Assembly (NCBI GenBank): GCA_944320785.1
Contig: CALUIR010000013.1
Span: forward strand, 1 to 63,884
Source: an uncultured Bacteroidaceae bacterium
GTDB lineage: Bacteria; Bacteroidota; Bacteroidia; Bacteroidales; Bacteroidaceae
DNA length: 63,884 nt
Reading direction: 5' to 3'
A program made the position numbers and the translations under genes. This document shows positions 1 through 63,884 of this stretch, one piece after another (positions within the stretch are counted from its first letter, which is position 1; each line of letters begins with the position of its first letter). The notes under the pieces are model-generated. The model worked only from the letters and a program-made list of their open reading frames with translations, did not search any database and was not told the DNA's origin.

Positions 1-1
1 C

Positions 2-145
2 GGCATCGGCTGCGAGGACTCCCTGTACGGCGGCGGCCTGTGCTTCATCGAGTGGCCGGAGCGCGTCGAGGGCCTGCTCCCGGCGGACGCCGTGCGGGTG
101 CGCATCGACGTGCTGGCGGACGGGAGCCGCCGGGTCAGCTTCTGA
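2..145 (+). CDS. tsaE: TsaE C-terminus (partial)
   Basis: The window opens inside a gene; the last 47 codons are present, ending in TGA. The visible residues include a Cys-Phe-Ile-Glu-Trp-Pro-Glu core followed by a Leu-Leu-Pro, which matches the C-terminal end of TsaE, the ATPase that helps make the N6-threonylcarbamoyladenosine modification of tRNA. The Walker A part lies upstream of the window and cannot be checked. It sits 3 bp ahead of a small membrane protein gene, an arrangement I recall from Bacteroides. The call rests only on the C-terminal motif. Confidence 0.75.
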   Translation, partial: GIGCEDSLYGGGLCFIEWPERVEGLLPADAVRVRIDVLADGSRRVSF

Positions 146-148
146 GCG

Positions 149-364
149 ATGGGCGCGCCCCTGTTCACCGCCCTCCTGTTCGCCGCCGCCGGGGCCGTGT
201 CGCTCCTGGCCGCCCTGGCGGGCTGGCCCTGGTTCTTCCGCGCCGCCCAGTCCGCCTGGCTCCTGCGCCGCCTGGGCATGCGCGGCGCGCGCCTGGCCTA
301 CGGCGCGGCGGGCCTCCTCCTGCTCGCCATGGCCGCCTGGCTCCTCGCCTCCCTTTTCTTTTGA
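149..364 (+). CDS. small membrane protein, Imm17-like
   Basis: A 71-residue protein with two hydrophobic segments, roughly residues 5-30 and 50-71, separated by a short basic stretch containing several Arg residues. This two-helix plan and its position 3 bp after tsaE match small Bacteroides proteins annotated as immunity 17 family, which is from memory. No function can be read from the sequence, and no toxin gene is seen next to it, so the immunity label should be taken as a family name only. It is very GC-rich, like tsaE. It is probably translated with tsaE from one message. Confidence 0.6.
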   Translation: MGAPLFTALLFAAAGAVSLLAALAGWPWFFRAAQSAWLLRRLGMRGARLAYGAAGLLLLAMAAWLLASLFF

Positions 365-419
365 CAACCCTCCCCGGCGCGTCCCGGCGGGAAGGAAGTA
401 AATTTTTTGCATCCGATAG

Positions 420-449
420 TTGCGATTCTGGAAAAGATGCTTATCTTTG
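420..449 (+). promoter_or_regulatory. Bacteroidota-type promoter
   Basis: TTG at 420-422, a 19-base gap, then TATCTTTG at 442-449, which fits the -33 / -7 (TAnnTTTG) layout of Bacteroidota sigma-ABfr promoters. Transcription would start near 456. The next protein start is at 733, so the leader would be about 280 bases and would contain GC-rich hairpins and the six-unit palindrome array. Confidence 0.55.
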
Positions 450-522
450 CCGGACACGTCCCCGAAGCCGGGGCGGCGGGAGGCGCAGGCCTTCCGGCCG
501 CCGGAAAGGGCCTTCCGGGACG

Positions 523-642
523 GGATACGCGTCCCGCCGGGAACGGATGCGCGTCCGTTTTGAAACGGATACGCATCCAGTGGAAAACGGATACGTATCC
601 ATTTTTAACGGCATGCGCATCCATTTTTAACGACATGCGCGT
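523..642. repeat. tandem palindromes, 22-bp period, six units
   Basis: Six short palindromes of the type GGATACGTATCC have their centres at about 528.5, 550.5, 572.5, 594.5, 616.5 and 638.5, an exact 22-bp spacing. The first four keep GGAT..(A/G)TCC; the last two drift to CATGCGCATCC and CATGCGCGTCC. Spacers are AT- or A-rich and not conserved. The array fills much of the gap between the Imm17-like gene (ends 364) and the HU-like gene (starts 733). The rest of this gap holds the promoter, GC-rich hairpins around 460-520 and a small hairpin GGCACC..GGTGCC near 677-690. Confidence 0.8.
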
Positions 643-732
643 CCGTTTCGAGGCAAGTAATTAATCCTTAAAGAAGGCACCCCGGTGCCGGATGAATTAA
701 ATGATTGTATAACTTGAAAAATGCTATCTGTT

Positions 733-1230
733 ATGGCACTCTTTAAGCTGATGAAGCGGGTGAACCCGCAGAAACGGAATGAGCCCGCCAAATGGTACGC
801 CATTCCAAAGATTGTAGCGCGCATGACCACCCGCGCCGTGTGCAAGTATGTAACCCGCAACACCACCGTGTCGCCCACCGAGGCTGAAGCCACGCTCAAC
901 CTCGTCCTCGACGCCGTGCCGCAGCTGCTCAAGGACGGCAACAGCGCGCAAATCGGCAACCTCGGCTGGCTGCGCCTCTCCTTCAGCAGCGAAGGCGTGT
1001 CGGCGCCCCGCGAGTTCGACGCCGCCTCCATGGTGAAGAACATCAGAATCGTCTTCACCCCCTCCAAGGAGTTTGTCGAGGAAGTAGCCCAAGGCATCGC
1101 CTACGAGAACGCAGGCATCGTGGAAGAAGGCTTCACCTTCCCCACGCTCAAGGCTTACGACGAGTACAAGACGACCGGCCGCCTCCCCGTCGGCAACGGG
1201 GACGAAGAAGAAACCGGCGCCGGCGCATGA
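733..1230 (+). CDS. HU-like DNA-binding protein
   Basis: A 165-residue protein of the Bacteroidota HU/DNABII branch. The N-terminal part has the Met-Ala-Leu-Phe start and an Asn-Pro...Pro-Ala-Lys-Trp-Tyr-Ala segment typical of this group. It is followed by the helix region and the beta part with Gly-Asn-Leu-Gly-Trp-Leu-Arg-Leu-Ser-Phe (about residues 75-84). An acidic tail ends the protein. Proteins of this group bind DNA without strong sequence preference and help organise the nucleoid. I chose the ATG at 733 because the family begins with this motif; an ATG at 721 lies in frame upstream. A strong terminator follows. Confidence 0.85.
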   Translation: MALFKLMKRVNPQKRNEPAKWYAIPKIVARMTTRAVCKYVTRNTTVSPTEAEATLNLVLDAVPQLLKDGNSAQIGNLGWLRLSFSSEGVSAPREFDAASMVKNIRIVFTPSKEFVEEVAQGIAYENAGIVEEGFTFPTLKAYDEYKTTGRLPVGNGDEEETGAGA

Positions 1231-1252
1231 CTCATGGCGCGCCGCCCGTGCC

Positions 1253-1287
1253 GCAACCCCCGCCCCCTGGCGGGGGTTGCTTTTTTT
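1253..1287 (+). terminator. rho-independent terminator after HU gene
   Basis: A 12-bp perfect GC-rich stem (1253-1264 with 1269-1280), a 4-base loop and a run of seven T (1281-1287). Confidence 0.92.
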
Positions 1288-1355
1288 AACGCCCCGCCGG
1301 GCAATATCCCGCCCCCCGCCCGTTTTTTCAATAAAACACCATAAACCCGCACGTC

Positions 1356-4300
1356 ATGGAACGCAAACTCCTCGCCGCCCTCCTCGCGGCCCTCCTCCTC
1401 GCCGCCCCGGCGGCCCGCCCGCAAAGTTACAAGAAACTGTGGCGCGAAGCCCAGCGCGCCGAAGCCGACGGACTGCCCCGCACCGCCCTCCGCGCCGTGG
1501 AGCGCGTCGCGGAAAAAGCCGCCGGCGACCCCGCCGCCCGCCAGCAGCGCGTGAAAGCCCTGATGCGCGCCGCCCGCCTCCGCGCCGAAATATCGCCCGA
1601 CTCCCTCTGGGCCGGCATCCCCCGCCTCGAAGCCGGGCGCGCCGCCCTCCAAGGCACTCCCGAAGGCGCATGGCTCGCCTACGCCCTCGGCAGCCTCTAC
1701 GGGCAGGCCGCCCGCGCCACCCGCGCCCCCGCCTCCGCCGCCCCGGCGGCAGAGCCCCCCGCCGACCCCCGCCAGTGGCAGCCCGTCCATTTCCACCGGC
1801 GCGCCTACGAATGCTACATGGCCGCAGCCGACCCCGCCAACTACCCCGGCAACCCCTTGGCAAGCCGCTACGAGGCCCTCCTCGAAATCCCCGAAGGCGG
1901 CCTGCCCCCCGGAGCCACCCTCCGCCAAATCCTCACCCTCCAGGCCGCCCGCGCCCTCAGCGGCCTCGCCCCCGCCCTCGAGGCGCACCACCGGCAGGCC
2001 CGCGTAGCCCCCGGCGACCCCTGCTGGACCCATCCCGGCGACACCCTCAAGGCCCTCTCGCCCTACGACGCCGCCGCAGCCGCCGCCAACCTCTGCGCCC
2101 GCACGGCCGCCCTCTGCCTCGCCCAAGGCGACACGCTCGCCGCCGCCCTCGCCCGCATGGAGCAGCTCGACGTGATGCGCAGCCGCGCCAGCTTCCCGGC
2201 GCATGGCGAGGAAGTCCCCGGCACGCCTTATTACGCCGCCCTTGCGAAGCTCCGCGAAGACTGCCGGGGCAACGAGGCGCAGGCAGAAGTGGCCCTGCAG
2301 ATGGCCCGCCAGCTCCGCTCCGCCAACCGCCCGGCCGAAGCCATGGCTCTCCTGCGGCAGGCCGTGGAAGCCCACCCCCGCTACTTCCGCGCCGATGCCC
2401 TCCGCAACGAGATGGACGACATCGCCCGCCCCCTCTGCGAGGCAAGGCTGCCGGAAACGGCCTGCCCCGACAGCGTGCTGGCCGTCATGTTCCGTTACAA
2501 GAACTCGCCGCAGGCCCTCGTGCGCCTTTACCGCTTGGACCTGCCGGCCACCCATCCCGGTGCCGCCCGCTGGCGCAGGCTCGCCGCCACGCCCTATGAC
2601 GCCGCGCCGGGCGAAGTGCAGGCCTTCCTCCGCCGCCACGGCACGCTGGTTTGCACGGATACCGCCCGTTTCCGTCCTACGCCCGATTATCTGCCGCGTG
2701 ACACCACCTTCCGCTTCGCCGCCCCTGCCGCCGGGCTTTACATGGCCGAAGTGTCCGCCCTCGGCGGGGATGCCGCCCCGGCCTACGCCCTGCTGCACGT
2801 CAGCCGCCTCCGTCCCGTGTGGACGTCGCTCGGCGGCGGCAAGGAGGGCTGGGCGGTGCTGGACGCGCAGACAGGCCGTCCCGTGCCGGGCGCCACGCTC
2901 CGCTTCTTCCGCAGCACGGGCGACACGCTCTCCCTCGTGAAGGCCCTCCCCGCCGATGCGCAAGGAGAACTGGAGTGGCAGCCCGTGGACTATCACTACG
3001 CCCAGGCCGTCTGCGCGGGCGACAGTTGCATGGAGCCGGTGCGCGTGTGGGGGAGCAGCGGCGCCGTCCCCGTCCCCGCCCGTCCCGAGGAGCATCTCAC
3101 CCTCTATGCCGACCGCAGCCTCTACCGTCCCGGGCAGGCGGTCCATGTCGCCGGGACGGCTTGGCGGCAATGGGGCGACAGCCTGCGCGTGCAGCCCGGC
3201 CGGCGCTTCACCCTCCGCCTCCTCGATGCCAACGGGCGCGAGATAGGCAGCCGCGAGGCGGTGTCCGATGATTTCGGCGTGTTTGCCGTGCAGTTCATGC
3301 TGCCGGCATCGTGCCTGCCGGGGCGTTTCACGGTGGATGCCGGCGCGTCGCGCCTCTCCTTCCGCGTGGAGGAATACCGGCGGCCCACGTTCCGCGTGGC
3401 CTTCCGCCCCGTGTCCGCCGCCTATGCGGCAGGCGACTCCGTGTGGCTCGAAGGGCAGGCGGAGACGTTCACCGGCCTGCCTGTGGCCGATGCCCAAGTG
3501 GCCTACACCGTCCGCCGTTCGTCCGGCCTTTGGCGCGGGGCGGGGGGCAGCGTGGTGGCCGCCGGGACGGTGCTGGCAGACGATGGCGGCGTGTTCCGCA
3601 TCCCTGTCCTTTTAGAGGCGGGTACAGGCGGTGTCCTTCCCCGCACGTATTACCAGGCATTTTCCGTGGAAGCCGCTGCCACTTCCCCCGCCGGGGAGAC
3701 GCAGGCGGCCACAGCTTGGATTCCCGTGGGCAGTTCGTCCGTCCGCCTTTCCGCCTCCCTTGGCGCGGAGGTGGTGAAGGAACGGCTGGACAGCCTCTCC
3801 TTCCAGATAGAGAACCTCTACGGCCAAGCCTTGCCGGGCGCGGAGGGATGCTGGCGCGTGCTGCCCGGCGAAGGCGGCCGGTTGCCCAAGGACAGTTGCC
3901 TGCTGCAAGGCGCGTTCCATAGCGGGCAGAAGACGGATGTCGCCCCGCTCCGCGCCCTCCCCAGCGGCGCATACCGCCTCCTGCTCTCCGCCGTGGATTC
4001 CTTGGGCCGCGAGGCGGAATGGGAACAGGCGTTCACCCTCTTTTCGTTGGGCGACCGCCGCCCGCCCGTGCGTTCGGCCCTGTGGCTCCACCAGGAGGGC
4101 AGCGGGTTCGGTCCCGGCCGCCAGGCAGACCTCTATCTGGGCACGAGCCTGGAGGATGCCTATGTATTATATAATGTGTATGCTTCCGGCGGGCAATGCA
4201 TCGAGCGCCGCCGCATCCACCTCACGGATTCCATCGTGAAATTGTCGTTCGGCGAAAGTGAAGCCTATGGCGACGGCGTTTGCGTGTCGTGCCTCCTCGT

Positions 4301-7178
4301 GCGCGACGGCGAAGTACATCAGCGCGTGGCCACCGTGCTGCGTGCCGAGCCGGACATGCGCCTGGCGGTGCGCTGGTCGTCGTTCCGCGACCGCCTCACG
4401 CCGGGGCAGCAGGAAGAGTGGCGGCTCGCCGTGGCCTATCCCGACGGGCGGCCTGCCCGCGCCAACCTGATGGCGGTGCTGTTCGACGCTTCGCTCGATG
4501 CCCTCAGCCCGCACCGCTGGTGGCCGGGCATCTCGTTCGGGCGCAACGTCCCCTACGTCAGTTGGCAGAGCGCATGGCCGGGTTCGGCATACCGCGCCCT
4601 CGTGTTCCCCGCCGCGTGCCGCGATGTCCCTGCCTTTGCCGGGGCTTCCGTCCGGGTGGAGGACTTCTCGCAGGTGCTTTACGGCCAGTGGGCGATGGAT
4701 GGCGTGTACTTGCTGGCATCCTCTTCCCGCGCGGTGAACGCCGCGATGAAAGCCGCTCCCGCCGTGGCAGAGGACATGGCGGCGGAGGAAGCTGCCGTGG
4801 AGGTTTCCGCAACGGGTGGCGGGGCTGCCCCGGCGGAGTCCTTGCCGGGCCTGCGCAGCGACTTTGCCGAGACGGCGTTCTTCTATCCCCAGCTCCGCAC
4901 GGATGCCAAGGGTGAGGCGGTTGTCTCTTTCACTTTGCCGGAAAGCACGACGGAGTGGCGGTGGATGGGCCTTGCCCACACGCAGGATCTCCATTGGGCC
5001 TTGACGGACACCACCGTGGTGGCGCGGAAAGAGTTCATGGCCGTGCCGAACATGCCGCGCTTCCTCCGTGCGGGCGACGATGCCGTCTTGGCCGCCACGC
5101 TTGCCAACCTGACGGAGGGCGCCCTCCAAGGGACGGCTCGCATCGAAGTGTTCGACCCCGTGACGGAGCGCGTCCTGTTTTCTGCCCGCAAGGCGTTCCG
5201 GGTGGCGGGCAATGCTTCGGATTCCATTTCCTTCGCTTTCCGGGCGGCGTTCGAGCCGGGGCTGGTGGCGTGCCGCATATGGGCGGAGTCGGACACGGGT
5301 GCGTTCTCCGACGGTGAGCAGCACTATCTGCCTGTCCTTTCCCCCAAGCGGTGGATGACAGAGGCCGTGCCGATGTCCGTCACCGGCACGGATACCGTGC
5401 GCTATGCCTTGCAGGGCTTGTTTAACGGTGACAGCCCGACGGCTGTCCACCGCCGCTTGACGGTGGAGTTGGCTGCCGACCCCGTGTGGTTTGCCATACA
5501 GGCGTTGCCTTCGCTCGGTGCGCCTGCCGATGACAATGCCCTTTCATGGGTCTCCGCTTACTATGCGGACAACCTTTCGGCGCATATCCTGAACGCCAGC
5601 CCGAAGATAAAGGCTGTGTTCGAAGCTTGGCGGGCGCAGGGCGGGACGGGTGCGTCGCTCGCCGGCCGCCTGGACGGGGATGCTTCCCTCCGCGAACTGT
5701 TGCTGGAGGAAACGCCTTGGCTCTCTGCTGCCGGAGACGAGGCAGAGGCGCGGCAACGGCTCGCCCTGCTGTTCGACCTCAACTACCTGCAGGGGCAGAA
5801 CGCCTTGGCAACCCGCAAGCTTGCCGCGCTGCAGTGTGCCGACGGGGCTTGGCCGTGGTTCCGGGGCATGCAGGGAAGCCTGCACGTCACTCTCTATGCG
5901 GTGGAGGCATTGGGACGGCTCGCCGCCCTCACCGGGCAGGCATTGCCCGATGACGTGCTGCCGATGTACCGCCGCGCGATGGCCTGCCTCCACCGCGAGG
6001 CCTGCGATTATTATTCGATCTTGGAAGCGGCGGAATCCAGGCAGGGCAAGGATGCGCCCGCGCAGCCGTCCGTGCTGCCTTCGTGGGTGCTGCGCTACCT
6101 TTACGCCTGCGCCCTGTCACCTGTACCCTTGCCTGAGGAGGCGCGGGAGGCACACGATGGTTTCCTGCGCCGTTTGGAAGCGGCGGGGTCTGTCTCCGGC
6201 CTGTATGAGAAGGTGTTGGCTGCCGTGGTGCTGGCCGATGCCGGCCGGCGGGAAGCGGCGGAAGGCTGCCTTCGTTCCTTGGCGGAATACGCTGTCCGTG
6301 TGCCGGGCAAAGGCATGTGGTACGACACGCGCCGTGCCGCTTGCTCGCCGGATTCGTACCGCGTTCCCGTGCAGGTGGCGGTCATTGAGGCATTCCGCCG
6401 CGTCGGCGGCCACGAAGCCGACGTGGAAGAAATGCTCCTCTGGCTGTTGTCGCAGAAACGTGTGCAGGCTTGGGATTCTCCGCTGTCCACTGTGAATGCG
6501 GTCTATGCGCTGATGGCGGATGGGACGGCCTTGGAAGGCAGTTCCGTCGCATTGCGCATGGGCAGCACGGAGGTCACGGCGCTGTCGGCAGCATCGCCGT
6601 CGGGCAGCGGCTACGTGAAGGCCAGCTTTTCCGAAGGCGACATGCCGGACTTCTCGCAGGATGCCGTTTTGTCGAAGGAAGGCGGGGGATTGGCTTGGGG
6701 TGCCGTCTATGCCCAGTACTTGGAGGACATGGAGCGCGTCCCCTCCCTTCGCGCAGAAGGTTTCACTGTGGAGAAACAGTTGTTCGTGGAGCGGGCGGAG
6801 GGAGGCCGCAAGGTACTGCTTCCCGTGACGGACGGCACGGTGTTGCGCGTAGGCGAAAAAGCCTGTGTGCGTATCGTGGTGGCCGTGGGGCAGGACATGG
6901 ATTTCGTGTCGCTGAAGGACGAGCGTCCGGCCTGCTTGGAGCCGTTGTCGGCACGTTCCGGCTACCGGGTCTTGTCCGGCACGGGATGTTATGAGGCGGT
7001 AAAGGACGCTGCTACGGTGTATTATTTCGACCGCCTGCCGAAAGGCGTTTACGTGTTTGACACGTCTTATTACGTGGCGCGGGCAGGGCGTTACGTTTCG
7101 GGGCTTTCCGTGTTGCAGTCCACCTATGCGCCTGAGTACTCGGCCTATGCCCCCGTCCAAGCTTTCACGGTGGAGTAA
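1356..7178 (+). CDS. alpha-2-macroglobulin-like protein without thioester
   Basis: A 1,940-residue exported protein. The first 22 residues form a signal peptide (basic n-region, Leu/Ala-rich core, Ala-rich end). Residues ~25-350 are helical and repeat-like; an MG2-type domain begins near 575 (Tyr-Arg-Pro-Gly); the A2M core lies near 1165-1215 (Glu-Thr-Ala-Phe-Phe-Tyr-Pro-Gln ... Thr-Glu-Trp-Arg-Trp); an alpha-helical domain follows. In family members that trap proteases, a Cys-x-Glu-Gln thioester sits just before this helical domain. Here the matching stretch (near 1382-1410) reads Ala-Pro-Ala-Asp-Asp-Asn-Ala and no Cys-x-Glu-Gln is present. The gene stands alone between a terminator and the DUF1573 gene. 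Its 5' half is far richer in C-ending codons than its 3' half. It probably has an envelope role; the substrate is unknown. Confidence 0.88.
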   Translation: MERKLLAALLAALLLAAPAARPQSYKKLWREAQRAEADGLPRTALRAVERVAEKAAGDPAARQQRVKALMRAARLRAEISPDSLWAGIPRLEAGRAALQGTPEGAWLAYALGSLYGQAARATRAPASAAPAAEPPADPRQWQPVHFHRRAYECYMAAADPANYPGNPLASRYEALLEIPEGGLPPGATLRQILTLQAARALSGLAPALEAHHRQARVAPGDPCWTHPGDTLKALSPYDAAAAAANLCARTAALCLAQGDTLAAALARMEQLDVMRSRASFPAHGEEVPGTPYYAALAKLREDCRGNEAQAEVALQMARQLRSANRPAEAMALLRQAVEAHPRYFRADALRNEMDDIARPLCEARLPETACPDSVLAVMFRYKNSPQALVRLYRLDLPATHPGAARWRRLAATPYDAAPGEVQAFLRRHGTLVCTDTARFRPTPDYLPRDTTFRFAAPAAGLYMAEVSALGGDAAPAYALLHVSRLRPVWTSLGGGKEGWAVLDAQTGRPVPGATLRFFRSTGDTLSLVKALPADAQGELEWQPVDYHYAQAVCAGDSCMEPVRVWGSSGAVPVPARPEEHLTLYADRSLYRPGQAVHVAGTAWRQWGDSLRVQPGRRFTLRLLDANGREIGSREAVSDDFGVFAVQFMLPASCLPGRFTVDAGASRLSFRVEEYRRPTFRVAFRPVSAAYAAGDSVWLEGQAETFTGLPVADAQVAYTVRRSSGLWRGAGGSVVAAGTVLADDGGVFRIPVLLEAGTGGVLPRTYYQAFSVEAAATSPAGETQAATAWIPVGSSSVRLSASLGAEVVKERLDSLSFQIENLYGQALPGAEGCWRVLPGEGGRLPKDSCLLQGAFHSGQKTDVAPLRALPSGAYRLLLSAVDSLGREAEWEQAFTLFSLGDRRPPVRSALWLHQEGSGFGPGRQADLYLGTSLEDAYVLYNVYASGGQCIERRRIHLTDSIVKLSFGESEAYGDGVCVSCLLVRDGEVHQRVATVLRAEPDMRLAVRWSSFRDRLTPGQQEEWRLAVAYPDGRPARANLMAVLFDASLDALSPHRWWPGISFGRNVPYVSWQSAWPGSAYRALVFPAACRDVPAFAGASVRVEDFSQVLYGQWAMDGVYLLASSSRAVNAAMKAAPAVAEDMAAEEAAVEVSATGGGAAPAESLPGLRSDFAETAFFYPQLRTDAKGEAVVSFTLPESTTEWRWMGLAHTQDLHWALTDTTVVARKEFMAVPNMPRFLRAGDDAVLAATLANLTEGALQGTARIEVFDPVTERVLFSARKAFRVAGNASDSISFAFRAAFEPGLVACRIWAESDTGAFSDGEQHYLPVLSPKRWMTEAVPMSVTGTDTVRYALQGLFNGDSPTAVHRRLTVELAADPVWFAIQALPSLGAPADDNALSWVSAYYADNLSAHILNASPKIKAVFEAWRAQGGTGASLAGRLDGDASLRELLLEETPWLSAAGDEAEARQRLALLFDLNYLQGQNALATRKLAALQCADGAWPWFRGMQGSLHVTLYAVEALGRLAALTGQALPDDVLPMYRRAMACLHREACDYYSILEAAESRQGKDAPAQPSVLPSWVLRYLYACALSPVPLPEEAREAHDGFLRRLEAAGSVSGLYEKVLAAVVLADAGRREAAEGCLRSLAEYAVRVPGKGMWYDTRRAACSPDSYRVPVQVAVIEAFRRVGGHEADVEEMLLWLLSQKRVQAWDSPLSTVNAVYALMADGTALEGSSVALRMGSTEVTALSAASPSGSGYVKASFSEGDMPDFSQDAVLSKEGGGLAWGAVYAQYLEDMERVPSLRAEGFTVEKQLFVERAEGGRKVLLPVTDGTVLRVGEKACVRIVVAVGQDMDFVSLKDERPACLEPLSARSGYRVLSGTGCYEAVKDAATVYYFDRLPKGVYVFDTSYYVARAGRYVSGLSVLQSTYAPEYSAYAPVQAFTVE

Positions 7179-7216
7179 AAAAGCTCCTCCGTGGGGCGAG
7201 TTTGGCGGAAAAGCAT

Positions 7217-7224
7217 TATTTTTG
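7217..7224 (+). promoter_or_regulatory. -7 element TATTTTTG
   Basis: Matches TAnnTTTG; it lies 20 bases before the ATG at 7245 and supports that start over the in-frame ATG at 7230. No clear -33 element. Confidence 0.45.
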
Positions 7225-7244
7225 CCGTCATGCAAAGAGGAATT

Positions 7245-8324
7245 ATGAATTGGAAACAGATAGCATGCGCGGCGGCCCTGTGGCTTCTTTTGTATGGAGC
7301 CGCAGGCGCCCAGCCGCAGATTCGTTTCGATAAGACGGTACACGACTTCGGAAGCATCCGTTGGAAAGTGCCTGTCACGGCAGAGTTCGAGGTGCGAAAC
7401 GACGGCGACGCGCCGTTGGTCATCAACAAGGTCAGCACTTCGTGCGGCTGCGTCGTGGCGGGATGGACAAAGCAACCGATTCCGCCTGGCGGCACGGGCT
7501 ATGTGCGTTCCACGTTCGACGCGAAGGCCGTGGGCCGTTTCCATAAGACGGTGGGCATCTATTGCAATGCCGCTCCGCGTCCGGTCTATCTGGCTTTCAA
7601 AGGCATTGTGGAATACCAGCCCAAAGATTACAGCGCGTACCCCTATGCGATAGGGAGCATTCGCGTGGACACCTTGCGGTTGGCTTTCCCGGATGCCTGC
7701 AAAGGCGACCGCCCTGTGGCGGAAATCCGCATCGCCAATACGTCAGGCACGCCTTACGAACCGCAACTGATGCACCTTCCCTCCTATCTTTCTGCAGAAG
7801 CCGTCCCGGCACGGTTGGAGGAGGGAGAGGCAGGTGTGATCCGCCTCACCCTGAACGCTGGCCAACTGGCAGGCTGGGGCTTGCATGAGACACCAGTGTA
7901 CCTGTCTCGATTCCCCGGCGACAAGGTGGGAGCGGACAACGAACTGTGGGTGTCTTCCCTGTTGTTGCCGGACTTCTCCTCCTTGTCAGAGGTGGAAAGG
8001 CAAAACGCGCCGAAGGCCCGGTTGTCCGCAGGTGAGGACATCGAGATGCGTTTGGAGGCAGGAAAGTCCCGTGCTGCCCGCAAGATAACTTTGTCCAACG
8101 ACGGGAACACCGCATTGGAGGTGTTGGCACTGCAAGTGTCTGACCCAGCCATCGGCATCACTGTGAAGAAGCGTTTCGTGCAGCCCGGATCGTCCACCAC
8201 GTTGCGTGTCACTTTGCACGGAAAGGAATGGGAAGGCCAGCGGCAACCGCTCCGTGTGCTGATGATTACTAATGATCCCGCCCGCCCGAAGGTCATCTTG
8301 CGTATAAACGTTATAAAAGAATAG
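7245..8324 (+). CDS. DUF1573 family exported protein
   Basis: A 359-residue protein with a signal peptide (residues 1-20, ending in Ala-Gly-Ala-Gln). The mature protein begins with Ile-Arg-Phe-Asp-Lys-Thr-Val-His-Asp-Phe-Gly-Ser-Ile. It continues with an Ile-Asn-Lys-Val-Ser-Thr-Ser-Cys-Gly-Cys segment, the hallmark of DUF1573, an immunoglobulin-like fold common in Bacteroidota. A second similar beta unit lies near residues 265-355 (Ile-Thr-Leu-Ser-Asn-Asp-Gly-Asn). The role is unknown; periplasmic or outer-membrane lipid-side location is inferred from the signal. It lies 5 bp ahead of meaB and is probably co-transcribed. Confidence 0.82.
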   Translation: MNWKQIACAAALWLLLYGAAGAQPQIRFDKTVHDFGSIRWKVPVTAEFEVRNDGDAPLVINKVSTSCGCVVAGWTKQPIPPGGTGYVRSTFDAKAVGRFHKTVGIYCNAAPRPVYLAFKGIVEYQPKDYSAYPYAIGSIRVDTLRLAFPDACKGDRPVAEIRIANTSGTPYEPQLMHLPSYLSAEAVPARLEEGEAGVIRLTLNAGQLAGWGLHETPVYLSRFPGDKVGADNELWVSSLLLPDFSSLSEVERQNAPKARLSAGEDIEMRLEAGKSRAARKITLSNDGNTALEVLALQVSDPAIGITVKKRFVQPGSSTTLRVTLHGKEWEGQRQPLRVLMITNDPARPKVILRINVIKE

Positions 8325-8329
8325 ACTCT

Positions 8330-9442
8330 ATGATAGAACATCCTGAAAACCGAGAAGAATACAAAGGCTTGGCCGTCAATAGTGGCGTGGAGCAACCTTC
8401 ATCCGTGAACCCGTATCTCAAATCCCGGCGTTTGCCGAAGAAGCGCAGCCTGTCGGTCGCCGATTACGTGGAAGGTATCTTGAAAGGTGATGTGACGGTG
8501 TTGAGCCGTGCCGTGACTTTGGTGGAAAGCCTGTTGCCCGAACATCAAGCCATTGCGCAGGAGGTCATCGAGAAATGCCTTCCGCATTCGGGACGTTCCA
8601 TGCGGGTGGGCATCAGTGGTGTGCCAGGTGCCGGGAAAAGCACCTCTATTGATGTTTTCGGTCTCCATGTCCTGAAAGAAAAGGGCGGCAAGTTGGCCGT
8701 GCTGGCCATCGATCCCAGCAGCGAACGCTCCAAGGGAAGCATCTTGGGCGACAAGACACGGATGGAAAAATTGTCCGTACATCCGGATGCTTTCATCCGT
8801 CCCAGCCCGTCAGCCGGTTCGTTGGGCGGTGTGGCAAGAAAGACGCGCGAGACCATCGTGCTGTGTGAGGCCGCCGGGTTCGACAAGATATTCGTGGAGA
8901 CTGTCGGCGTAGGGCAGAGTGAAACCGCCGTGCATTCCATGGTGGATTTCTTCCTGCTTATCCAACTGGCCGGTACGGGTGATGAGTTGCAAGGCATTAA
9001 GCGTGGCATTATGGAGATGGCGGATGGCATCATCATTAATAAGGCGGATGGCAACAATATTGAGAAGGCAAAACTGGCCGCCACGCAGTTCCGCAACGCT
9101 TTGCACCTTTTCCCTGCTCGGGCCTCCGGGTGGATGCCACGGGTGCTGACTTATTCCGGCTTCTACAATATTGGTGTGAAAGAGATTTGGGACATGGTTT
9201 ACGAGTACATGGCCTTTGTGAAGGAGAACGGCTATTTCGAGCATCGCCGGAACGAGCAGTCCAAGTATTGGATGTACGAGACTATCAATGAACACTTGCG
9301 CGACAGTTTTTATCACAATCCGCTTATTGAGGAAATGCTGCCTTCTTGGGAAGCGCGTGTGTTAGGCGGGCAGGTGACGTCTTTTGCCGGTGCGAGGAAG
9401 TTGCTTGACACTTATTTTTCTGAGATTCGTAAGCAGGAATGA
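8330..9442 (+). CDS. meaB: methylmalonyl-CoA mutase-associated GTPase MeaB
   Basis: A 370-residue G3E-type GTPase. The P-loop Gly-Val-Pro-Gly-Ala-Gly-Lys-Ser lies near residue 95. The Ile-Asp-Pro-Ser-Ser motif, the Glu-Thr-Val-Gly-Val-Gly-Gln-Ser segment and Asn-Lys-Ala-Asp base-recognition motif follow in order. Known MeaB/ArgK proteins guard and reactivate adenosylcobalamin-dependent methylmalonyl-CoA mutase, part of propionate formation from succinate in Bacteroidota. The mutase genes are not in this window. The gene directly follows the DUF1573 gene and ends at a shared hairpin terminator. Confidence 0.95.
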   Translation: MIEHPENREEYKGLAVNSGVEQPSSVNPYLKSRRLPKKRSLSVADYVEGILKGDVTVLSRAVTLVESLLPEHQAIAQEVIEKCLPHSGRSMRVGISGVPGAGKSTSIDVFGLHVLKEKGGKLAVLAIDPSSERSKGSILGDKTRMEKLSVHPDAFIRPSPSAGSLGGVARKTRETIVLCEAAGFDKIFVETVGVGQSETAVHSMVDFFLLIQLAGTGDELQGIKRGIMEMADGIIINKADGNNIEKAKLAATQFRNALHLFPARASGWMPRVLTYSGFYNIGVKEIWDMVYEYMAFVKENGYFEHRRNEQSKYWMYETINEHLRDSFYHNPLIEEMLPSWEARVLGGQVTSFAGARKLLDTYFSEIRKQE

Positions 9443-9526
9443 CTTCTCCTCCCGATGGCTACGTGGCAATGCCGTAATTACTGCGAAGTAATTTTGAATT
9501 ATGCCCGGTGATTGGACTAGGCATAT

Positions 9527-9566
9527 AAACAAAGCGGCGGGAGATTTTCTCCCGCCGCTTTGTTTT
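9527..9566. terminator. bidirectional terminator meaB / pfkA
   Basis: A near-perfect stem of about 17 bp (AAACAAAGCGGCGGGAG with CTCCCGCCGCTTTGTTT) around a short AT loop, with A-run and T-run on opposite sides. It sits between two converging genes and touches the pfkA stop codon. Confidence 0.92.
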
Positions 9567-10545
9567 AGATGGACAATTCATCGAGTACCCGTATGAGGCT
9601 TCTGTCGATGGGTTTGTCGTTTTTGACGGCTTTGGTGAATGGCACGTACACAATCTTGTCGTTCTGGATGCCAATCATCACGTTGCGTTGTCCCTCCATG
9701 AGCGCTTCGATGGCCGCGCATCCTAAGCGGCTTGCCAAGATACGGTCATGTGCGCTAGGCCGTCCTCCGCGTTGGATATGCCCAAGGATGGTAACGCGCA
9801 CGTCGTATTGCGGGTATTCGTTCTTGACACGTTCGGCGTAATGCATGGCTCCGCCGTCTTTCGGGCTTTCGGCTACAATCACGATGCTGCTCTTCTTGGT
9901 CTTTCGGAACCCTCTGTTGATGAATTCCTCCAATTGGTCGGCATCCGTGCGGTCTTCCGGGATGATGGCAGCTTCTGCCCCAGAAGCAATGGCACTGTTC
10001 AGCGCCAAGAAGCCGGCGTCACGCCCCATGACTTCCACAAAGAACAGGCGGTCATGTGAAGTGGCCGTGTCGCGTATCTTGTCAACACATTCAATGATGG
10101 TGTTCATGGCTGTGTCGTAGCCGATGGTGGTATCCGTCCCGAACAAGTCGTTGTCGATCGTGCCGGGCAGCCCTACACACGGAATGTTGAATTCTTCACC
10201 GAAGATGCGGGCGCCGGTCAGGGAACCATCTCCTCCAATGACCACCAAGGCATCGATGCCTTCCTTCTGCATGGTTTCGAATGCTTTCTTCCGTCCTTCC
10301 GGCGTTTCAAACTCTTTTGACCGTGCGGTCTTCAAGATAGTCCCGCCTTGCTGTATGATGTTGCTGACGTTTTGCGTCTGGAATTCTTTGATTTCCCCGG
10401 TTATCAGGCCTTCATAACCACGGTATATGCCCTTCACCCGGAATCCGTTGTAGATGGCCGACCTTGTCACGGCGCGTATGGCAGCGTTCATGCCCGGCGC
10501 ATCACCGCCAGAGGTCAGAATGCCGATACATTTTATCGTTCCCAT
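9565..10545 (-). CDS. pfkA: ATP-dependent 6-phosphofructokinase
   Basis: A 326-residue phosphofructokinase, which phosphorylates fructose 6-phosphate in glycolysis. Visible are the Gly-Gly-Asp-Ala-Pro-Gly-Met-Asn nucleotide-binding start (residues 13-20), Gly-Gly-Asp-Gly-Ser near 103, and the catalytic Pro-Gly-Thr-Ile-Asp-Asn-Asp near 125. Gly at the position after Gly-Gly-Asp is the ATP-using form, unlike the Asp of pyrophosphate-dependent enzymes. Length is normal for bacterial PfkA. It has its own -7 element upstream. Confidence 0.96.
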
Positions 10546-10574
10546 AATCGTTGTATTTTTTTGAATTTCGCGGG

Positions 10575-10582
10575 CAAAGGTA
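10575..10582 (-). promoter_or_regulatory. -7 element TACCTTTG of pfkA
   Basis: TACCTTTG on the minus strand, 30 bases before the pfkA ATG. The flanking gap up to ispH (10546-10706) shows nothing else I can support. Confidence 0.55.
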
Positions 10583-10706
10583 TAAAAAGTACAGGCAATT
10601 TCATGGGGCTTTCCCTAAATATACCTTGTGGCCGTAATAAAGAAAGTTAAGAGCCGTTTAGGCGGTTTATGGCAGGATGAGAGCGTGTTTTGGCATGAAA
10701 ATCCTG

Positions 10707-11579
10707 CTACAATGCATCGGCATGCCTTTTGATGCAGGCAGACACTTCTTCCATCAGCCATTTGGGCGTAGAAGTGGCTCCACATATCCCAATGGTGTTT
10801 GCCCCTTTCAATGTAGCGAGGTTGATTTCTTCAGGGCTATCGATGAGGTAGGAATTCGGGTTTATTTTCTTGCATTCATCGAAAAGCATTTTCCCGTTGG
10901 AACTCTTTTTCCCGCTGACGAAGAAGATTAAATCGTGTGTTGCAGCGAATGCCCGGATGTTGGGCATGCGGTTGGCCACTTGCCTGCAGATGGTGTCATA
11001 GTACTTGAATGTGGCTTCCGGGGCGATATGCTCTTGTATGTAAGCCACGATTTCCCGGAACTCGCTGAGTGATTTTGTGGTTTGCGAGTAGAGGCGGATG
11101 TCGCTGGTGAAGTCCAGTTGCTTCACTTCTTCCAAATTCTCCACCACGATGGCTTTCCCTTCTGTTTGTCCCACTAGGCCAAGCACTTCGGCATGGCCGT
11201 TTTTCCCGTAAATGACGATTTGTTTCCTCGGGCTGTCTTTCAGGTCGTATTCTTGCTTGATTCTTTTCTGGAGTTGGAGTACGACCGGGCAGGTGGCGTC
11301 AATGATTTCGATGTGGTTCTGCCGGGCGGCGGCGTAAGTCTCCGGCGGTTCTCCATGTGCGCGGAGCAGCACTTTTGCATCATGCAGGCGGTGGAATCTT
11401 TCATGGTCGATGGTTTGCAGTCCCATTCCTTTCAGGCGTTCCACTTCTTTGCTGTTGTGGACAATGTCACCTAAGCAGTATAGCGGTTTCCCGTGCGTTA
11501 GTTCTTCTTCCGCTTTTCGGATGGCCGTCACTACTCCGAAGCAGAAACCTGATTCTTGGTCTATCTCGATTTTTGTCAT
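10707..11579 (-). CDS. ispH: 4-hydroxy-3-methylbut-2-enyl diphosphate reductase
   Basis: A 290-residue IspH/LytB protein, the last enzyme of the MEP isoprenoid pathway, which makes IPP and DMAPP. The three cluster cysteines are seen in Gly-Phe-Cys-Phe-Gly (residue 13), Ala-Thr-Cys-Pro-Val (near 96) and Gly-Ile-Cys-Gly-Ala-Thr-Ser-Thr-Pro near the C-terminus; His in Arg-Ala-His-Gly-Glu and Gly-His-Ala-Glu are also present. Its ATG overlaps the cmk stop by 4 bases, so translation is probably coupled. The product would feed the polyprenyl synthase at 14320. Confidence 0.96.
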
Positions 11580-12268
11580 TCTTGTGTGGCCTTATGGTAT
11601 TGTTGCAAGAGCCATTCCTTTTGTTCCTCTATGCTCATGTGGCTGTTGTCTAACAGGATGGCATCCTCCGCTCTTCTTAGCGGGCTGGTTTCCCGGTGTT
11701 GGTCGATGTAGTCGCGTTGCCTCACATTTTCCAAGATGGCTTCATAATCTGCCTTTTGCCCTTTGGCTTTTAATTCTTCATAGCGGCGTTGTGCGCGTAT
11801 TTCGGGCGAAGCTGTCACGAATATCTTCAATTCAGCGTGCGGGAACACGGTGGTGCCGATGTCTCTTCCGTCCATGACGATGCCTTTCTCCTTCCCCATT
11901 TCCTGCTGCGCCGCAACAAGGGCTGTCCGTACAAAAGGAATGGCGCTGACCGGGCTTACCATTGCCGACACTTCCATGGTGCGGATGTCCTTTTCCACAT
12001 TTTCATCGTTTAGGAAGGTTTCCGGAGCATGTGTCTCCGGGTTCAATCGGAATGAAACGCGGATGCGGCCCATTTCTTTTTCCAAGCTTGGCGCATTTAC
12101 CTCCCCATTTGGCAAAAAGAGCCGGTGGCGCAGGCAATAGAGCGTGACGGCGCGGTACATGGCTCCGCTGTCTATGTAGATATATTGGATTTCGCGGGCG
12201 AGGTCTTTGGCCATGGTGCTTTTCCCGCAGGAGGAGAAACCGTCTATTGCCACAATGATCTTTTTCAT
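11576..12268 (-). CDS. cmk: cytidylate kinase
   Basis: A 230-residue CMP/dCMP kinase. The P-loop Gly-Phe-Ser-Ser-Cys-Gly-Lys-Ser-Thr lies at residues ~9-17, the Asp-Ser-Gly-Ala-Met-Tyr-Arg substrate motif near 34-40, and Met-Asp-Gly-Arg-Asp-Ile-Gly-Thr near 130. I chose the ATG at 12268 because the family starts with a few residues before the P-loop; an in-frame ATG at 12328 would add an atypical extension. It lies between porQ and ispH on the same strand; I recall the same porQ-cmk-ispH order from Porphyromonas. Confidence 0.94.
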
Positions 12269-12329
12269 GTTTGAAGATGTTTTAGGTTCAATGTCACATA
12301 TAATGTCAAGAAAGGTTTTCCTTAGCATT

Positions 12330-13301
12330 TCACAGCGACATGGCTAAGTTGAAAACCAAGGATGATCCCACAGAATGGTATTTGGCAAACGAAGCTCCTA
12401 TTTTGAATTTCTTGATTTGCACACCGGCGCCGGCGCTCAGCCCGGCCCAGTGCGATGAGCCTTCTATCTTCATTTCGTTTGCCCTGCGGCAGTTGTAGCC
12501 AAGGGAGACGTAAAACACGTCAGATGGCGTGAAGTCTAATCCGAACACGAAATGGTTCATCAGCGTGTTGAAGAATTTCTGTTTGCCCCCGTCCTCGGTA
12601 TAGTAGGGCCGCCAGTCGTTCAGCATTGGCATGGTGATGGAGATGCGGAAAGGCGCATGCGCCAGTCGTTTGGTGATGCCCAATTGTATGTCGATGGGCA
12701 GCCGTTCGCGCTTTTCATCGTAGGCTACGATTTGTCCTCCTAAATTCTTGAACACCAATGATAGCGAGAAATCAGAACTTTGGTTGTAATAATTGAGTCC
12801 CAAGTCCACGCCAATGCCGAATGCCGTGTAGTCGTAATAGTGCGAGTACACCATTTTCCCGGTGACCCCTCCGCTCCAATAGTCGTTGAAATCGAAATTG
12901 TACATGCCCATCAAAGCAATGTCTTTGGCGGAGAAGGTGCCGTAAGCATTGTTTTCCGCATCCGTCAGTTGCATTTTCCCGTATCCCAGGAATTGTGCGC
13001 CGACCGCCCATGCCGAACGGTCGTTGATGGTTTTCGAGAAAGCCGCGCTCCCCATTCCCACCCCGTCCATGTAGAACATGTAGTTGAGGCTGATGGTTTT
13101 GTCGGCCACGCACGACAGCAACGCCGGGTTTTGCCATGCCATGGAGAGGTCGTCTTCGATGATGGAGATGTTTTCCCCTCCCAAAGCGGCAGCGTGCGAG
13201 GCAACAGGCAGTTTCAGGAAATTGAAAGTGCTGTTCACTTGCGCGTTTGTCCCTATTATATAAAGGAAGCAAAAAATGGCGGTACTGAATGCTTTTTTCA
13301 T
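12330..13301 (-). CDS. porQ: type IX secretion system protein PorQ
   Basis: A 323-residue outer-membrane beta-barrel protein with a signal peptide (residues 1-20, ending Asn-Ala-Gln). The mature start [16 protein letters not shown] and the following Met-Ala-Trp-Gln-Asn-Pro-Ala-Leu-Leu match the PorQ/PorV branch. PorQ belongs to the attachment complex of the T9SS. Alternating beta strands run to the C-terminus. The start at 13301 is chosen for the signal peptide and the -7 element 20 bases upstream. A T9SS-type sorting tail on the GH95 protein of this window fits with its presence. Confidence 0.88.
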
Positions 13302-13320
13302 GAATCGGTAAAATTGCCGC

Positions 13321-13328
13321 CAAATATA
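13321..13328 (-). promoter_or_regulatory. -7 element TATATTTG of porQ
   Basis: TATATTTG on the minus strand, 20 bases before the porQ start. It probably drives porQ, cmk and ispH. Confidence 0.5.
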
Positions 13329-13508
13329 CGGCAATTTCAGATAAGCCTTTCCGAAATTGCCGACATAAATAGAGGCTGTCGGGTTATTTACTGCAATAAA
13401 GAACGTAGGAATGCCGGTTTTAGGGTGCAGCAAGATTTAAAAAAAACAAAATAGCAGCTTGTCATGAAAAAAACTGGTGAAAAGGCCTCTGTTCTCAAAA
13501 AATAGTAC

Positions 13509-13516
13509 TACATTTG
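13509..13516 (+). promoter_or_regulatory. -7 element TACATTTG of tonB
   Basis: Exact TAnnTTTG match, 41 bases before the tonB ATG. The -33 element is not clear. The divergent porQ gene has its own element, so the 255-bp gap holds two back-to-back promoters. Confidence 0.5.
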
Positions 13517-13556
13517 CCCGAAATGAGCTAACATAACTTGTTATATAATTAAATTT

Positions 13557-14246
13557 ATGGAAATTAAAAAATCGCCCAAAGCCGACTTGGAAGGCAAAAG
13601 AAGTACTTGGCTGTTGGTGGGTTACGTTGTAGTCCTTGCGGTTCTGTTCGTGTCGTTCGAATGGTCGCAGCGTGACGTGGAGGTAGCCACCGATACCGGT
13701 ATTGTGGAGCAAGCATTTGAGGAGGAAATCATCCCTATCACACAACAGATAGAGGAAGTTAAGGCTCCGCCTCCACCAGAAGCACCGTCAGTAGCTGAAA
13801 TCCTGACTATCGTGGATGATGACGCGGATATCCAAGAGACCGCCATTGCTTCTACGGAGTTCAGTGAAACTGAAGCAATTGAAGTGAAGCATGTGGAAGT
13901 GGTTTTGGAAGAAGAAGAGCCGGAGGAGGAGACCATCTTCCAGGTGGTAGAAGTGATGCCGGAGTTCCCGGGTGGCATGGCTGCATGCTTGAAATATTTG
14001 AGCCAGAACATCAAATACCCGGTGATGGCGCAAGAGAACGGAATCCAGGGACGTGTCATCGTCCAGTTTGTGGTGAATTCCGATGGTTCTATCGTGGATC
14101 CGATGGTTGTGCGCAGTGTTGACCCGTCTTTGGACAGGGAAGCCTTGCGCGTGATACAGAGCATGCCGAAATGGAAGCCCGGCCAGCAAAGAGGAAAGGC
14201 CGTGCGTGTAAGATACACCGTGCCTGTGACATTCAAATTGCAATAA
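13557..14246 (+). CDS. tonB: TonB family energy transducer
   Basis: A 229-residue TonB-type protein. One transmembrane helix lies at residues ~17-36. A periplasmic linker with Pro-Pro-Pro-Pro and Glu-rich stretches (residues 45-125) follows. The C-terminal domain (from ~133) carries Pro-Glu-Phe-Pro-Gly-Gly, Tyr-Pro-Val-Met-Ala-Gln-Glu-Asn-Gly-Ile-Gln-Gly-Arg-Val and the closing Pro-Val-Thr-Phe beta strand. It couples the proton motive force to outer-membrane TonB-dependent receptors. The cognate ExbB/ExbD genes are at 17-19.5 kb. It has its own promoter and terminator. Confidence 0.93.
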   Translation: MEIKKSPKADLEGKRSTWLLVGYVVVLAVLFVSFEWSQRDVEVATDTGIVEQAFEEEIIPITQQIEEVKAPPPPEAPSVAEILTIVDDDADIQETAIASTEFSETEAIEVKHVEVVLEEEEPEEETIFQVVEVMPEFPGGMAACLKYLSQNIKYPVMAQENGIQGRVIVQFVVNSDGSIVDPMVVRSVDPSLDREALRVIQSMPKWKPGQQRGKAVRVRYTVPVTFKLQ

Positions 14247-14267
14247 ATCATTATTTGCTGTTTTACA

Positions 14268-14294
14268 AGAGGCTGCTTTGGGCAGCCTCTTTTC
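14268..14294 (+). terminator. terminator after tonB
   Basis: AGAGGCTGC paired with GCAGCCTCT around a short TTTG loop, followed by TTTT. Confidence 0.85.
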
Positions 14295-14319
14295 ATGATA
14301 ACCTTATCTTTTTATATCG

Positions 14320-15294
14320 ATGTATTCTGCCCTCCAGTTGCTTGACCGTGTGAATTCTTATCTTTCCGGTTTGAAGCTTGTGCATGGCCCTGAAAACCTG
14401 TATGCCCCTGTTGAATATGTGCTTTCCTTGGGCGGGAAGCGTATCCGCCCGGTGCTGATGCTTTTGAGCTATAATCTGTACAAAGAAAACGTGGAGCCGG
14501 TCTTGCCTCAGGCTGCCGCATTGGAAATCTACCATAATTACACCTTGCTGCATGATGACGTGATGGACAAATCCGACTTCCGACGGGGAAAGCCAACCGT
14601 GCATAAGGTGTGGAACGAGAATACGGCCATCCTGTCGGGCGATGCGATGTTGGTGCTTGCTTACCAGTTCCTTTCCCGCAACAATCCGCCTCATTTCGGG
14701 CAACTGCAGGACTTGTTCAGCCAGACTGCTTTGGAGATTTGCGAAGGCCAGCAGTATGACATGGATTTCGAGACGCGCAATGATGTGACGGTTGGCGAAT
14801 ATGTCCGGATGATTCGTCTGAAGACGGCGGTATTGTTGGCGGCTGCTTTGAAGATGGGCGCTGTCCTGGCGGATGCTCCCTCAGGGGATGCCGGCATATT
14901 GTATGACTTCGGCATCAACATGGGGCTGGCTTTCCAATTGAAAGATGACTATCTGGATGTGTACGGCGACCCTGCGGTCTTTGGGAAGAAAATTGGCGGT
15001 GACATCCTTTGCAACAAGAAAACGTACATGTTGATAGAAGCGTTGGCGCATGCGGATGCCCGCCAGCAGGCTGAATTGGAGCATTGGTTGGGCGAAACCG
15101 GCTGTGTGCCGGAAGAAAAGATTGCGGCTGTCACCCGCTTGTATGATGAAGTCGGCATAAAAGGCATCTGCGAGAACAAGATGCGCGAATATTATGTTTC
15201 GGCCATCGAGGGGTTGTCCGGCCTTTCCGTTGCCGATGAGAAAGTGCAATCGTTGAAGCATTTTGCCGAGCATCTGATGTACCGTGAGATGTAG
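14320..15294 (+). CDS. polyprenyl (trans-prenyl) diphosphate synthase
   Basis: A 324-residue isoprenyl diphosphate synthase. The first aspartate-rich motif His-Asp-Asp-Val-Met-Asp is near residue 85 and the second, Lys-Asp-Asp-Tyr-Leu-Asp, near 208; Gly-Gly-Lys-Arg-Ile-Arg-Pro near 43 binds the IPP phosphate. The family condenses IPP with an allylic diphosphate. The chain length (farnesyl, geranylgeranyl or longer for menaquinone) cannot be decided from motifs alone. It is followed after 2 bp by an unknown gene and then tatD, so the three form an operon. Confidence 0.92.
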   Translation: MYSALQLLDRVNSYLSGLKLVHGPENLYAPVEYVLSLGGKRIRPVLMLLSYNLYKENVEPVLPQAAALEIYHNYTLLHDDVMDKSDFRRGKPTVHKVWNENTAILSGDAMLVLAYQFLSRNNPPHFGQLQDLFSQTALEICEGQQYDMDFETRNDVTVGEYVRMIRLKTAVLLAAALKMGAVLADAPSGDAGILYDFGINMGLAFQLKDDYLDVYGDPAVFGKKIGGDILCNKKTYMLIEALAHADARQQAELEHWLGETGCVPEEKIAAVTRLYDEVGIKGICENKMREYYVSAIEGLSGLSVADEKVQSLKHFAEHLMYREM

Positions 15295-15296
15295 CC

Positions 15297-16016
15297 ATGC
15301 CTTACAGGAGATTGCCCAATACGGATCAGGCCCGGATTAAATCCTTGCGGATGGCCTTGGAGAAGGAAGGCGACTACCCGTCTGTCCTGTCTTTCTCCAC
15401 GTTGTCCGAAGCGCAGAAGTTCCTTCCCCGTTTTGAAATGGCGCAGTCTTATTACCGGCAATGCTTTGACAACCAGTCGAAGTCAGGAAAAAGGTTCCAG
15501 CCGTTGGTGAAAAATGCCCGGATGTACATATCCCATTTCATCCAAGTGTTGCAATTGGCCATCATCCGTTCGGAAATCAAAGAAGAATACAAGGCTGCCT
15601 ACAAGTTGCCGATGGAGGGGAGTTGCGTGCCTGACCTTTCCACCGACTCTGCCGTGCTGGAATGGGGGAAGAACATCATCGCAGGCGAGAACGAACGTTT
15701 GCGCCATGGCGGCATACCTATTTACAATCCCACCATTGCCAAGGTGGCTGTGCATTACGACCTTTTCAAGGAAGCTTATGAGGCGCAGAAGAACTTGCAG
15801 CTCATCACGTCGCGCAGTTTGGAGCGTTTGGCTTCCATGCGGGGGAAGGCCGACGAGATTATCTTGGATATATGGAACCAAGTAGAGGCGCATTTCGCCG
15901 CTTTGCCCGCAGAGGCGCGTTTGGAAAAATGCCGTGAATACGGCCTTATCTATTATTATCGGACAGGCGAAAAGAAGCTCGCCCCGGAAAACCGGCAGGA
16001 ACCATGCAGCTTGTAG
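15297..16016 (+). CDS. conserved protein of unknown function
   Basis: A 239-residue soluble, mostly alpha-helical protein with no signal peptide or membrane segment. It starts Met-Pro-Tyr-Arg-Arg-Leu-Pro-Asn-Thr-Asp-Gln-Ala-Arg and carries a pattern of Arg/Lys/Glu-rich helices. I recognise it as a conserved protein of Bacteroidales found beside tatD and the prenyl synthase but know no function. It begins 2 bp after the prenyl synthase and overlaps the start of tatD by 13 bp, which suggests translational coupling. Confidence 0.75.
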   Translation: MPYRRLPNTDQARIKSLRMALEKEGDYPSVLSFSTLSEAQKFLPRFEMAQSYYRQCFDNQSKSGKRFQPLVKNARMYISHFIQVLQLAIIRSEIKEEYKAAYKLPMEGSCVPDLSTDSAVLEWGKNIIAGENERLRHGGIPIYNPTIAKVAVHYDLFKEAYEAQKNLQLITSRSLERLASMRGKADEIILDIWNQVEAHFAALPAEARLEKCREYGLIYYYRTGEKKLAPENRQEPCSL

Positions 16017-16780
16017 ATACACACGCCCATTTGTTTGCGGACGAATTCAGGGATGATTTGCCGGAAGTCGTCACCCGCGCCAAGGAAAGCGGGGTGGAAC
16101 AGATTGTCCTGCCCAACATCGATGACGGCACGGTGGAACCACTGTTGCAGGTGTCTTCCGCTTATGCGGGGTATTGCTTCCCCTTGATTGGCTTGCACCC
16201 CACGTCGGTAGGCCGGGATTATGCGCAGCGCTTGTCGCGGGTGCGCCATTGCTTGGAGGCTTCCGACGCTTTCATCGGCATTGGCGAGATTGGGCTGGAT
16301 TATTACTGGGACGATACTTTCCGGCAGGAGCAATTGCTTGTGTTCAAAGAGCAGTTGCATTGGGCGGCAGAACGCGGCTGGCCGGTGTCCGTCCATTCCC
16401 GCAATGCTTTTGATGATTTGTGCAAGGTGATGGCGGCGTGCAGCGGAAGCATGCCGTTGCGCGGCGTTTTCCATAGTTTCTCCGGCACGGCGGAAGAAGC
16501 GGCACGCCTGTTGTCTTTCGAGGGTTTCTGCTTGGGGATAAACGGGATTGCCACTTTCAAGAAGACCGCTTTGCCGGAAGCATTGCGGGAAGTGCCGTTG
16601 GCACGCATCGTGTTGGAGACGGATGCTCCTTATTTGTCGCCGGTCCCTTTCCGGGGGCGTCGCAATGAAAGCGCCTGTTTGCCCCATATATTAATAAAGG
16701 TGTCCGAAATCTACGGCCTGCCCCCTGAGGAGGTGGCGGCGCAGACCACGGCGAATGCAAAGGTGGTTTTCGGGCTGTAA
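16004..16780 (+). CDS. tatD: TatD family metal-dependent hydrolase
   Basis: A 258-residue amidohydrolase-fold protein. Metal ligands are seen in Asp-Thr-His-Ala-His (residues 5-9), Gly-Glu-Ile-Gly-Leu-Asp-Tyr-Tyr (near 94), His-Ser-Arg (near 130), Phe-His-Ser-Phe-Ser-Gly (near 152) and Glu-Thr-Asp-Ala-Pro-Tyr-Leu (near 206). TatD proteins are DNases with roles in DNA turnover or repair; some members act as D-aminoacyl-tRNA deacylases. It overlaps the upstream unknown gene by 13 bp. Confidence 0.93.
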   Translation: MQLVDTHAHLFADEFRDDLPEVVTRAKESGVEQIVLPNIDDGTVEPLLQVSSAYAGYCFPLIGLHPTSVGRDYAQRLSRVRHCLEASDAFIGIGEIGLDYYWDDTFRQEQLLVFKEQLHWAAERGWPVSVHSRNAFDDLCKVMAACSGSMPLRGVFHSFSGTAEEAARLLSFEGFCLGINGIATFKKTALPEALREVPLARIVLETDAPYLSPVPFRGRRNESACLPHILIKVSEIYGLPPEEVAAQTTANAKVVFGL

Positions 16781-16867
16781 TCTGGAGTGGAGGGTTTAAA
16801 GTTTATTAATTTTGGGGTTTTATTAAAGATTAAGGCGGAACAATGGTGTTGGATACAAAAAAAAGAA

Positions 16868-16875
16868 TACATTTG
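16868..16875 (+). promoter_or_regulatory. -7 element TACATTTG of tRNA-Ser
   Basis: TACATTTG, 58 bases before the tRNA 5' end; a TTG at 16849-16851 lies 16 bases upstream. No terminator is seen between the tRNA and exbB, so the transcript may run on. Confidence 0.45.
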
Positions 16876-16933
16876 TAGCTGGAAAATGAGAAGGGACATT
16901 TTTATGCCTTTTTCATGCAAAAAGAAGAGCGAA

Positions 16934-17021
16934 GGAGAGATGCTCGAGTGGTTGAAGAGGCACGCCTGGAAAGCGTGTATACGCCAAAAGCGTATCGCGG
17001 GTTCGAATCCCGCTCTCTCCG
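16934..17021 (+). tRNA. tRNA-Ser (GGA)
   Basis: An 88-nt class II tRNA. Acceptor stem GGAGAGA (16934-16940) pairs with TCTCTCC; the anticodon GGA is at 16968-16970 in the loop closed by CACGC/GCGTG; a long variable arm and the GGTTCGAATCC T-arm follow. No CCA is encoded. It reads TCC/TCT serine codons. Confidence 0.95.
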
Positions 17022-17097
17022 CGATTGGAAAATCAGGAAAGCAAATGAGATAGATAAACAAATAGTTAATTAATTAATCTTAAAAATTAGACACACA

Positions 17098-17913
17098 ATG
17101 AAAAAGTTATTTGCGATTCTTGCAGTGATGGGAGTCCTGACATTTGGAACAACTCAGGTTGCTTTGGCTCAAGAAGAGGCTGCTGCAACGGAACAACAAG
17201 CTGCTGCTCCTGCAGCTGAAAATGTGGAAGCTGCTGCTCCTGCCGAGGAAGCAGTGGTTGCCGAAGAAGGTGGAGGCATCCACAAGGAATTGAAGATCAA
17301 GTTCATCGAAGGTTCTGCTTTCTTCATGAGCTGGATTGCTGTTGCTTTCGTGATTGGTTTGGCATTCTGCATCGAGCGTATCATTTACTTGAGCTTGTCT
17401 GAAATCAACTCCAAGAAGTTCGTTGCCGCTATCGAAGCTGCCATGGAAAAGAACGACGTGGAAGGCGCAAAGGAAATCGCCCGCAACACCCGTGGCCCGA
17501 TTGCTTCCATCTACTACCAAGGCTTGATGCGTTTGGATCAAGGCGTTGACGTGGTGGAAAAATCCGTTGTTTCTTACGGTGGCGTGCAGGCCGGTTACTT
17601 GGAAAAAGGCTGCTCTTGGATTACCTTGTTCATCGCCATGTCTCCGTCTTTGGGATTCTTGGGTACTGTGATTGGTATGGTGCAGGCATTCGATAAAATC
17701 CAGCAGGTAGGTGATATCTCTCCGACGGTCGTTGCAGGCGGTATGAAAGTGGCCTTGATTACGACTATCTTCGGTTTGATTGTTGCATTGATTCTGCAAA
17801 TATTCTATAACTACATCCTTTCCAAGATTGAGGCTCTGACGAGCGACATGGAAGACACTTCCGTGACCTTGCTGGATATGGTTATCAAATACGAACTGAA
17901 ATACAAGAAATAA
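17098..17913 (+). CDS. exbB: ExbB/TolQ-type proton channel protein
   Basis: A 271-residue MotA/TolQ/ExbB family protein. A signal-like segment (residues 1-24) and an Ala/Glu-rich linker (25-62) precede the core; transmembrane helices lie at ~75-98, ~175-200 and ~220-245. The conserved Gly-Phe-Leu-Gly-Thr-Val-Ile-Gly-Met stretch is near residue 185. With ExbD it forms the inner-membrane motor that energises TonB. It is followed by a small membrane protein and two exbD genes in one operon. Confidence 0.92.
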   Translation: MKKLFAILAVMGVLTFGTTQVALAQEEAAATEQQAAAPAAENVEAAAPAEEAVVAEEGGGIHKELKIKFIEGSAFFMSWIAVAFVIGLAFCIERIIYLSLSEINSKKFVAAIEAAMEKNDVEGAKEIARNTRGPIASIYYQGLMRLDQGVDVVEKSVVSYGGVQAGYLEKGCSWITLFIAMSPSLGFLGTVIGMVQAFDKIQQVGDISPTVVAGGMKVALITTIFGLIVALILQIFYNYILSKIEALTSDMEDTSVTLLDMVIKYELKYKK

Positions 17914-17932
17914 TCATTAATCTATCTGTGAA

Positions 17933-18418
17933 ATGAAGAAGTTTAAAATTCAAAAAGTATCAGGAGCAGCACTCTATGTAATGCTTGCTGTGACGGTTGT
18001 CATCCTGCTTCTGTTCTTCTTTGGCGGGGAGACTCCGGTCGAGCAACGGGTGGTTGCTGACCTGTCAATGTCTGAACCGGCACAGACGGATACCTTGATT
18101 TATTGGATGTACATCCTGTTGGGCGTGACAATCCTTGTCACTTTGGTTGCTGCCGGCTACCAGTTGGTGACTGGCTTCATCGATGCGCCGAAGGCTACCT
18201 TGCGTTCCTTGCTGGGATTCGTGATGTTGGTTGCTATTTTGGTGGTAACATGGGCCGTTGGCGATACGACACCGTTGGTGATGCCGGGTTATGACGGAAC
18301 AGAGAACGTGCCTTTCTGGCTGAAGATTACCGACATGTTCTTGTACTCCATCTATATCCTGATGGGCATTACCATCCTGTTAATCATTGGATTTGGAATC
18401 GCTAAGAAATTCAAATAA
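17933..18418 (+). CDS. membrane protein of the exbBD operon
   Basis: A 161-residue protein with four hydrophobic helices (about residues 10-30, 55-76, 88-108 and 128-155) and a basic Lys-Lys-Phe-Lys start and end. It is placed 19 bp after exbB and 16 bp before the first exbD. I recall the same gene between exbB and exbD in other Bacteroidota. Its function is unknown; a part in the ExbBD motor is an inference from position. Confidence 0.78.
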   Translation: MKKFKIQKVSGAALYVMLAVTVVILLLFFFGGETPVEQRVVADLSMSEPAQTDTLIYWMYILLGVTILVTLVAAGYQLVTGFIDAPKATLRSLLGFVMLVAILVVTWAVGDTTPLVMPGYDGTENVPFWLKITDMFLYSIYILMGITILLIIGFGIAKKFK

Positions 18419-18434
18419 TTAAGGAGAGAAGAAT

Positions 18435-19022
18435 ATGGCTAAAGGGAAAAGAAGCGTACCTGAGATCAACTCAAGTTCAACTGCGGATATTGCCTTTTTG
18501 TTGCTGATCTTCTTCCTTATTACCACTTCTATGGACACCGACAGGGGGTTGGCGCGCAGGCTGCCGCCTCCTCCTGAAAACAAAGAACAGTTGGATGACA
18601 TCATCGTCAAGGAGCGCAATGTGTTGCCGGTTCGTATCAATGCGAACGACCAATTGATGGTGGGTTCCGATTATCTGACCGTAGGAGAATTGAGAGACAG
18701 GGCAAAAGAGTTTATCGCGAATCCGTTTAATGAAGCCAACCTGCCGGAGAAGCATGAGAAAGAAATTCCTTACTTCGGCAAGGTGATGGTGACAGACATG
18801 CACGTGATTTCCTTGCAGAATGACCGTGGCACGAGTTACCAAGCTTACATTGACGTGCAGAACGAGTTGGTGGCCGCTTACAATGAGCTTCGCAATGAAC
18901 TGGCTCAGGAAAAGTGGCAGAAGAATTACAGCGAGTTGACACCGGAACAGCAGGAAGCTGTCCGCGAATATTACCCGCAGAAGATATCCGAGGCAGAACC
19001 TAAAAACTATGGAGGAAAATAA
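18435..19022 (+). CDS. exbD: ExbD-type protein 1
   Basis: A 195-residue ExbD/TolR family protein. The N-terminal Val-Pro-Glu-Ile-Asn-Ser-Ser-Ser-Thr-Ala-Asp-Ile-Ala-Phe precedes one transmembrane helix (about residues 17-35) with the functionally important Asp at its start. A periplasmic domain of ~155 residues follows, longer than in E. coli ExbD (141 residues in total) and rich in Glu and Lys near the end. It would form the proton-conducting unit with ExbB. A second exbD starts 2 bp downstream, so the motor probably contains both. Confidence 0.9.
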   Translation: MAKGKRSVPEINSSSTADIAFLLLIFFLITTSMDTDRGLARRLPPPPENKEQLDDIIVKERNVLPVRINANDQLMVGSDYLTVGELRDRAKEFIANPFNEANLPEKHEKEIPYFGKVMVTDMHVISLQNDRGTSYQAYIDVQNELVAAYNELRNELAQEKWQKNYSELTPEQQEAVREYYPQKISEAEPKNYGGK

Positions 19023-19024
19023 TA

Positions 19025-19489
19025 ATGGGAAAATTTAATAAAACAGGCAAGCGCAGCATGCCTACGCTGAACACATCATCTTTGCCTGACTTGATCTTTT
19101 CATTGTTGTTCTTCTTCATGATTGTGACCACCATGCGTGAAGTGACGTTGAAGGTGGAGTTCAAGGCGCCGGTAGCCACTGAGTTGGAGAAACTGGAGAA
19201 GAAATCGCTGGTGACATTCATCTATGTGGGAAGGCCGACGCAGGACTTGCGCAAGAAGATGGGTTCTGAAAGCCGCATCCAGCTGAACGACAAGTTTGCG
19301 GACGTGGCTGAAATCCAAGATTACATCACGCAGGAAAGAAGCAGCATGAAGGAATCAGACCAGCCTTTCATGACCGTTTCTTTGAAGATTGACAAGGACA
19401 CGAAGATGGGTATTGTTACGGATATCAAGCAAGCGTTGCGCCAAGCTTACGCTTTGAAGATTAATTATTCAGCACAATTACGTCAATAG
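19025..19489 (+). CDS. exbD: ExbD-type protein 2
   Basis: A 154-residue ExbD/TolR protein. It starts with a basic segment and Met-Pro-Thr-Leu-Asn-Thr-Ser-Ser-Leu-Pro-Asp-Leu-Ile-Phe, then one transmembrane helix (residues ~20-38), with Asp in the same place as in the first copy, and a periplasmic domain. It differs from the first copy in length and sequence, so this is a pair of diverged subunits rather than a recent duplication. It is the last gene of the operon and a terminator follows. Confidence 0.9.
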   Translation: MGKFNKTGKRSMPTLNTSSLPDLIFSLLFFFMIVTTMREVTLKVEFKAPVATELEKLEKKSLVTFIYVGRPTQDLRKKMGSESRIQLNDKFADVAEIQDYITQERSSMKESDQPFMTVSLKIDKDTKMGIVTDIKQALRQAYALKINYSAQLRQ

Positions 19490-19514
19490 TAATTATCTAT
19501 TTTCTAAATTGCGG

Positions 19515-19549
19515 AAAGGGATGCATCCGGGAAGGTGCATCCCTTTTTT
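19515..19549 (+). terminator. terminator after exbD operon
   Basis: AAAGGGATGCA paired with TGCATCCCTTT around a 10-base loop, followed by TTTTTT. Confidence 0.9.
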
Positions 19550-19679
19550 GTCTTTGCAGTTCCCGGGGGTGGCTCTTGTGGAATGCGGCAAAACCTTCCA
19601 ATGCTTCATGGATTCATCCGGGAACTTTTGATTAGTTCTTCCCAGTCTTTTTCAAAAGTTTTCGGGAACATTCCCAAAT

Positions 19680-19741
19680 ACGATTACTAATCGTACACGC
19701 TTACGATTACTAATCGTCATGCCGGACGATTACTAATCGTA
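19680..19741. repeat. three palindromes, 23-bp period
   Basis: The identical 14-mer CGATTACTAATCGT occurs at 19681, 19704 and 19727, exactly 23 bp apart. Each unit is flanked by A or T so that ACGATTA and TAATCGT pair around one central base. The remaining part of the 390-bp gap between exbD and the Nudix gene holds the terminator and no gene I can support. Confidence 0.85.
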
Positions 19742-19882
19742 TGGCGCATGCTTCGTGTGAAGTGTGCGCATCCGTCCGATGGAAGTGCCTGTTTCTGTGC
19801 TAGAATACAGTGGTTTGTGCGGAATAAGAGCCGCTTTTCCCCTGCGTGTTCGTGCAGATTTCCGAATATGTAAATAATATTC

Positions 19883-20434
19883 TCATTCCATGGCAGGGCT
19901 TTCATCGGGAAAGCGGCGGGTTTGGAGAAACAAGGTGGCGGCTTTTCGGATGGAGGCGAGGCCGAATTGGCTGGGGCGGATGTCGCGAAGGGGCAGGAAG
20001 AAGCATTCGCTGGCATCATCGTGCGCAGCCAAAGGACGGAAGTCGTCCACCCGGCACAAGAAGAACAGGTCGAGCGTATGCACCGTGAATCCGGCGTATT
20101 CATACCGGTTGGGCAGCGAGAACAAGTAGCGGCATTCCCGCGCCTCCAGGCTTGTTTCCTCCTTAATTTCCCGCCGGATGCCTTCCTCTGCCGTTTCGTC
20201 CGGGTCGATGAATCCGCCGGGGAGGTCCCATGTGCCTTTGGCGGGGTCGTTTTTCCGCCGGCATACCAGCAGTTCCTCCCTTTCGTTGAGGATGAAAGCC
20301 GCTGTGGCCGCGCTGGCGTTGAAATAATACGTGAAGCCGCACTTTCCGCAACGCTTCGACTTGAAGTCGTGGACGCGGAAACCGGCTGCGCCGCATTTCG
20401 GGCAATGCTTGAACTGTTCTAACGGATGCTCCAT
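19883..20434 (-). CDS. Nudix hydrolase with zinc ribbon
   Basis: A 183-residue protein. An N-terminal Cys-Pro-Lys-Cys-Gly ... Arg-Cys-Gly-Lys-Cys-Gly zinc ribbon (residues ~11-34) comes first. The Nudix domain has its box at Gly-Gly-Phe-Ile-Asp-Pro-Asp-Glu-Thr-Ala-Glu-Glu-Gly followed by Arg-Arg-Glu-Ile-Lys-Glu-Glu-Thr. The layout resembles NudC-like NAD hydrolases and related zinc-ribbon Nudix proteins, but the substrate is not clear. I chose the start at 20434 because a -7 element lies just upstream of it; longer in-frame starts would precede the promoter. Confidence 0.87.
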   Translation of the reverse strand: MEHPLEQFKHCPKCGAAGFRVHDFKSKRCGKCGFTYYFNASAATAAFILNEREELLVCRRKNDPAKGTWDLPGGFIDPDETAEEGIRREIKEETSLEARECRYLFSLPNRYEYAGFTVHTLDLFFLCRVDDFRPLAAHDDASECFFLPLRDIRPSQFGLASIRKAATLFLQTRRFPDESPAME

Positions 20435-20450
20435 GTCGTTTTTTAGCGTG

Positions 20451-20458
20451 CAAAGATA
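20451..20458 (-). promoter_or_regulatory. -7 element TATCTTTG of Nudix gene
   Basis: Exact TAnnTTTG on the minus strand, 17 bases before the chosen ATG. Confidence 0.5.
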
Positions 20459-20568
20459 GCGGTTGTCCTTCATAAAAACGTAATAATGGTCATACATTCC
20501 GTAGGATATGAACGTGGAATTGGCGTTTTTTTCCGACCTTTGCCCCATATTTGACGGAGGAACTTGGA

Positions 20569-21141
20569 ATGGAACTTGCAGAGTTTTTGGAACACGTGGC
20601 CCAGAGGAAGCCGCTTGACACGCCGGAGGTGTATCGCTTCATGGACGAAATGAGCGATGAAGCCCGCCGCATCACCTTTGAATTGAACAGCGCTTACCAT
20701 ACGCCCGACGAGGTGCGCGGGTTGTTGTCGCGCCTGTTCGGGAAACCGGTGGACGCATCCTTGAAGGTGTTCCCGCCCCTTTACGCGGACTTCGGGAAGA
20801 ACATCACGGTGGGAAAGAATGTCTTCATCAATGATTGCTGCCATTTTCAGGACCATGGCGGCGTGACCATCGGCGATGGTTGCCAGATAGGCCATGGCGT
20901 GGTGTTCGCCACGTTGAACCATGGGACGGCGGCAGCATCGAGGCGCATGATGCACCCTGCCCCTATTGTGTTGGGAAAGAATGTGTGGGTCGGCTCCAAC
21001 GCCACGATACTGCAGGGCGTGACCATCGGTGACAATGCTATTGTGGCCGCCGGCGCGGTGGTCACGAAAGATGTCCCGGCCAACATGATTGCAGGAGGCG
21101 TGCCGGCGCGGATGATACGGATGATTGACGGATCGGAATGA
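20569..21141 (+). CDS. hexapeptide-repeat acetyltransferase (maltose/galactoside type)
   Basis: A 190-residue left-handed beta-helix acyltransferase. An N-terminal helical cap (residues 1-60) precedes repeated hexapeptides such as Ile-Thr-Val-Gly-Lys-Asn-Val-Phe-Ile-Asn-Asp and Val-Thr-Ile-Gly-Asp-Gly. A His in Leu-Asn-His-Gly-Thr is the likely catalytic base, and Gly-Val-Pro-Ala-Arg ends the core. The family acetylates sugars with acetyl-CoA; the true substrate is unknown. I chose the ATG at 20569, which has GGAGG 8 bases upstream, over an in-frame TTG at 20551. A MATE exporter gene follows closely. Confidence 0.87.
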   Translation: MELAEFLEHVAQRKPLDTPEVYRFMDEMSDEARRITFELNSAYHTPDEVRGLLSRLFGKPVDASLKVFPPLYADFGKNITVGKNVFINDCCHFQDHGGVTIGDGCQIGHGVVFATLNHGTAAASRRMMHPAPIVLGKNVWVGSNATILQGVTIGDNAIVAAGAVVTKDVPANMIAGGVPARMIRMIDGSE

Positions 21142-21194
21142 ACGGCCGGTAAGTGGAAGCAGGAAAAGGACGGAATAAGGCGGATGCGTTGCTC

Positions 21195-22589
21195 ATGCTG
21201 ATACGCACGGGGCAGCCGATGACACTGCAGCAGCAATTGAAGCTGGCCGTATTGTTGAGTGTGCCGGCCATCATGGCCCAGTTCTCGTCCATCCTGATGC
21301 AGTATATCGATGCGGCCATGGTGGGGAGCCTTGGGGCAGAAGCAGCCGCATCCATCGGGTTGATTTCCACGACGACCTGGCTGTTCAGCGGGTCATGCAC
21401 GGCTGCGGCGACGGGTTTTTCCGTGCAAGTGGCCCATGCTATCGGCGCGGGCGACATGGAGCGTGCGCGGATGATTCTGCGGCAGGCTTTGGTGGCCGTC
21501 TCGTTTTTCGGCATTCTTTTGGGCGTGGCCGGGGCTTCCATCAGTGCGGGGCTGCCGTTGTGGCTGGGCGGCGACGCTTCCATCTGCGCGGATTCATCGG
21601 CCTATTTCCTGATTTATTCTTCCTTTTTGCCTGTGTTCCAGCTGTATGTCTTGGCAGGCGGCATGCTGCGTTGCAGCGGCAATATGCATGTGCCGAGCCT
21701 GTTGAGCGTGTTGATGTGCGCATTGGACGTGGTATTCAACTTTTTCCTGATATTCCCTTCGCGGGAACTGCACGTGTTGGGCGTTTCCTTTTGGATGCCC
21801 GGCGCGGGTTGGGGCGTGGAAGGTGCGGCGTTAGGCACGGGGCTTGCGGAATTGGTGGCGGCAGGATGGATGGCATGGTACCTGTGTTCCCGTTCGCCGT
21901 TGCGTTTGCCGGGGCATCGCGGTTCGTTCCGCCTGACCGGCGCGGTGCTGAAAAAAGCTTTCCACATCGGCTTCCCGATGGGCGTGGAGCATGGCGTGAT
22001 TTGCGGCGCACAAATCATGACGACCGTGATTGTCGCGCCTCTCGGCATTTTCTCGATTGCCGCCAATTCTTTCGCCATTACGGCAGAAAGCCTGTGCTAC
22101 ATGCCGGGCTATGGCATTGCCGATGCGGCGACTACGTTGGTAGGGCAAAGCTATGGGGCAGGCCGGATTGGTCTGGCCCGCCGGTTTGCCAGGATAACGG
22201 TTTCCATGGGCATGCTGATAATGGGGCTGATGGGCGTGGTGATGTACGCCTGGGCGCCGCAGATTATCGGCTCGATGACGCCGGATGCGGAGGTGCTTTC
22301 ATTGGGCGTGGAGGCGCTGCGCATCGAGGCATTTGCCGAACCGATGTTTGCCGCCGCCATTGTAGCCTACAGCGTGTGCGTGGGAGTCGGGAAAACCGTG
22401 GTGCCTTGCCTGATGAATTTCTTCAGCATTTGGGCGGTGCGCTTGGTGCTTGCTGCCTTGCTTGCCCCTTCGATGGGGCTGAACGGCGTTTGGCTGGCCA
22501 TGTGCATTGAATTGTGCTTCAGGGGAACCATCTTCTTGCTGTACCTGAGGAGCGGCCGTTGGTTGCGGCAGCCTTCCACTTCCTCGTGA
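21195..22589 (+). CDS. MATE family efflux transporter
   Basis: About 464 residues with twelve hydrophobic helices, typical of MATE transporters, which export organic cations or drugs by Na+ or H+ antiport. The N-terminal half has Pro-Ala-Ile-Met-Ala-Gln ... Tyr-Ile-Asp-Ala-Ala-Met-Val-Gly-Ser-Leu-Gly and the second half the related Leu-Cys-Tyr-Met-Pro-Gly-Tyr-Gly-Ile-Ala-Asp-Ala-Ala-Thr. The start is uncertain: in-frame GTG 21153, ATG 21195 and ATG 21219 are all possible; I favour 21195. It begins shortly after the acetyltransferase gene and is probably co-transcribed with it. Confidence 0.88.
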   Translation: MLIRTGQPMTLQQQLKLAVLLSVPAIMAQFSSILMQYIDAAMVGSLGAEAAASIGLISTTTWLFSGSCTAAATGFSVQVAHAIGAGDMERARMILRQALVAVSFFGILLGVAGASISAGLPLWLGGDASICADSSAYFLIYSSFLPVFQLYVLAGGMLRCSGNMHVPSLLSVLMCALDVVFNFFLIFPSRELHVLGVSFWMPGAGWGVEGAALGTGLAELVAAGWMAWYLCSRSPLRLPGHRGSFRLTGAVLKKAFHIGFPMGVEHGVICGAQIMTTVIVAPLGIFSIAANSFAITAESLCYMPGYGIADAATTLVGQSYGAGRIGLARRFARITVSMGMLIMGLMGVVMYAWAPQIIGSMTPDAEVLSLGVEALRIEAFAEPMFAAAIVAYSVCVGVGKTVVPCLMNFFSIWAVRLVLAALLAPSMGLNGVWLAMCIELCFRGTIFLLYLRSGRWLRQPSTSS

Positions 22590-22598
22590 GGAAGGGTG

Positions 22599-24812
22599 TC
22601 AAGGCTGTTCCGCCATGTAGCGGATGAGGTCGCGCATCAGGGGGATTTCTTCTTGCGGGATGCCGGCTTCCTTCAATATTTCCCCGTCTTTGTTGAAAAG
22701 GTCGATGAAGCTGGCGATGCTTGGCGACAACCGGGCGGCTTTTGCGTAACTCCCTGCTGCATGCTGGAGGTCGCCCATGCTCCAATATACATGGCCGGTG
22801 TTGAGATAATCCTGCGCTTGCGGGTTGTTGCCGGTGATTTTCCGGTAGTACCGCAGCGCCTGTTCAGGCTTTTTCGCGGCAAAAGAACACCATGCCACGG
22901 CTCTTTGCGCTTTGACGGACTGCGGGTCGCTGTACTCTATCTTGAAGAAGCAGGCCAATGCTTCTTCGTAACGGCGGGTTTCGGTGAGGCAATACCCTAT
23001 CTGGAACAGGATGTTCAGGTTGTCCGGCGTGATTTGCGCCGCTTTCCGGTAGCAGGCCAGTGCCTCATCGTACTGCTTCAGTTGCTTGTGGCATGCTGCC
23101 AGATGGCGCAATGTCCAAGGATTGCCGGGCTTTTTGGCATCGGCCTGCCAATATGCTTCGATGGCATGGGGGTAGTCTTTGTTTTGCTGGTAGCAATAAC
23201 CGGTTTTCTGGAAAATTTCCGCATCGTTCTTTTCTCCGTTTCGGATGAGTTCTTCGTAGAAGGCCAAGGCTTCTGCGGCATAGTGCTTGGCGAACAGGTA
23301 TTCCGCGAGGTTCAGTTTGCTTTCCGCCGGGCTGAATGCTTCTTTCAGGGTTTGGGCGGATGCCAAATGGAGCGGTTCTTCAAAGAAGTCGCGGAACTCG
23401 CGCCTGCGCGGATGCACTTTGAAGAAGCGGTAAAGGTCCTGTATGTACTGGTTGCTGAGGATTTCGGGCCTTTGGGAATAAGCTTTCATCTTTTCGTGGA
23501 CCGCTTCATCGTTGGCTTCGTTTTGGGCCTCGAATTGGGCTTCCATCATCTTCTGCTGTTCTTCGGGAATCTGGGCGATTGTCAGGGCGAAGGAGTATTT
23601 GTCTGAATTGCAGAACACTCCGGACTGCAGGATGTGGCTCAACAAGGAGTTGCCCCTTTTCCCCGGTTTGCGGGTGGCACGGGCCACGGCTGAGTGCTGT
23701 GCGTCGAAAGGATAGAACCAGTTTGAGATGTCGCGGAAGAACGGGTAGGTCTTCAGTTGCGAGAATGTACTCATGTATATGTCGGCTCCTTCCATTTGCA
23801 GTTCGTTCATTTCCATGAGTTTGGCATTCATGCCCGATTTCTCCATCCAGTCTTCCCAATCCGGGTTCGTGTCTTCAAGGATTTCGTCCTCGTCAAGGTC
23901 TAATTTGGCTTTGGTGATGTTGTTGGCGTTCTTCAGCATTTCGGGGATGATTTCCTCCCGCATCTTCTTGTCTATCTTTTTAGTTTCCCGGCTTCGCCAC
24001 AACTGGATTTGAATGGTGTTCACGTCTTTGGCGAATGCCGGGTCTTCGCTGAGCAAACGGATTCTTGCAGACAGGGCTGCATAGGCGGGAATCCTTTTGT
24101 CGTAAAAGAGAAGGAGAAGGACCGTTCCGACCAATGCCCTTTGGCGCACTTCTTCGGCCGTGTGCTGGCAACAGTCTAGCAGCAGCAGCATCTTCCTGCT
24201 GTCGAAGGTTTCCATCAGGCTCAAGGTCAGTGCGCTGGCCAGCAGTGAAAGGTCTTGCACGGGCACGAGAAGCGAGGACGACAGCCGGCGTGCTTCTTCT
24301 TCCTCTTGCAGGTCCCAAGGCCCTGACAGCCATATCCGATGGAACATGTCGGAATAGGCTTGCTCGTGCCTTTTGCTGATTTCATCGGTGGATGTGCTGT
24401 CGGAGTCGTTGAGCAAGTCGTTGATTCCCATGTTTTCCGTGTAGGCTTCCATCTCCAGTTGCAGTTCTGCGAGCGTCCTTAACGGCTTCAATTGGCAGAG
24501 CCGCAGCTTTTCGTAGTATAAGCGTGTGGAGACAGGGACAAGCTGCAACCTTTTGGCTTTGTCGGCCCAAGTGTAGGCATCTGTGAGCAGTTTGTGGTAG
24601 AGGTTATGCCTTTCGGGGTCGGCAAAATTCTGCTCCATGTATTGCAACATGTATTTGTAAGTGGTCTCCGTTTCTTCGATGGCAGGGCGGATATCCTGCC
24701 CTGCGATGCCTGCGGACAGTTGGCGCAGGCTATCCAATCCTTCTTTCAGCCTTTTTTCGTCCAAAAGGCGGATAATGTGCGCATGCAGTTGCAGGATGTC
24801 TTTTTCTTCCAT
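22599..24812 (-). CDS. large TPR-repeat protein
   Basis: A 737-residue soluble protein with no signal peptide. The N-terminal two thirds are helical with acidic stretches (Glu-Glu-Glu-Glu near residue 170). The C-terminal third (about 520-720) has clear tetratricopeptide units, including Tyr-Asp-Glu-Ala-Leu-Ala-Cys-Tyr-Arg-Lys-Ala and Tyr-Glu-Glu-Ala-Leu-Ala-Cys-Phe. TPR proteins serve as scaffolds; the partner is unknown. I recall similar long TPR proteins in Bacteroides. It ends 10 bp from the converging MATE gene, and the upstream thioredoxin gene is on the same strand. Confidence 0.82.
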   Translation of the reverse strand: MEEKDILQLHAHIIRLLDEKRLKEGLDSLRQLSAGIAGQDIRPAIEETETTYKYMLQYMEQNFADPERHNLYHKLLTDAYTWADKAKRLQLVPVSTRLYYEKLRLCQLKPLRTLAELQLEMEAYTENMGINDLLNDSDSTSTDEISKRHEQAYSDMFHRIWLSGPWDLQEEEEARRLSSSLLVPVQDLSLLASALTLSLMETFDSRKMLLLLDCCQHTAEEVRQRALVGTVLLLLFYDKRIPAYAALSARIRLLSEDPAFAKDVNTIQIQLWRSRETKKIDKKMREEIIPEMLKNANNITKAKLDLDEDEILEDTNPDWEDWMEKSGMNAKLMEMNELQMEGADIYMSTFSQLKTYPFFRDISNWFYPFDAQHSAVARATRKPGKRGNSLLSHILQSGVFCNSDKYSFALTIAQIPEEQQKMMEAQFEAQNEANDEAVHEKMKAYSQRPEILSNQYIQDLYRFFKVHPRRREFRDFFEEPLHLASAQTLKEAFSPAESKLNLAEYLFAKHYAAEALAFYEELIRNGEKNDAEIFQKTGYCYQQNKDYPHAIEAYWQADAKKPGNPWTLRHLAACHKQLKQYDEALACYRKAAQITPDNLNILFQIGYCLTETRRYEEALACFFKIEYSDPQSVKAQRAVAWCSFAAKKPEQALRYYRKITGNNPQAQDYLNTGHVYWSMGDLQHAAGSYAKAARLSPSIASFIDLFNKDGEILKEAGIPQEEIPLMRDLIRYMAEQP

Positions 24813-24822
24813 GTCCGGGTTC

Positions 24823-25275
24823 TTATTTCTTTAGCAGGACGGTATCGATGGCTTTTTTGAAAGTCTCTTTGTCGGCAGCCCCGACAATGACTTGCGGTGT
24901 TCCTTCTGTGGGTATCAGCAGGATAGTGGGAAGGGAGGAGATGCCTGCGGCAGCAGCCAGTTCCCTCTCCTTGTCGGTATTGACTTTGTAAACGATGATT
25001 TTCCCTTCGTATTCCTTTGCCAATTGCTGAAGGATGGGCGCCACCATGCGGCAAGGCCCGCACCAGTCTGCATAGAAATCGATGATGGCGGGCATGTTTC
25101 CTTGGTATTTCCATTCCGTGCTGGCCGTGTAGTCGAAGATTTCTTTGAGGAACATTTCATGGGACATCGGGATGACACTCCCCGTGCTTCGCGTGGACGG
25201 TGCATTGTCTTGCGCATGGATTTCGTTGGGAAATAGGCCGATTGCCAAGAAAAGGATGAACAGGGCTTGCCGCAT
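24823..25275 (-). CDS. exported thioredoxin-family protein
   Basis: A 150-residue protein with a signal peptide (residues 1-21, ending His-Ala-Gln) and a thioredoxin fold. The active site is Trp-Cys-Gly-Pro-Cys (near residue 72) and the cis-Pro lies in Ser-Ser-Leu-Pro-Thr (near 115). It probably acts in periplasmic thiol-disulfide exchange. It lies 1 bp after another thioredoxin gene and before the TPR gene, so the three share a transcript. Confidence 0.9.
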   Translation of the reverse strand: MRQALFILFLAIGLFPNEIHAQDNAPSTRSTGSVIPMSHEMFLKEIFDYTASTEWKYQGNMPAIIDFYADWCGPCRMVAPILQQLAKEYEGKIIVYKVNTDKERELAAAAGISSLPTILLIPTEGTPQVIVGAADKETFKKAIDTVLLKK

Positions 25276-25276
25276 G

Positions 25277-25573
25277 TCAAATGAATTGATTGGTGATTTC
25301 GGTTAATTCATTCAAAGAAAGGTAGCCGGAATGCCGCCAAAGCATTTCCCTTTTCCGGAAAAGCATCAGGGTCGGTATGGACTGTACGTGGTAGGCAGCT
25401 GCTAATTGCTGGTGCTTGTCGGCATCGATTTTGATAATCCGCAGGGAGTCTCCCTTCTGTTTCTTCAAGTCTTCCAACACCGGCTTCATGGCCTTGCAGG
25501 GACCGCACCATTCTGCAAAGAAATCAATCAGGACTAATGTGTCGGATGCAATCAGTTCGTCAAATGTTTCCAT
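25277..25573 (-). CDS. thioredoxin
   Basis: A 98-residue cytosolic thioredoxin with Glu-Trp-Cys-Gly-Pro-Cys-Lys at residues 21-27 and Ile-Pro-Thr near 66. The length is that of a plain thioredoxin. I chose the ATG at 25573; longer in-frame starts would add an unrelated stretch. It is followed after 1 bp by the exported thioredoxin, so cytosolic and exported members are paired. It would reduce protein disulfides with thioredoxin reductase, which is not in the window. Confidence 0.9.
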   Translation of the reverse strand: METFDELIASDTLVLIDFFAEWCGPCKAMKPVLEDLKKQKGDSLRIIKIDADKHQQLAAAYHVQSIPTLMLFRKREMLWRHSGYLSLNELTEITNQFI

Positions 25574-25655
25574 GGGCAACAGGGCTTTACTTTCAAAAAC
25601 AACGTAAATGTAGGCTAAATATTTGGATGGGGCATGGCAAAGCAAGATATTTTTA

Positions 25656-25663
25656 TATTTTTG
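25656..25663 (+). promoter_or_regulatory. -7 element TATTTTTG of corA
   Basis: Exact TAnnTTTG, 81 bases before the corA ATG, in the divergent gap with the thioredoxin gene. Confidence 0.4.
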
Positions 25664-25744
25664 CATCAAAATTGTATATTTCATGCAACTGCGATTGGCC
25701 TTGTGTGGAAGATGGGCGTGGACTGATTTAAATGCGAACAGTGT

Positions 25745-26671
25745 ATGCGGAACTTTTGGCAGACGAAACCGGAATTGAAAGAAATAGGCGCATGGCAACC
25801 GAATTGCTGGGTGAATGTGACGTGTCCCGATGCAGGAGATTTGGATTATTTGTCGGGAGTGCTTCACGTCCCTGAGTATTTCCTTTCAGACATCAGCGAT
25901 ACCGATGAACGCCCTCGTATCGACACGGAGGATGACTGGACGCTGGTTATCCTGCGGATTCCTTATGTCCGGGAGGATGATTCAAAGTCTCCTTACACCA
26001 CCATCCCTTTGGGCATCATCTTGAATGGAGAGGTGTGCATCACAGTGTGCTACTTCCACACAAGCATGATGGATGACTTCAGGAATTATTATGCCCGGAA
26101 AGGGACAGGTTTCACGGATGCCGTGGATATGGTGTTCAAATTGTTCCTGTCGTCGTCAGTGTGGTTCCTGAAATTGTTGAAGCAAATCAACCAGCAGACC
26201 GAGCAGGCGAAGCAGGAATTGGACAAGAATGTGGCGAACAAAGACTTGATCGGCCTGTTCCATTTGCAGAACTGCCTGACTTATTTCATCACGTCGTTGA
26301 AAGGGAATGAAATCCTGCTTTCAAAATTGAAATTCAAATTGCCGATTGACGAACTGGATGCTGACCTGATAGAAGACGTGGAGATTGAGTTGCGGCAGGC
26401 GCACGAGATGGCCACGATATACAGCAACATCCTGAGCGGCATGATGGACACTTACGCTTCCATCATCAACAACAATGTAAGTTCCACCATGAAGGTGCTG
26501 ACCTCCATTTCCATCATCCTGATGTTTCCCACGCTGATTGCCAGCCTGTATGGGATGAATGTGGTGAACGGGTTAGAGAATGCCCCTTACGGTTTCCCCA
26601 TTCTATTGGTGCTGAGCGTGGCTGTCTCGCTCAGTTTCCTGTGGCTGTTCCGGATGAAGCATTGGATTTGA
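25745..26671 (+). CDS. corA: CorA-type divalent cation channel
   Basis: A 308-residue CorA family protein. A long cytoplasmic N-terminal domain (1-245) is followed by two transmembrane helices near the C-terminus (about 247-267 and 280-301). The signature Tyr-Gly-Met-Asn lies between them (near 270). CorA forms a pentameric Mg2+ or Co2+ channel. No Mg-sensing leader can be seen. The gene stands alone between divergent and convergent neighbours. Confidence 0.92.
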   Translation: MRNFWQTKPELKEIGAWQPNCWVNVTCPDAGDLDYLSGVLHVPEYFLSDISDTDERPRIDTEDDWTLVILRIPYVREDDSKSPYTTIPLGIILNGEVCITVCYFHTSMMDDFRNYYARKGTGFTDAVDMVFKLFLSSSVWFLKLLKQINQQTEQAKQELDKNVANKDLIGLFHLQNCLTYFITSLKGNEILLSKLKFKLPIDELDADLIEDVEIELRQAHEMATIYSNILSGMMDTYASIINNNVSSTMKVLTSISIILMFPTLIASLYGMNVVNGLENAPYGFPILLVLSVAVSLSFLWLFRMKHWI

Positions 26672-26686
26672 AGCGTGGCGGGAACG

Positions 26687-27034
26687 TCAGGTTCTTTTCA
26701 AGTGGTATCGTGCGCCGCAATCCAAGATGAAATCCAGTATTTCTTTGAAGACGGCTTCTGCTTCGGATGGCGCGATTGTGCCGGACGTGTTGCCAAACCG
26801 GCTGGAAAGAAAGGAGGGCAACGACGGCGGGGAAACTCCCAAGTTTTGCGCCATGAGGCGCACATCTTCTTTGCCGACAGTGGCCTGTACCTGATAAGCA
26901 TATTCAGGCTCCTCATAATCTTCGTGTTCCAATGTGACGGCCAAGCCCTGCAGCCCGTCAAAGCTTGCCGTGATGAGCGAACAAATGGGGAGATCGTTGT
27001 CTGACTCCATGATAAGTTCTTCTTCCCGTTCCAT
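26687..27034 (-). CDS. small hypothetical protein
   Basis: A 115-residue acidic, soluble protein starting Met-Glu-Arg-Glu-Glu-Glu and containing Ile-Ala-Pro-Ser-Glu-Ala-Glu-Ala. I do not recognise the family. Support for reality is the -7 element TATATTTG on its strand at 27053-27060, the open frame in this direction and the normal spacing to corA. An overlapping frame on the plus strand (26675-27004) lacks such support. The start at 27034 is chosen by the promoter; 27010 is an alternative. Confidence 0.6.
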   Translation of the reverse strand: MEREEELIMESDNDLPICSLITASFDGLQGLAVTLEHEDYEEPEYAYQVQATVGKEDVRLMAQNLGVSPPSLPSFLSSRFGNTSGTIAPSEAEAVFKEILDFILDCGARYHLKRT

Positions 27035-27052
27035 GATTGCATGATTTGAATG

Positions 27053-27091
27053 CAAATATAGCTGCTTTTGCCATAAAAGCAGCTATATTTG
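27053..27091. terminator. 17-bp perfect hairpin containing -7 elements
   Basis: CAAATATAGCTGCTTTT (27053-27069) pairs perfectly with AAAAGCAGCTATATTTG (27075-27091) around GCCAT. It lies just after the stop of the GH95 gene and is a likely end of that transcript, though it lacks a T-run. Its arm also carries the TATATTTG -7 element of the next gene on the minus strand. Confidence 0.6.
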
Positions 27092-27112
27092 TGATTGATT
27101 CAGGCCTTCAGG

Positions 27113-30100
27113 TTACCGGACAGCCAGTTTGCTTGCCGTCCCGTCTGTTTTGACGATGTAGAAGCCGTTGCCAAGCCTGACGTTGTAGCGGTCGCTCCCT
27201 CCGTTTTGGTAAACCAAGCGTCCTTCCATGTCGAAGATGCGGATGTCTTGGCACTTTTTCCCGGTGCAGAGCGTGTTCCCGTCATAGGTGATGGCCGTTT
27301 TTTCCTGTCCTTCCGGACGGATGCCGGTAGGGTCTCCCTCCACATACAGCGTGCCTTCGCCGGAAATGATATCGGGATGCGTGGCTGCATTGTATGTCCC
27401 GCCGCTCTGGGCTACGTCATGGATGTACAACATGCTGATGTATCCGTCCGTGTTCATCACGATTTGTCCCCCATTGTTCACATGGATGGAGGCATTGCTA
27501 TCGGCTGCGCCTGCGTGGTTGAACACAAGGTAATTGCCTTTCCCAATATGGATGGCGGCATTGCCGAGCGAGTGTGCGGCATCTCCCCGTATCCCGATCT
27601 TGGAACCATCGGTGCGCGGGGTGGCAGTCAATTCAAAGGTGCCGGCATACCGGCTGTTGTCGCCTTTCAAGACAAGGTAAGCTTCGCATGCTGTTTTGGC
27701 TTGGTTCAGCACCGTCAAAGAAGCATTCCCGTCGATGTTGCCGTGAAGGACGAGCGTGTTGACGCTGCCGCCCCCGCTCAACTCAAAGCTCACTTCGCCC
27801 AAGATATGCATCGGGCTGTCCCATTCAAAGTTTGAACCGCTGCTGGCGTAGCTCATGCTGGTGCCTCCGGCCATGTACAGTTCCTTGATTCTGCTGATGG
27901 TCTTCCTTAAACGTATGTTGTCTGCGTCGAGGTACATCGTGACCGGGAAGTCTTCGGTTTGGGCTTCTATCTCCGTTGTGACGATTACCGTGTCGCCTTC
28001 TATCGGGAGGATGGCCGGGGTGTAATTGGCGGCCACGTTCCATTGTTTGTTGTCTTGCGGCGTCCACAGGAAAGGATACCGGGGATGCACGATGGTCAAT
28101 GACCCTGTCCCTTCGATGTATTCAGGCAAGTTGCCGGCTGTGTATGTGCCTTCTGCCAGCAGCGTGTTGCCGACGTAAACCTCGCTTAACGACACATCTT
28201 GCGACAAATTGAGTTTTCCTCTTTGGGCGATGCTCAGTTTGCTCTTGTAGTACAGGCAATCGGTGCTTTCCAATGAGAGTTTCCCTGCCTCGCCGACGGC
28301 AATGTTCCCGCATCCTGCCGCGTTCTTGCCGGAGACGGCGACGGTGCCGGACGTGATGTCCATGCCCCCGGTCCAGCCGGTGTGGTCGCCTTGGAGCGTC
28401 AATGTGCCGTTCCCGGTCTTGGCCAATGCGCCTTCGCCTGAGATGTTTCCTGCCAGCGTGACGTTTCCTTCCACTTGGAAGGTGGTGTTCGTTGACAGGC
28501 TGTAGCCGTTGGCTTGCAGTGTGGCACTGCCTTCTGTGTTCTCCACCTTCCCTCCGTTCAGCAACAGGTTGCCGTGGAGGACGGCATCCGCCGCCAAGGT
28601 TGCGGTGGCACCTTCCTGCAAGTTGATGCTTCCGTAAAATTCTCCGCCGTCGATGCAGATGTTGCCTGCCGCCACGATTCCTTCATCTTCTTCTTTCAGG
28701 TTGCCTGCCGGGTTCCAGTTGTTCGGGTTGTTCCACGAATTGGATTCGGCGCCCGTCCATTCATAAATGTTGCTGCAAGGCACAAATGTGTAGGATTGCC
28801 CGGCTTCGGTCTCGATGTCGTATTCGGTTGTCGGTGTCAACACGAGTTCCGCAATCTTGGTAGAGTCCTTGATGACAGGCGTGGCCACCTCATAGGTGCT
28901 GGTTAAGGAGTTGGGGTTTTCGCCTTCTGCCAGCTTCATGTTGAAGTTGCTCCCGGCCTTTAATGGGGTAGCGGTGCGCAGGCGCAAGTTTCCTCCCACG
29001 TTGGACTTGATGGTGACGGAGACGATTTTTCCCCACTTCCATTGCATGTCCACGATTTCAAAGCCGCCTCTTGCCTTCAATCCTTTCACTTCTCCTTCCG
29101 ACCATACGTCCGGCAGTGCGGGAAGCAGGTGGATGGCGCCATTGTGGCTTTGCACCAGCATTTCGGCAATGCCGGCGCAGCACCCGAAGTTGCCATCGAT
29201 TTGGAAAGGCGGATGTGCGTCGAACATGTTGGCGTATGTCCCCCCGTTGGCATCATCGATGGTGGCGCCGGCATCTTTCAGTTTCAGTTGGTTCTGTATT
29301 AAAGTGTAGGCATGGTTGCCGTCCAGCATGCGCGCCCACAGGCACACTTTCCATCCCATTGCCCATCCCCGGCTTTCATCTCCGCGCCCGATCAGGGATT
29401 TCTTTGCGGCCTGGAACAGGCAAGGTTCCGTGTAAGGCGAGATTTGGTTGCCGGGATACATGCCCCACAAGTGTGAAACGTGCCTGTGGCCCGATGTCTC
29501 CCGGTCCCAGTCTTCCAGCCATTCTTGCAGTTGCCCGTATTTCCCTACGTGCATGGGCGGCAACTGTGCCTGCAATTCTTCCAGTTCGGCGGCAAAATCT
29601 TCATCAGTGCCTAAGATTTGGGCGGCAGCTATCGTGTTGTGCAACAGGTCGAACACCATCTGGTTATCCATCGTGACCCCGCTGAATGTGGAAACATTCT
29701 GTTTGTCTCCTTCTTCATCGACGTAAGAGAACAGCCCCGGATGGTTCTCAGGAGAGTTGGATGGCGACACCACTTTGTATCCCGTGTTGGGATCGGTGAT
29801 GAGGAAATCCTGGTAAAATTCGCACGCGCTTTTCATGACAGGGTATGCTTCGGCCAGAAATTCCTTGTCGCCGGTGAACAAGTAATGCTCCCACAGGTGC
29901 GAACAAAACCATGCGTTGCAAGTCGGCCAGATTCCTGCCGCCGCATCCACTGCGCCTGTGGACCGCCAGATGTCGGTGTTGTGGTGCAAAGTCCATCCAC
30001 GGCAGCCGTACATTTCGGATGCAGATGCCTGTCCTGCCTCACTGGCTTCCTTGATCAATCGGAGGAATGGCTCGTGGCATTCGCTCAAATTGGTGATTTC

Positions 30101-31318
30101 AGCCGGCCAATAGTTCATCTCCACGTTGATGTTGGTGGTGTATTTGCTGTCCCATGCCGGGTATTGCCCTGCGTTGGGGTTCCAGATTCCTTGCAGGTTG
30201 GCGGCTTGCGTGCCGGGCTGCGAGCTGGCAATCAGCAAATACCGCCCGAACTGGAAGTAGAGTGCGGCCAATGACGGGTCGTTCGTTGTGGAGAACTCTT
30301 TGATGCGTGTGTCCGTTGGCTTGGCTTCTTGTTCGGGGTTGCTCCCCAAGTCCAGGGTCACTCTGCCGAACTGCTCCCGGTATTTGTTGACATGATCCTG
30401 CTTGGCTTGCTCGTAGTCTTTGTTGAAAGCCTCCAAGTAAGCCTTGGCACGGGCATCGCTGTCGGCGCTGATGTCCTTGTAGTTGACGAAGTTGGTTGCG
30501 GTGGAGATGTAGATGTATGCGCAGTCGGCGTTGGCCACGTTCAGGTAGTTGCTCCCGGCGGTCTGTTCGCCTCCTTCAGCCACCACCTTTATGTAGGTGT
30601 GGGCATGCAGCAGGTTGGGGATGTTCTCTTCCTTCTCCCTGCCGCCTTGTGTATAGACTTGCAGCAGATTGTTGGTGCCTTCCACGACCTTGGTTGTCAC
30701 TTTCGTGCGGTTCGTTTTCAGAGGACCTGTGAAAGAGGTCTTGAAAGTGACCATTCCGGGTTGGTCGGCGGCAATCTTGATGATGGTTAGCTGGTCGGCC
30801 AATGACGTGAACACTTCCCTTGTGAAATTCACGCCGTCAGCCGTATAAGTGATTTTGGCGACGGCATTGTTGATGTCCAATTCGCGGTAATAATTGGTGG
30901 GGTTCTTGTGGCTTTCGGGGAAGTCCAGCAGCAAGTTCCCGATGGACTCGTAAATCATGCCGTGCCCTGTCACCGAGCGGTCGGCAATGATGTACTTCAA
31001 CGACAGCTTCTGCGCTTCCGCATAATCCCCGTTGTTGATGTAGTTCCTGATTTCGTCTAAGTGATCCAATGCGTTGGGGTTGGCATTGTTGTAGGGGCTC
31101 CCGGACCAATAAGTGTCTTCATTCAGCTGAATGGTGTCTTGGGCGGTAAGCCCATATACCATGGCGCCGAGCCGCCCGTTCCCAAGCGGCAATGCCTCTA
31201 CCCAGTAATTGGCCGGGCGGTCGTACCATAGTTTGAGGTCTTGGGCAACGTTGGTTGCCGCATACAAGCAGGCTGCTATGACCAGTCCTGCTTTTTTTAA
31301 AAATGAGATTTTTTTCAT
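27113..31318 (-). CDS. GH95 alpha-L-fucosidase-like enzyme with beta-repeats and T9SS tail
   Basis: A 1,401-residue exported protein. The signal peptide is residues 1-26. The GH95 part (to about 850) begins Leu-Trp-Tyr-Asp-Arg-Pro-Ala and holds [11 protein letters not shown] (near 400), Gly-His-Arg-His-Val-Ser-His-Leu after a conserved Glu (near 600), and [13 protein letters not shown] (near 703), which match the family's catalytic regions. Residues ~855-1330 are Gly/Asn/Thr-rich beta repeats resembling autotransporter passengers. The last ~65 residues look like a type A T9SS sorting domain (Gly-Phe-Tyr-Ile-Val-Lys). The family releases alpha-1,2-fucose; some members act on galactose. The neighbouring AraC-type sensor may control it. 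Confidence 0.88.
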
Positions 31319-31348
31319 GGTTGTAAAAATGAAACGATGTTGATGCTG

Positions 31349-31356
31349 CAAAGGTA
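31349..31356 (-). promoter_or_regulatory. -7 element TACCTTTG of GH95 gene
   Basis: Exact TAnnTTTG on the minus strand, 31 bases before the chosen start. Confidence 0.5.
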
Positions 31357-31551
31357 GGGAGGAGGGCGGTGGCCGGCCGGGGAGTTCCGTCCTTTTTATT
31401 GGGCAAGATTGTCCGCCACATCCCTTTTGGGCGGGCGGAATCGTGCGTTTTTGGGGGTAAAAACGTGTTTCCCTCCTGCTGCATCCTTCCAAAGCCTTGC
31501 GGCATCCTCCAGACGTTTGGCCTCCGGGCTTCTGGTGTTTTTGCAAAATCC

Positions 31552-31602
31552 TCCTGAACTTTTGCTTGCACGATTATTAATCGTGCAGGGAACTTTTCAG
31601 GA
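31552..31602. repeat. nested palindrome with CGATTANTAATCG core
   Basis: A perfect 10-bp-arm palindrome (31567-31587, centre T at 31577) holds the core CGATTATTAATCG, the same core as the array at 19681. TCCTGAA (31552-31558) and TTCAGGA (31596-31602) form an outer inverted repeat. It lies after the stop of the AraC-type regulator gene, so it could also serve as its terminator, but there is no T-run. The remaining part of the 316-bp gap (31319-31634) holds only the GH95 promoter. Confidence 0.7.
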
Positions 31603-31634
31603 GAAACCGGGAGGCATTACGGGAGGCGCGGCCC

Positions 31635-33893
31635 TTATGCTTCGTTCTGGTAGGCGGACGGTGACTTTCCTGTCTCTTTCTTGAACACTTTGCCGAAGTA
31701 TTTTGCATCGCAGAAACCGGTCATTCCTGCGATTTCGGTGATGGAATATTCCTTTGTCTTGAGCAGGCGGATGGCTTCTTCCATCCGGCATTCCTTGATG
31801 AGTTGGGCGGGCGTTTTGCCGGTTTCCTCCTTTATGCGCTGGTATAAGACGGAACGGCTGACCCCCAAGTGTTCGCAAAGCCGCTCAATGTTGAGGCTGT
31901 CGTTCGCCACGTTTGCCAAGATGTATTTTTTCGTTTCGGCAATGAATGGGGAGGTTTCGGCTCCGGCTGCTGGATTGCCGGGTTGTTTTTCCATTTTTGC
32001 CCGCTTGCGCTGGATGATTAGGAGGACGGCGGCTGCGATGATGCCCGCCGCAGCGAAGGATATCCAAGCGTTGGACTTTGCGGGAAGCACGTGGATCGGA
32101 AGGAGGATGGCGCGGTCCGTCCAGATGCCTTTGCTGTCGGTGTGCCGCAGTTCCAGCAGGTGTTTCCCCGCTTTCAGCCCCCTCAGTTTGATGGTGCGGT
32201 CGCTCCCCAACAGATGCCATGCGCCCGTTGCATCCATGCGGTACTTGTATTGGATGTTTCCCATGTAGCCAAAGTCGATGGCGGCAGGCACCAATGTTGC
32301 CTCTTGGTTGCTTCGGATGGTGATGCCCGTGCTGTCAGTTGCCGTGTCCTGCCCGTCCACTTGCATTCTCTCCCAGTGGAAAGGGATGCGGCGGGGCGTG
32401 GGGATGTTGAGGTTCATTTCCAGGTAGCCTTCCGTTGTCCCTGCCCAAAGGATGGAGTCGTTGATGGCGGGCGTGGCTTCCGAGAACGTGATGTTTTCCC
32501 CGAAGTAATTGTTCGCGAACCGTTGCGTCTCTTGCCGGGGCGAAAGCCTGACGATGGAATTGTCGCAGACGAAGTAGAGGTTCCCGGCTTTGTCTTGGGC
32601 AATGGAAAGGATGCTTCCTGTGGAGAGTGCCGGAATGCCGCAGGGCTTCAACGCCCATTCGTTGCGGCGGTTGTCGAGGACATAAAGGCCGAACCCCATG
32701 GTGGCCACGTATATTTTGCCCGTCTTTTCTTGGAAGATGTAGGAACAATCGAAGTCACCCAAGCGTTGTTCGCGTGTGCCGTCCGCATGGTAGATGAACA
32801 AACCGTGTTGAGTGGCTGCCATGATGCGCCCGTCTATTGCCCGCAGGCACCTGATGCCGGCAATGGTGTCGATGCAGGCGGGCGGGCGGGTGTAGCCGTG
32901 GGTTGCAGGGATTTTGCAAAGCCCGTTGTTGTAACATCCTATCCAAAGGTCTCCCTCTTTGCCGAATGCCAAGGAATAGATTTCCGTGTCGCCGTGGATG
33001 GTTTCCCAATGGCGGATGCGGAACGACTGCTTGCCGGGGGAGGAAGGTGCCAGCATGTAAAGCCCTTTCCCCTTGCTGGCCAGCCAGATATGTTCTCCGT
33101 TCATGGCTGCGTCATAGATGCTGGCGCCAAAGTTTGCTGCTTCGGGCGTGACATTCCCTTGCGGGGAGAGGTACCCCTTTAGGCATCGGTCGGGGCCATA
33201 GATGTAAATGTGGCCTTTCTTGCTTGCGAGCCACCTCGTGCCGTTTGCCAACAGGGAAGCCCGTATTTCTGCGCCGTAGGCCGGAGAGCCTTTGCCTCCT
33301 GCGGTGGTGTGGTGGGCGCATTTTTCGTTCGGGAAGGAGATTTTGTAGAGCGCGTCATTGCAGTTGGCCCATACGTTCCCGGAGCGGTCTTTGCACGTTG
33401 CGTGCAGGGTGGCCTTCAGGTCTTTGCTGTTGCGGATGGGCAGGAAGAACGTGTCGCCATTGTTCAGGATGGCCAGCCCGTCTTTTTCTGCACGGACGGC
33501 ATACGCCTGCTTTCCTTTCTTGGGAAAGTCAGTGGGAGGAGCCGGGATGAACCGTTCCGTTGCGCATTGGAAGCGGTAGTATTGGTCGGATGCTGTGCGG
33601 CAGATGATGTCCCCGTCAGGTGTTTCCGCGATATGGATGAGGCGGCCCACTGCATGCCCGTTGTCTAATTGGTTGAAGGTACGGAAACGGTAGCCGTCAT
33701 ACTGGCACAAACCGTTCCACGTGGCCATCCACAAGTAGCCGTTTTTGTCTTGCAGGATGGTGTGGATGACGCGGTGCGACACGCCGTCGGCTGTTGAATA
33801 GACTTGGTATTGCGTGATTCTTTCGATGCCTTGCACCGGGGCGTTTGCCGCCAGCAAGGCGAAGCAGATGATATAGGCAATGAGTCTGTTCAT
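31635..33893 (-). CDS. membrane-bound beta-propeller sensor with AraC-type DNA-binding domain
   Basis: A 752-residue regulator. A signal peptide (residues 1-22) leads to a periplasmic reg_prop beta-propeller (Gly-Val-Ser-His-Arg-Val-Ile-His-Thr-Ile-Leu-Gln-Asp and Gly-Tyr-Leu-Trp-Met-Ala-Thr-Trp-Asn-Gly-Leu repeats) and a Y_Y_Y-like domain. One transmembrane helix is near 605-625 and an AraC-type helix-turn-helix ends the protein (Leu-Cys-Glu-His-Leu-Gly-Val-Ser-Arg). Hybrid two-component systems of Bacteroides have kinase, ATPase and receiver domains between these parts; none is present here. It is therefore probably a one-component sensor whose binding domain is anchored to the membrane. 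It likely controls the adjacent GH95 gene, which follows on the same strand. Confidence 0.85.
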   Translation of the reverse strand: MNRLIAYIICFALLAANAPVQGIERITQYQVYSTADGVSHRVIHTILQDKNGYLWMATWNGLCQYDGYRFRTFNQLDNGHAVGRLIHIAETPDGDIICRTASDQYYRFQCATERFIPAPPTDFPKKGKQAYAVRAEKDGLAILNNGDTFFLPIRNSKDLKATLHATCKDRSGNVWANCNDALYKISFPNEKCAHHTTAGGKGSPAYGAEIRASLLANGTRWLASKKGHIYIYGPDRCLKGYLSPQGNVTPEAANFGASIYDAAMNGEHIWLASKGKGLYMLAPSSPGKQSFRIRHWETIHGDTEIYSLAFGKEGDLWIGCYNNGLCKIPATHGYTRPPACIDTIAGIRCLRAIDGRIMAATQHGLFIYHADGTREQRLGDFDCSYIFQEKTGKIYVATMGFGLYVLDNRRNEWALKPCGIPALSTGSILSIAQDKAGNLYFVCDNSIVRLSPRQETQRFANNYFGENITFSEATPAINDSILWAGTTEGYLEMNLNIPTPRRIPFHWERMQVDGQDTATDSTGITIRSNQEATLVPAAIDFGYMGNIQYKYRMDATGAWHLLGSDRTIKLRGLKAGKHLLELRHTDSKGIWTDRAILLPIHVLPAKSNAWISFAAAGIIAAAVLLIIQRKRAKMEKQPGNPAAGAETSPFIAETKKYILANVANDSLNIERLCEHLGVSRSVLYQRIKEETGKTPAQLIKECRMEEAIRLLKTKEYSITEIAGMTGFCDAKYFGKVFKKETGKSPSAYQNEA

Positions 33894-33922
33894 GACATGG
33901 CAAGAGTCAAGGCATCTGTGGG

Positions 33923-33930
33923 CAAAGATA
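33923..33930 (-). promoter_or_regulatory. -7 element TATCTTTG of AraC-type regulator
   Basis: Exact TAnnTTTG on the minus strand, 30 bases before the ATG. Confidence 0.5.
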
Positions 33931-33980
33931 GTGCATTTATCCCGTTTGTGTGCGTTAAAAAGCCTTTTTTTGTGAGGAGT

Positions 33981-34023
33981 AAAAAACATCCTCCTGTTTC
34001 AGGCGGCCCCAAACAGGAGGATG
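33981..34023 (-). terminator. terminator after S46 peptidase gene
   Basis: A perfect 13-bp stem, CATCCTCCTGTTT (33987-33999) with AAACAGGAGGATG (34011-34023), with an 11-base loop; on the minus strand it is followed by TTTTTT. Confidence 0.9.
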
Positions 34024-34051
34024 GTTGAAAGTTTAATCGCGTGGCGGTTCC

Positions 34052-36214
34052 TTATTCCACGATGGTCATTTCGTCAATCAGGTGCTGCGCCCCGCCTAAC
34101 TTGTCGATGATGAACAGGACGTAGCGGATGTCCACGCAGATGCAACGTTGTTTCTCGTTGTCAAAGCTGATGTCGCCGCTCAATGATTCCCAGTTGCCGT
34201 CGAATGCCGCGCCAATCAGTTCTCCACGGGCATTGATGACCGGGCTGCCGGAATTGCCGCCTGTGATGTCGTTGGTGGAGATGAAGCATACGGGCATTTC
34301 CCCGTTCTTCATGGCATACCGCCCGAAGTCTTTCTTTAAGATCAGTTCCTTCAGCTTGGCAGGAACGTTGAACTCGTCGTTGTCCGGGTTTTCTTTTTGC
34401 AGGATGCCTTCGGTGGTGGTGTAATAATCATAATGCACGGCATCCGCAGGGTCGTATGATTTGACGTTGCCATACGTCAGGCGGATGGTGAAGTTTGCGT
34501 CAGGGTATTGCGGCGTGGGGGCGTTCATCTCTCCCAAGCCCCGCACATACGTTTTGTACAACGGCAGCAAGGTATCTTCCCATTGGATGAGTTCGGCTTG
34601 CAGTTCGTAGATTTTCTGCCATTTCGATTCGGCGAATTGCCGCATCAGGTCTTTTTCGATGGCTTTCTTGGTCGGCTTTTTGAGGAACTTCTCGAAATTC
34701 TTGTCGTTGGCGAAGATGCTCTTGTCATAAAGCGCGTCCACGTATTTGGCGTAATCGCCGCCGAAGTCCTTCTCAATGGTCTCGAAGAACGAAGGACGTT
34801 GCTCCGCCGGCACCATCTCGGCATAGAGGGGCAGCAAGGTCTTTGCAATTTTGCGGTCCACTTCATGGTCATAGTCCTTGTTGTGGATGCCGTCGTATGA
34901 TTCTTTCAAGGCTTCTTTGCTGGCGTTTATCAGGGAATCGTTTTTCGTCTCGATGCCTTCCTTCAGTTGTTCCATGATGAGGTATGGCGTGCCGAACTCG
35001 ATGGAATAAATGGCTTCCAAAAGGCAAGTCCATTGGTAGCGGACATTGCTGTTTCCCTTGATGGCTTCATCGATGCGGCCCACCACTTCCTGGTAATCTT
35101 TGTTTCCTGTCTTTTGCGCAAATTCGGCAAAACGTTGCTCCTGTTCCTTCTTGCCTTCCAATACTTTGTTGTCCACGATGGCTTTGTTCATGCCGATGGC
35201 GTTCTTCCAGTAGTTGCTGGAGCGTGCGTATTTGCTGGCGTATTGGATTCTTACTTTGTCGCTTTTGTCCATTTCAGCCTTCATCACTTCCTGGCGGGCG
35301 GTGCGTATCCGGATGCGGGGGCTGTTGTCGCAATCCATCATCTGCTGTATGCCCGAAGCGGTGAGGTATCGTTCCGTGCTTCCGGGGAAGCCCATCACCA
35401 TGGTGTAGTCGCCGTCCTCGATGCCTTTCAGTGAGATGGCGAAATGCTTCGGGGTCTTCAGGGGGATGTTCTTTTCATTGTATTCTGCGGGTTCGCCTTG
35501 ATCGTTGGCATAGATGCGGAAGATGGAGAAGTCGCCGGTGTGGCGCGGCCACATCCAGTTGTCTGTCTCGCCTCCGAACTTGCCGACAGACGAAGGCGGC
35601 GCGGCCACCATGCGCACGTCGCTGTAGATTTTCTTGATGAAGAAGTAGAACTTGTTGCCGGCATAGAAAGGCAGTACTTCGCTTTCGTAGCCGAACTTCC
35701 CGGCATACCCTCTTGCGGTGAGCAGTGAATCAGCCAATGGGGCGAGGATGGCTTCGGTGAATGCTTCTGTTTCGGTGATTTCCTGTTTGGCGATTCTTCC
35801 TTCCAAGATGTCGGTGACATCCTCGATGCGTTCGATGAAGGTGAAGCGCAGCCCCGGCGTGGGAATTTCTTCATCGCGGCTCATGGCCCAGAACCCATCG
35901 GTCAGGTAGTCGTGTTCCACGGAAGAATGTTGCTGGATGGCATCGTAGCCGCAATGGTGGTTGGTGAGGATGAGTCCTTCGCCGGAGATGATTTCGCCGG
36001 TGCATCCTCCCCCGAAGATGCCCACTGCGTCCTTCAGCGACACTTTATGCGGGCTGTATATTTCATTGATGCTCATTTGCAACCCTTGTTTTTTCATTTG
36101 GTCGGCGAGGTGTTGCTCTTCCATCAGTTGCAAGAGCCACATGCCTTCATCGGCTTGTGCCGGGAAATAGGGCAGCAGGCAGATGGTGAATAGTGCTAAA
36201 AACAGTTTTTTCAT
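34052..36214 (-). CDS. S46 family dipeptidyl-peptidase, DPP7-like
   Basis: A 720-residue exported serine peptidase with a signal peptide (residues 1-20). Thr-Asn-His-His-Cys-Gly-Tyr holds the catalytic His (near 87) and Gly-Gly-Asn-Ser-Gly-Ser-Pro-Val the catalytic Ser (near 656). In Porphyromonas the residue 18 places after this Ser sets specificity: Gly in DPP7 (hydrophobic P1), Arg in DPP11 (acidic P1). Here it is Gly (Phe-Asp-Gly-Asn), so a DPP7-type preference is inferred. The enzymes cut dipeptides from peptide N-termini in the periplasm for amino acid use. The ATG at 36214 is chosen for the signal peptide. The gene has its own promoter and terminator. Confidence 0.93.
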
Positions 36215-36268
36215 TTCGTTGATGTATTTATGATTAAATAAAGTATCCGGTTTCCCCAATGTGGGGGG

Positions 36269-36299
36269 CAAATGTACAAAAAAGGTTTACTAATGCAAA
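36269..36299 (-). promoter_or_regulatory. complete promoter of S46 peptidase gene
   Basis: On the minus strand, TTTG (plus 36296-36299), exactly 19 bases, then TACATTTG (plus 36269-36276). Both elements and spacing match the Bacteroidota consensus. Confidence 0.75.
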
Positions 36300-36313
36300 C
36301 GAAACGGGGTGAA

Positions 36314-37336
36314 TTATTGTCGCTTGATGCGTTTGGCAAGGAGCCATCCTTTGACGATGGCTTTGTAGAGCCTGAAATCCAAGGCCAGCAGATGGGAGAA
36401 GGGGCGATGTCCTAGGTGGGGTTCCACCGTTTTCCAGTCGATGTCTTCCCATGTTTTGAGGAGTTGTTGTTCCAATGCTTTCCGGGTGCCTTTGGGGAGG
36501 TTGGGGGTTTCATATAGCAGCAGGCTGTGGTACAGCAGCCCGTTCCATTGCTGGACGGCCATTCGGCAGGCTTCATTGCTGTGCGGCCCGTAATGTTGGC
36601 GTACGAGGGTTTTCAGGTCTTGGTCTGTGCGCAAGGAGTCGAACCGTTTTGTGGAGAACTTTCGTGTAATGGATTGCGCGTTCTGGCGGTAGAAGTACCG
36701 GGCTTTGCAGAAGGCGACCTTTCCGGCAGCGAGCAGGAGGAGGCGGGTGAGGTATTCATCGCTGTTGATGCCGATGTCGGCGGTTTGGTGGCGGCTGGCT
36801 TCTTGGTACAGGCGGCGGCATGTTAATCCGTTGCCGTTTATGGTCCATTCCCCGATGGTGAGGCTGCAGGCTTCTTTGCCGGTGAGGATGGCATCGAAAT
36901 TGAATCCGGCGGCGGGACATTCCCAGCCGGCCGGCGACTGGCCGTCTTCCGCTACGGCTACCAATTGTTGCAACACGATGTCGGCGTCGGTTTCCCGTTG
37001 GCGGGCGAGCATTTTCTCCAAATCCTGTTCTTCAATGTGGTCGTCTGCATCCAAGGCGACAATCCACTCGGCCTGTGCCAATTCTACGGCTTTCAGCCTT
37101 GGGCGGTAGGCTGACCCTGAATTCTGCGGCATGCGGCATGGTTTGATGCGCGGGTCTTTCCGGGCGTGTCTTTGGATGATTTCCCAGGTATGGTCAGTGG
37201 ACTGGTCGTCCACGATGACCAATTCCCAGTCGGCAAAGGTTTGTGCCATGACACTTCCAATGGCTTCGGCGATGAATCTTTCCGCGTTGTAGGCGGGCAT
37301 CACCACGGATATCTTGGGTGGGTTGTTGGTTGCCAT
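36314..37336 (-). CDS. family 2 glycosyltransferase
   Basis: A 340-residue GT-A type glycosyltransferase. It starts Ile-Ser-Val-Val-Met-Pro-Ala-Tyr-Asn-Ala-Glu (residues 9-19), has Val-Asp-Asp-Gln-Ser-Thr-Asp near 40 and the metal-binding Asp-Ala-Asp-Asp near 96. The family transfers a sugar from a nucleotide donor in capsule, LPS or exopolysaccharide synthesis. No polysaccharide cluster surrounds it, so the acceptor is unknown. It is followed upstream by a uracil-DNA glycosylase-like gene on the same strand, 13 bp away. Confidence 0.92.
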   Translation of the reverse strand: MATNNPPKISVVMPAYNAERFIAEAIGSVMAQTFADWELVIVDDQSTDHTWEIIQRHARKDPRIKPCRMPQNSGSAYRPRLKAVELAQAEWIVALDADDHIEEQDLEKMLARQRETDADIVLQQLVAVAEDGQSPAGWECPAAGFNFDAILTGKEACSLTIGEWTINGNGLTCRRLYQEASRHQTADIGINSDEYLTRLLLLAAGKVAFCKARYFYRQNAQSITRKFSTKRFDSLRTDQDLKTLVRQHYGPHSNEACRMAVQQWNGLLYHSLLLYETPNLPKGTRKALEQQLLKTWEDIDWKTVEPHLGHRPFSHLLALDFRLYKAIVKGWLLAKRIKRQ

Positions 37337-37349
37337 TCCGCTGCTGTGT

Positions 37350-37937
37350 TCATAAGATGTCCTGCAGTCCGTCCAGTATTTTCCGGTAATGCCCGGCTTT
37401 CCATTCCACGGGGCGGGGGTAGGCCCGTGAGGAGGAGGGCATCCGCCAAAGCCGGACTTTCCTTCCGGCGAAGTCCGTTTCGGCGTATCCGCCGACAGGC
37501 AGCGGGTGGGTTCCGGTGATGGCTTGCAACGTTTCGGCGGATTTCAGCCCGGTGGCCACGAGCGTGTGGCAGAGGGGGATTTGCGCCAAGAGGCGGGCGA
37601 TGTCGGCAGGCCGCACGATGTGGAGGAATTGGTCGGAGGCGTTGTCTTTCAGGCGCACCACTTCTTCGGCCGTGTCGTAGAGCGCGATGCCGGCATTGCG
37701 GCAGAATTGTTCGATTTTCTGCTGGTCAAAGCGTTTCTTGCCGGGCAGGGTGAAATAGTCTTTGTCGCCTTTTGCGATGTATCCCCAGATGCGCCACATG
37801 TCGTTGCTCCAGTTTGGGTAAAAAAAGTCCATGCACCAGCGTTTCCGTGGGGGCGGGAAACTGCCCAGCATCAGCAGGCGTGCCTGTGGGGGCAGGAAAG
37901 GGGGCAGAGGGTGGCGTTCCGGGGCGGGTGTTGTCAT
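37350..37937 (-). CDS. uracil-DNA glycosylase family protein
   Basis: A 195-residue protein. Leu-Met-Leu-Gly-Ser-Phe-Pro-Pro-Pro (near 21-29) is the motif 1 region of the uracil-DNA glycosylase superfamily. A Tyr-Pro-Asn-Trp-Ser-Asn-Asp-Met-Trp-Arg-Ile-Trp-Gly segment and a later Thr-Gly-Leu-Lys-Ser-Ala-Glu-Thr follow. A typical catalytic Asp-Pro-Tyr is not present in this form, so activity on uracil is not proven. The ATG at 37937 overlaps the stop of the upstream gene by 3 bases, which suggests coupled translation. Confidence 0.8.
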   Translation of the reverse strand: MTTPAPERHPLPPFLPPQARLLMLGSFPPPRKRWCMDFFYPNWSNDMWRIWGYIAKGDKDYFTLPGKKRFDQQKIEQFCRNAGIALYDTAEEVVRLKDNASDQFLHIVRPADIARLLAQIPLCHTLVATGLKSAETLQAITGTHPLPVGGYAETDFAGRKVRLWRMPSSSRAYPRPVEWKAGHYRKILDGLQDIL

Positions 37938-38563
37938 TCGCTGGCCTTTTTGCGCCGTTTCTCGCTTTTGGCGAGCATCACGATGTTGTACACGTATTCT
38001 GTCATCCAGCTTTCGGAGTAGCCTAATCTTTCTTTGTATGCCCGGACGTTCTTGGCCACGGGGCGCGCGTCGTCGGATTTCCAGTTGGTGCGCGTCAGGA
38101 TGGTGTGGACGCTTTGCGCGGTCATGGTGTAGAATGCCTTGCGGAAGATTTTGGGGGTGGCGAATTTCCAACGCATCAGGTTGCTGACGAGCATCATCAG
38201 GTCGCTGCTGAAACCTTGGAACATGAACAGGTAGTTCTTGATGTCGTTCTGCGTCCGGCAGTTTTTCTTGATGGAATTGTCGATTTCCTTGAAGAACCCT
38301 TCGCTGAGGCCGTAGCCCTGCATGAGCAGCTTGCGGGAATGGTTCTTTTCGGCCGTGCCTAACCGTCCTCCTTGGGTCGGCACTTTATAAACGTGCTTGA
38401 ACAGGGCCACGTCAGGCAGGAAGCGGATGTTGGTCACGCCGAGGTTCACGGCCATCACGGATTGGTAGTACACGCGGATGAGGGTCATGAAGTTTTCCAC
38501 TTTGCTTTGGTCCACTTCACGGATTTCTGTCTCTTTCTTGAAGATTCTTTGCAACAAATTCAT
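37934..38563 (-). CDS. conserved hypothetical protein
   Basis: A 209-residue soluble, basic, mostly helical protein starting Met-Asn-Leu-Leu-Gln-Arg-Ile-Phe-Lys-Lys and ending in a Lys/Arg-rich tail. I do not recognise a domain but believe it is conserved in Bacteroides. The -7 element 32 bases upstream supports the start at 38563. It is coupled to the uracil-DNA glycosylase-like gene by overlap and shares its strand with the glycosyltransferase. Confidence 0.78.
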   Translation of the reverse strand: MNLLQRIFKKETEIREVDQSKVENFMTLIRVYYQSVMAVNLGVTNIRFLPDVALFKHVYKVPTQGGRLGTAEKNHSRKLLMQGYGLSEGFFKEIDNSIKKNCRTQNDIKNYLFMFQGFSSDLMMLVSNLMRWKFATPKIFRKAFYTMTAQSVHTILTRTNWKSDDARPVAKNVRAYKERLGYSESWMTEYVYNIVMLAKSEKRRKKASE

Positions 38564-38594
38564 GGCGTATGCATTTTTATTCGTATTCAACGGG

Positions 38595-38602
38595 CAAAGA
38601 TA
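38595..38602 (-). promoter_or_regulatory. -7 element TATCTTTG
   Basis: Exact TAnnTTTG on the minus strand ahead of the hypothetical gene at 37934-38563. Confidence 0.5.
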
Positions 38603-38642
38603 GTGATTTTTTGGAATCACCGGCATGGGTTTCCCGGTTTGC

Positions 38643-38793
38643 CGGGGAGAAAACTTCGGCCCGGCCGCGCGGGAAGTCCTGTCCAGCCGCGCAAAAACTT
38701 CATCCTTAGGCTGAGGATGTGCATCCTTAAGCTAGAGATGTGCATTTTTAGGCTAAGGATGTGTATCTTTAGGCTAAAGATAAAGAAGTTGGC
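38643..38793. repeat. four palindromes, 21-bp period, in a dispersed element (copy 1)
   Basis: Units of the kind ATCCTTAGGCTGAGGAT follow each other every 21 bp from 38702 to about 38781, joined by GTGC or GTGT. The block from 38643 aligns without gaps to 55203-55353: both begin CGGGGAGAAA and end in GATAAAGAAGTT. In the array part (38701-38791) I count 9 differences in 91 bases. The block lies in the 396-bp gap before the OmpR-type regulator. The remaining part of the gap shows no gene. Confidence 0.88.
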
Positions 38794-38959
38794 GGCATGA
38801 AGCTGGTTTCTTGCACGGGCAGGTGGAAGTTTTTTCCCGCATGCCCCTTCCCGTCTGCCTGCTTTCCCCGGAAGAATTAATGAGGCGCAATCCAGTTTTT
38901 TTCCAGAATTAATTGCTTTCTTTGCATGCAAGCAGTTTCATTAAAATAATGCGCGCCTT

Positions 38960-39640
38960 ATGAAGATATTGGTAGTGGAAGACGAACTCAGCCTTCAGAA
39001 AATGGTGAAAGACTCGTTGGAACGGGAACATTTCGTGGTGGAATGCGCGTCGGATTTCCCTTCGGCGATGTTGAAAATCAATGATTACGATTACGACTGC
39101 ATCCTGTTGGACATCATGTTGCCCGGCGGGAGCGGGCTTTCCATCCTTGAGGAACTGAAGCGCATGCGCAAGCGCGAGAGCGTCATCATCATTTCCGCGA
39201 AGGATTCTTTGGAGGACAAGGTGCTGGGTCTCGACCTTGGCGCCGATGACTATCTGGCCAAGCCTTTCCATCTGGCCGAGCTGAACGCGAGGGTCAAGTC
39301 GCTGCTACGGCGCAAACAGGCGGGCGGCGACACAAGCATCGTCCTGGGCAACCTGGCGGTGTATCCCGACCTGCGCACGGCCAGCATCGGCGGGAAGGAA
39401 CTCCAATTGAACCGGAAGGAATTCGACCTCCTGTATTACTTTGCCAGCAACCCGAACCGGCTGATGAACAAGACTTCGTTGGCCGAGTCGGTGTGGGGCG
39501 ACAACATCGACCAAGCAGACAGCTTGGATTTCATTTACTCGCAGGTGAAGAACTTGCGGAAGAAAATGAAGCAGGCCGGTGCCACGCCGGAAATCAAGGC
39601 GGTCTATGGCTTCGGCTACAAGCTTGTGTTGGAAGACTGA
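38960..39640 (+). CDS. OmpR/PhoB-family response regulator
   Basis: A 226-residue response regulator. The receiver domain has Glu7-Asp8, the phospho-acceptor Asp51 (Leu-Leu-Asp-Ile-Met) and Lys in Ala-Lys-Pro-Phe (near 101). A winged-helix DNA-binding domain (residues ~130-226) ends Tyr-Gly-Phe-Gly-Tyr-Lys. The histidine kinase follows 16 bp downstream. It resembles RprY of Bacteroides by family, but I cannot say it is the ortholog. Its likely target is the PepSY-like gene at 41020, which has an 11-bp direct repeat of the type OmpR/PhoB proteins bind. Confidence 0.93.
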   Translation: MKILVVEDELSLQKMVKDSLEREHFVVECASDFPSAMLKINDYDYDCILLDIMLPGGSGLSILEELKRMRKRESVIIISAKDSLEDKVLGLDLGADDYLAKPFHLAELNARVKSLLRRKQAGGDTSIVLGNLAVYPDLRTASIGGKELQLNRKEFDLLYYFASNPNRLMNKTSLAESVWGDNIDQADSLDFIYSQVKNLRKKMKQAGATPEIKAVYGFGYKLVLED

Positions 39641-39656
39641 AACCCGCCTGCCGCCG

Positions 39657-40934
39657 ATGAGACTTATCCATTACGCCAACCGGAACCTTTCCGTCCTGCT
39701 GCTCGTCCTCATGGGCGTTTGGGGGACGCTCTTTTACTTCACCATCATCGATGAAGTGATGGACGAGACGGACGACACTTTGGAAAACTACCGGGAAATC
39801 GTGGTCGGGAAGATTTTGGATGACCCTGATATCCTGATGACCGAAGACCGCATCCTCCACAGTTATGCCCTCCGCCCGCTGAGCCTCGATGAGGCGCTGG
39901 ACTATAAAGTGCGTTTCTATGATTCGGAAGTTTACATTGAGACCGAGGACGAATATGAGCCGGTGCGCGTCATGCGCTCCTGTTTCCTTGCCCCCGATGA
40001 CCGTTTCTACGAACTGACGTTGCGCATCTCTACCGTGGAGCGCGACGACATGGTGCGGGCCATCTTCTGGTACCTGCTCGTGCTTTACGTGGTGCTGCTT
40101 CTTTGCGTGACGGTAGGCACCCGCATGGTGCTGAAGAAAGTGTTCGTCCCCCTGCAACGCCTGCTGGCATGGTTCGACCGCGTGACGCCGGGCAAGCCCG
40201 TCCCTCCGTTGGACAATGAGACGAAGGTCTCCGAGTTTGCCAAACTGAACAAGGCCGCCGCGGCCATGAGCTTCAGGAGCCAGAAAGCATACGAGGAGCA
40301 GAAGCGGTTCATCGAGAATGCCTCCCACGAGTTGCAGACCCCGCTTGCCATTGCACGCGGCAAGCTGGAACTGTTGGCAGAGAGCGAGGGGCTGACCGAA
40401 CGGCATTTGCAGGACATCGATGAACTGTACCGCACTTTGGGGCGCGCTGTCAAGCTGAACAAGTCGCTCCTGCTGCTTTCGCGCATCGACAACGGGCAGT
40501 ACCCGGACAGCAAGCCGTTGGATTTGGGCAGCATCGCCAAAGAAACTCTTGCCGACTTGCTGGATATCTACGAGAGCCGACGGATACAGGCATCGATCGA
40601 AGATCACGCCCCTTGCCAAGTGGAAATGAACGAATCCCTTGCCCATGTGCTGCTCACCAACCTGCTGAAGAATGCCATTGTGCATAATGAAGTGGGCGGC
40701 AGGCTGCGCCTCGTGTTGGGCAAAGCTTCCATAGAGGTGGCCAATTCCGGGGAAACACCCTTGGATGCGGAAAAGATATTCCGCCGTTTCTACCGTGCGG
40801 ACCTGTCCAAGAAAGAATCCACAGGTTTGGGATTGGCTATCGTGAAGTCCATCTGTGATTTATACGGCATCCGCCTTTCCTATGCCTGCAAGGAAGGCAT
40901 GCACCGCTTCTCGTTAAAATTTGCAAAACCGTAG
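39657..40934 (+). CDS. sensor histidine kinase
   Basis: A 425-residue kinase. Two transmembrane helices (about residues 9-30 and 135-160) enclose a ~100-residue periplasmic sensor with many acidic residues. HAMP-like and HisKA regions follow, with the phospho-His in Asn-Ala-Ser-His-Glu-Leu-Gln-Thr-Pro (near 226). The ATPase part has the N box Leu-Leu-Lys-Asn-Ala-Ile-Val-His-Asn and a Gly-Leu-Gly-Leu-Ala-Ile-Val G box. Glu-rich sensing and PepSY-like partner genes suggest a cation or envelope signal, which is inference. I chose the ATG at 39657 rather than in-frame 39579, which overlaps the regulator. Confidence 0.93.
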   Translation: MRLIHYANRNLSVLLLVLMGVWGTLFYFTIIDEVMDETDDTLENYREIVVGKILDDPDILMTEDRILHSYALRPLSLDEALDYKVRFYDSEVYIETEDEYEPVRVMRSCFLAPDDRFYELTLRISTVERDDMVRAIFWYLLVLYVVLLLCVTVGTRMVLKKVFVPLQRLLAWFDRVTPGKPVPPLDNETKVSEFAKLNKAAAAMSFRSQKAYEEQKRFIENASHELQTPLAIARGKLELLAESEGLTERHLQDIDELYRTLGRAVKLNKSLLLLSRIDNGQYPDSKPLDLGSIAKETLADLLDIYESRRIQASIEDHAPCQVEMNESLAHVLLTNLLKNAIVHNEVGGRLRLVLGKASIEVANSGETPLDAEKIFRRFYRADLSKKESTGLGLAIVKSICDLYGIRLSYACKEGMHRFSLKFAKP

Positions 40935-40947
40935 AGGCAGGGCGGTT

Positions 40948-40969
40948 TTTCCTAAATCTTTCCTAAATC
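40948..40969 (+). promoter_or_regulatory. 11-bp direct repeat, probable OmpR-type operator
   Basis: TTTCCTAAATC occurs twice head to tail (40948-40958 and 40959-40969). This 11-bp tandem form is the known binding pattern of OmpR/PhoB-family dimers. It lies where a -33 element would be, 6 bases before the -7-like sequence, between the kinase gene and the first PepSY-like gene. Confidence 0.7.
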
Positions 40970-40975
40970 GTGCCG

Positions 40976-40983
40976 GATATTTG
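40976..40983 (+). promoter_or_regulatory. -7-like element GATATTTG
   Basis: One mismatch to TAnnTTTG. No good -33 element; the direct repeat occupies that place, as expected for an activator-dependent promoter. Confidence 0.45.
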
Positions 40984-41019
40984 CATCATAAACATTAACC
41001 CCATTAAAAATTATAGATT

Positions 41020-41463
41020 ATGAAAAAGATTTTAGCAGTTTTGGCAGTAGCAGTAGCAAGTGTGCAAATGGCGTTCGCAGACCATGACGTAGTGACAAGA
41101 GACGAGAGCAGATTGCCGGTAGCGGCAAGGGAAACCATTAAGAAGAACTTCCCGGATGCGAAGATTTCTTATATCAAGATTGAAAAAGACTTCTTCCAGT
41201 CAGCAAATTACGAAACAACCCTGACCAATGGAATGGAAATTGATTTCAATAGCAAGGGCGATTGGATTGAAGTGGACTGCAAGAGGCAGGCAGTGCCAGC
41301 AGGGTTTATTCCGGCCACCGTCAAGGAATATGTGGAAACAAATTTCCCCACTGTGCTGATTGTGAAGATAGAACGTGGTCGTAAGGGCTACAGTATCGAG
41401 ATGAACAACGGCTTGGATGCGGATTTCGATACGGCCGGGATGTTCTTGAGGTTGGATGACTGA
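41020..41463 (+). CDS. PepSY-like exported protein
   Basis: A 147-residue protein with a signal peptide (residues 1-20, ending Met-Ala-Phe-Ala). The mature part has two similar beta-alpha units, Pro-Val-Ala-Ala-Arg-Glu-Thr-Ile-Lys-Lys-Asn-Phe-Pro-Asp-Ala and Pro-Ala-Thr-Val-Lys-Glu-Tyr-Val-Glu-Thr-Asn-Phe-Pro, the hallmark of PepSY-like (DUF2874) proteins of Bacteroidota. The function is not established; periplasmic location is likely. It follows the kinase gene after 85 bp, behind the direct repeat, so it is probably the main target of the system. Confidence 0.88.
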   Translation: MKKILAVLAVAVASVQMAFADHDVVTRDESRLPVAARETIKKNFPDAKISYIKIEKDFFQSANYETTLTNGMEIDFNSKGDWIEVDCKRQAVPAGFIPATVKEYVETNFPTVLIVKIERGRKGYSIEMNNGLDADFDTAGMFLRLDD

Positions 41464-41474
41464 CCATTAAAAAC

Positions 41475-42329
41475 ATGAATGCTATGAAGACCTTGAAGAC
41501 TTTGTTCGTGCTTTCATTGTGTGCCGTTCTTTGGGCGGCATGCGATGACGATAACCACCGTGTTGCCAATCCTGCTGTCCAGACGGCTTTTGACGAGATG
41601 TTTCCGGGCATATCCCGTGTGGATTGGGACAGAGAGCAGGGATACTATGTGGCTGAGTTCCGCGAAAGTGGCCGGGAGAAATCCGTTTGGTTCGACTTGA
41701 ACGGCGTTTGGATGCTGACAGAGACGGACGTGCCTGTGTCTGAGTTGCCCCAAGCCATATTGGCCTCCATCCAGTCCGGGGAGTATGCCGGATGGCGGAT
41801 TGAAGATGTGGACTATATCGAACGGAGGGACATGGAGCCGGTGTATGTGGTGGATATGGAATTGGGCGAGCAGGATGTTGATTTGCATTATTCTGTGGAT
41901 GGACACCTGTTGCAGGCCGTCACGGGCAACGGCGACCAGCCCATGCAGCCGGATGTGTTGACCGGTAACATCAAGCAAGCCGTGCAAGCCAAATATCCGT
42001 CGGCCAAGATATTGGACATCGACCGGGAAGCTGGTTATGTGGAAGTGGAAGTGTGGTACGATAATACCTACTTTGATATGATTCTGGATTCGGACTGCAA
42101 TTGGGTTCAGAGCGTGTATGAAATCTTTTGGCAGGAGGTTCCTGATGCTGTGAAAGCGGCTTTTGCAGCAGACGGTTATGCCTTTAATGCAAGGGAGGAT
42201 GATATAGACATGATCAAGCGTCCCGGTGCAGATGGCATGGATGTCACTTCCTATCGTATTGAACTGGACCGCGAGCCTCGTGATATTGTCCTTTATTATA
42301 CGGAAGAAGGCGGAAAAGCTGAGATTTGA
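41475..42329 (+). CDS. PepSY-like lipoprotein
   Basis: A 284-residue lipoprotein. The lipobox Leu-Trp-Ala-Ala-Cys puts the lipidated Cys at residue 23. It is followed by acidic Asp-Asp-Asp, so it could be kept at the inner membrane by the known +2 Asp rule of E. coli, though this rule is not shown for Bacteroidota. Several PepSY-like units follow (Ala-Val-Gln-Ala-Lys-Tyr-Pro-Ser-Ala-Lys and Val-Lys-Ala-Ala-Phe). An in-frame ATG at 41484 gives a normal shorter signal. It starts 11 bp after the first PepSY-like gene and is part of the same operon. Confidence 0.85.
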   Translation: MNAMKTLKTLFVLSLCAVLWAACDDDNHRVANPAVQTAFDEMFPGISRVDWDREQGYYVAEFRESGREKSVWFDLNGVWMLTETDVPVSELPQAILASIQSGEYAGWRIEDVDYIERRDMEPVYVVDMELGEQDVDLHYSVDGHLLQAVTGNGDQPMQPDVLTGNIKQAVQAKYPSAKILDIDREAGYVEVEVWYDNTYFDMILDSDCNWVQSVYEIFWQEVPDAVKAAFAADGYAFNAREDDIDMIKRPGADGMDVTSYRIELDREPRDIVLYYTEEGGKAEI

Positions 42330-42350
42330 GTTTCATTATTTGTTTTACGG

Positions 42351-42391
42351 GCAGGGCGGCGTGCCTCTTTTGGGAGGATGTGCCGCCCTGC
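42351..42391. terminator. bidirectional hairpin between converging genes
   Basis: GCAGGGCGGC (42351-42360) pairs with GCCGCCCTGC (42382-42391); a smaller CCTC/GAGG stem lies inside. It separates the PepSY-like operon from sdaA. Confidence 0.75.
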
Positions 42392-42400
42392 TGCGTTCCT

Positions 42401-43612
42401 TTACATTTGTTCGTAGTCTTTGGCAAGCCCTCCTTCGCCGGTTTCTTTGTAGAGGGACGGTAGGTCGTGTCCGGTTTGTTTCATGACTTCCACTACTTTG
42501 TCGAATGAGACACGGTGCATTCCGTCGGTGAAAGAGGCATATAGGTTGGCATCCAAAGCTCGTGCGGCAGCGTAAGCATTTCTTTCGATGCAGGGGATTT
42601 GCACTAAGCCACAGACCGGGTCGCAGGTCATGCCGAGGTGATGCTCCAATCCCATTTCCGCAGCGTATTCAATTTGTGACGGGCTTCCTCCGAACAGTTG
42701 GTTCGCGGCCGCAGAGGCCATGGCGCAAGCCACACCGACTTCTCCTTGGCATCCTACTTCTGCCCCGGATATGGATGCGTTTGTTTTCACGATGTTGCCG
42801 ATTAACCCGGCAGTAGCTAAAGCACGGAGAATGCGTGTGTCACTGAAGTCCCGGCTTTTTTGCAAATGGTAGAGGACGGCGGGCATTACCCCGCAAGACC
42901 CGCATGTCGGTGCGGTGACAATCTTTCCGCCGGAGGCATTTTCTTCGCTGACGGCAAGCGCATATGAGAAAACAAGACCTCGTGAACGGAGCGATTCCCT
43001 GTACCCGGTGGCACGGATGTGGTAGGTGGCGGCTTTCCGGCGCAGGTTGAGCGGGCCGGGCAGCACGCCTTCCTGTTCTAATCCTCGTTCAATGGCCTCT
43101 TTCATGGTTTTCCATACTTGAAAAAGGTAATCCCAAATGTCTTTGTCTTCGCATTCCTTTACGTACTCCCAATAGCTTTTTCCTGTCTTCTCGCACCAAT
43201 GCAGGATTTCGCTCATTTTAGTCATGGAGTAAATGTCCTCCATGGGCGTTTCTTCTATTTCTCTGTCTTTCTCGGCCAAAGCTCCCCCTCCGATGCTGTA
43301 CACGGTCCAGTTATCTGTCAGTTTCCCGTTGCCGTCATACGATGCGAAGGTCATGGCATTAGGATGGAACGGGAGGAAAGTCTTGGGCTGCCATGCGATT
43401 TCCACTTCGGCTTGTGGCTGCAGGACGCTGAGGATGGCCATGTCGGTCAAATGCCCTTTGCCGGTGGCGGCGAGGCTGCCGTAGAGTGTCACTTTGAACC
43501 GCTTTGCTTCAGGGTGTTTGGCCAAGAAGATTCCGGCGGCTTTCTTGGGTGCCATGGTGTGGCTGCTGGAAGGGCCGTTGCCTATGCGGTATATTTCCCG
43601 TATTGTTTTCAT
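42401..43612 (-). CDS. sdaA: L-serine ammonia-lyase (iron-sulfur type)
   Basis: A 403-residue single-chain L-serine dehydratase, turning serine into pyruvate and ammonia. The N-terminal beta domain has Gly-Pro-Ser-Ser-Ser-His-Thr-Met (residues 14-21). The catalytic alpha domain has cysteines in Thr-Cys-Gly-Ser-Cys-Gly, Gly-Cys-Gln-Gly-Glu-Val and Cys-Asp-Pro-Val-Cys-Gly, expected ligands of the 4Fe-4S cluster. It starts 11 bp after the mutS2 stop and is probably in one transcript with it. Length is normal. Confidence 0.95.
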   Translation of the reverse strand: MKTIREIYRIGNGPSSSHTMAPKKAAGIFLAKHPEAKRFKVTLYGSLAATGKGHLTDMAILSVLQPQAEVEIAWQPKTFLPFHPNAMTFASYDGNGKLTDNWTVYSIGGGALAEKDREIEETPMEDIYSMTKMSEILHWCEKTGKSYWEYVKECEDKDIWDYLFQVWKTMKEAIERGLEQEGVLPGPLNLRRKAATYHIRATGYRESLRSRGLVFSYALAVSEENASGGKIVTAPTCGSCGVMPAVLYHLQKSRDFSDTRILRALATAGLIGNIVKTNASISGAEVGCQGEVGVACAMASAAANQLFGGSPSQIEYAAEMGLEHHLGMTCDPVCGLVQIPCIERNAYAAARALDANLYASFTDGMHRVSFDKVVEVMKQTGHDLPSLYKETGEGGLAKDYEQM

Positions 43613-43623
43613 ATATGTTTTGT

Positions 43624-46116
43624 TTAGTTTAAATCGACAACTGTGATTCCGGCGCCTCCGAATTGTACATGTTCGTCTTGGAAATGCCGTACTCCCGGGA
43701 CGCTTGACAGGTAATTGCGGATAAGCGTACGGAGTATGCCGCTGCCTGTGCCGTGCAGGATGCGGACTCTGGGGATGCCTAATAGGATAGCATCATCGAT
43801 ATAGTAGGTGATGGCTTGGATGGCTTCATCCCCTTTCATGCCCCTCACGTCAATGTCTTGCTTGAAGTTCAGTTTCTTTTCATAGACTTGGTCTTGTGTC
43901 TGTGTGCTTACGAAAGACACGGAGGCTTTTTTCCTGCTTGGGGCTTCTCCCGCAGGCACTGGCTCTAAGCGTTTCAGTTTGACGGTCGTTTTCAGCATGC
44001 CGAAAGCCACGGTCGCGTTGTCGCTGTTTATTTCGATGACATCTCCAATGGAGGTTTGGCCTTTCAGCCTCACATGGTCTCCTACGGCTATGGGGGGGCT
44101 TGGCTGTGGCTTGGGTGGCAATGAAGTGGAAGTGGCTTGTTCTTTCTTTTCTTTTTTCCGCTTTTGCTTTTCTTTGATTTTCTCCATTTTGCGCAATAGT
44201 TTTTCTTCTTGCTGTTCTTGCTCAATCGCAGCAATGGATTTGCGGAAGTTTTCCAATTCCTGGCGTGCCGTTCTGGTTTTTTCCTTTTCGGCTTGTGCTT
44301 CTTTGATGGTGCGGATGGTGTTCTCCACTTTGGCATTGGATTCTTGCAGTATCTGTTCTGCCTTTTCTTTCGCCTGCCGGAGAATCTCTTTCCGGGAGGC
44401 TTCCAATTCTTTGGCATCTTTTTCGTAGCGGGCCATGATTTCTTCCATCTGCTTTTCTTTTTGGCGGATGTTCTGGCGTTTGTTCTCCCAGTAGCGTTTG
44501 TCGCGCACGATGTCTTGGAGGTACTTGTCGGCGTTGATGTAGTCGCTGCCTACGATTTGCGCGGCATCTTCTATGACTTCTTCCGGCAATCCTATCTTGC
44601 GGGCTATTTCTACGGCAAACGAGCTGCCTGGGTTTCCTATCTGTAGTTGGAAGAGGGCTTGCATCAGGTGGCGGTCGTACAGCATGGCGGCGTTGGCTAT
44701 TCCTTCATGGTCTTCGGCGAAATGCTTCAGGTTCTGGTAGTGGGTAGTGATGATGCCGAAAGTTTGTTTTTCGTTGAGGCGCTTCAGCACGGCTTCGGCA
44801 ATGGCACCTCCAATCTGAGGTTCTGTGCCGCTCCCGAACTCGTCGATGAGGATGAGGCTTTTGCTGCTGCACGACTTCATCATCGTTTTCATGTTGGTGA
44901 GGTGAGAGGAGTAGGTGCTTAGTTCGTCTTCGATGGATTGTTCGTCGCCGATGTCGATGAATATGTCTGAAAAGATGCCGGCGCGGCTCCGTTCGTGTAC
45001 AGGGATCAGCAGGCCGCATTGCAGCATGTATTGCAGCAGTCCTACGGTTTTCAGGCAGACGGATTTCCCTCCAGCGTTCGGCCCGGAGATGATGAGTATC
45101 CGTTGGTGGGAGTTCAGTTCAATGTCCAAGGGGACGACGCTTTTGTTGTGCCTGGCAAGGGATATTTGCAGCAGTGGGTGTATGGCTCCCGTCCAGTCGA
45201 TGAGGGGTTGGTCTTCGAGGGATGGCTTTCGGGAATGCGTGTGGAGGGCGAAAGAGGCTTTGGCGCGGATGAAGTCGATTTCGGCCAAGAAGTTGTATGA
45301 TTGCAGCATGCTGGGTATCATGGGGCGGATGGTGTCCGACAGTTCTGTCAGGATGCGTATGATTTCCCGCCTTTCTTCATTTTCCAGTTCGCGCACATGG
45401 TTGTTGGCTTCCACCACTTCTTCCGGCTCGATGAACAGGGTTTTCCCGCTGGCCGATTCGTCATGCACGATGCCTTTTATCTTGCGTTTCAGTGCCGGGG
45501 CGATGGGGATGACCAGCCGCCCGTCGCGCAGGGTAGGTGCCACGTCCTTGTCCACGTAGCCTTCTGACTGGGCGTTGCGGAGTATCTGGGCGAGGTTCCG
45601 GGAGATGCCGTTGGTGGTGCGTGCCAGTTCCTGCCTTATCCGTGCCAGTTCGGCAGACGCGCTGTCTCTTATTTTCCCGAAGTCATCGATGATACGGCTG
45701 ATTTGCTGGATGAGACGGGGGAAAACGGCCACGTCTTTGGCCAGTTCTTGCAGGTTGGGGTAGGGGGAGGGCGTGTCTGTATCCGGGGATAAGAAGGCCA
45801 CGATGTCGCGTATTGTTTCCAGTGACCGGCGCAGGTCGAACACTTCCTGCTCGTCCAGATAAAGCCCTTCTACTTTGATGCGGCTGAGTGACGGGCGCAC
45901 GTCGAAGAAGTATTGGCCGGGGAACGGGTTTCCTTCCTCCATGATGCGGGCAAATTCGCAGGTCTGGTCCAGTTTCTCGCTTATCTTGCCGAATGAAACG
46001 AGGAATTTCATCTCATCTGCTTTCCCTTTCCCCAATGTGCTGAGACACCTTTCTTTTATCAGGTTGCGTATTTCGTCGAATCCAATCTTTTGTTCAAAAT
46101 TCTGAGGGTAAATCAT
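43624..46116 (-). CDS. mutS2: endonuclease MutS2
   Basis: An 830-residue MutS2 protein. The core and clamp domains come first, then Walker A Gly-Pro-Asn-Ala-Gly-Gly-Lys-Ser (near 343) and Asp-Glu-Phe-Gly-Ser-Gly-Thr-Glu-Pro (near 420). A Lys/Glu-rich coiled coil spans ~510-680. An Smr nuclease domain ends the protein, with Asp-Val-Arg-Gly-Met (near 757) and His-Gly-Thr-Gly-Ser-Gly-Ile-Leu. MutS2 acts in suppression of homologous recombination and, in some bacteria, rescue of collided ribosomes. It shares its transcript with sdaA. Confidence 0.95.
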   Translation of the reverse strand: MIYPQNFEQKIGFDEIRNLIKERCLSTLGKGKADEMKFLVSFGKISEKLDQTCEFARIMEEGNPFPGQYFFDVRPSLSRIKVEGLYLDEQEVFDLRRSLETIRDIVAFLSPDTDTPSPYPNLQELAKDVAVFPRLIQQISRIIDDFGKIRDSASAELARIRQELARTTNGISRNLAQILRNAQSEGYVDKDVAPTLRDGRLVIPIAPALKRKIKGIVHDESASGKTLFIEPEEVVEANNHVRELENEERREIIRILTELSDTIRPMIPSMLQSYNFLAEIDFIRAKASFALHTHSRKPSLEDQPLIDWTGAIHPLLQISLARHNKSVVPLDIELNSHQRILIISGPNAGGKSVCLKTVGLLQYMLQCGLLIPVHERSRAGIFSDIFIDIGDEQSIEDELSTYSSHLTNMKTMMKSCSSKSLILIDEFGSGTEPQIGGAIAEAVLKRLNEKQTFGIITTHYQNLKHFAEDHEGIANAAMLYDRHLMQALFQLQIGNPGSSFAVEIARKIGLPEEVIEDAAQIVGSDYINADKYLQDIVRDKRYWENKRQNIRQKEKQMEEIMARYEKDAKELEASRKEILRQAKEKAEQILQESNAKVENTIRTIKEAQAEKEKTRTARQELENFRKSIAAIEQEQQEEKLLRKMEKIKEKQKRKKEKKEQATSTSLPPKPQPSPPIAVGDHVRLKGQTSIGDVIEINSDNATVAFGMLKTTVKLKRLEPVPAGEAPSRKKASVSFVSTQTQDQVYEKKLNFKQDIDVRGMKGDEAIQAITYYIDDAILLGIPRVRILHGTGSGILRTLIRNYLSSVPGVRHFQDEHVQFGGAGITVVDLN

Positions 46117-46274
46117 GTTGCTGGTCTAATTGGCAGGCAAATGTACGATTATATTTTGATATTGGCTCATGCCGTCTGCGTTTTGTGGCATTCCCTCTTG
46201 CGGCACGACAAGTGTGGGTCGCAGGGAGGGAAGTTCATTTTGGCAGGGTGGGAAACCTGGCTTGGCCGTGCGGA

Positions 46275-46306
46275 AACTTCATCTTTAGGCTAAAGATGAA
46301 GAAGTT
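46275..46306. repeat. single-unit copy of the ATCTTTAGGCTAAAGAT palindrome
   Basis: CTTCATCTTTA (46277-46287) pairs perfectly with TAAAGATGAAG (46291-46301), and AAC..GTT extends the ends. The central 17-mer ATCTTTAGGCTAAAGAT is identical to the last unit of the arrays at 38702 and 55262. The 337-bp gap between mutS2 and the tRNA also holds the tRNA promoter and nothing else I can support. Confidence 0.8.
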
Positions 46307-46382
46307 GTCCGTATGAAACGGGTTTGTCTTGCGGGTAAACGGGAGAATCTTGTCCGCTGCCCGCTATTTTTCCCAAAATATG

Positions 46383-46413
46383 TTTGCTGCTTTCAAATAA
46401 AGTAGTACCTTTG
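46383..46413 (+). promoter_or_regulatory. complete promoter of tRNA-Ser (TGA)
   Basis: TTTG (46383-46386), exactly 19 bases, then TACCTTTG (46406-46413). Full match to the Bacteroidota consensus. Confidence 0.8.
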
Positions 46414-46453
46414 CAGCGCATTTTCGGAAGGGTGCTTCTGAGAACAAAAACAA

Positions 46454-46538
46454 GGAAAGGTGGTAGAGTGGTCGATTACAGCGGTCTTGAAAACCGCCGT
46501 ACGGAGACGTACCGGGGGTTCGAATCCCTCCCTTTCCG
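46454..46538 (+). tRNA. tRNA-Ser (TGA)
   Basis: An 85-nt class II tRNA. GGAAAGG (46454-46460) pairs with CCTTTCC; anticodon TGA at 46488-46490 in a loop closed by GCGGT/ACCGC; long variable arm; GGGTTCGAATCCC T-arm. CCA is not encoded. Confidence 0.95.
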
Positions 46539-46560
46539 CACGGTTGCCGTCAATATGGCC

Positions 46561-46593
46561 GGCCTTGCATGAAAGATGCAAAGCCGTTTTTTT
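46561..46593 (+). terminator. terminator after tRNA-Ser
   Basis: GGCCTTGCAT pairs with ATGCAAAGCC (one mismatch) around GAAAG; seven T follow after one G. Confidence 0.82.
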
Positions 46594-46638
46594 ATGGTTC
46601 AGGCTGTTATATATTGTGCGGGCTTGCGCGGGGCGGTG

Positions 46639-46819
46639 TCAAAGCAGTCCTGGCAAGCGTAAAAGGGTGGGTGTGAGCAAAGCGGTGAATACGCCGTTCA
46701 ATGTCAGTCCCAAGCTGGCAAACTCCGTATTTCCGGCTGACATCCATTGCGGCAGATGTGCCGACGGCATGTGCGGCTGCATCCATGGAAAGCCCTTGCG
46801 CGATAGGATTTTTCAAACT
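46639..46819 (-). pseudogene. remnant of an LrgB/CidB-family gene
   Basis: On the minus strand about 60 codons remain. One frame gives Lys-Asn-Pro-Ile-Ala-Gln-Gly-Leu ... Ala-Ala-His-Ala-Val-Gly-Thr-Ser-Ala-Ala-Met, the conserved C-terminal part of LrgB. After a frame change near 46717 the next frame gives Leu-Gly-Leu-Thr-Leu-Asn-Gly-Val-Phe-Thr-Ala-Leu-Leu and a stop at 46639. A stop also lies upstream in the first frame, so the 5' two thirds of the gene are missing. The remaining part of the 46594-46898 gap has no gene I can support. Confidence 0.6.
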
Positions 46820-46898
46820 GCATCCCTTTTGCGGATTTTATTTGTTGAGACACAAAACGGGCGTTTGGGCATCTTATTGAGAAACAGGTGAGAACAGC

Positions 46899-46929
46899 TT
46901 GGGACAATCAAGAGGAAATCTTATCTTTG
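46899..46929 (+). promoter_or_regulatory. promoter of the acetyltransferase operon
   Basis: TTG (46899-46901), 20 bases, TATCTTTG (46922-46929). Transcription would start near 46936, ahead of the ATG at 46974. Confidence 0.6.
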
Positions 46930-46973
46930 CGCCTTTCGGATGCAAAAGTAAGGATGGATAAAATGTCTGGCCA

Positions 46974-47023
46974 ATGGCTACAAAGGAATATCTTGAGCAA
47001 GTTACAATCGGGAAGGTCACCGA
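46974..47023 (+). other. frameshifted N-terminus of the GrpB-like gene
   Basis: From the ATG at 46974 the frame reads Met-Ala-Thr-Lys-Glu-Tyr-Leu-Glu-Gln-Val-Thr-Ile-Gly-Lys-Val-Thr, which is the usual beginning of GrpB-like proteins. It then runs out of phase; adding one base near 47022 would join it to the downstream frame (Gly-Gly-Pro-Val-Ile-Leu-Glu-Glu-Tyr). Confidence 0.65.
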
Positions 47024-47989
47024 ATGGGTGGGCCTGTCATATTGGAGGAATACACTACGGCCTGGGCAGCTTTGTACGAGGCGGAAAGGCAAAAAATAAG
47101 CAAGGCGCTGCATCACGACGGTATCCTTGTAGAGCATGTAGGTTCTACTTCTGTGCCTGGCCTGTGCGCCAAGCCCATTATTGACATTCTTCTTCTTGTC
47201 AAGGAATCTTCTGATGAAAGTTCGTATGTGCCGGCATTGGAGGAAACGGGATACGCCATGCGGGTAAGGGAGTCGGAGTGGTTTGGACACAGGATGTTGA
47301 AAGGGACTAACCCGGAAGTAAATCTGCATGTTTTTTCCATTGGCTGCAGCGAAGCGAAACGGATGCTTGATTTCCGTGACTGGTTGCGGACGCATGCGGA
47401 TGACCGCAGGTTTTATGCAGAGGTAAAAAGGAATCTTGCGCAAAAGGAATGGCAATACCTTCAGGATTATGCCGATGCCAAGTCTGAAGTGGTGCGGGAA
47501 ATATTCAAGCATATCGCTCTTGCTTGCGACAAACACCCGCTTTCTGCAGAGAATATTCTTGAGATGCAGTCATTGTTCCGTTCCACTATCCTTCATGTCA
47601 ATGTCAAGGATTATATGCGAGAAGAAGCAGAAGATTGGGCTTCCTGCGGCGACAGCCTTGAACATTGGGAAAAACTGCTGGCAAGTAACCGCTTCATTGG
47701 GGCGTTTGACCGGCAGGGCGGCCTCCTCGGCTTTTCCTCCATGAACGGGAAGGGATATCTGCATTCCTTGTTTGTCCATAAAGACTGGCAGGGGAAAGGC
47801 GTGGCGACCGCGTTGCTGGCTGAGGTCGAAGGAATGGCTCGCGAATATGGAGTGCATGTGATAAGTACTGAAGCCAGCATTACCGCCCGGCCCTTTTTCG
47901 AGAAGCGAGGCTACCGGGTGGTGAAAGAGCAGGAGGTAAAGGCTAATAGACTGTATATGACAAACTATGTGATGGAAAAGAATCTTTAA
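47024..47989 (+). CDS. fusion of GrpB-like nucleotidyltransferase and GNAT acetyltransferase
   Basis: A 321-residue protein from the ATG at 47024. Residues ~1-165 are a GrpB/UPF0157 domain (Glu-His-Val-Gly-Ser-Thr-Ser-Val-Pro-Gly-Leu-Cys-Ala-Lys-Pro-Ile-Ile-Asp-Ile), related to nucleotidyltransferases. Residues ~175-321 are a GNAT domain with the acetyl-CoA loop Gln-Gly-Lys-Gly-Val-Ala-Thr. GrpB-like proteins are usually single-domain. The true start is probably 46974, interrupted by a one-base loss, so the present product would lack about 17 residues. It starts an operon with three more genes: a CAT-like gene 3 bp downstream, a double GNAT and a membrane protein. The substrate is unknown. 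Confidence 0.8.
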   Translation: MGGPVILEEYTTAWAALYEAERQKISKALHHDGILVEHVGSTSVPGLCAKPIIDILLLVKESSDESSYVPALEETGYAMRVRESEWFGHRMLKGTNPEVNLHVFSIGCSEAKRMLDFRDWLRTHADDRRFYAEVKRNLAQKEWQYLQDYADAKSEVVREIFKHIALACDKHPLSAENILEMQSLFRSTILHVNVKDYMREEAEDWASCGDSLEHWEKLLASNRFIGAFDRQGGLLGFSSMNGKGYLHSLFVHKDWQGKGVATALLAEVEGMAREYGVHVISTEASITARPFFEKRGYRVVKEQEVKANRLYMTNYVMEKNL

Positions 47990-47992
47990 CGT

Positions 47993-48616
47993 ATGAAAGA
48001 AGTAAATCCGAAAGAAACGTCCCGTGCCTACGCATTTGAAACGTGGATGAGTGCGCCTATGCCGATGGTCACTTTTTTCAAGGCTATAGACGTGGCTCGT
48101 CTTGCCCGCATCAGCAAGCAGGCAGGATTGAAGTTCAATATGCTGATGTGCTGGTGCATCGGGCGGGCAGCCAGCCACATCAAAGAATTCTATATGCTTC
48201 CTGTTGGCAAGAGGTTAGTGCAATATGATAATCTTGCTGTCTGTACCATTGTAGTTAATCGGGAAGGTGAGGTTAACTCCTGCGACATCCCTTTTTCTAA
48301 TGATTTGAGGCAATTCAATGAGGATTATTTGCGGCTCACCAGGCAAGTTGCCGAAAACTGCCATAATCATGACTTGACGGATAGCATGGTGATTGGCACA
48401 TCAGCCCTTGCCGGATATGAGATAGATGGGGCGGTAGGCATGTACAGCGGTGTGTTCAATAACCCGTTTCTGATTTGGGGCAAATACAAGCGGCACTGGT
48501 GGAAACAGGTATTGACTGTTTCTTTTCAGTTTCACCATACACAGATGGATGGCGCACACGCGGCAAAGTTTTTGGGAAATTTGCAAAAAGAAATCAAGGA
48601 ACTACGTGTTGTGTGA
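47993..48616 (+). CDS. CatA-like O-acetyltransferase
   Basis: A 207-residue protein of the chloramphenicol acetyltransferase fold. The catalytic His is in Phe-His-His-Thr-Gln-Met-Asp-Gly-Ala-His (near 181), matching the His-His-x-x-x-Asp-Gly motif. Its early part, Pro-Lys-Glu-Thr-Ser-Arg-Ala-Tyr-Ala-Phe-Glu-Thr, fits the CatA-like group rather than classic resistance CATs. Whether it confers resistance cannot be told from sequence. It begins 3 bp after the GrpB-GNAT gene. Confidence 0.85.
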   Translation: MKEVNPKETSRAYAFETWMSAPMPMVTFFKAIDVARLARISKQAGLKFNMLMCWCIGRAASHIKEFYMLPVGKRLVQYDNLAVCTIVVNREGEVNSCDIPFSNDLRQFNEDYLRLTRQVAENCHNHDLTDSMVIGTSALAGYEIDGAVGMYSGVFNNPFLIWGKYKRHWWKQVLTVSFQFHHTQMDGAHAAKFLGNLQKEIKELRVV

Positions 48617-48656
48617 TTGGACAGAAGCTGTATCTTTGTGGCTGATTAATTACTAA

Positions 48657-49670
48657 ATGCAACAAATGGGAAAGGACACATGCCGGTTGGTTACCGAACG
48701 GCTTATTCTGCGTGCTTGGCAGGAATCCGATGCTGAGTCCTTATATAAATACGCTCAAGACCCTGCAATCGGGCCTATTGCGGGCTGGCCACCTCATACT
48801 TCCGTGGAGGACAGTCTGAATATCATCCGGACTGTTTTTGCCGCCCCGGAAACCTATGCGGTAGTTTTGAAAGGATCTGATGAACCGGTCGGTAGCATAG
48901 GAATCATGTTCGGGGAAGGTTTGCACAGTGCCGAAATGCAGGCAAACGAGGCTGAAATTGGCTATTGGATAGGCAAGCCCTACTGGGGACAGGGGCTAAT
49001 GCCGGAAGCCGTGCGTTGTCTGTTGAAAAGATGCTTTGGAGAGTTGGGAATGACTGCCGTCTGGTGCGGGTACTATGACGGCAATACGAAGTCGCGCCGG
49101 GTGATGGAGAAGTGCGGCTTCTGCTTTCATCACACGGAAACGGGGAAAGTGTCTCCGCTGGGAGATATCCGCACCGAGCATTTCATGAGAATGACGAAAG
49201 AAGAATGGAACGCAAATCAATTTCGGATTCTGCCCGTTATAAGTGACAAGAAACAATATCTGCCTCTTCTGCTCCTTGGAGATGAGCAGGAATCTATGAT
49301 CGACAGATACTTGGAACGGGGCGAAATGTTCGTCATGCAGAATCGGACAGCAACACCCGTAGCCGTAGCAGTGGTTACTGCTGAAGGTAATGGTATTTTA
49401 GAGTTGAAAAATTTGGCGGTACACCCACTCTTTCAACGAAAAGGGCATGGACGGGAAATGATAGCGTATGTATGTGGATATTATAGGAACCGGTTTCATA
49501 CCTTGCTTGTCGGCACTGGCGACAGCAGACAAACCATATCTTTCTATAAAAATTGCGGTTTTGGCTATTCGCATACCGTATCCGGCTTTTTCACAAAGAA
49601 CTATGACCATCCGATTATGGAAGATGGCAAAGTATTGAAGGATATGATTTATTTTAAACGCAAGATATGA
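48657..49670 (+). CDS. tandem GNAT acetyltransferase
   Basis: A 337-residue protein with two acetyltransferase domains. The first (residues ~8-180) is of the RimJ/RimL type (Thr-Glu-Arg-Leu-Ile-Leu-Arg; Ile-Gly-Tyr-Trp-Ile-Gly; Tyr-Trp-Gly-Gln-Gly-Leu). The second (~190-337) is a shorter GNAT (Leu-Ala-Val-His-Pro-Leu-Phe-Gln-Arg-Lys-Gly-His-Gly, acetyl-CoA loop). The substrates are unknown. An in-frame ATG at 48666 is a possible start. It lies 40 bp after the CatA-like gene. Confidence 0.85.
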   Translation: MQQMGKDTCRLVTERLILRAWQESDAESLYKYAQDPAIGPIAGWPPHTSVEDSLNIIRTVFAAPETYAVVLKGSDEPVGSIGIMFGEGLHSAEMQANEAEIGYWIGKPYWGQGLMPEAVRCLLKRCFGELGMTAVWCGYYDGNTKSRRVMEKCGFCFHHTETGKVSPLGDIRTEHFMRMTKEEWNANQFRILPVISDKKQYLPLLLLGDEQESMIDRYLERGEMFVMQNRTATPVAVAVVTAEGNGILELKNLAVHPLFQRKGHGREMIAYVCGYYRNRFHTLLVGTGDSRQTISFYKNCGFGYSHTVSGFFTKNYDHPIMEDGKVLKDMIYFKRKI

Positions 49671-50078
49671 ATGAACATTCTGAAATTCCTCCTAATCTGG
49701 CTCTGCTTTATTCCGCTAGCAATCCTTAATGGAGGATTGAGGGAATATGTATTGCTCAGGGCGATTGGTGAAAAGTGGGCATTATCTGTCAGCGGAATCC
49801 TATTAAGCGCGTGTATTTTTCTGATAACTTGGTCGCTGCTGCCTCGGATAACGAAAGTCCATACTTCCAAAGATTGCTGGCTGACCGGTATATGCTGGGC
49901 TTTGCTGACGGTTAGTTTTGAATTTGCCGCAGGATTGGCAAATGGTAATACAATGGCGGAACTTCTCACCGCTTATAATCCATTGACCGGAAATCTTTGG
50001 CTGATAGTCTTGGCAACAACATTATTGTCGCCAATTATAGTAAGAAAGATTCCTAAAAGGGCAGGTATATCAACGTGA
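49671..50078 (+). CDS. small integral membrane protein
   Basis: A 135-residue protein with four hydrophobic helices (about residues 3-24, 35-57, 68-90 and 105-123) and short loops. I do not recognise the family with certainty. The ATG follows directly on the TGA of the double GNAT gene, so it is translated from the same operon. The operon carries three acetyltransferases, so a link to their product is possible but not shown. Confidence 0.7.
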   Translation: MNILKFLLIWLCFIPLAILNGGLREYVLLRAIGEKWALSVSGILLSACIFLITWSLLPRITKVHTSKDCWLTGICWALLTVSFEFAAGLANGNTMAELLTAYNPLTGNLWLIVLATTLLSPIIVRKIPKRAGIST

Positions 50079-50117
50079 ACTCGGGATAAAAGGATAAAGT
50101 ATTTATTTGAAAATAAT

Positions 50118-50427
50118 GGATATATTGGAAAAAAACTGTTCGAGAGCCTCTTCTTTGGCGGCATACAATTGATAATCAAAGTGAAGAATAACATGAAGAA
50201 CTTCCTGATGAGCATAGCGGACAAAATCCTGCTGAGAAAACGCGCTTTGATAGAAACGGTTAATGACGAGTTGAAGGGCATCGCGCAGATTGAACCTTCC
50301 AGATCCCGTTCTTTAATAGTTCCATAGCCAACTTGCTTTCTGCCATATAGCAGCATACTGCTTTTTTGAAAGGAAGTCTACCATTGATCCTTATTTTGTC
50401 AGAAACGGGCAGCTTACCCTGTTTTGA
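50118..50427 (+). pseudogene. C-terminal remnant of an IS982-family transposase
   Basis: About 100 codons with two frame changes. Frame one reads Gly-Tyr-Ile-Gly-Lys-Lys-Leu ... Lys-Arg-Ala-Leu-Ile-Glu-Thr-Val-Asn-Asp-Glu-Leu-Lys, the conserved IS982 region with its catalytic Glu. After a shift near 50310 it reads Ser-Ile-Ala-Asn-Leu-Leu-Ser-Ala-Ile and a stop; after a second shift near 50350 it reads Ala-Tyr-Cys-Phe-Phe-Glu-Arg-Lys and ends at a natural TGA at 50425-50427. The 5' two thirds are missing. It fills most of the 451-bp gap between the membrane protein gene and argR. Confidence 0.82.
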
Positions 50428-50497
50428 ATTGCGTAAATTAATATTAAATAATGCGAAATATTGGAATGTTATTCATGGTACATCCTTTTTGATTGCA

Positions 50498-50505
50498 TAT
50501 ATTTG
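50498..50505 (+). promoter_or_regulatory. -7 element TATATTTG of arg operon
   Basis: Exact TAnnTTTG, 25 bases before the argR start. The -33 region is not clear. Confidence 0.55.
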
Positions 50506-50513
50506 CAGACAAA

Positions 50514-50527
50514 AGTATAATTATGCA
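50514..50527 (+). promoter_or_regulatory. possible ARG box (autoregulation)
   Basis: AGTATAATTATGCA has a perfect ATAATTAT centre and one good half site of the ArgR-box pattern (TGxATAATTATxCA). It lies just after the predicted transcription start and 2 bases before the argR ATG. A bound repressor there would block the whole operon. Confidence 0.35.
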
Positions 50528-50529
50528 AC

Positions 50530-51003
50530 ATGAAGGATAAGAATAACCGGCTGGACGCCATAAAAATGATTATATCAAGCAAAGAGATAGGAAGCCAAGA
50601 GGAATTGCTTCAGGCACTTTCTAAAGAAGGATTCCAGTTAACGCAAGCCACTCTGTCGCGAGACCTCAAACAGTTGAAAGTGGCCAAGGCGGCCAGCATG
50701 AACGGCAACTATGTGTACGTTCTGCCCAACAACACGATGTACAAACGAATGGTGGAACCGCAAAGTGCCACGGAGATGATGATGAACAACGGCTTCAAGT
50801 CCATCGAGTTCTCGCGTAATATTGCCGTCATCAAGACGCGTCCTGGTTATGCCAGTAGTTTGGCTTACGATATTGATGTGCATGACATTTATGAGATCCT
50901 CGGCACCATTGCCGGTGATGACACGATTATCCTTGTGTTGCGCGAGGAAGCGGCACGTGAGGCTCTGAAACAGGCTCTATCGGGAATCATACCTAATATA
51001 TAA
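50530..51003 (+). CDS. argR: arginine repressor ArgR
   Basis: A 157-residue ArgR family regulator. The N-terminal winged helix has Ile-Gly-Ser-Gln-Glu-Glu-Leu and Leu-Thr-Gln-Ala-Thr-Leu-Ser-Arg-Asp-Leu-Lys (near residues 38-48), the recognition helix. The C-terminal part has Ile-Leu-Gly-Thr-Ile-Ala-Gly-Asp-Asp-Thr-Ile (near 125), which binds arginine and forms the hexamer. It is the first gene of the arginine operon, so it probably controls itself and the genes that follow. A possible ARG box overlaps its leader. Confidence 0.94.
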   Translation: MKDKNNRLDAIKMIISSKEIGSQEELLQALSKEGFQLTQATLSRDLKQLKVAKAASMNGNYVYVLPNNTMYKRMVEPQSATEMMMNNGFKSIEFSRNIAVIKTRPGYASSLAYDIDVHDIYEILGTIAGDDTIILVLREEAAREALKQALSGIIPNI

Positions 51004-51019
51004 GTAACAGGCAAGAAAA

Positions 51020-51580
51020 ATGGAAGTGCAGGAAATAGATGTCATGGTTGCCGATGTCTCGCATGAGGCATACGTGGATATCATATTGGAGACCATCACC
51101 AATGCTGCTAAGGTGCGCGGTACGGGCATTGCCAAGCGTTCACACGAGTATGTGGCCCAGAAGATGAAAGAAGGCAAGGCGATAATAGCCCTTTGTGGCG
51201 ATGAGTTTGCTGGTTTCTGTTATATCGAGAGTTGGGGCAATAAGACGTATGTGGCCAATTCCGGGCTTATCGTGGCCGAGAAATACCGGGGGCAGGGGTT
51301 GGCCAAGCGCATCAAGAAGGCTGCCTTCACTCTTTCGCGGCTTCGTTGGCCGCATGCCAAGTTGTTCGGGCTGACCAGTGGTGCCGCTGTCATGAAAATC
51401 AACACGGAGTTAGGTTACGTTCCTGTCACCTTCGCGCAGTTGACGGACGATGAAGCTTTTTGGAAAGGATGCGAAGGCTGTGTCAACCACGACGTGTTGG
51501 AACGCACGGGCAGGAAGTACTGTATCTGTACGGCCATGCTTTATGATCCGGCGCAGCACCAAGGAAGGTCAAACGATTAA
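51020..51580 (+). CDS. GNAT enzyme of the arg operon, probable N-acylglutamate synthase
   Basis: A 186-residue GNAT protein with the acetyl-CoA loop Arg-Gly-Gln-Gly-Leu-Ala-Lys-Arg (near residue 95). It lies between argR (16 bp) and argG (13 bp), a place where I recall a GNAT gene in Bacteroides as well. The first step of the pathway acylates glutamate; because the transcarbamylase in this window is of the N-succinylornithine type, the enzyme may use succinyl-CoA. That substrate is inference. It is not homologous to E. coli ArgA over the kinase-like part. Confidence 0.82.
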   Translation: MEVQEIDVMVADVSHEAYVDIILETITNAAKVRGTGIAKRSHEYVAQKMKEGKAIIALCGDEFAGFCYIESWGNKTYVANSGLIVAEKYRGQGLAKRIKKAAFTLSRLRWPHAKLFGLTSGAAVMKINTELGYVPVTFAQLTDDEAFWKGCEGCVNHDVLERTGRKYCICTAMLYDPAQHQGRSND

Positions 51581-51593
51581 TAATACGCAAGAA

Positions 51594-52802
51594 ATGGGAA
51601 AGAAGAAAGTAGTAGTGGCATTTAGTGGCGGGCTGGACACCTCGTTTACGGTCATGTATCTCGCCAAGGAGAAAGGATATGAAGTGTATGCGGCTTGCGC
51701 CAATACCGGAGGTTTTAGCAAGGAGCAGTTGGAGGCCAACGAGGCGAACGCCTATAAGTTGGGTGCGGTGAAGTATGTGACGCTTGATGTAACCCGCGAG
51801 TATTATGAGAAGAGCCTCAAATACATGATCTATGGCAATGTGTTGCGTAACGGCACCTATCCTGTGTCTGTCAGTTCCGAGCGCATCTTCCAAGCACTGG
51901 CCATTGCGCGTTATGCCAACGAAATAGGTGCCGATGCCATTGCCCATGGCTCCACAGGTGCCGGCAACGACCAAGTGCGCTTTGACATGACTTTCCTAGT
52001 CATGGCACCGGGCATGGAAATTATCACCTTGACCCGCGACATGGCTTTGAGCCGTCAGGAGGAGATAGATTACCTGAATAAGCATGGATTTGCCGCCGAC
52101 TTCGCCAAGCTGAAGTATTCCTATAATGTGGGAATATGGGGTACCAGCATCTGCGGAGGCGAGATATTGGATTCCGCGCAAGGCTTGCCTGAGACCGCTT
52201 ACCTGAAACATTGCACGAAGGAAGGCACTGAATTGCTGAAGCTTACGTTTGAGCAGGGCGAATTGAAGGCTGTGAATGGTGAGCGTTTGGACGACCCTGT
52301 CAAGGCTATCCAGGAAGTGGAGGAAATCGGGGCGGCCTACGCTATTGGCCGTGACATGCATGTGGGTGACACCATCATCGGCATCAAAGGGCGCGTGGGC
52401 TTTGAGGCTGCTGCCCCCATGCTCATTATTGGTGCGCATAAGTTCTTGGAAAAGTACACACTGAGCAAATGGCAGCAGTATTGGAAAGACCAAGTGGCTA
52501 ACTGGTACGGGATGTTCCTGCATGAGAGCCAGTACTTGGAACCGGTGATGCGCGACATCGAGGCCATGCTTGCATCTTCGCAGCGCAATGTCAACGGCAC
52601 TGCCATCTTGGAACTGCGCCCCTATGGTTTCCATGCTGTTGGCGTGGCGAGCGCAGACGATTTGGTGAAGAACAAGTTCGGCGAATACGGGGAAATGCAG
52701 AAAGGCTGGACGGCGGAGGATGCCAAAGGTTTCATCAAAGTCCTTTCCACGCCGCTCCGTGCTTACTATGCCGGGCACAAAGATGAATTGGATAACATTT
52801 GA
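51594..52802 (+). CDS. argG: argininosuccinate synthase
   Basis: A 402-residue enzyme that joins citrulline and aspartate with ATP. The P-loop Ala-Phe-Ser-Gly-Gly-Leu-Asp-Thr-Ser lies at residues 9-17; Tyr-Pro-Val-Ser-Val-Ser-Ser-Glu-Arg and Gly-Ser-Thr-Gly-Ala-Gly-Asn-Asp-Gln-Val-Arg-Phe follow near 90-130. In-frame upstream start 51450 overlaps the GNAT gene and is not used; the ATG at 51594 is chosen because the family starts shortly before the P-loop. It is co-transcribed with argR, the GNAT gene, pspC-like, argC and argD. Confidence 0.95.
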   Translation: MGKKKVVVAFSGGLDTSFTVMYLAKEKGYEVYAACANTGGFSKEQLEANEANAYKLGAVKYVTLDVTREYYEKSLKYMIYGNVLRNGTYPVSVSSERIFQALAIARYANEIGADAIAHGSTGAGNDQVRFDMTFLVMAPGMEIITLTRDMALSRQEEIDYLNKHGFAADFAKLKYSYNVGIWGTSICGGEILDSAQGLPETAYLKHCTKEGTELLKLTFEQGELKAVNGERLDDPVKAIQEVEEIGAAYAIGRDMHVGDTIIGIKGRVGFEAAAPMLIIGAHKFLEKYTLSKWQQYWKDQVANWYGMFLHESQYLEPVMRDIEAMLASSQRNVNGTAILELRPYGFHAVGVASADDLVKNKFGEYGEMQKGWTAEDAKGFIKVLSTPLRAYYAGHKDELDNI

Positions 52803-52814
52803 AACGGCATAACC

Positions 52815-53027
52815 ATGGATGAACCCAAAAAACTCAGACGCCCCCGGACGGGCAGGATGCTGTCAGGCGTATGTGCCGGGCTGGCTGATTTCTTCGATCT
52901 GGATGTCACGCTGGTGCGTGCCATCTATGCGCTGGCCACTGTGTTCACCGCCTTTGCCGGCGTGATTATTTACATTATTCTGCTGGTGGTCATTCCTGAA
53001 GAAAAGAATCGTTATTTCCAAAATTAA
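52815..53027 (+). CDS. PspC-domain small membrane protein
   Basis: A 70-residue protein with the PspC signature: Lys-Lys-Leu-Arg-Arg ... Gly-Arg-Met-Leu-Ser-Gly-Val-Cys-Ala-Gly-Leu-Ala-Asp-Phe-Phe and a transmembrane helix (about residues 38-62). PspC domains belong to envelope-stress systems, but stand-alone PspC proteins of Bacteroidota have no clear role. Its position inside the arginine operon (12 bp after argG, 3 bp before argC) is odd and probably co-transcribed. Confidence 0.88.
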   Translation: MDEPKKLRRPRTGRMLSGVCAGLADFFDLDVTLVRAIYALATVFTAFAGVIIYIILLVVIPEEKNRYFQN

Positions 53028-53030
53028 GCC

Positions 53031-53999
53031 ATGATAAAAGTAGGAATCATAGGCGGCGCGGGCTATACGGCCGGCGAACTCATCCGCCTGCTCATCAACC
53101 ACCCGGAGGTGGAAATCGTTTTCATCAACAGCCAGAGCAATGCTGGAAACTTTGTGGCTGACGTGCATGAAGGACTGTATGGCGAGACGGACCTCTGTTT
53201 TACCGGCAAGCTGCTGTTGGAGGACATTGACTGCCTGTTCTTCTGCACGGCCCATGGCGACACGCGGAAGTTCCTGGAAAGCCATGCCGTGCCGGAGGAT
53301 TTGAAGATTGTGGACCTTTCCATGGATTACCGCATTGGCGACGGGAACCATGACTTTGTGTACGGGCTGCCAGAACTGAACCGCCGTGCCATCTGCCATA
53401 GCAAGCACGTGGCCAATCCAGGATGTTTTGCCACCTGCATAGAACTGGGCTTGCTCCCGTTGGCAAAACATTTGATGCTCAACAGCACCATTTCTGTCAA
53501 TGCCATCACGGGCAGCACGGGTGCCGGAGTGAAGCCGGGGCCGACCAGCCATTTCAGTTGGCGCAACGGAAATATCAGCATTTACAAGCCGTTTGCCCAT
53601 CAGCATGTGCCTGAAATCAGGCAGGCGCTCGGCCAGTTGCAGAACAGTTTCAACGCCGACATCGATTTCATCCCGTACCGGGGGAATTTCACGCGGGGCA
53701 TATTCGCTACCATTGTGACCCGGAACAAAGTGTCAATAGAAGAAATAACCCGGATCTATGGTGAGTATTATGAGGAAGATTCATTTGTGCATGTCGTGGA
53801 CAAGGAAATAGACTTGAAGCAGGTGGTCAACACGAACAAATGCCTGTTGCACTTGGAGAAACATGGCGACAAGCTGCTCATTGTCTCCTGTATTGACAAT
53901 CTGCTGAAAGGAGCCAGCGGGCAAGCGGTGCATAACATGAACTTATTGTTTAATCTGGAAGAGACAGTCGGGTTGCGGCTGAAACCTTCCGCTTTTTGA
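53031..53999 (+). CDS. argC: N-acetyl(succinyl)-gamma-glutamyl-phosphate reductase
   Basis: A 322-residue NADP-dependent reductase. The Rossmann motif Gly-Ile-Ile-Gly-Gly-Ala-Gly-Tyr-Thr-Ala-Gly-Glu is at residues 4-15, and the catalytic Cys lies in Asn-Pro-Gly-Cys-Phe-Ala-Thr (near 130). It reduces the acylglutamyl phosphate to the semialdehyde. Length is normal for the short ArgC type. It is followed after 12 bp by argD. Confidence 0.94.
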   Translation: MIKVGIIGGAGYTAGELIRLLINHPEVEIVFINSQSNAGNFVADVHEGLYGETDLCFTGKLLLEDIDCLFFCTAHGDTRKFLESHAVPEDLKIVDLSMDYRIGDGNHDFVYGLPELNRRAICHSKHVANPGCFATCIELGLLPLAKHLMLNSTISVNAITGSTGAGVKPGPTSHFSWRNGNISIYKPFAHQHVPEIRQALGQLQNSFNADIDFIPYRGNFTRGIFATIVTRNKVSIEEITRIYGEYYEEDSFVHVVDKEIDLKQVVNTNKCLLHLEKHGDKLLIVSCIDNLLKGASGQAVHNMNLLFNLEETVGLRLKPSAF

Positions 54000-54011
54000 A
54001 CCGGGACAGGG

Positions 54012-55133
54012 ATGGAATTATTCAATGTATATCCGCTTTTTGACGTGAACATCGTCAAAGGGAAAGGTTGCCGTGTGTGGGACGACAAAGGCACGGAGTA
54101 TCTGGATTTTTATGGCGGGCATGCCGTCATATCCATCGGCCATGCCCATCCGCATTATGTGGAAAGCATCAGCCGGCAAGTGGCGGAATTGGGCTTTTAT
54201 TCCAATTCTGTGGTCAACAAGCTGCAGCAGCAGCTTGCAGGGCGGCTCGGCAGGGCATCGGGCTGCGAGGGTTATTCGCTGTTCATGGCCAACTCAGGGG
54301 CGGAAGCTAATGAGAACGCACTCAAGTTGGCTTCGTTCCATAATGGGCGGAAGCGCGTCGTCGCTTTTAAAAAATCCTTCCATGGGCGTACTTCCTTGGC
54401 GGTGGAGGCGACGGACAATCCTCGCATCGCGGCGCCCGTCAACCAGAACGGGCGTGTCACTTTCCTTGCCCTCAACGATGTGGAGGCCATGCGGAAGGAA
54501 CTGGGGAAAGGCGACGTGTGCGCCGTCATCATCGAAGGCATCCAAGGAGTCGGGGGTATCCAGGTGCCGGATGCCGCTTTCCTGCAGGAGTTGCGCGAAT
54601 GCTGTACGGCTACAGGGACGGTGCTGGTTTTGGATGAGATACAGTCCGGCTATGGCCGAAGCGGCAAGTTCTTTGCGCATCAGCACGCCGGCATCTGGCC
54701 GGACATCATCACGGTGGCCAAGGGTATCGGCAACGGGTTCCCGATGGGGGCGGTGTTGATTGGCCCGATGTTCACGCCCCGTTATGGCGAGCTGGGCACC
54801 ACTTTCGGAGGCAACCACTTGGCTTGCGCGGCTGCGTTGGCGGTGCTGGATGTCATGGAGGAAGAACGCTTGGTGGAGAATGCGGCGCAGGTCGGCGGGT
54901 ATTTGCTCCATGAACTGGGGAAAATGCCTGGCGTGAAGGAGGTGCGCGGGATGGGCCTGATGATTGGGATGGAGTTTGAACAGCCCGTGAAGCCGTTGCG
55001 TGATCGGCTGGTTTATGAGAAGAACGTGTTCACGGGTGCCAGCGGCAACAACGTCTTGCGCCTGCTCCCGCCCCTGTGCCTGACCATGGCTGAGGCAGAC
55101 ATGTTCATCGAGCGCCTTTCGGAAGCCCTGTAA
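54012..55133 (+). CDS. argD: acetylornithine/succinylornithine aminotransferase
   Basis: A 373-residue class III PLP enzyme. Met-Ala-Asn-Ser-Gly-Ala-Glu-Ala-Asn-Glu-Asn-Ala (near residue 95), Asp-Glu-Ile-Gln-Ser-Gly-Tyr-Gly-Arg (near 215) and the PLP lysine in Ala-Lys-Gly-Ile-Gly-Asn-Gly (near 237) are visible. It moves an amino group from glutamate to the acylated semialdehyde. With the succinylornithine-type transcarbamylase below, its natural substrate is probably the succinyl form. It is the last gene of the arg operon; a dispersed repeat follows. Confidence 0.94.
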   Translation: MELFNVYPLFDVNIVKGKGCRVWDDKGTEYLDFYGGHAVISIGHAHPHYVESISRQVAELGFYSNSVVNKLQQQLAGRLGRASGCEGYSLFMANSGAEANENALKLASFHNGRKRVVAFKKSFHGRTSLAVEATDNPRIAAPVNQNGRVTFLALNDVEAMRKELGKGDVCAVIIEGIQGVGGIQVPDAAFLQELRECCTATGTVLVLDEIQSGYGRSGKFFAHQHAGIWPDIITVAKGIGNGFPMGAVLIGPMFTPRYGELGTTFGGNHLACAAALAVLDVMEEERLVENAAQVGGYLLHELGKMPGVKEVRGMGLMIGMEFEQPVKPLRDRLVYEKNVFTGASGNNVLRLLPPLCLTMAEADMFIERLSEAL

Positions 55134-55202
55134 GGGATTGGCACTTGTGCCGATGATGCCCTGCCGGACGGCGGGGCGCACACGGGGTGAAATCCAGCTT
55201 GG

Positions 55203-55353
55203 CGGGGAGAAAGGCTGGGCTTGCCCGTGTGGAATGTTCTGTTCAGCCATGCAACTTCTTTATCCTTAGGCTGAGGATGTGTATCCTTAGCCTAAGGATG
55301 TGCATCTCTAGCCTAAGGATGTGTATCTTTAGGCTAAAGATAAAGAAGTTGCC
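55203..55353. repeat. four palindromes, 21-bp period, in a dispersed element (copy 2)
   Basis: Four units, three full 21-bp periods from 55262 and a last partial one, with cores ATCCTTAGCCTAAGGAT. CAACTTCTTTATC (55252-55264) and GATAAAGAAGTTG (55339-55351) are a perfect 13-bp outer inverted repeat. The block aligns without gaps to 38643-38793. The remaining part of the 427-bp gap between argD and proC holds the proC promoter and nothing else I can support. Confidence 0.88.
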
Positions 55354-55504
55354 GGGGAAAAACGGATCTTTCCTCCGGCTGTCCCGGGTTTCTTTCCCCG
55401 GCATCCCGCCTTTTTCGCCCGCCTGCCCGGGCCGGGCAGTGCAGGAAGTTTTGGCATGGATGCGGGAATAATGGTGGCGAAAGCGCGTAATTTCTGCCAA
55501 ATCG

Positions 55505-55535
55505 TTTGCATTTTTGATGAAAAACCGTACTTTTG
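55505..55535 (+). promoter_or_regulatory. complete promoter of proC
   Basis: TTTG (55505-55508), exactly 19 bases, then TACTTTTG (55528-55535); full match to the Bacteroidota consensus. Transcription would start near 55542. Confidence 0.75.
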
Positions 55536-55560
55536 CCGCATAATAAGCGAGATGATAGAC

Positions 55561-56355
55561 ATGAAAGTAGCAATTATCGGTGCGGGCCACATGGGCGGTG
55601 CCATAGCAAAGGGGCTGGCTTTGGGGAAAGCCGTCGCCCCGGAAGGCATCTGGGTGTCCAACCCCTCGCAAGGGAAACTGGACTGGCTGAAAGAAGAAAT
55701 CCCCGGCATGAACGTCACAAGCAGCAACCAAGAAGCCGCCACAGGGGCTGAATACGTCTATCTGGCGGTGAAGCCTTGGCTGGTGGTTCCCGTGCTTCGC
55801 TCCCTGAAACTGAAGAAGGGTCAAGCGTTGGTTTCTGTGGCCGCAGGCATTACCTTCGAGGCATTGTCCGGCTGTCTCCCCCACAAGGACATGGCGATGT
55901 TCCGCATCGTCCCCAACACGGCGGCCCGCGCCTTGCAAAGCATGACGCTTATCGCCAGCCGCAACGCCACGGACGGACAATGTGCGGTGCTGGCCGGGAT
56001 GCTGGACGGCATGGGGCGCACGATGTTCATCGACGAAGCCCACATTGCCGCCGCCACGGCTCTTTGCTCCTGCGGCATCGCTTACGTGATGAAGTACGTG
56101 CAGGCTTGCGTGCAGGCAGGCATCGAACTGGGCATCCGCCCTGCCGACGGACAAAAGCTGGTTGCGCAGACCCTGAAAGGAGCGGCTTCCCTTCTGGAGG
56201 AACCGGATGCCGACCCCGCCAAGGAGATTGAGGCCGTATGCACCCCCGGCGGCTATACCATTCGGGGTATCAACCAGTTGGATCACGATGGCTTCCCTTC
56301 GGCTGTCATTCGTGCGCTGAAAGCAAGCATGCCTTTTACGGACATTAACATGTAA
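55561..56355 (+). CDS. proC: pyrroline-5-carboxylate reductase
   Basis: A 264-residue NAD(P)-dependent reductase, the last step of proline synthesis. Ile-Ile-Gly-Ala-Gly-His-Met-Gly-Gly-Ala-Ile (residues 4-14) is the nucleotide-binding start; Ala-Val-Lys-Pro-Trp (near 70) and Arg-Ile-Val-Pro-Asn-Thr-Ala-Ala (near 119) follow. The C-terminal part has Cys-Thr-Pro-Gly-Gly-Tyr-Thr-Ile-Arg-Gly, close to the usual Pro-Gly-Gly-Thr-Thr. An in-frame ATG at 55552 would add three residues. It is followed 4 bp later by an XRE-cupin gene. Confidence 0.93.
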   Translation: MKVAIIGAGHMGGAIAKGLALGKAVAPEGIWVSNPSQGKLDWLKEEIPGMNVTSSNQEAATGAEYVYLAVKPWLVVPVLRSLKLKKGQALVSVAAGITFEALSGCLPHKDMAMFRIVPNTAARALQSMTLIASRNATDGQCAVLAGMLDGMGRTMFIDEAHIAAATALCSCGIAYVMKYVQACVQAGIELGIRPADGQKLVAQTLKGAASLLEEPDADPAKEIEAVCTPGGYTIRGINQLDHDGFPSAVIRALKASMPFTDINM

Positions 56356-56359
56356 ACAT

Positions 56360-56908
56360 ATGGACGACCAAATCAAGCAGATAGCAGAACGGCTGCGCGG
56401 CCTTCGCGACGCCATGGAACTGTCGCCCGCCGACATTGCGGCCGACTGTGGCATAGATCGGGCAGAATATGAACGGGCCGAGAGCGGCGAACACGACATC
56501 AGCGTGAGCATGCTCCAGCAAATCGCCCGCCACTACAACATCGCCTTGGACGCGCTGATGTTCGGCGAGGAACCGAAAATGAGCAGCTACTTCCTGACCC
56601 GCGCCGGGAAGGGCGTCAGCGTGGAACGCACAAAGGCATACAAGTACCAGTCGCTGGCCGCAGGATTCAAGGACCGCAAAGGCGACCCCTTCATCGTCAC
56701 GGTGGAGCCGGGCTGCAACCCGATGCATTACAACACGCACGACGGGCAGGAATTCAACCTCGTTATCGAAGGGCGCCTGCTACTGAGTATCGGGGGAAAA
56801 GAACTGGTTCTGGAGCAGGGCGACAGCATCTACTTCAATTCCAAGCTGCCTCATGGAATGAAGGCTCTGGATGGGAAGGCAGTGCGGTTTTTGGCAATAA
56901 TCATGTAA
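56360..56908 (+). CDS. XRE-type regulator with cupin domain
   Basis: A 182-residue protein. An N-terminal helix-turn-helix (residues ~8-70; Leu-Ser-Pro-Ala-Asp-Ile-Ala-Ala-Asp-Cys-Gly-Ile) is joined to a C-terminal cupin (about 108-182; Met-His-Tyr-Asn-Thr-His, Gly-Asp-Ser-Ile-Tyr-Phe, Pro-His-Gly-Met). Such regulators respond to a small molecule. It lies 16 bp before an AMP-forming acyl-CoA synthetase gene; I recall this pair in other Bacteroides, so it may sense an organic acid or its CoA ester. Confidence 0.85.
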   Translation: MDDQIKQIAERLRGLRDAMELSPADIAADCGIDRAEYERAESGEHDISVSMLQQIARHYNIALDALMFGEEPKMSSYFLTRAGKGVSVERTKAYKYQSLAAGFKDRKGDPFIVTVEPGCNPMHYNTHDGQEFNLVIEGRLLLSIGGKELVLEQGDSIYFNSKLPHGMKALDGKAVRFLAIIM

Positions 56909-56924
56909 TTGTTAGTTCATCCTT

Positions 56925-58583
56925 ATGTTAGAACGGTTTTTAGAGAAGACACACTTCACTTCGCAGGAAGATTTTGTGAAGCACTTGAAGATAAATGTGC
57001 CGGAGCATTTCAACTTCGGCTATGACGTGGTCGATGCTTGGGCCAAAGAGCAGCCTGGGAAAAAGGCCCTTTGCTGGACGAATGACCATGGAGAGTTCCG
57101 CCAGTTCACTTTCGCTGAAATGAAAGAATATTCGGACAAGGCCGCATCCTACTTCCAAAGCTTGGGGATAGGGCATGGCGACATGGTGATGCTCATCCTG
57201 AAGCGGCGGTACGAGTTCTGGTTCTCCATTGTGGCGCTCCACAAGTTGGGGGCGGTGGCTGTCCCCGCCACGCATTTGTTGACCAAGAAAGATATTGTGT
57301 ACCGTTGCAATGCCGCTGATATAAAAATGATTGTTTGTGCCGGCGAGGAAATGGTGACGGAACATGTCCGTGCTGCTTTGCCCGAATCGCCATCCGTCCG
57401 GCATGCCGTCAGTGTAGGCCCGTTGGTGCCGGAGGGCTTTTGCGATTTCCACCAAGGAATGGCTCACGCGGTTCCCTTCGTCCGTCCTAAGCATGTGAAC
57501 GACAATGATGATATCTCCCTGATGTATTTCACCTCGGGGACAACCGGAGAACCGAAGATGGTCGCCCACGATTTCACCTACCCGTTGGGGCATATCGTGA
57601 CCGGGTGTTTTTGGCACAACTTGTCGGAAGGCAGCCTGCATCTCACGATTGCCGATACCGGCTGGGGGAAAGCCGTTTGGGGAAAGCTTTATGGCCAATG
57701 GATTGCCGGGGCAAACGTGTTTGTTTATGACCATGAAAAATTCACGCCGGCACATATCCTGGAGAAGATACAGGATTATCACGTCACGTCATTGTGTGCG
57801 CCGCCCACGATATTCCGTTTCTTGATTCATGAAGATTTGTCCAAATACGATTTGTCTTCCTTGGAGTATTGCACGATTGCCGGTGAAGCGCTGAACCCCG
57901 CCGTGTTCGATACATTCAAAGAACTTACAGGCATTAAGCTGATGGAAGGTTTCGGGCAGACAGAAACGACTCTGACGGTTGCTACCTTCCCGTGGATGGA
58001 GCCAAAGCCAGGCAGCATGGGTGTCCCGAATCCGCAATATGAGGTCGATTTGTTGACACCGGACGGCCGTTCTGCTGAAGCTGGAGAGCAGGGGCAGATT
58101 GTGATTCGTACGGGGAATGGGAAACCGTTGGGGCTGTTCAAGGAATATTACCGTGATCCGCAACGGACTCGTGAGGCATGGCATGATGGCGTATATTACA
58201 CAGGCGATGTGGCTTGGAAAGATGAGGATGGCTATTTTTGGTTTGTGGGGCGTGCTGACGATGTGATTAAAAGTTCAGGCTATCGGATTGGCCCTTTTGA
58301 GGTGGAAAGCGCTTTAATGACTCATCCTGCTGTGGTGGAATGTGCAGTTACTGGTGTCCCGGATGAAATGCGCGGTCAAGTAGTGAAAGCGACTGTCGTT
58401 CTGGCAAAGGAATATAAGGACCGTGCAGGTGAGGCTCTTGCCAAAGAGTTGCAGGATCATGTGAAAAAGGTGACGGCTCCTTATAAATACCCCCGTGTGC
58501 TTGAATTTGTGGATGAATTGCCCAAAACGATTAGTGGGAAGATCCGCCGTGTGGAAATACGTCAGGACAAATCAAAAGGATAA
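56925..58583 (+). CDS. AMP-forming acyl-CoA synthetase
   Basis: A 552-residue ANL-superfamily enzyme that makes acyl-CoA from an acid, ATP and CoA. Tyr-Phe-Thr-Ser-Gly-Thr-Thr-Gly-Glu-Pro-Lys (near residue 204) is the P-loop-like motif, Tyr-Tyr-Thr-Gly-Asp-Val-Ala and Gly-Arg-Ala-Asp-Asp-Val-Ile-Lys-Ser-Ser-Gly-Tyr-Arg lie near 425-445, and the catalytic Lys is in Lys-Thr-Ile-Ser-Gly-Lys-Ile-Arg-Arg near the end. It resembles the medium-chain and acetyl-CoA groups; the acid cannot be fixed. Upstream XRE-cupin regulator 16 bp away. Confidence 0.92.
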   Translation: MLERFLEKTHFTSQEDFVKHLKINVPEHFNFGYDVVDAWAKEQPGKKALCWTNDHGEFRQFTFAEMKEYSDKAASYFQSLGIGHGDMVMLILKRRYEFWFSIVALHKLGAVAVPATHLLTKKDIVYRCNAADIKMIVCAGEEMVTEHVRAALPESPSVRHAVSVGPLVPEGFCDFHQGMAHAVPFVRPKHVNDNDDISLMYFTSGTTGEPKMVAHDFTYPLGHIVTGCFWHNLSEGSLHLTIADTGWGKAVWGKLYGQWIAGANVFVYDHEKFTPAHILEKIQDYHVTSLCAPPTIFRFLIHEDLSKYDLSSLEYCTIAGEALNPAVFDTFKELTGIKLMEGFGQTETTLTVATFPWMEPKPGSMGVPNPQYEVDLLTPDGRSAEAGEQGQIVIRTGNGKPLGLFKEYYRDPQRTREAWHDGVYYTGDVAWKDEDGYFWFVGRADDVIKSSGYRIGPFEVESALMTHPAVVECAVTGVPDEMRGQVVKATVVLAKEYKDRAGEALAKELQDHVKKVTAPYKYPRVLEFVDELPKTISGKIRRVEIRQDKSKG

Positions 58584-58628
58584 ATAGATTTTTTGCCCAT
58601 AGAAAGTAGATGTTTACGTTTATATTCC

Positions 58629-58636
58629 TATATTTG
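58629..58636 (+). promoter_or_regulatory. -7 element TATATTTG
   Basis: Exact TAnnTTTG, 32 bases before the DUF2007 gene; likely promoter of the DUF2007-proB-proA-argF' set. Confidence 0.5.
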
Positions 58637-58667
58637 TGATGTGACGGATTTAAAATAGGAGGATTTT

Positions 58668-58904
58668 ATGGAAACGAAAGGAAAAAGCAATTATGTGGAA
58701 GTTTTTGGAGGATCTCCATGGGAGGCTGAGGTCGTGAAAGGTTTGTTGGAGGCGAACAATATCAAAGCCTTTTTGCGAGACGAAACCATGGGCAGCATCA
58801 CTTCTCCTTATGCAGGTTTGGGCGGTGAGATGAAGATTTTGGTAGATGAGGCAGATTACGGGAAAGCCGTGCAATTAGTCAATGAAAAAAGTAAAAGCGA
58901 ATAG
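58668..58904 (+). CDS. DUF2007 family small protein
   Basis: A 78-residue protein with Glu-Val-Phe-Gly-Gly-Ser-Pro-Trp-Glu-Ala-Glu-Val-Val-Lys-Gly-Leu-Leu-Glu-Ala-Asn and a closing beta-alpha unit. This matches DUF2007, a ferredoxin-like signal-transducing family with unclear role. It is 6 bp ahead of proB and in the same transcript. Confidence 0.85.
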   Translation: METKGKSNYVEVFGGSPWEAEVVKGLLEANNIKAFLRDETMGSITSPYAGLGGEMKILVDEADYGKAVQLVNEKSKSE

Positions 58905-58910
58905 GCTCGA

Positions 58911-59993
58911 ATGACATACAAGTTCAGCAAAATTGCAGTGAAAATAGGCAGCAATGTCTTGACACGTGATGATGGGACCTTGGATGTCACCCGGATGTCG
59001 GCACTTGTGGACCAATTGGCTTTGCTGTGGAAAGCTGGCGTATCTGTAATACTCATATCTTCAGGTGCTGTGGCATCTGGAAAGAGTGAAATCAGCACGA
59101 GCAGGCGATTGGATAGCGTCAGCCAAAGGCAGGTGTATTCGGCGGTGGGGCAGGTAAAACTCATCAACCGTTATTACGAACTGTTTCGGGAACACCATGT
59201 CCCGGTAGGGCAGGTTCTTACTACGAAAGAAAGTTTTGGCACTCGTGGGCATTATTTGAACCAACGGAATTGCATGATGGCGATGTTGGAAAATGGCGTG
59301 CTTCCCATTGTGAATGAAAATGACACCGTATCGGTGACAGAACTGATGTTTACCGATAATGATGAATTGAGCGGTTTGATTGCTTCGATGATGAGTGTGC
59401 AGGCTCTTGTCATCCTCAGCAATGTGGATGGGGTTTATGATGGCTCATTGTCGGAAGAACATGCTTGCCTTATCCGTAATGTGGGGCTTGGCGATGATTT
59501 GTCACGATATGTCCAGTCCGGGAAATCCAGCTCGGGACGTGGCGGGATGTGGACCAAACTTCGTATCGCTCAAAAGGTGGCAGGCGAGGGGATTGCGGTT
59601 TTCATAGCGAATGGGAAACGTGAAAATGTGCTTACCGGCTTGCTGCAATCCCCCGAAGGGTTTCCCTGTACTTTCTTTCATCCTGCACTTCAAAGCATGT
59701 CAAGCGTAAAAAAATGGATTGCCCATTCAGGGAGTTTTGCAAAAGGGGCTGTATATGTTAATGGCACTATGGCTGAGGCCATTCGGGATGGCCAGGTTCT
59801 TAGTATCCTTCCTGTGGGGGTGGCACGTATTGATGGCGGGTTTGAAAGAGACGATATTGTCCGTATCTTGGATGATGAGGGACGGCAAATAGCGATAGGG
59901 AAAAGCAACCTTAGTTCGTCAGAAGTGTCAGAAGTGTTGGGGAAACATGGTCAGAAACCGATTGTGCATTATGACTATTTATATTTAGAGTGA
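58911..59993 (+). CDS. proB: glutamate 5-kinase
   Basis: A 360-residue enzyme that phosphorylates glutamate, the first step of proline synthesis. The amino acid kinase domain has Lys-Ile-Gly-Ser-Asn-Val-Leu (near 11), Ser-Ser-Gly-Ala-Val-Ala-Ser-Gly (near 50) and Asn-Glu-Asn-Asp (near 134). A PUA domain (~275-355) ends the protein (Lys-Gly-Ala-Val-Tyr-Val-Asn-Gly). Family members with PUA are feedback-inhibited by proline. proA follows after 1 bp. Confidence 0.95.
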
Positions 59994-59994
59994 T

Positions 59995-61248
59995 ATGCGG
60001 AATGAATTGCAAGCTTTGTTCGGGAAGGTAAGGATGGCTGCCCGTTCGTTGAACCAGTTGGATGATGCCCAGAGGAATGATGTCTTGAATGCGGTGGCGG
60101 ATGCCATTGTCCGTCGGGCGGATTATATTTTGGAAGAGAATGCCAAAGACCTTTTGCGGATGGATGCAGCCAATCCGAAATATGATCGGTTGCAGCTTTC
60201 TTTGCAACGGCTTTGCTCTATCGCGGATGATACCCGCCATGTAGCTTCGTTTCCTTCCCCGTTAGGGCGGGTATTGAAACATGTAGTGCGTCCCAATGGC
60301 ATGGAGCTATCCCGGGTTAGTGTGCCATTCGGTGTTATTGGCATTGTTTATGAGGCACGCCCTAATGTCAGTGTGGATGTTTTTTCCCTTTGTTTCAAGT
60401 CTGGCAACGCTTGTATATTGAAAGGTGGCAGCGACGCTGTTTGTTCTAATCGTGCGATGGTGGAGGTGATACACGATGTGTTGAGGGAATCAGGCTTGAA
60501 TTCGGATGTTGTGGCTTTGCTTCCGCCGGGGCATGAATCCACGTCGGCATTGTTGGATGCCGGGCGCGATGTGGACTTGCTTATTCCTCGTGGCGGACAG
60601 GAGTTGATACGTTTCGTCCGTGAGAATGCCCGTGTGCCGGTCATTGAGACTGGTGCGGGAATTTGCCATACTTACTTTGATGAATATGGGGATGTGGTTA
60701 AGGGGGCATCTGTCATTCATAATGCCAAGACTCGTAGAGTGAGCGTATGCAATGCGCTGGATTGTTTGATTGTCCATGAAAAGCGTTTGTCCGATTTGCC
60801 GGCATTGTGCCGGAAGCTGGCGGACAGCCATGTGGTGATCTATGCGGACAGCCTGGCTTATCAAGCCCTTGAAGGCCGATACCCGGCACGCTTGTTGGAA
60901 CATGCCACTGAGGAGAGTTTTGGCACGGAGTTCTTGTCTTACCGCATGGCTGTAAAGACGGCAGGCAGCATTGATGAGGCATTGGCTCATATTGCCGCGT
61001 ATGGTTCTCGGCATAGCGAATGCATTGTGACGGAGGATGCACGGAATGCGGAGTTGTTTACCCGTGAAGTGGATGCAGCATGCGTTTACACGAATGTATC
61101 CACGGCATTTACGGACGGAGCGCAATTCGGGTTAGGAGCGGAAATCGGTATCAGCACGCAGAAACTTCATGCCAGAGGGCCTATGGGATTGGAGGAACTG
61201 ACCACTTACAAATGGGTTATTCATGGCAACGGGCAGGTGAGAGTATGA
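59995..61248 (+). CDS. proA: glutamate-5-semialdehyde dehydrogenase
   Basis: A 417-residue NADP-dependent enzyme that reduces glutamyl 5-phosphate to the semialdehyde. The catalytic Cys lies in Glu-Thr-Gly-Ala-Gly-Ile-Cys-His-Thr (near 223), and [14 protein letters not shown] (near 112) is present. It directly follows proB with 1 bp, as in many bacteria, and argF' comes 26 bp later. Confidence 0.95.
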
Positions 61249-61274
61249 GTGACATTTTTTTATTTATATAGGAC

Positions 61275-62234
61275 ATGAAACAATTTATCAGTGTTAGGGA
61301 TATCGGTGACTTGAGGTCTGCCGTGGACGAGGCAATGGATATTAAGAAAGACCGGTTCAAACATGTGGAGTTGGGGCGGAACAAGACCTTGCTGATGATT
61401 TTCTTCAATTCCAGCTTGCGGACGCGGTTGAGTACTCAGAAGGCTGCCTACAATTTGGGCATGAATGTCATTGTGCTGGACATAAACCAAGGGGCATGGA
61501 AGTTAGAGACGGAACGCGGCGTGGTGATGGATGGGGACAAGCCGGAGCATCTGCTGGAAGCCATTCCGGTGATGGGCTGTTATTGCGATATTATCGGGGT
61601 GCGTTCCTTTGCCCGTTTCGAGAACCGGGATTATGACTACAACGAGGTCATTTTGAACCAGTTCATCCGTTATTCCGGCAAGCCGGTCTTTTCCATGGAG
61701 GCAGCCACACGGCATCCCTTGCAGAGCTTTGCAGACCTCATTACCATTGAGGAGTACAAGACGAAACCACGCCCCAAGGTCGTGATGACATGGGCGCCCC
61801 ATCCGCGTCCGTTGCCGCAGGCTGTGCCGAACTCTTTTGCGGAATGGATGAATGCCACGGATTATGATTTCGTCATCACGCATCCTGAAGGTTATGAACT
61901 TGATCCGCGTTTTGTGGGTGAAGCCAAAGTGGAATACGACCAAATGAAAGCATTCGAAGGAGCGGATTTCATTTATGCCAAGAATTGGGCGGCTTATATG
62001 GGCGACAATTACGGGCAGATATTGAACTGTGACCGCTCGTGGACGGTAGATAGCCGTCAAATGTCCGTCACCAACAATGCCTATTTTATGCATTGCCTGC
62101 CGGTGCGACGCAACATGATTGTCGCCGATGAGGTCATTGAAGGCCCGCGTTCCATCGTGATTCCGGAAGCGGCCAACCGCGAGATATCGGCCACCGTTGT
62201 GCTGAAACGGCTGCTGGAAGGATTGGAAGGATAA
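61275..62234 (+). CDS. argF': N-succinylornithine carbamoyltransferase (Pro90 type)
   Basis: A 319-residue transcarbamylase. Ser-Ser-Leu-Arg-Thr-Arg (46-51) binds carbamoyl phosphate and His-Cys-Leu-Pro-Val-Arg-Arg-Asn (near 273) is the C-terminal signature. In B. fragilis the enzyme uses N-succinylornithine, and Pro90 sets this choice; the acetyl-using type of Xanthomonas has Glu there. Counting from the ATG, residue 90 here is Pro (Asp-Gly-Asp-Lys-Pro-Glu-His), so the succinyl substrate is inferred. The product goes on to succinylcitrulline and, after removal of the acyl group, to ArgG. It lies in the pro operon rather than the arg operon. Confidence 0.93.
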   Translation: MKQFISVRDIGDLRSAVDEAMDIKKDRFKHVELGRNKTLLMIFFNSSLRTRLSTQKAAYNLGMNVIVLDINQGAWKLETERGVVMDGDKPEHLLEAIPVMGCYCDIIGVRSFARFENRDYDYNEVILNQFIRYSGKPVFSMEAATRHPLQSFADLITIEEYKTKPRPKVVMTWAPHPRPLPQAVPNSFAEWMNATDYDFVITHPEGYELDPRFVGEAKVEYDQMKAFEGADFIYAKNWAAYMGDNYGQILNCDRSWTVDSRQMSVTNNAYFMHCLPVRRNMIVADEVIEGPRSIVIPEAANREISATVVLKRLLEGLEG

Positions 62235-62433
62235 GCAGGATTGCCTCCCCGCCTGAGGGCTTCTTGGGCTGGCTTTCTTTGCTGTTTATGCCACAAAGTT
62301 CCTTGGCGGCGGTGCATGGATGTGGCAGGACTGCTTGCGGGCCGTCCTTGCTTTAGGGTGGCAAATTCCCGGCTTATGCAGGCATGCTGCAAGATAAACA
62401 CCGGCGATTACGGAAAGATTTCGATAATTGTGC

Positions 62434-62441
62434 TAACTTTG
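62434..62441 (+). promoter_or_regulatory. -7 element TAACTTTG of fumarase gene
   Basis: Exact TAnnTTTG, 41 bases before the ATG, in a 247-bp gap with nothing else I can support. Confidence 0.5.
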
Positions 62442-62481
62442 TGCCGCTAACTAACCGATTATAAATAAGGAGAACACCATT

Positions 62482-63884
62482 ATGGCAACACCAGAGTTCA
62501 AGTACCAGCCCATGTTTGAGATGGGCAAGGATGACACCGAGTATTATCTGCTCACGAAGGACTACGTATCCGTGGGCGAGTTTGAAGGGAAACCGATATT
62601 GAAAGTGGCCAAGGAGGGCTTGACGGCCATGGCCAACGCGGCCTTCCGCGACGTGTCGTTCATGCTGCGCCCGGCGCACAACGAGCAAGTGGCGAAGATA
62701 CTCTCCGACCCGGAAGCCAGCGCGAACGACAAGTATGTGGCACTCACTTTCCTGCGCAACGCCGAGGTGGCCGCCAAAGGCAAGCTGCCTTTCTGCCAAG
62801 ACACCGGCACGGCCATCGTGCATGGCGAGAAGGGCCAGCAGGTGTGGACTGGCTATTGCGATGAAGAAGCCCTTTCCTTAGGCGTTTACAAGACTTACAC
62901 GGAGGAGAACCTGCGTTATTCCCAGAACGCGCCCCTCAGCATGTATGAGGAGGTGAACACCCGCTGCAACCTGCCTGCGCAGATCGACATCGAGGCCACG
63001 GAGGGCATGGAGTATCGTTTCCTATGTGTCACCAAGGGGGGAGGGTCGGCCAATAAGACCTACCTCTACCAGGAAACGAAAGCCATCCTGAACCCGGAGA
63101 CGCTCGTCCCCTTCCTCGTGGAGAAGATGAAAACCTTGGGGACAGCCGCCTGCCCACCCTACCACATCGCCTTCGTCATCGGCGGCACGTCGGCAGAGAA
63201 GAACCTCCTCACCGTGAAGCTCGCCTCCACCCATTACTATGACAACCTGCCCACCACGGGCAATGAAGGGGGCCGCGCTTTCCGCGACGTGGAACTGGAG
63301 AAGAAGGTGCTGGACGAAGCCCACCGCATCGGCCTCGGCGCACAGTTCGGCGGGAAATACTTTGCCCACGACGTGCGCATCATCCGCCTGCCCCGGCACG
63401 GGGCGTCCTGCCCTGTGGGCCTGGGCGTGAGCTGCTCGGCCGACCGCAACATCAAGTGCAAAATCAACCGTGACGGCATCTGGATAGAAAAGCTCGACGA
63501 CAACCCCGGCCGCCTTATCCCCGAAGAACTCCGGCAGGCCGGCGAGGGTGATGCCGTGCGTATTGACCTGAACCGTCCCATGCCGGAAATCCTGAAGGAA
63601 CTTTCCAAATACCCCGTGGCCACCCGCTTGTCGCTGAACGGCACCATCATCGTGGGACGCGACATCGCACACGCCAAACTGAAGGAACGTCTTGACCGGG
63701 GCGAGGATCTCCCACAATATATCAAGGATCACCCTATCTACTATGCCGGGCCGGCCAAGACCCCGGAAGGGATGCCCTGCGGCTCCATGGGCCCCACCAC
63801 CGCCGGCCGCATGGACCCCTACGTGGACCTCTTCCAGAGCCACGGCGGCAGCATGGTGATGCTGGCCAAGGGCAACCGCAGCCA
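62482..63884 (+). CDS. fum: class I fumarate hydratase (partial)
   Basis: The first 467 residues of an iron-sulfur class I fumarase; the window ends before the stop. Cluster cysteines are seen in Pro-Phe-Cys-Gln-Asp-Thr-Gly-Thr (near 112) and [11 protein letters not shown] (near 310-320). Thr-Lys-Gly-Gly-Gly-Ser-Ala-Asn (near 183) and Gly-Pro-Thr-Thr-Ala-Gly-Arg-Met (near 437) are also typical. It interconverts fumarate and malate, which in Bacteroidales feeds the reductive branch to succinate and propionate and so relates to meaB at the other end of the window. Codons are richer in C than in the neighbouring argF'. Confidence 0.94.

Follow-up and report, generated by a model that had tools for sequence, protein, structure and literature searches.

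The window analysed here (a whole stretch of 63,884 nt from an uncultured Bacteroidaceae bacterium) carries three copies of an intergenic element of about 225 bp, found 61 times in the host genome, whose core nearly always holds four palindromic sites set between modular flanks. The sites keep only a purine/pyrimidine (R/Y) pattern, and at several of these loci a sister species carries another four-site core; both features suggest landing strips for a putative DNA-binding protein. With a probability of about 0.5, we read the element as a phased array of sites for a putative oligomeric DNA-binding protein, linked to promoters and having its cores exchanged when the specificity of that protein changes.

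Within the window, element 1 has a core (38,702–38,781; hereafter A-type) of four 17-bp palindromes (ATCYYYARSYTRRRGAT) joined by RYRY spacers with a 21-bp period. On its left lie about three GC-rich, R/Y-coded modules of 22 bp (38,627–38,701; flank model match at 38,635–38,704) and on its right modules starting with AAAGAAGTTGGCGGCATGAA (38,782–38,856; match at 38,777–38,847), the outer edges of both flanks being approximate. Element 3 consists of left modules (55,187–55,261; match at 55,194–55,264), an A-type core of four units with both ends of the AAAGAA type (55,262–55,341) and right modules (55,342–55,416; match at 55,337–55,409), again with approximate outer edges. The first-pass annotation had reported two intergenic blocks that align without gaps, with four palindromes each at 21-bp spacing, and both observations stand: the blocks of elements 1 and 3 align gap-free over 162 nt (81% identical), and their 80-bp cores are 90% identical. 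The third locus with a single unit, also noticed then, is equally real, as this unit (46,281–46,297) matches the fourth unit of either window array letter for letter; it remains between flank modules (element 2, 46,206–46,372; matches at 46,219–46,285 and 46,293–46,364). On the minus strand, a TAnnTTTG promoter box (−7 type) of the left-hand gene (38,595–38,602) lies 99 bp from the core edge of element 1 (0 mod 11), and the gap between another box (46,138–46,145) and the edge of the lone unit in element 2 is 135 bp (3 mod 11). Among Rfam-type curated RNA families, only two tRNAs reached the gathering score in the window and none matched an array, so that such a family was rejected as the identity of the array.

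The abundance of the unit is not due to chance: allowing at most one mismatch, its pattern matches 224 times forward and 226 times in reverse over the 2.57-Mb genome (G000, 84% complete), versus 0 matches for the backwards-read control pattern. The genome yielded 61 elements, window copies included, with no called gene overlapping an array, which disposes of the possibility that only three copies exist or that they fall at random in genes. Both neighbouring genes were called for 61 of 62 chains, and none of these codon-scored genes overlaps an array; the element is thus dispersed, intergenic and non-coding, as proposed from the window. Some arrays are traversed by bare open reading frames. In 52 of the 61 elements, the 17-bp palindromes, set 21 bp apart, number exactly four, and none of the elements found exceeds this number. 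Each flank has about three 22-bp modules, and the two flanks are mirror-symmetric. The modular flanks, the R/Y code and the fixed number of four are all additions to the first-pass annotation, which had instead imagined the unit number growing from one to four. That direction is not borne out: loss is likelier than the beginning of growth, because the elements with fewer than four units retain their flanks on both left and right, and because four units dominate here and elsewhere (37 of 42 elements read in other genomes). Viral carriage of the arrays was discarded, the exact dimer pattern having 0 matches in viral contigs.

A-type copies keep the purine or pyrimidine identity of their bases rather than the letters. 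Comparisons among copies yielded 19,518 transitions and 2,587 transversions, 2,434 of the latter at the unit centre, i.e., a ratio of 128:1 outside it, and 26 arrays from four other genera gave 834:31 at degenerate positions. Two pairs of orthologous A-type arrays (A/A) shared with a congener (G001, 85% complete) differ, over 88 degenerate and spacer sites, by 37 transitions and no transversion, and over 64 fixed sites by 1 change, the reference between the two genomes being 17.5% transitions and 19.0% transversions at fourfold sites. The strict code is a property of the A-type, since the units of a second, B-type core have three positions open to all four letters. It is looser in the arrays of G375 and G244 (4 transversions in 36 spacer sites, 2 in 12 centres), and 44 transversions separate the fixed positions of the G093 arrays, summed over 21 pairs. 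The strongest couplings join adjacent bases (GG is avoided at positions 13–14 and the central spacer step is TG or CA in 129 of 156 cases), as expected of DNA-shape readout.

In this genome, a −7 promoter box is found on 55 of the 78 gene-facing sides of arrays, and the distances of these boxes to the array follow an 11-bp phase (R = 0.61; best period 11.2 bp; 0/20,000 Monte Carlo), a phasing seen neither for gene starts (R = 0.18, n = 78) nor for gene ends (R = 0.21, n = 36). As no promoter phasing appears at 22 bp (R = 0.12), the number of flank modules alone does not yield the 11-bp signal. For the B-type arrays of the congener, phasing is weak (15 boxes; R = 0.38 at 11.0 bp and 0.53 at 11.2 bp), and in other genomes 18 boxes are unphased (R = 0.18 at 11.0 bp, 0.40 at 11.2 bp; Monte Carlo 668/5,000), where the arrays have no promoter bias (10 of 39 lie between convergent genes). 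The neighbour genes are unrelated, their 83 proteins falling into 152 Pfam families, each present in at most two of them, so that no regulon is visible and a regulon defined by neighbour function was rejected.

Among relatives, the R/Y code combined with the four-unit format is patchy (14 of 399 genomes). In the congener, 12 orthologous elements have a different core between orthologous flanks; like the A-type, this B-type core is built of four units with a 21-bp period, its spacer belonging to the YRYRYR class as well, and the host genome itself also has one B-type core (at L366). Compared in register and outside the spacers, A and B cores are 0.253 identical at 10 orthologous places versus 0.246 at non-orthologous ones (permutation 4,068/20,000), while the orthology of their 75-bp flanks emerges from gapped alignment (0/100,000 permutations). 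When the 40 bp next to the cores were compared without gaps, orthologous places showed no clear excess over non-orthologous ones (0.46 and 0.46 on the left, 0.49 and 0.43 on the right), in part because some reversed B cores were 2–3 bases off register. Single elements are dispensable, given that four of six orthologous places met in the congener without selecting for an element show no array.

Under the reading that we favour, one 21-bp unit (two helical turns) would be one dimer site, with four consecutive dimers seated along a single face of the DNA in the core; the flank modules of 22 bp may bring the length covered by protein to about 225 bp. At most positions the putative protein would tell purines from pyrimidines, besides requiring a few fixed bases, leaving the copies free to drift by transitions. 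In this genome, the arrays lie upstream of promoters, at distances that keep a constant helical phase, and the bound protein would probably contact RNA polymerase or shape promoter DNA from there. A change in the specificity of the reader, or its takeover by another one, might then swap the four-unit core at numerous loci of a single lineage. Comparable phased operators are known for oligomeric regulators such as the Lrp/AsnC octamers and ArgR, whose paired ARG boxes are spaced by 21 bp. By analogy, the arrays may resemble them in their degenerate palindromes, on one DNA face with two-turn spacing, and their four dimer sites would match an octamer such as Lrp/AsnC; in contrast to these operators, the arrays occur in dozens of copies beside unrelated genes, with extended modular flanks and a lineage-wide core change. 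A bolder version, which we put forward only tentatively, is a genome-wide addressing system, largely purine/pyrimidine-read, with four phased palindromes per address in a modular frame by promoters; addresses would be rewritten in place, with the frame kept, upon a change of reader, so that sister species would end up with codes at shared loci that neither could read in the other.

The differing cores might also bring to mind a short cassette, either mobile or copied from a template, that is placed between the flank modules by a putative recombinase or reverse transcriptase whose transition-prone copying would make each copy a fresh degenerate draw. This is rather unlikely in our opinion, even though genealogical signal is almost lacking (best pairwise identity of 0.925 over 1,326 pairs of arrays in this genome, versus a mean of 0.914 for 200 column shuffles) and the A/B core identity at orthologous places equals that at non-orthologous ones despite orthologous flanks. 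Degenerate positions of A/A orthologues also differ more (31 of 64, or 48%) than twofold sites (26.8%), and orthologous pairs are uneven (0/80 changes in one, 14 and 16 in two others), which looks episodic. However, the fixed positions remain fixed, so that selection would be required with a cassette too; the unit centres of the A/A orthologues agree at 8 of 8 positions, where wholesale rewriting would randomise them; degenerate transitions between G375 and G244 (16/96) match the neutral rate (14.8% at fourfold and 16.0% at twofold sites); and the enzyme remains putative. Somewhat less probable again is an old, non-autonomous MITE-like transposable element, spread and then inert, its palindromes being leftover transposase sites. 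Orthologous intergenic regions that differ in having the element (in one case 302 bp long in this genome vs. 117 bp in the congener), a copy number patchy across genera, the unrelated neighbour genes and the absence of promoter bias outside this genus would all agree with it. Yet no clear target-site duplication was visible by eye in the single short empty-site alignment (L238/L311), and the arrays read from five genomes include no near-identical young copies, the best identity in the four others being 0.81–0.86 among 6–7 arrays per genome, which, with the 0.925 observed here, led us to reject recent transposition. Moreover, purged transversions and a conserved number of four are unexpected of inert copies, as is a core that differs while its flanks stay orthologous.

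Two further ideas came from the first-pass annotation and fare worse. A spreading hairpin, acting as transcribed RNA or single-stranded DNA (terminator, RNA stability element or attC-like site), is very improbable: the window cores do fold far better as RNA than shuffles (z = −6.2 and −9.1), though any palindrome array would, but none of five pairings tested (within units, between neighbouring units, over the whole array) has more Watson–Crick pairs than column shuffles, and such pairs are even rarer across units 2–3 (z = −5.0) and over the array (z = −6.0). Within units, G–T (144) and A–C (141) are about equally common, so that neither strand is preferred, and only 6 of the 61 arrays lie between convergent gene ends. 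The least probable is a REP/BIME element mobilised by a REP-associated tyrosine transposase (RAYT), to which high-copy intergenic palindromes of species-specific sequence would lend themselves. The A-type unit consensus bears neither a GTAG nor a CGTC tag and has no covarying stem, and the transposase domain Y1_Tnp (PF01797), detected in 6 of the 20 genomes searched, has a distribution that does not follow that of the arrays: it occurs in four array-bearing genomes (G014, G375, G244 and G005) and was not found in five others (G000, 84% complete; G001, 85%; G093, 94%; G023 and G313, both 99%). The third idea, a protein-binding array, is the one that fits best, given the lack of covariation, the R/Y constraint and the two-turn spacing, with a binding protein that is so far putative.

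We found no published description of such arrays in the open literature. REP/BIME elements with RAYTs amount to tens to hundreds of regularly spaced intergenic palindromes per genome, for which protein binding was proposed (PMC2817692); the arrays share these traits and a species-specific sequence, but differ from that account in that no RAYT was found in several genomes carrying them, by lacking stem covariation and by their fixed four-unit core, modular flanks, R/Y code and differing cores in orthologous frames. The GTAG/CGTC-tagged REPs are described as stem-loops of 20–40 bp ending in either tag, the CGTC repeats being reported from several phyla (including Bacteroidetes) and seemingly lacking a dedicated transposase (PMC3733652); they too are dispersed palindromes, whereas the A-type unit is untagged and embedded in an architecture of about 225 bp. 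The STAR elements of staphylococci (PMC3532100) are interspersed intergenic direct repeats that expand and contract, with a locus-specific sequence and a number that does not follow phylogeny, both features being shared by the arrays, in which, unlike in STAR elements, units are palindromic and the number four is kept.

Dispersed bacterial palindromes are usually read as transposase-spread hairpins, and the arrays fit neither part of that description. Should a protein read them, Bacteroidaceae would possess an abundant DNA-binding factor that acts chromosome-wide and changes its specificity fast, and the arrays would provide ready bait for finding it. They would also offer a measured case of DNA recognition mostly limited to purine versus pyrimidine.

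The three places that the first-pass annotation had reported in the window were all confirmed on re-reading, as four-unit cores at 38702-38781 and 55262-55341 and a single unit at 46281-46297. Across the assembly (G000: 2,571,181 bases, 50 contigs, 84% complete, the window being contig C13; the window gene at 43624-46116 has its closest relatives, 72–73% identical, in Bacteroides and other Bacteroidaceae), the unit pattern with at most one mismatch gives 224 and 226 matches on the two strands, and its backward control none. The element list, built from at least 100 listed pattern places by fetching 59 stretches and adding the window, comprises at least 61 elements with 62 unit chains, one element (L212) being split into a one-unit and a two-unit chain. 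Four units occur in 52 chains, one in five, two in three, three in two and more than four in none, and every four-unit core measures 80 bp. The core unit of this type (A) is ATCYYYARSYTRRRGAT plus an RYRY spacer, with a 21-bp period, and the spacer with its adjoining bases reads TRYRYA, i.e., it alternates pyrimidine and purine. Cores are bounded by AAAGAA-type ends or by GAA[G/C]TT; among the 52 four-unit cores, the AAAGAA-type end is found on one side only in 42, on both in six and on neither in four. The flanks, read from 48 of one kind and 33 of the other, are made up of roughly three modules on either side, repeating every 22 bp (TT doublets at 27-28, 49-50 and 71-72, CG in between). The complete element spans about 225 bp and is mirror-symmetric in purine/pyrimidine terms.

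A sequence-only flank model trained on 30 flanks (28 from G000, two from the congener G001) has 109 hits in G000 and 31 in G001. It revealed a decayed core in a G000 stretch without any chain by the unit pattern (L197), an additional A array (L364) that lies where a contig ends, and some coreless flanks, and our element list is therefore incomplete. Flank-module matches for which no adjoining core was seen (L358, L359, L361, L362 and L363) are possibly remnants after core loss; one of them, L361, is orthologous to an element of G001 with another core type (B, L343). The single-unit element of the window has a tRNA-Ser(tga) gene (46454-46539) as its right-hand neighbour, starting 157 bp from the unit.

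Compared within G000, the A copies differ by 19,518 transitions vs. 2,587 transversions, of which 2,434 lie at the unit centre; when the centre is excluded, the ratio is 128:1. Unit positions 2, 7, 11 and 16 are invariant in all 208 units. Genealogical signal among the copies is close to zero, since the best array pair (92.5% identical) barely exceeds the mean of 200 column shuffles (91.4%), and no young copies were seen among the G000 arrays. In 26 arrays from four other genera, where the best pairs are 81–86% identical, 834 transitions stand against 31 transversions at degenerate positions; fixed positions are less strict there, above all in genome G093 (44 transversions over 21 pairs). Two orthologous A pairs shared by G000 and G001 differ at degenerate and spacer positions by 37 transitions and no transversion over 88 sites, with 0/8 unit centres and 1/64 fixed positions changed, vs. 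17.5% transitions and 19.0% transversions at four-fold sites and 26.8% transitions at two-fold sites of neighbouring genes (16 genes, 86% amino-acid identity). Three orthologous pairs from two other Bacteroidaceae genomes (G375 and G244) have 16 transitions and one transversion at 96 degenerate positions, with four-fold sites at 14.8% and 5.9%, respectively. At degenerate positions, transitions thus match or exceed the neutral rate, while transversions are removed. In this second genome pair, transversions reach 4/36 in spacers and 2/12 at centres, and the spacer is not guarded against them to the same degree; one of its array pairs (L280:4960-5039 and L281:5044-5123) is identical over 80/80 bp, and the two others differ at 14 and 16 positions.

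Folded as RNA, the window cores perform far better than shuffles, which follows from the units being palindromic. The RNA hairpin reading nevertheless fails on covariation (52 arrays, five pairings, 300 column shuffles), as Watson–Crick pairs are not in excess within units (z −1.3) or when unit 1 is paired with 2 and unit 3 with 4 (z −1.2). They are rarer than in the shuffles between units 2 and 3 (z −5.0), between facing half-sites (z −4.9) and over the array as a whole (z −6.0). Coupled position pairs at p < 0.01 number 26 out of 990 (mean of 4.4 and maximum of 10 in 20 shuffle sets), nine of which, including the strongest, are at most two bases apart and some others distant. GG at positions 13-14 is avoided (2/416 half-sites), and TG or CA forms the central step of 129/156 spacers. 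Moreover, the facing positions 14 of unit 2 and 4 of unit 3 are coupled in the G000 arrays (p = 2e-5) and, together with the deficit at facing half-sites, behave as if neighbours were required to differ. Altogether, these features fit a readout of the local shape of the DNA combined with, as we infer, selection against perfect inverted repeats.

None of 61 chains in G000 overlaps a gene by codon-scored calls, even though bare ORFs do cross some arrays. Thirty chains are flanked by divergent genes, 25 by tandem and six by convergent ones, against 41, 162 and 35 for all adjacent gene pairs of those stretches (arrays included). No common function is visible among the array-facing genes, no Pfam family being found in more than two of 83 proteins (first ≤400 residues of each). 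Between array and gene start, TAnnTTTG, the Bacteroides −7 box, is present on 55 of the 80 facing sides in G000 (four on the opposite strand, 3.8 on average in shuffles), 44 to 401 bp from the array edge. These distances are phased, with a best period of 11.2 bp (R = 0.61; 78 facing sides, L212 excluded) reached by 0/20,000 jittered data sets, and the phase agrees between left and right sides and between both kinds of core end; the seven boxes beside one- to three-unit arrays, taken alone, are not significant (p 0.11). In G000, phasing to the array is absent for gene starts (n = 78, R = 0.18) as well as for gene ends (n = 36, R = 0.21). Nor are the boxes phased at 22 bp (R = 0.12), so their phasing does not stem from a varying count of 22-bp modules. 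By rough ORF-based gene calls, arrays in other genomes lie between convergent genes in 10 of 39 cases (2 of the 39 arrays being from G001) and have a box on only 18 of 38 facing sides; these 18 boxes are not phased (R = 0.18 at 11.0, 0.40 at 11.2 and 0.45 at the best period of 11.6, matched by 668/5,000 simulations), which speaks against the promoter relation. Beside the B-type arrays of G001, the box is found on 15/23 sides, with R reaching 0.38 for a period of 11.0 (p 0.11) and 0.53 for one of 11.2 (p 0.014).

The flanks of G001 mostly surround this B-type core, made of four 21-bp units, RWYGNCGNCGNCRWY, whose spacers are TGTACA-like (20 fully read, one more at C11:98864 and one of two units in L354). 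The free positions of B are not restricted to purine or pyrimidine, since its copies differ by 1,544 transversions vs. 3,358 transitions, and some genealogy is kept, the best pair (86.9% identical) exceeding column shuffles (80.9%). By unit and dimer patterns, G001 has only two A loci, each with an A orthologue in G000 (L194/L288 and L230/L289). Twelve orthologous places, among them the window's core at 38702, hold A in G000 and B in G001 (A being one unit at L231 and B two units at L354), and a thirteenth has a decayed A opposite B (L197/L298). Non-spacer core identity in ten A/B pairs in register is 0.253 vs. 0.246 for non-orthologous pairs, and spacer agreement is 0.65 for both, while the summed gapped alignment scores of the flanks (11 pairs) exceed all 100,000 permutations, with the orthologue ranking first in 5/11; the frame has thus been kept and the core is different. 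Six orthologous G001 places met without selection for the element have no array in four cases (one of them truncated where the contig ends) and B in two. G000 itself has at least one four-unit B core (L366 ~1501-1571, C4:58940-59010), with other words in its flank modules, so both types coexist with one dominant per species. A BLAST search with a single B core as query gave no hit in the other 119 genomes of a family sample, but it also recovered just 7 of the ≥21 copies of G001 and hence overlooks many.

Readings as a REP element with its associated tyrosine transposase (RAYT) or as an inert MITE fail on tested features. In the reading we prefer, the two-turn spacing would place eight half-sites on one DNA face, the constant four would reflect a fixed assembly, e.g., four dimers, and free transitions with forbidden transversions would point to a putative protein reading purines and shape; the fixed helical distance to promoters in G000 may allow this protein to touch the transcription machinery. 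A change in specificity of the putative reader would then account for cores that differ while spacer class and frame are shared, and cassette rewriting of the cores is a serious rival reading. Our search of the open-access literature found no description of such arrays.

Within the family, the dimer pattern (≤3 mismatches) occurs in 14 out of 399 genomes (G000 included) and 7 out of 30 genera. The backward control has no match throughout, positive genomes range from a single match to 164 on one strand and 165 on the other, and sampled congeners of array-rich genomes are mostly without a match. In genomes other than G000, 42 distinct arrays were read (≤4 mismatches on extension, single units left out); 37 have four units, three have five, one has three and one has two, with a bias to full arrays as many loci are best hits of a four-unit query. 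Other tandem arrays of 21–24-bp units, several with four, were met seven times in other Bacteroidaceae (80 loci, 1.4 Mb), at L078:1318-1427, L104:159-273, L109:4720-4875, L114:18644-18727, L119:9606-9693, L125:9715-9806 and L137:22307-22394; their neighbouring units agree more in purine/pyrimidine (0.90–1.00) than in letters (0.73–0.94), and from these sequences the phenomenon may be family-wide. Finally, the window carries at 530-660 a distinct tandem-palindrome array of about five RACGGAYRCGYRTCC units with a ~22–23-bp period, inside which an open ORF ends (at 630); this kind has 17 matches at nine places in G000 and occurs at one place in G001.
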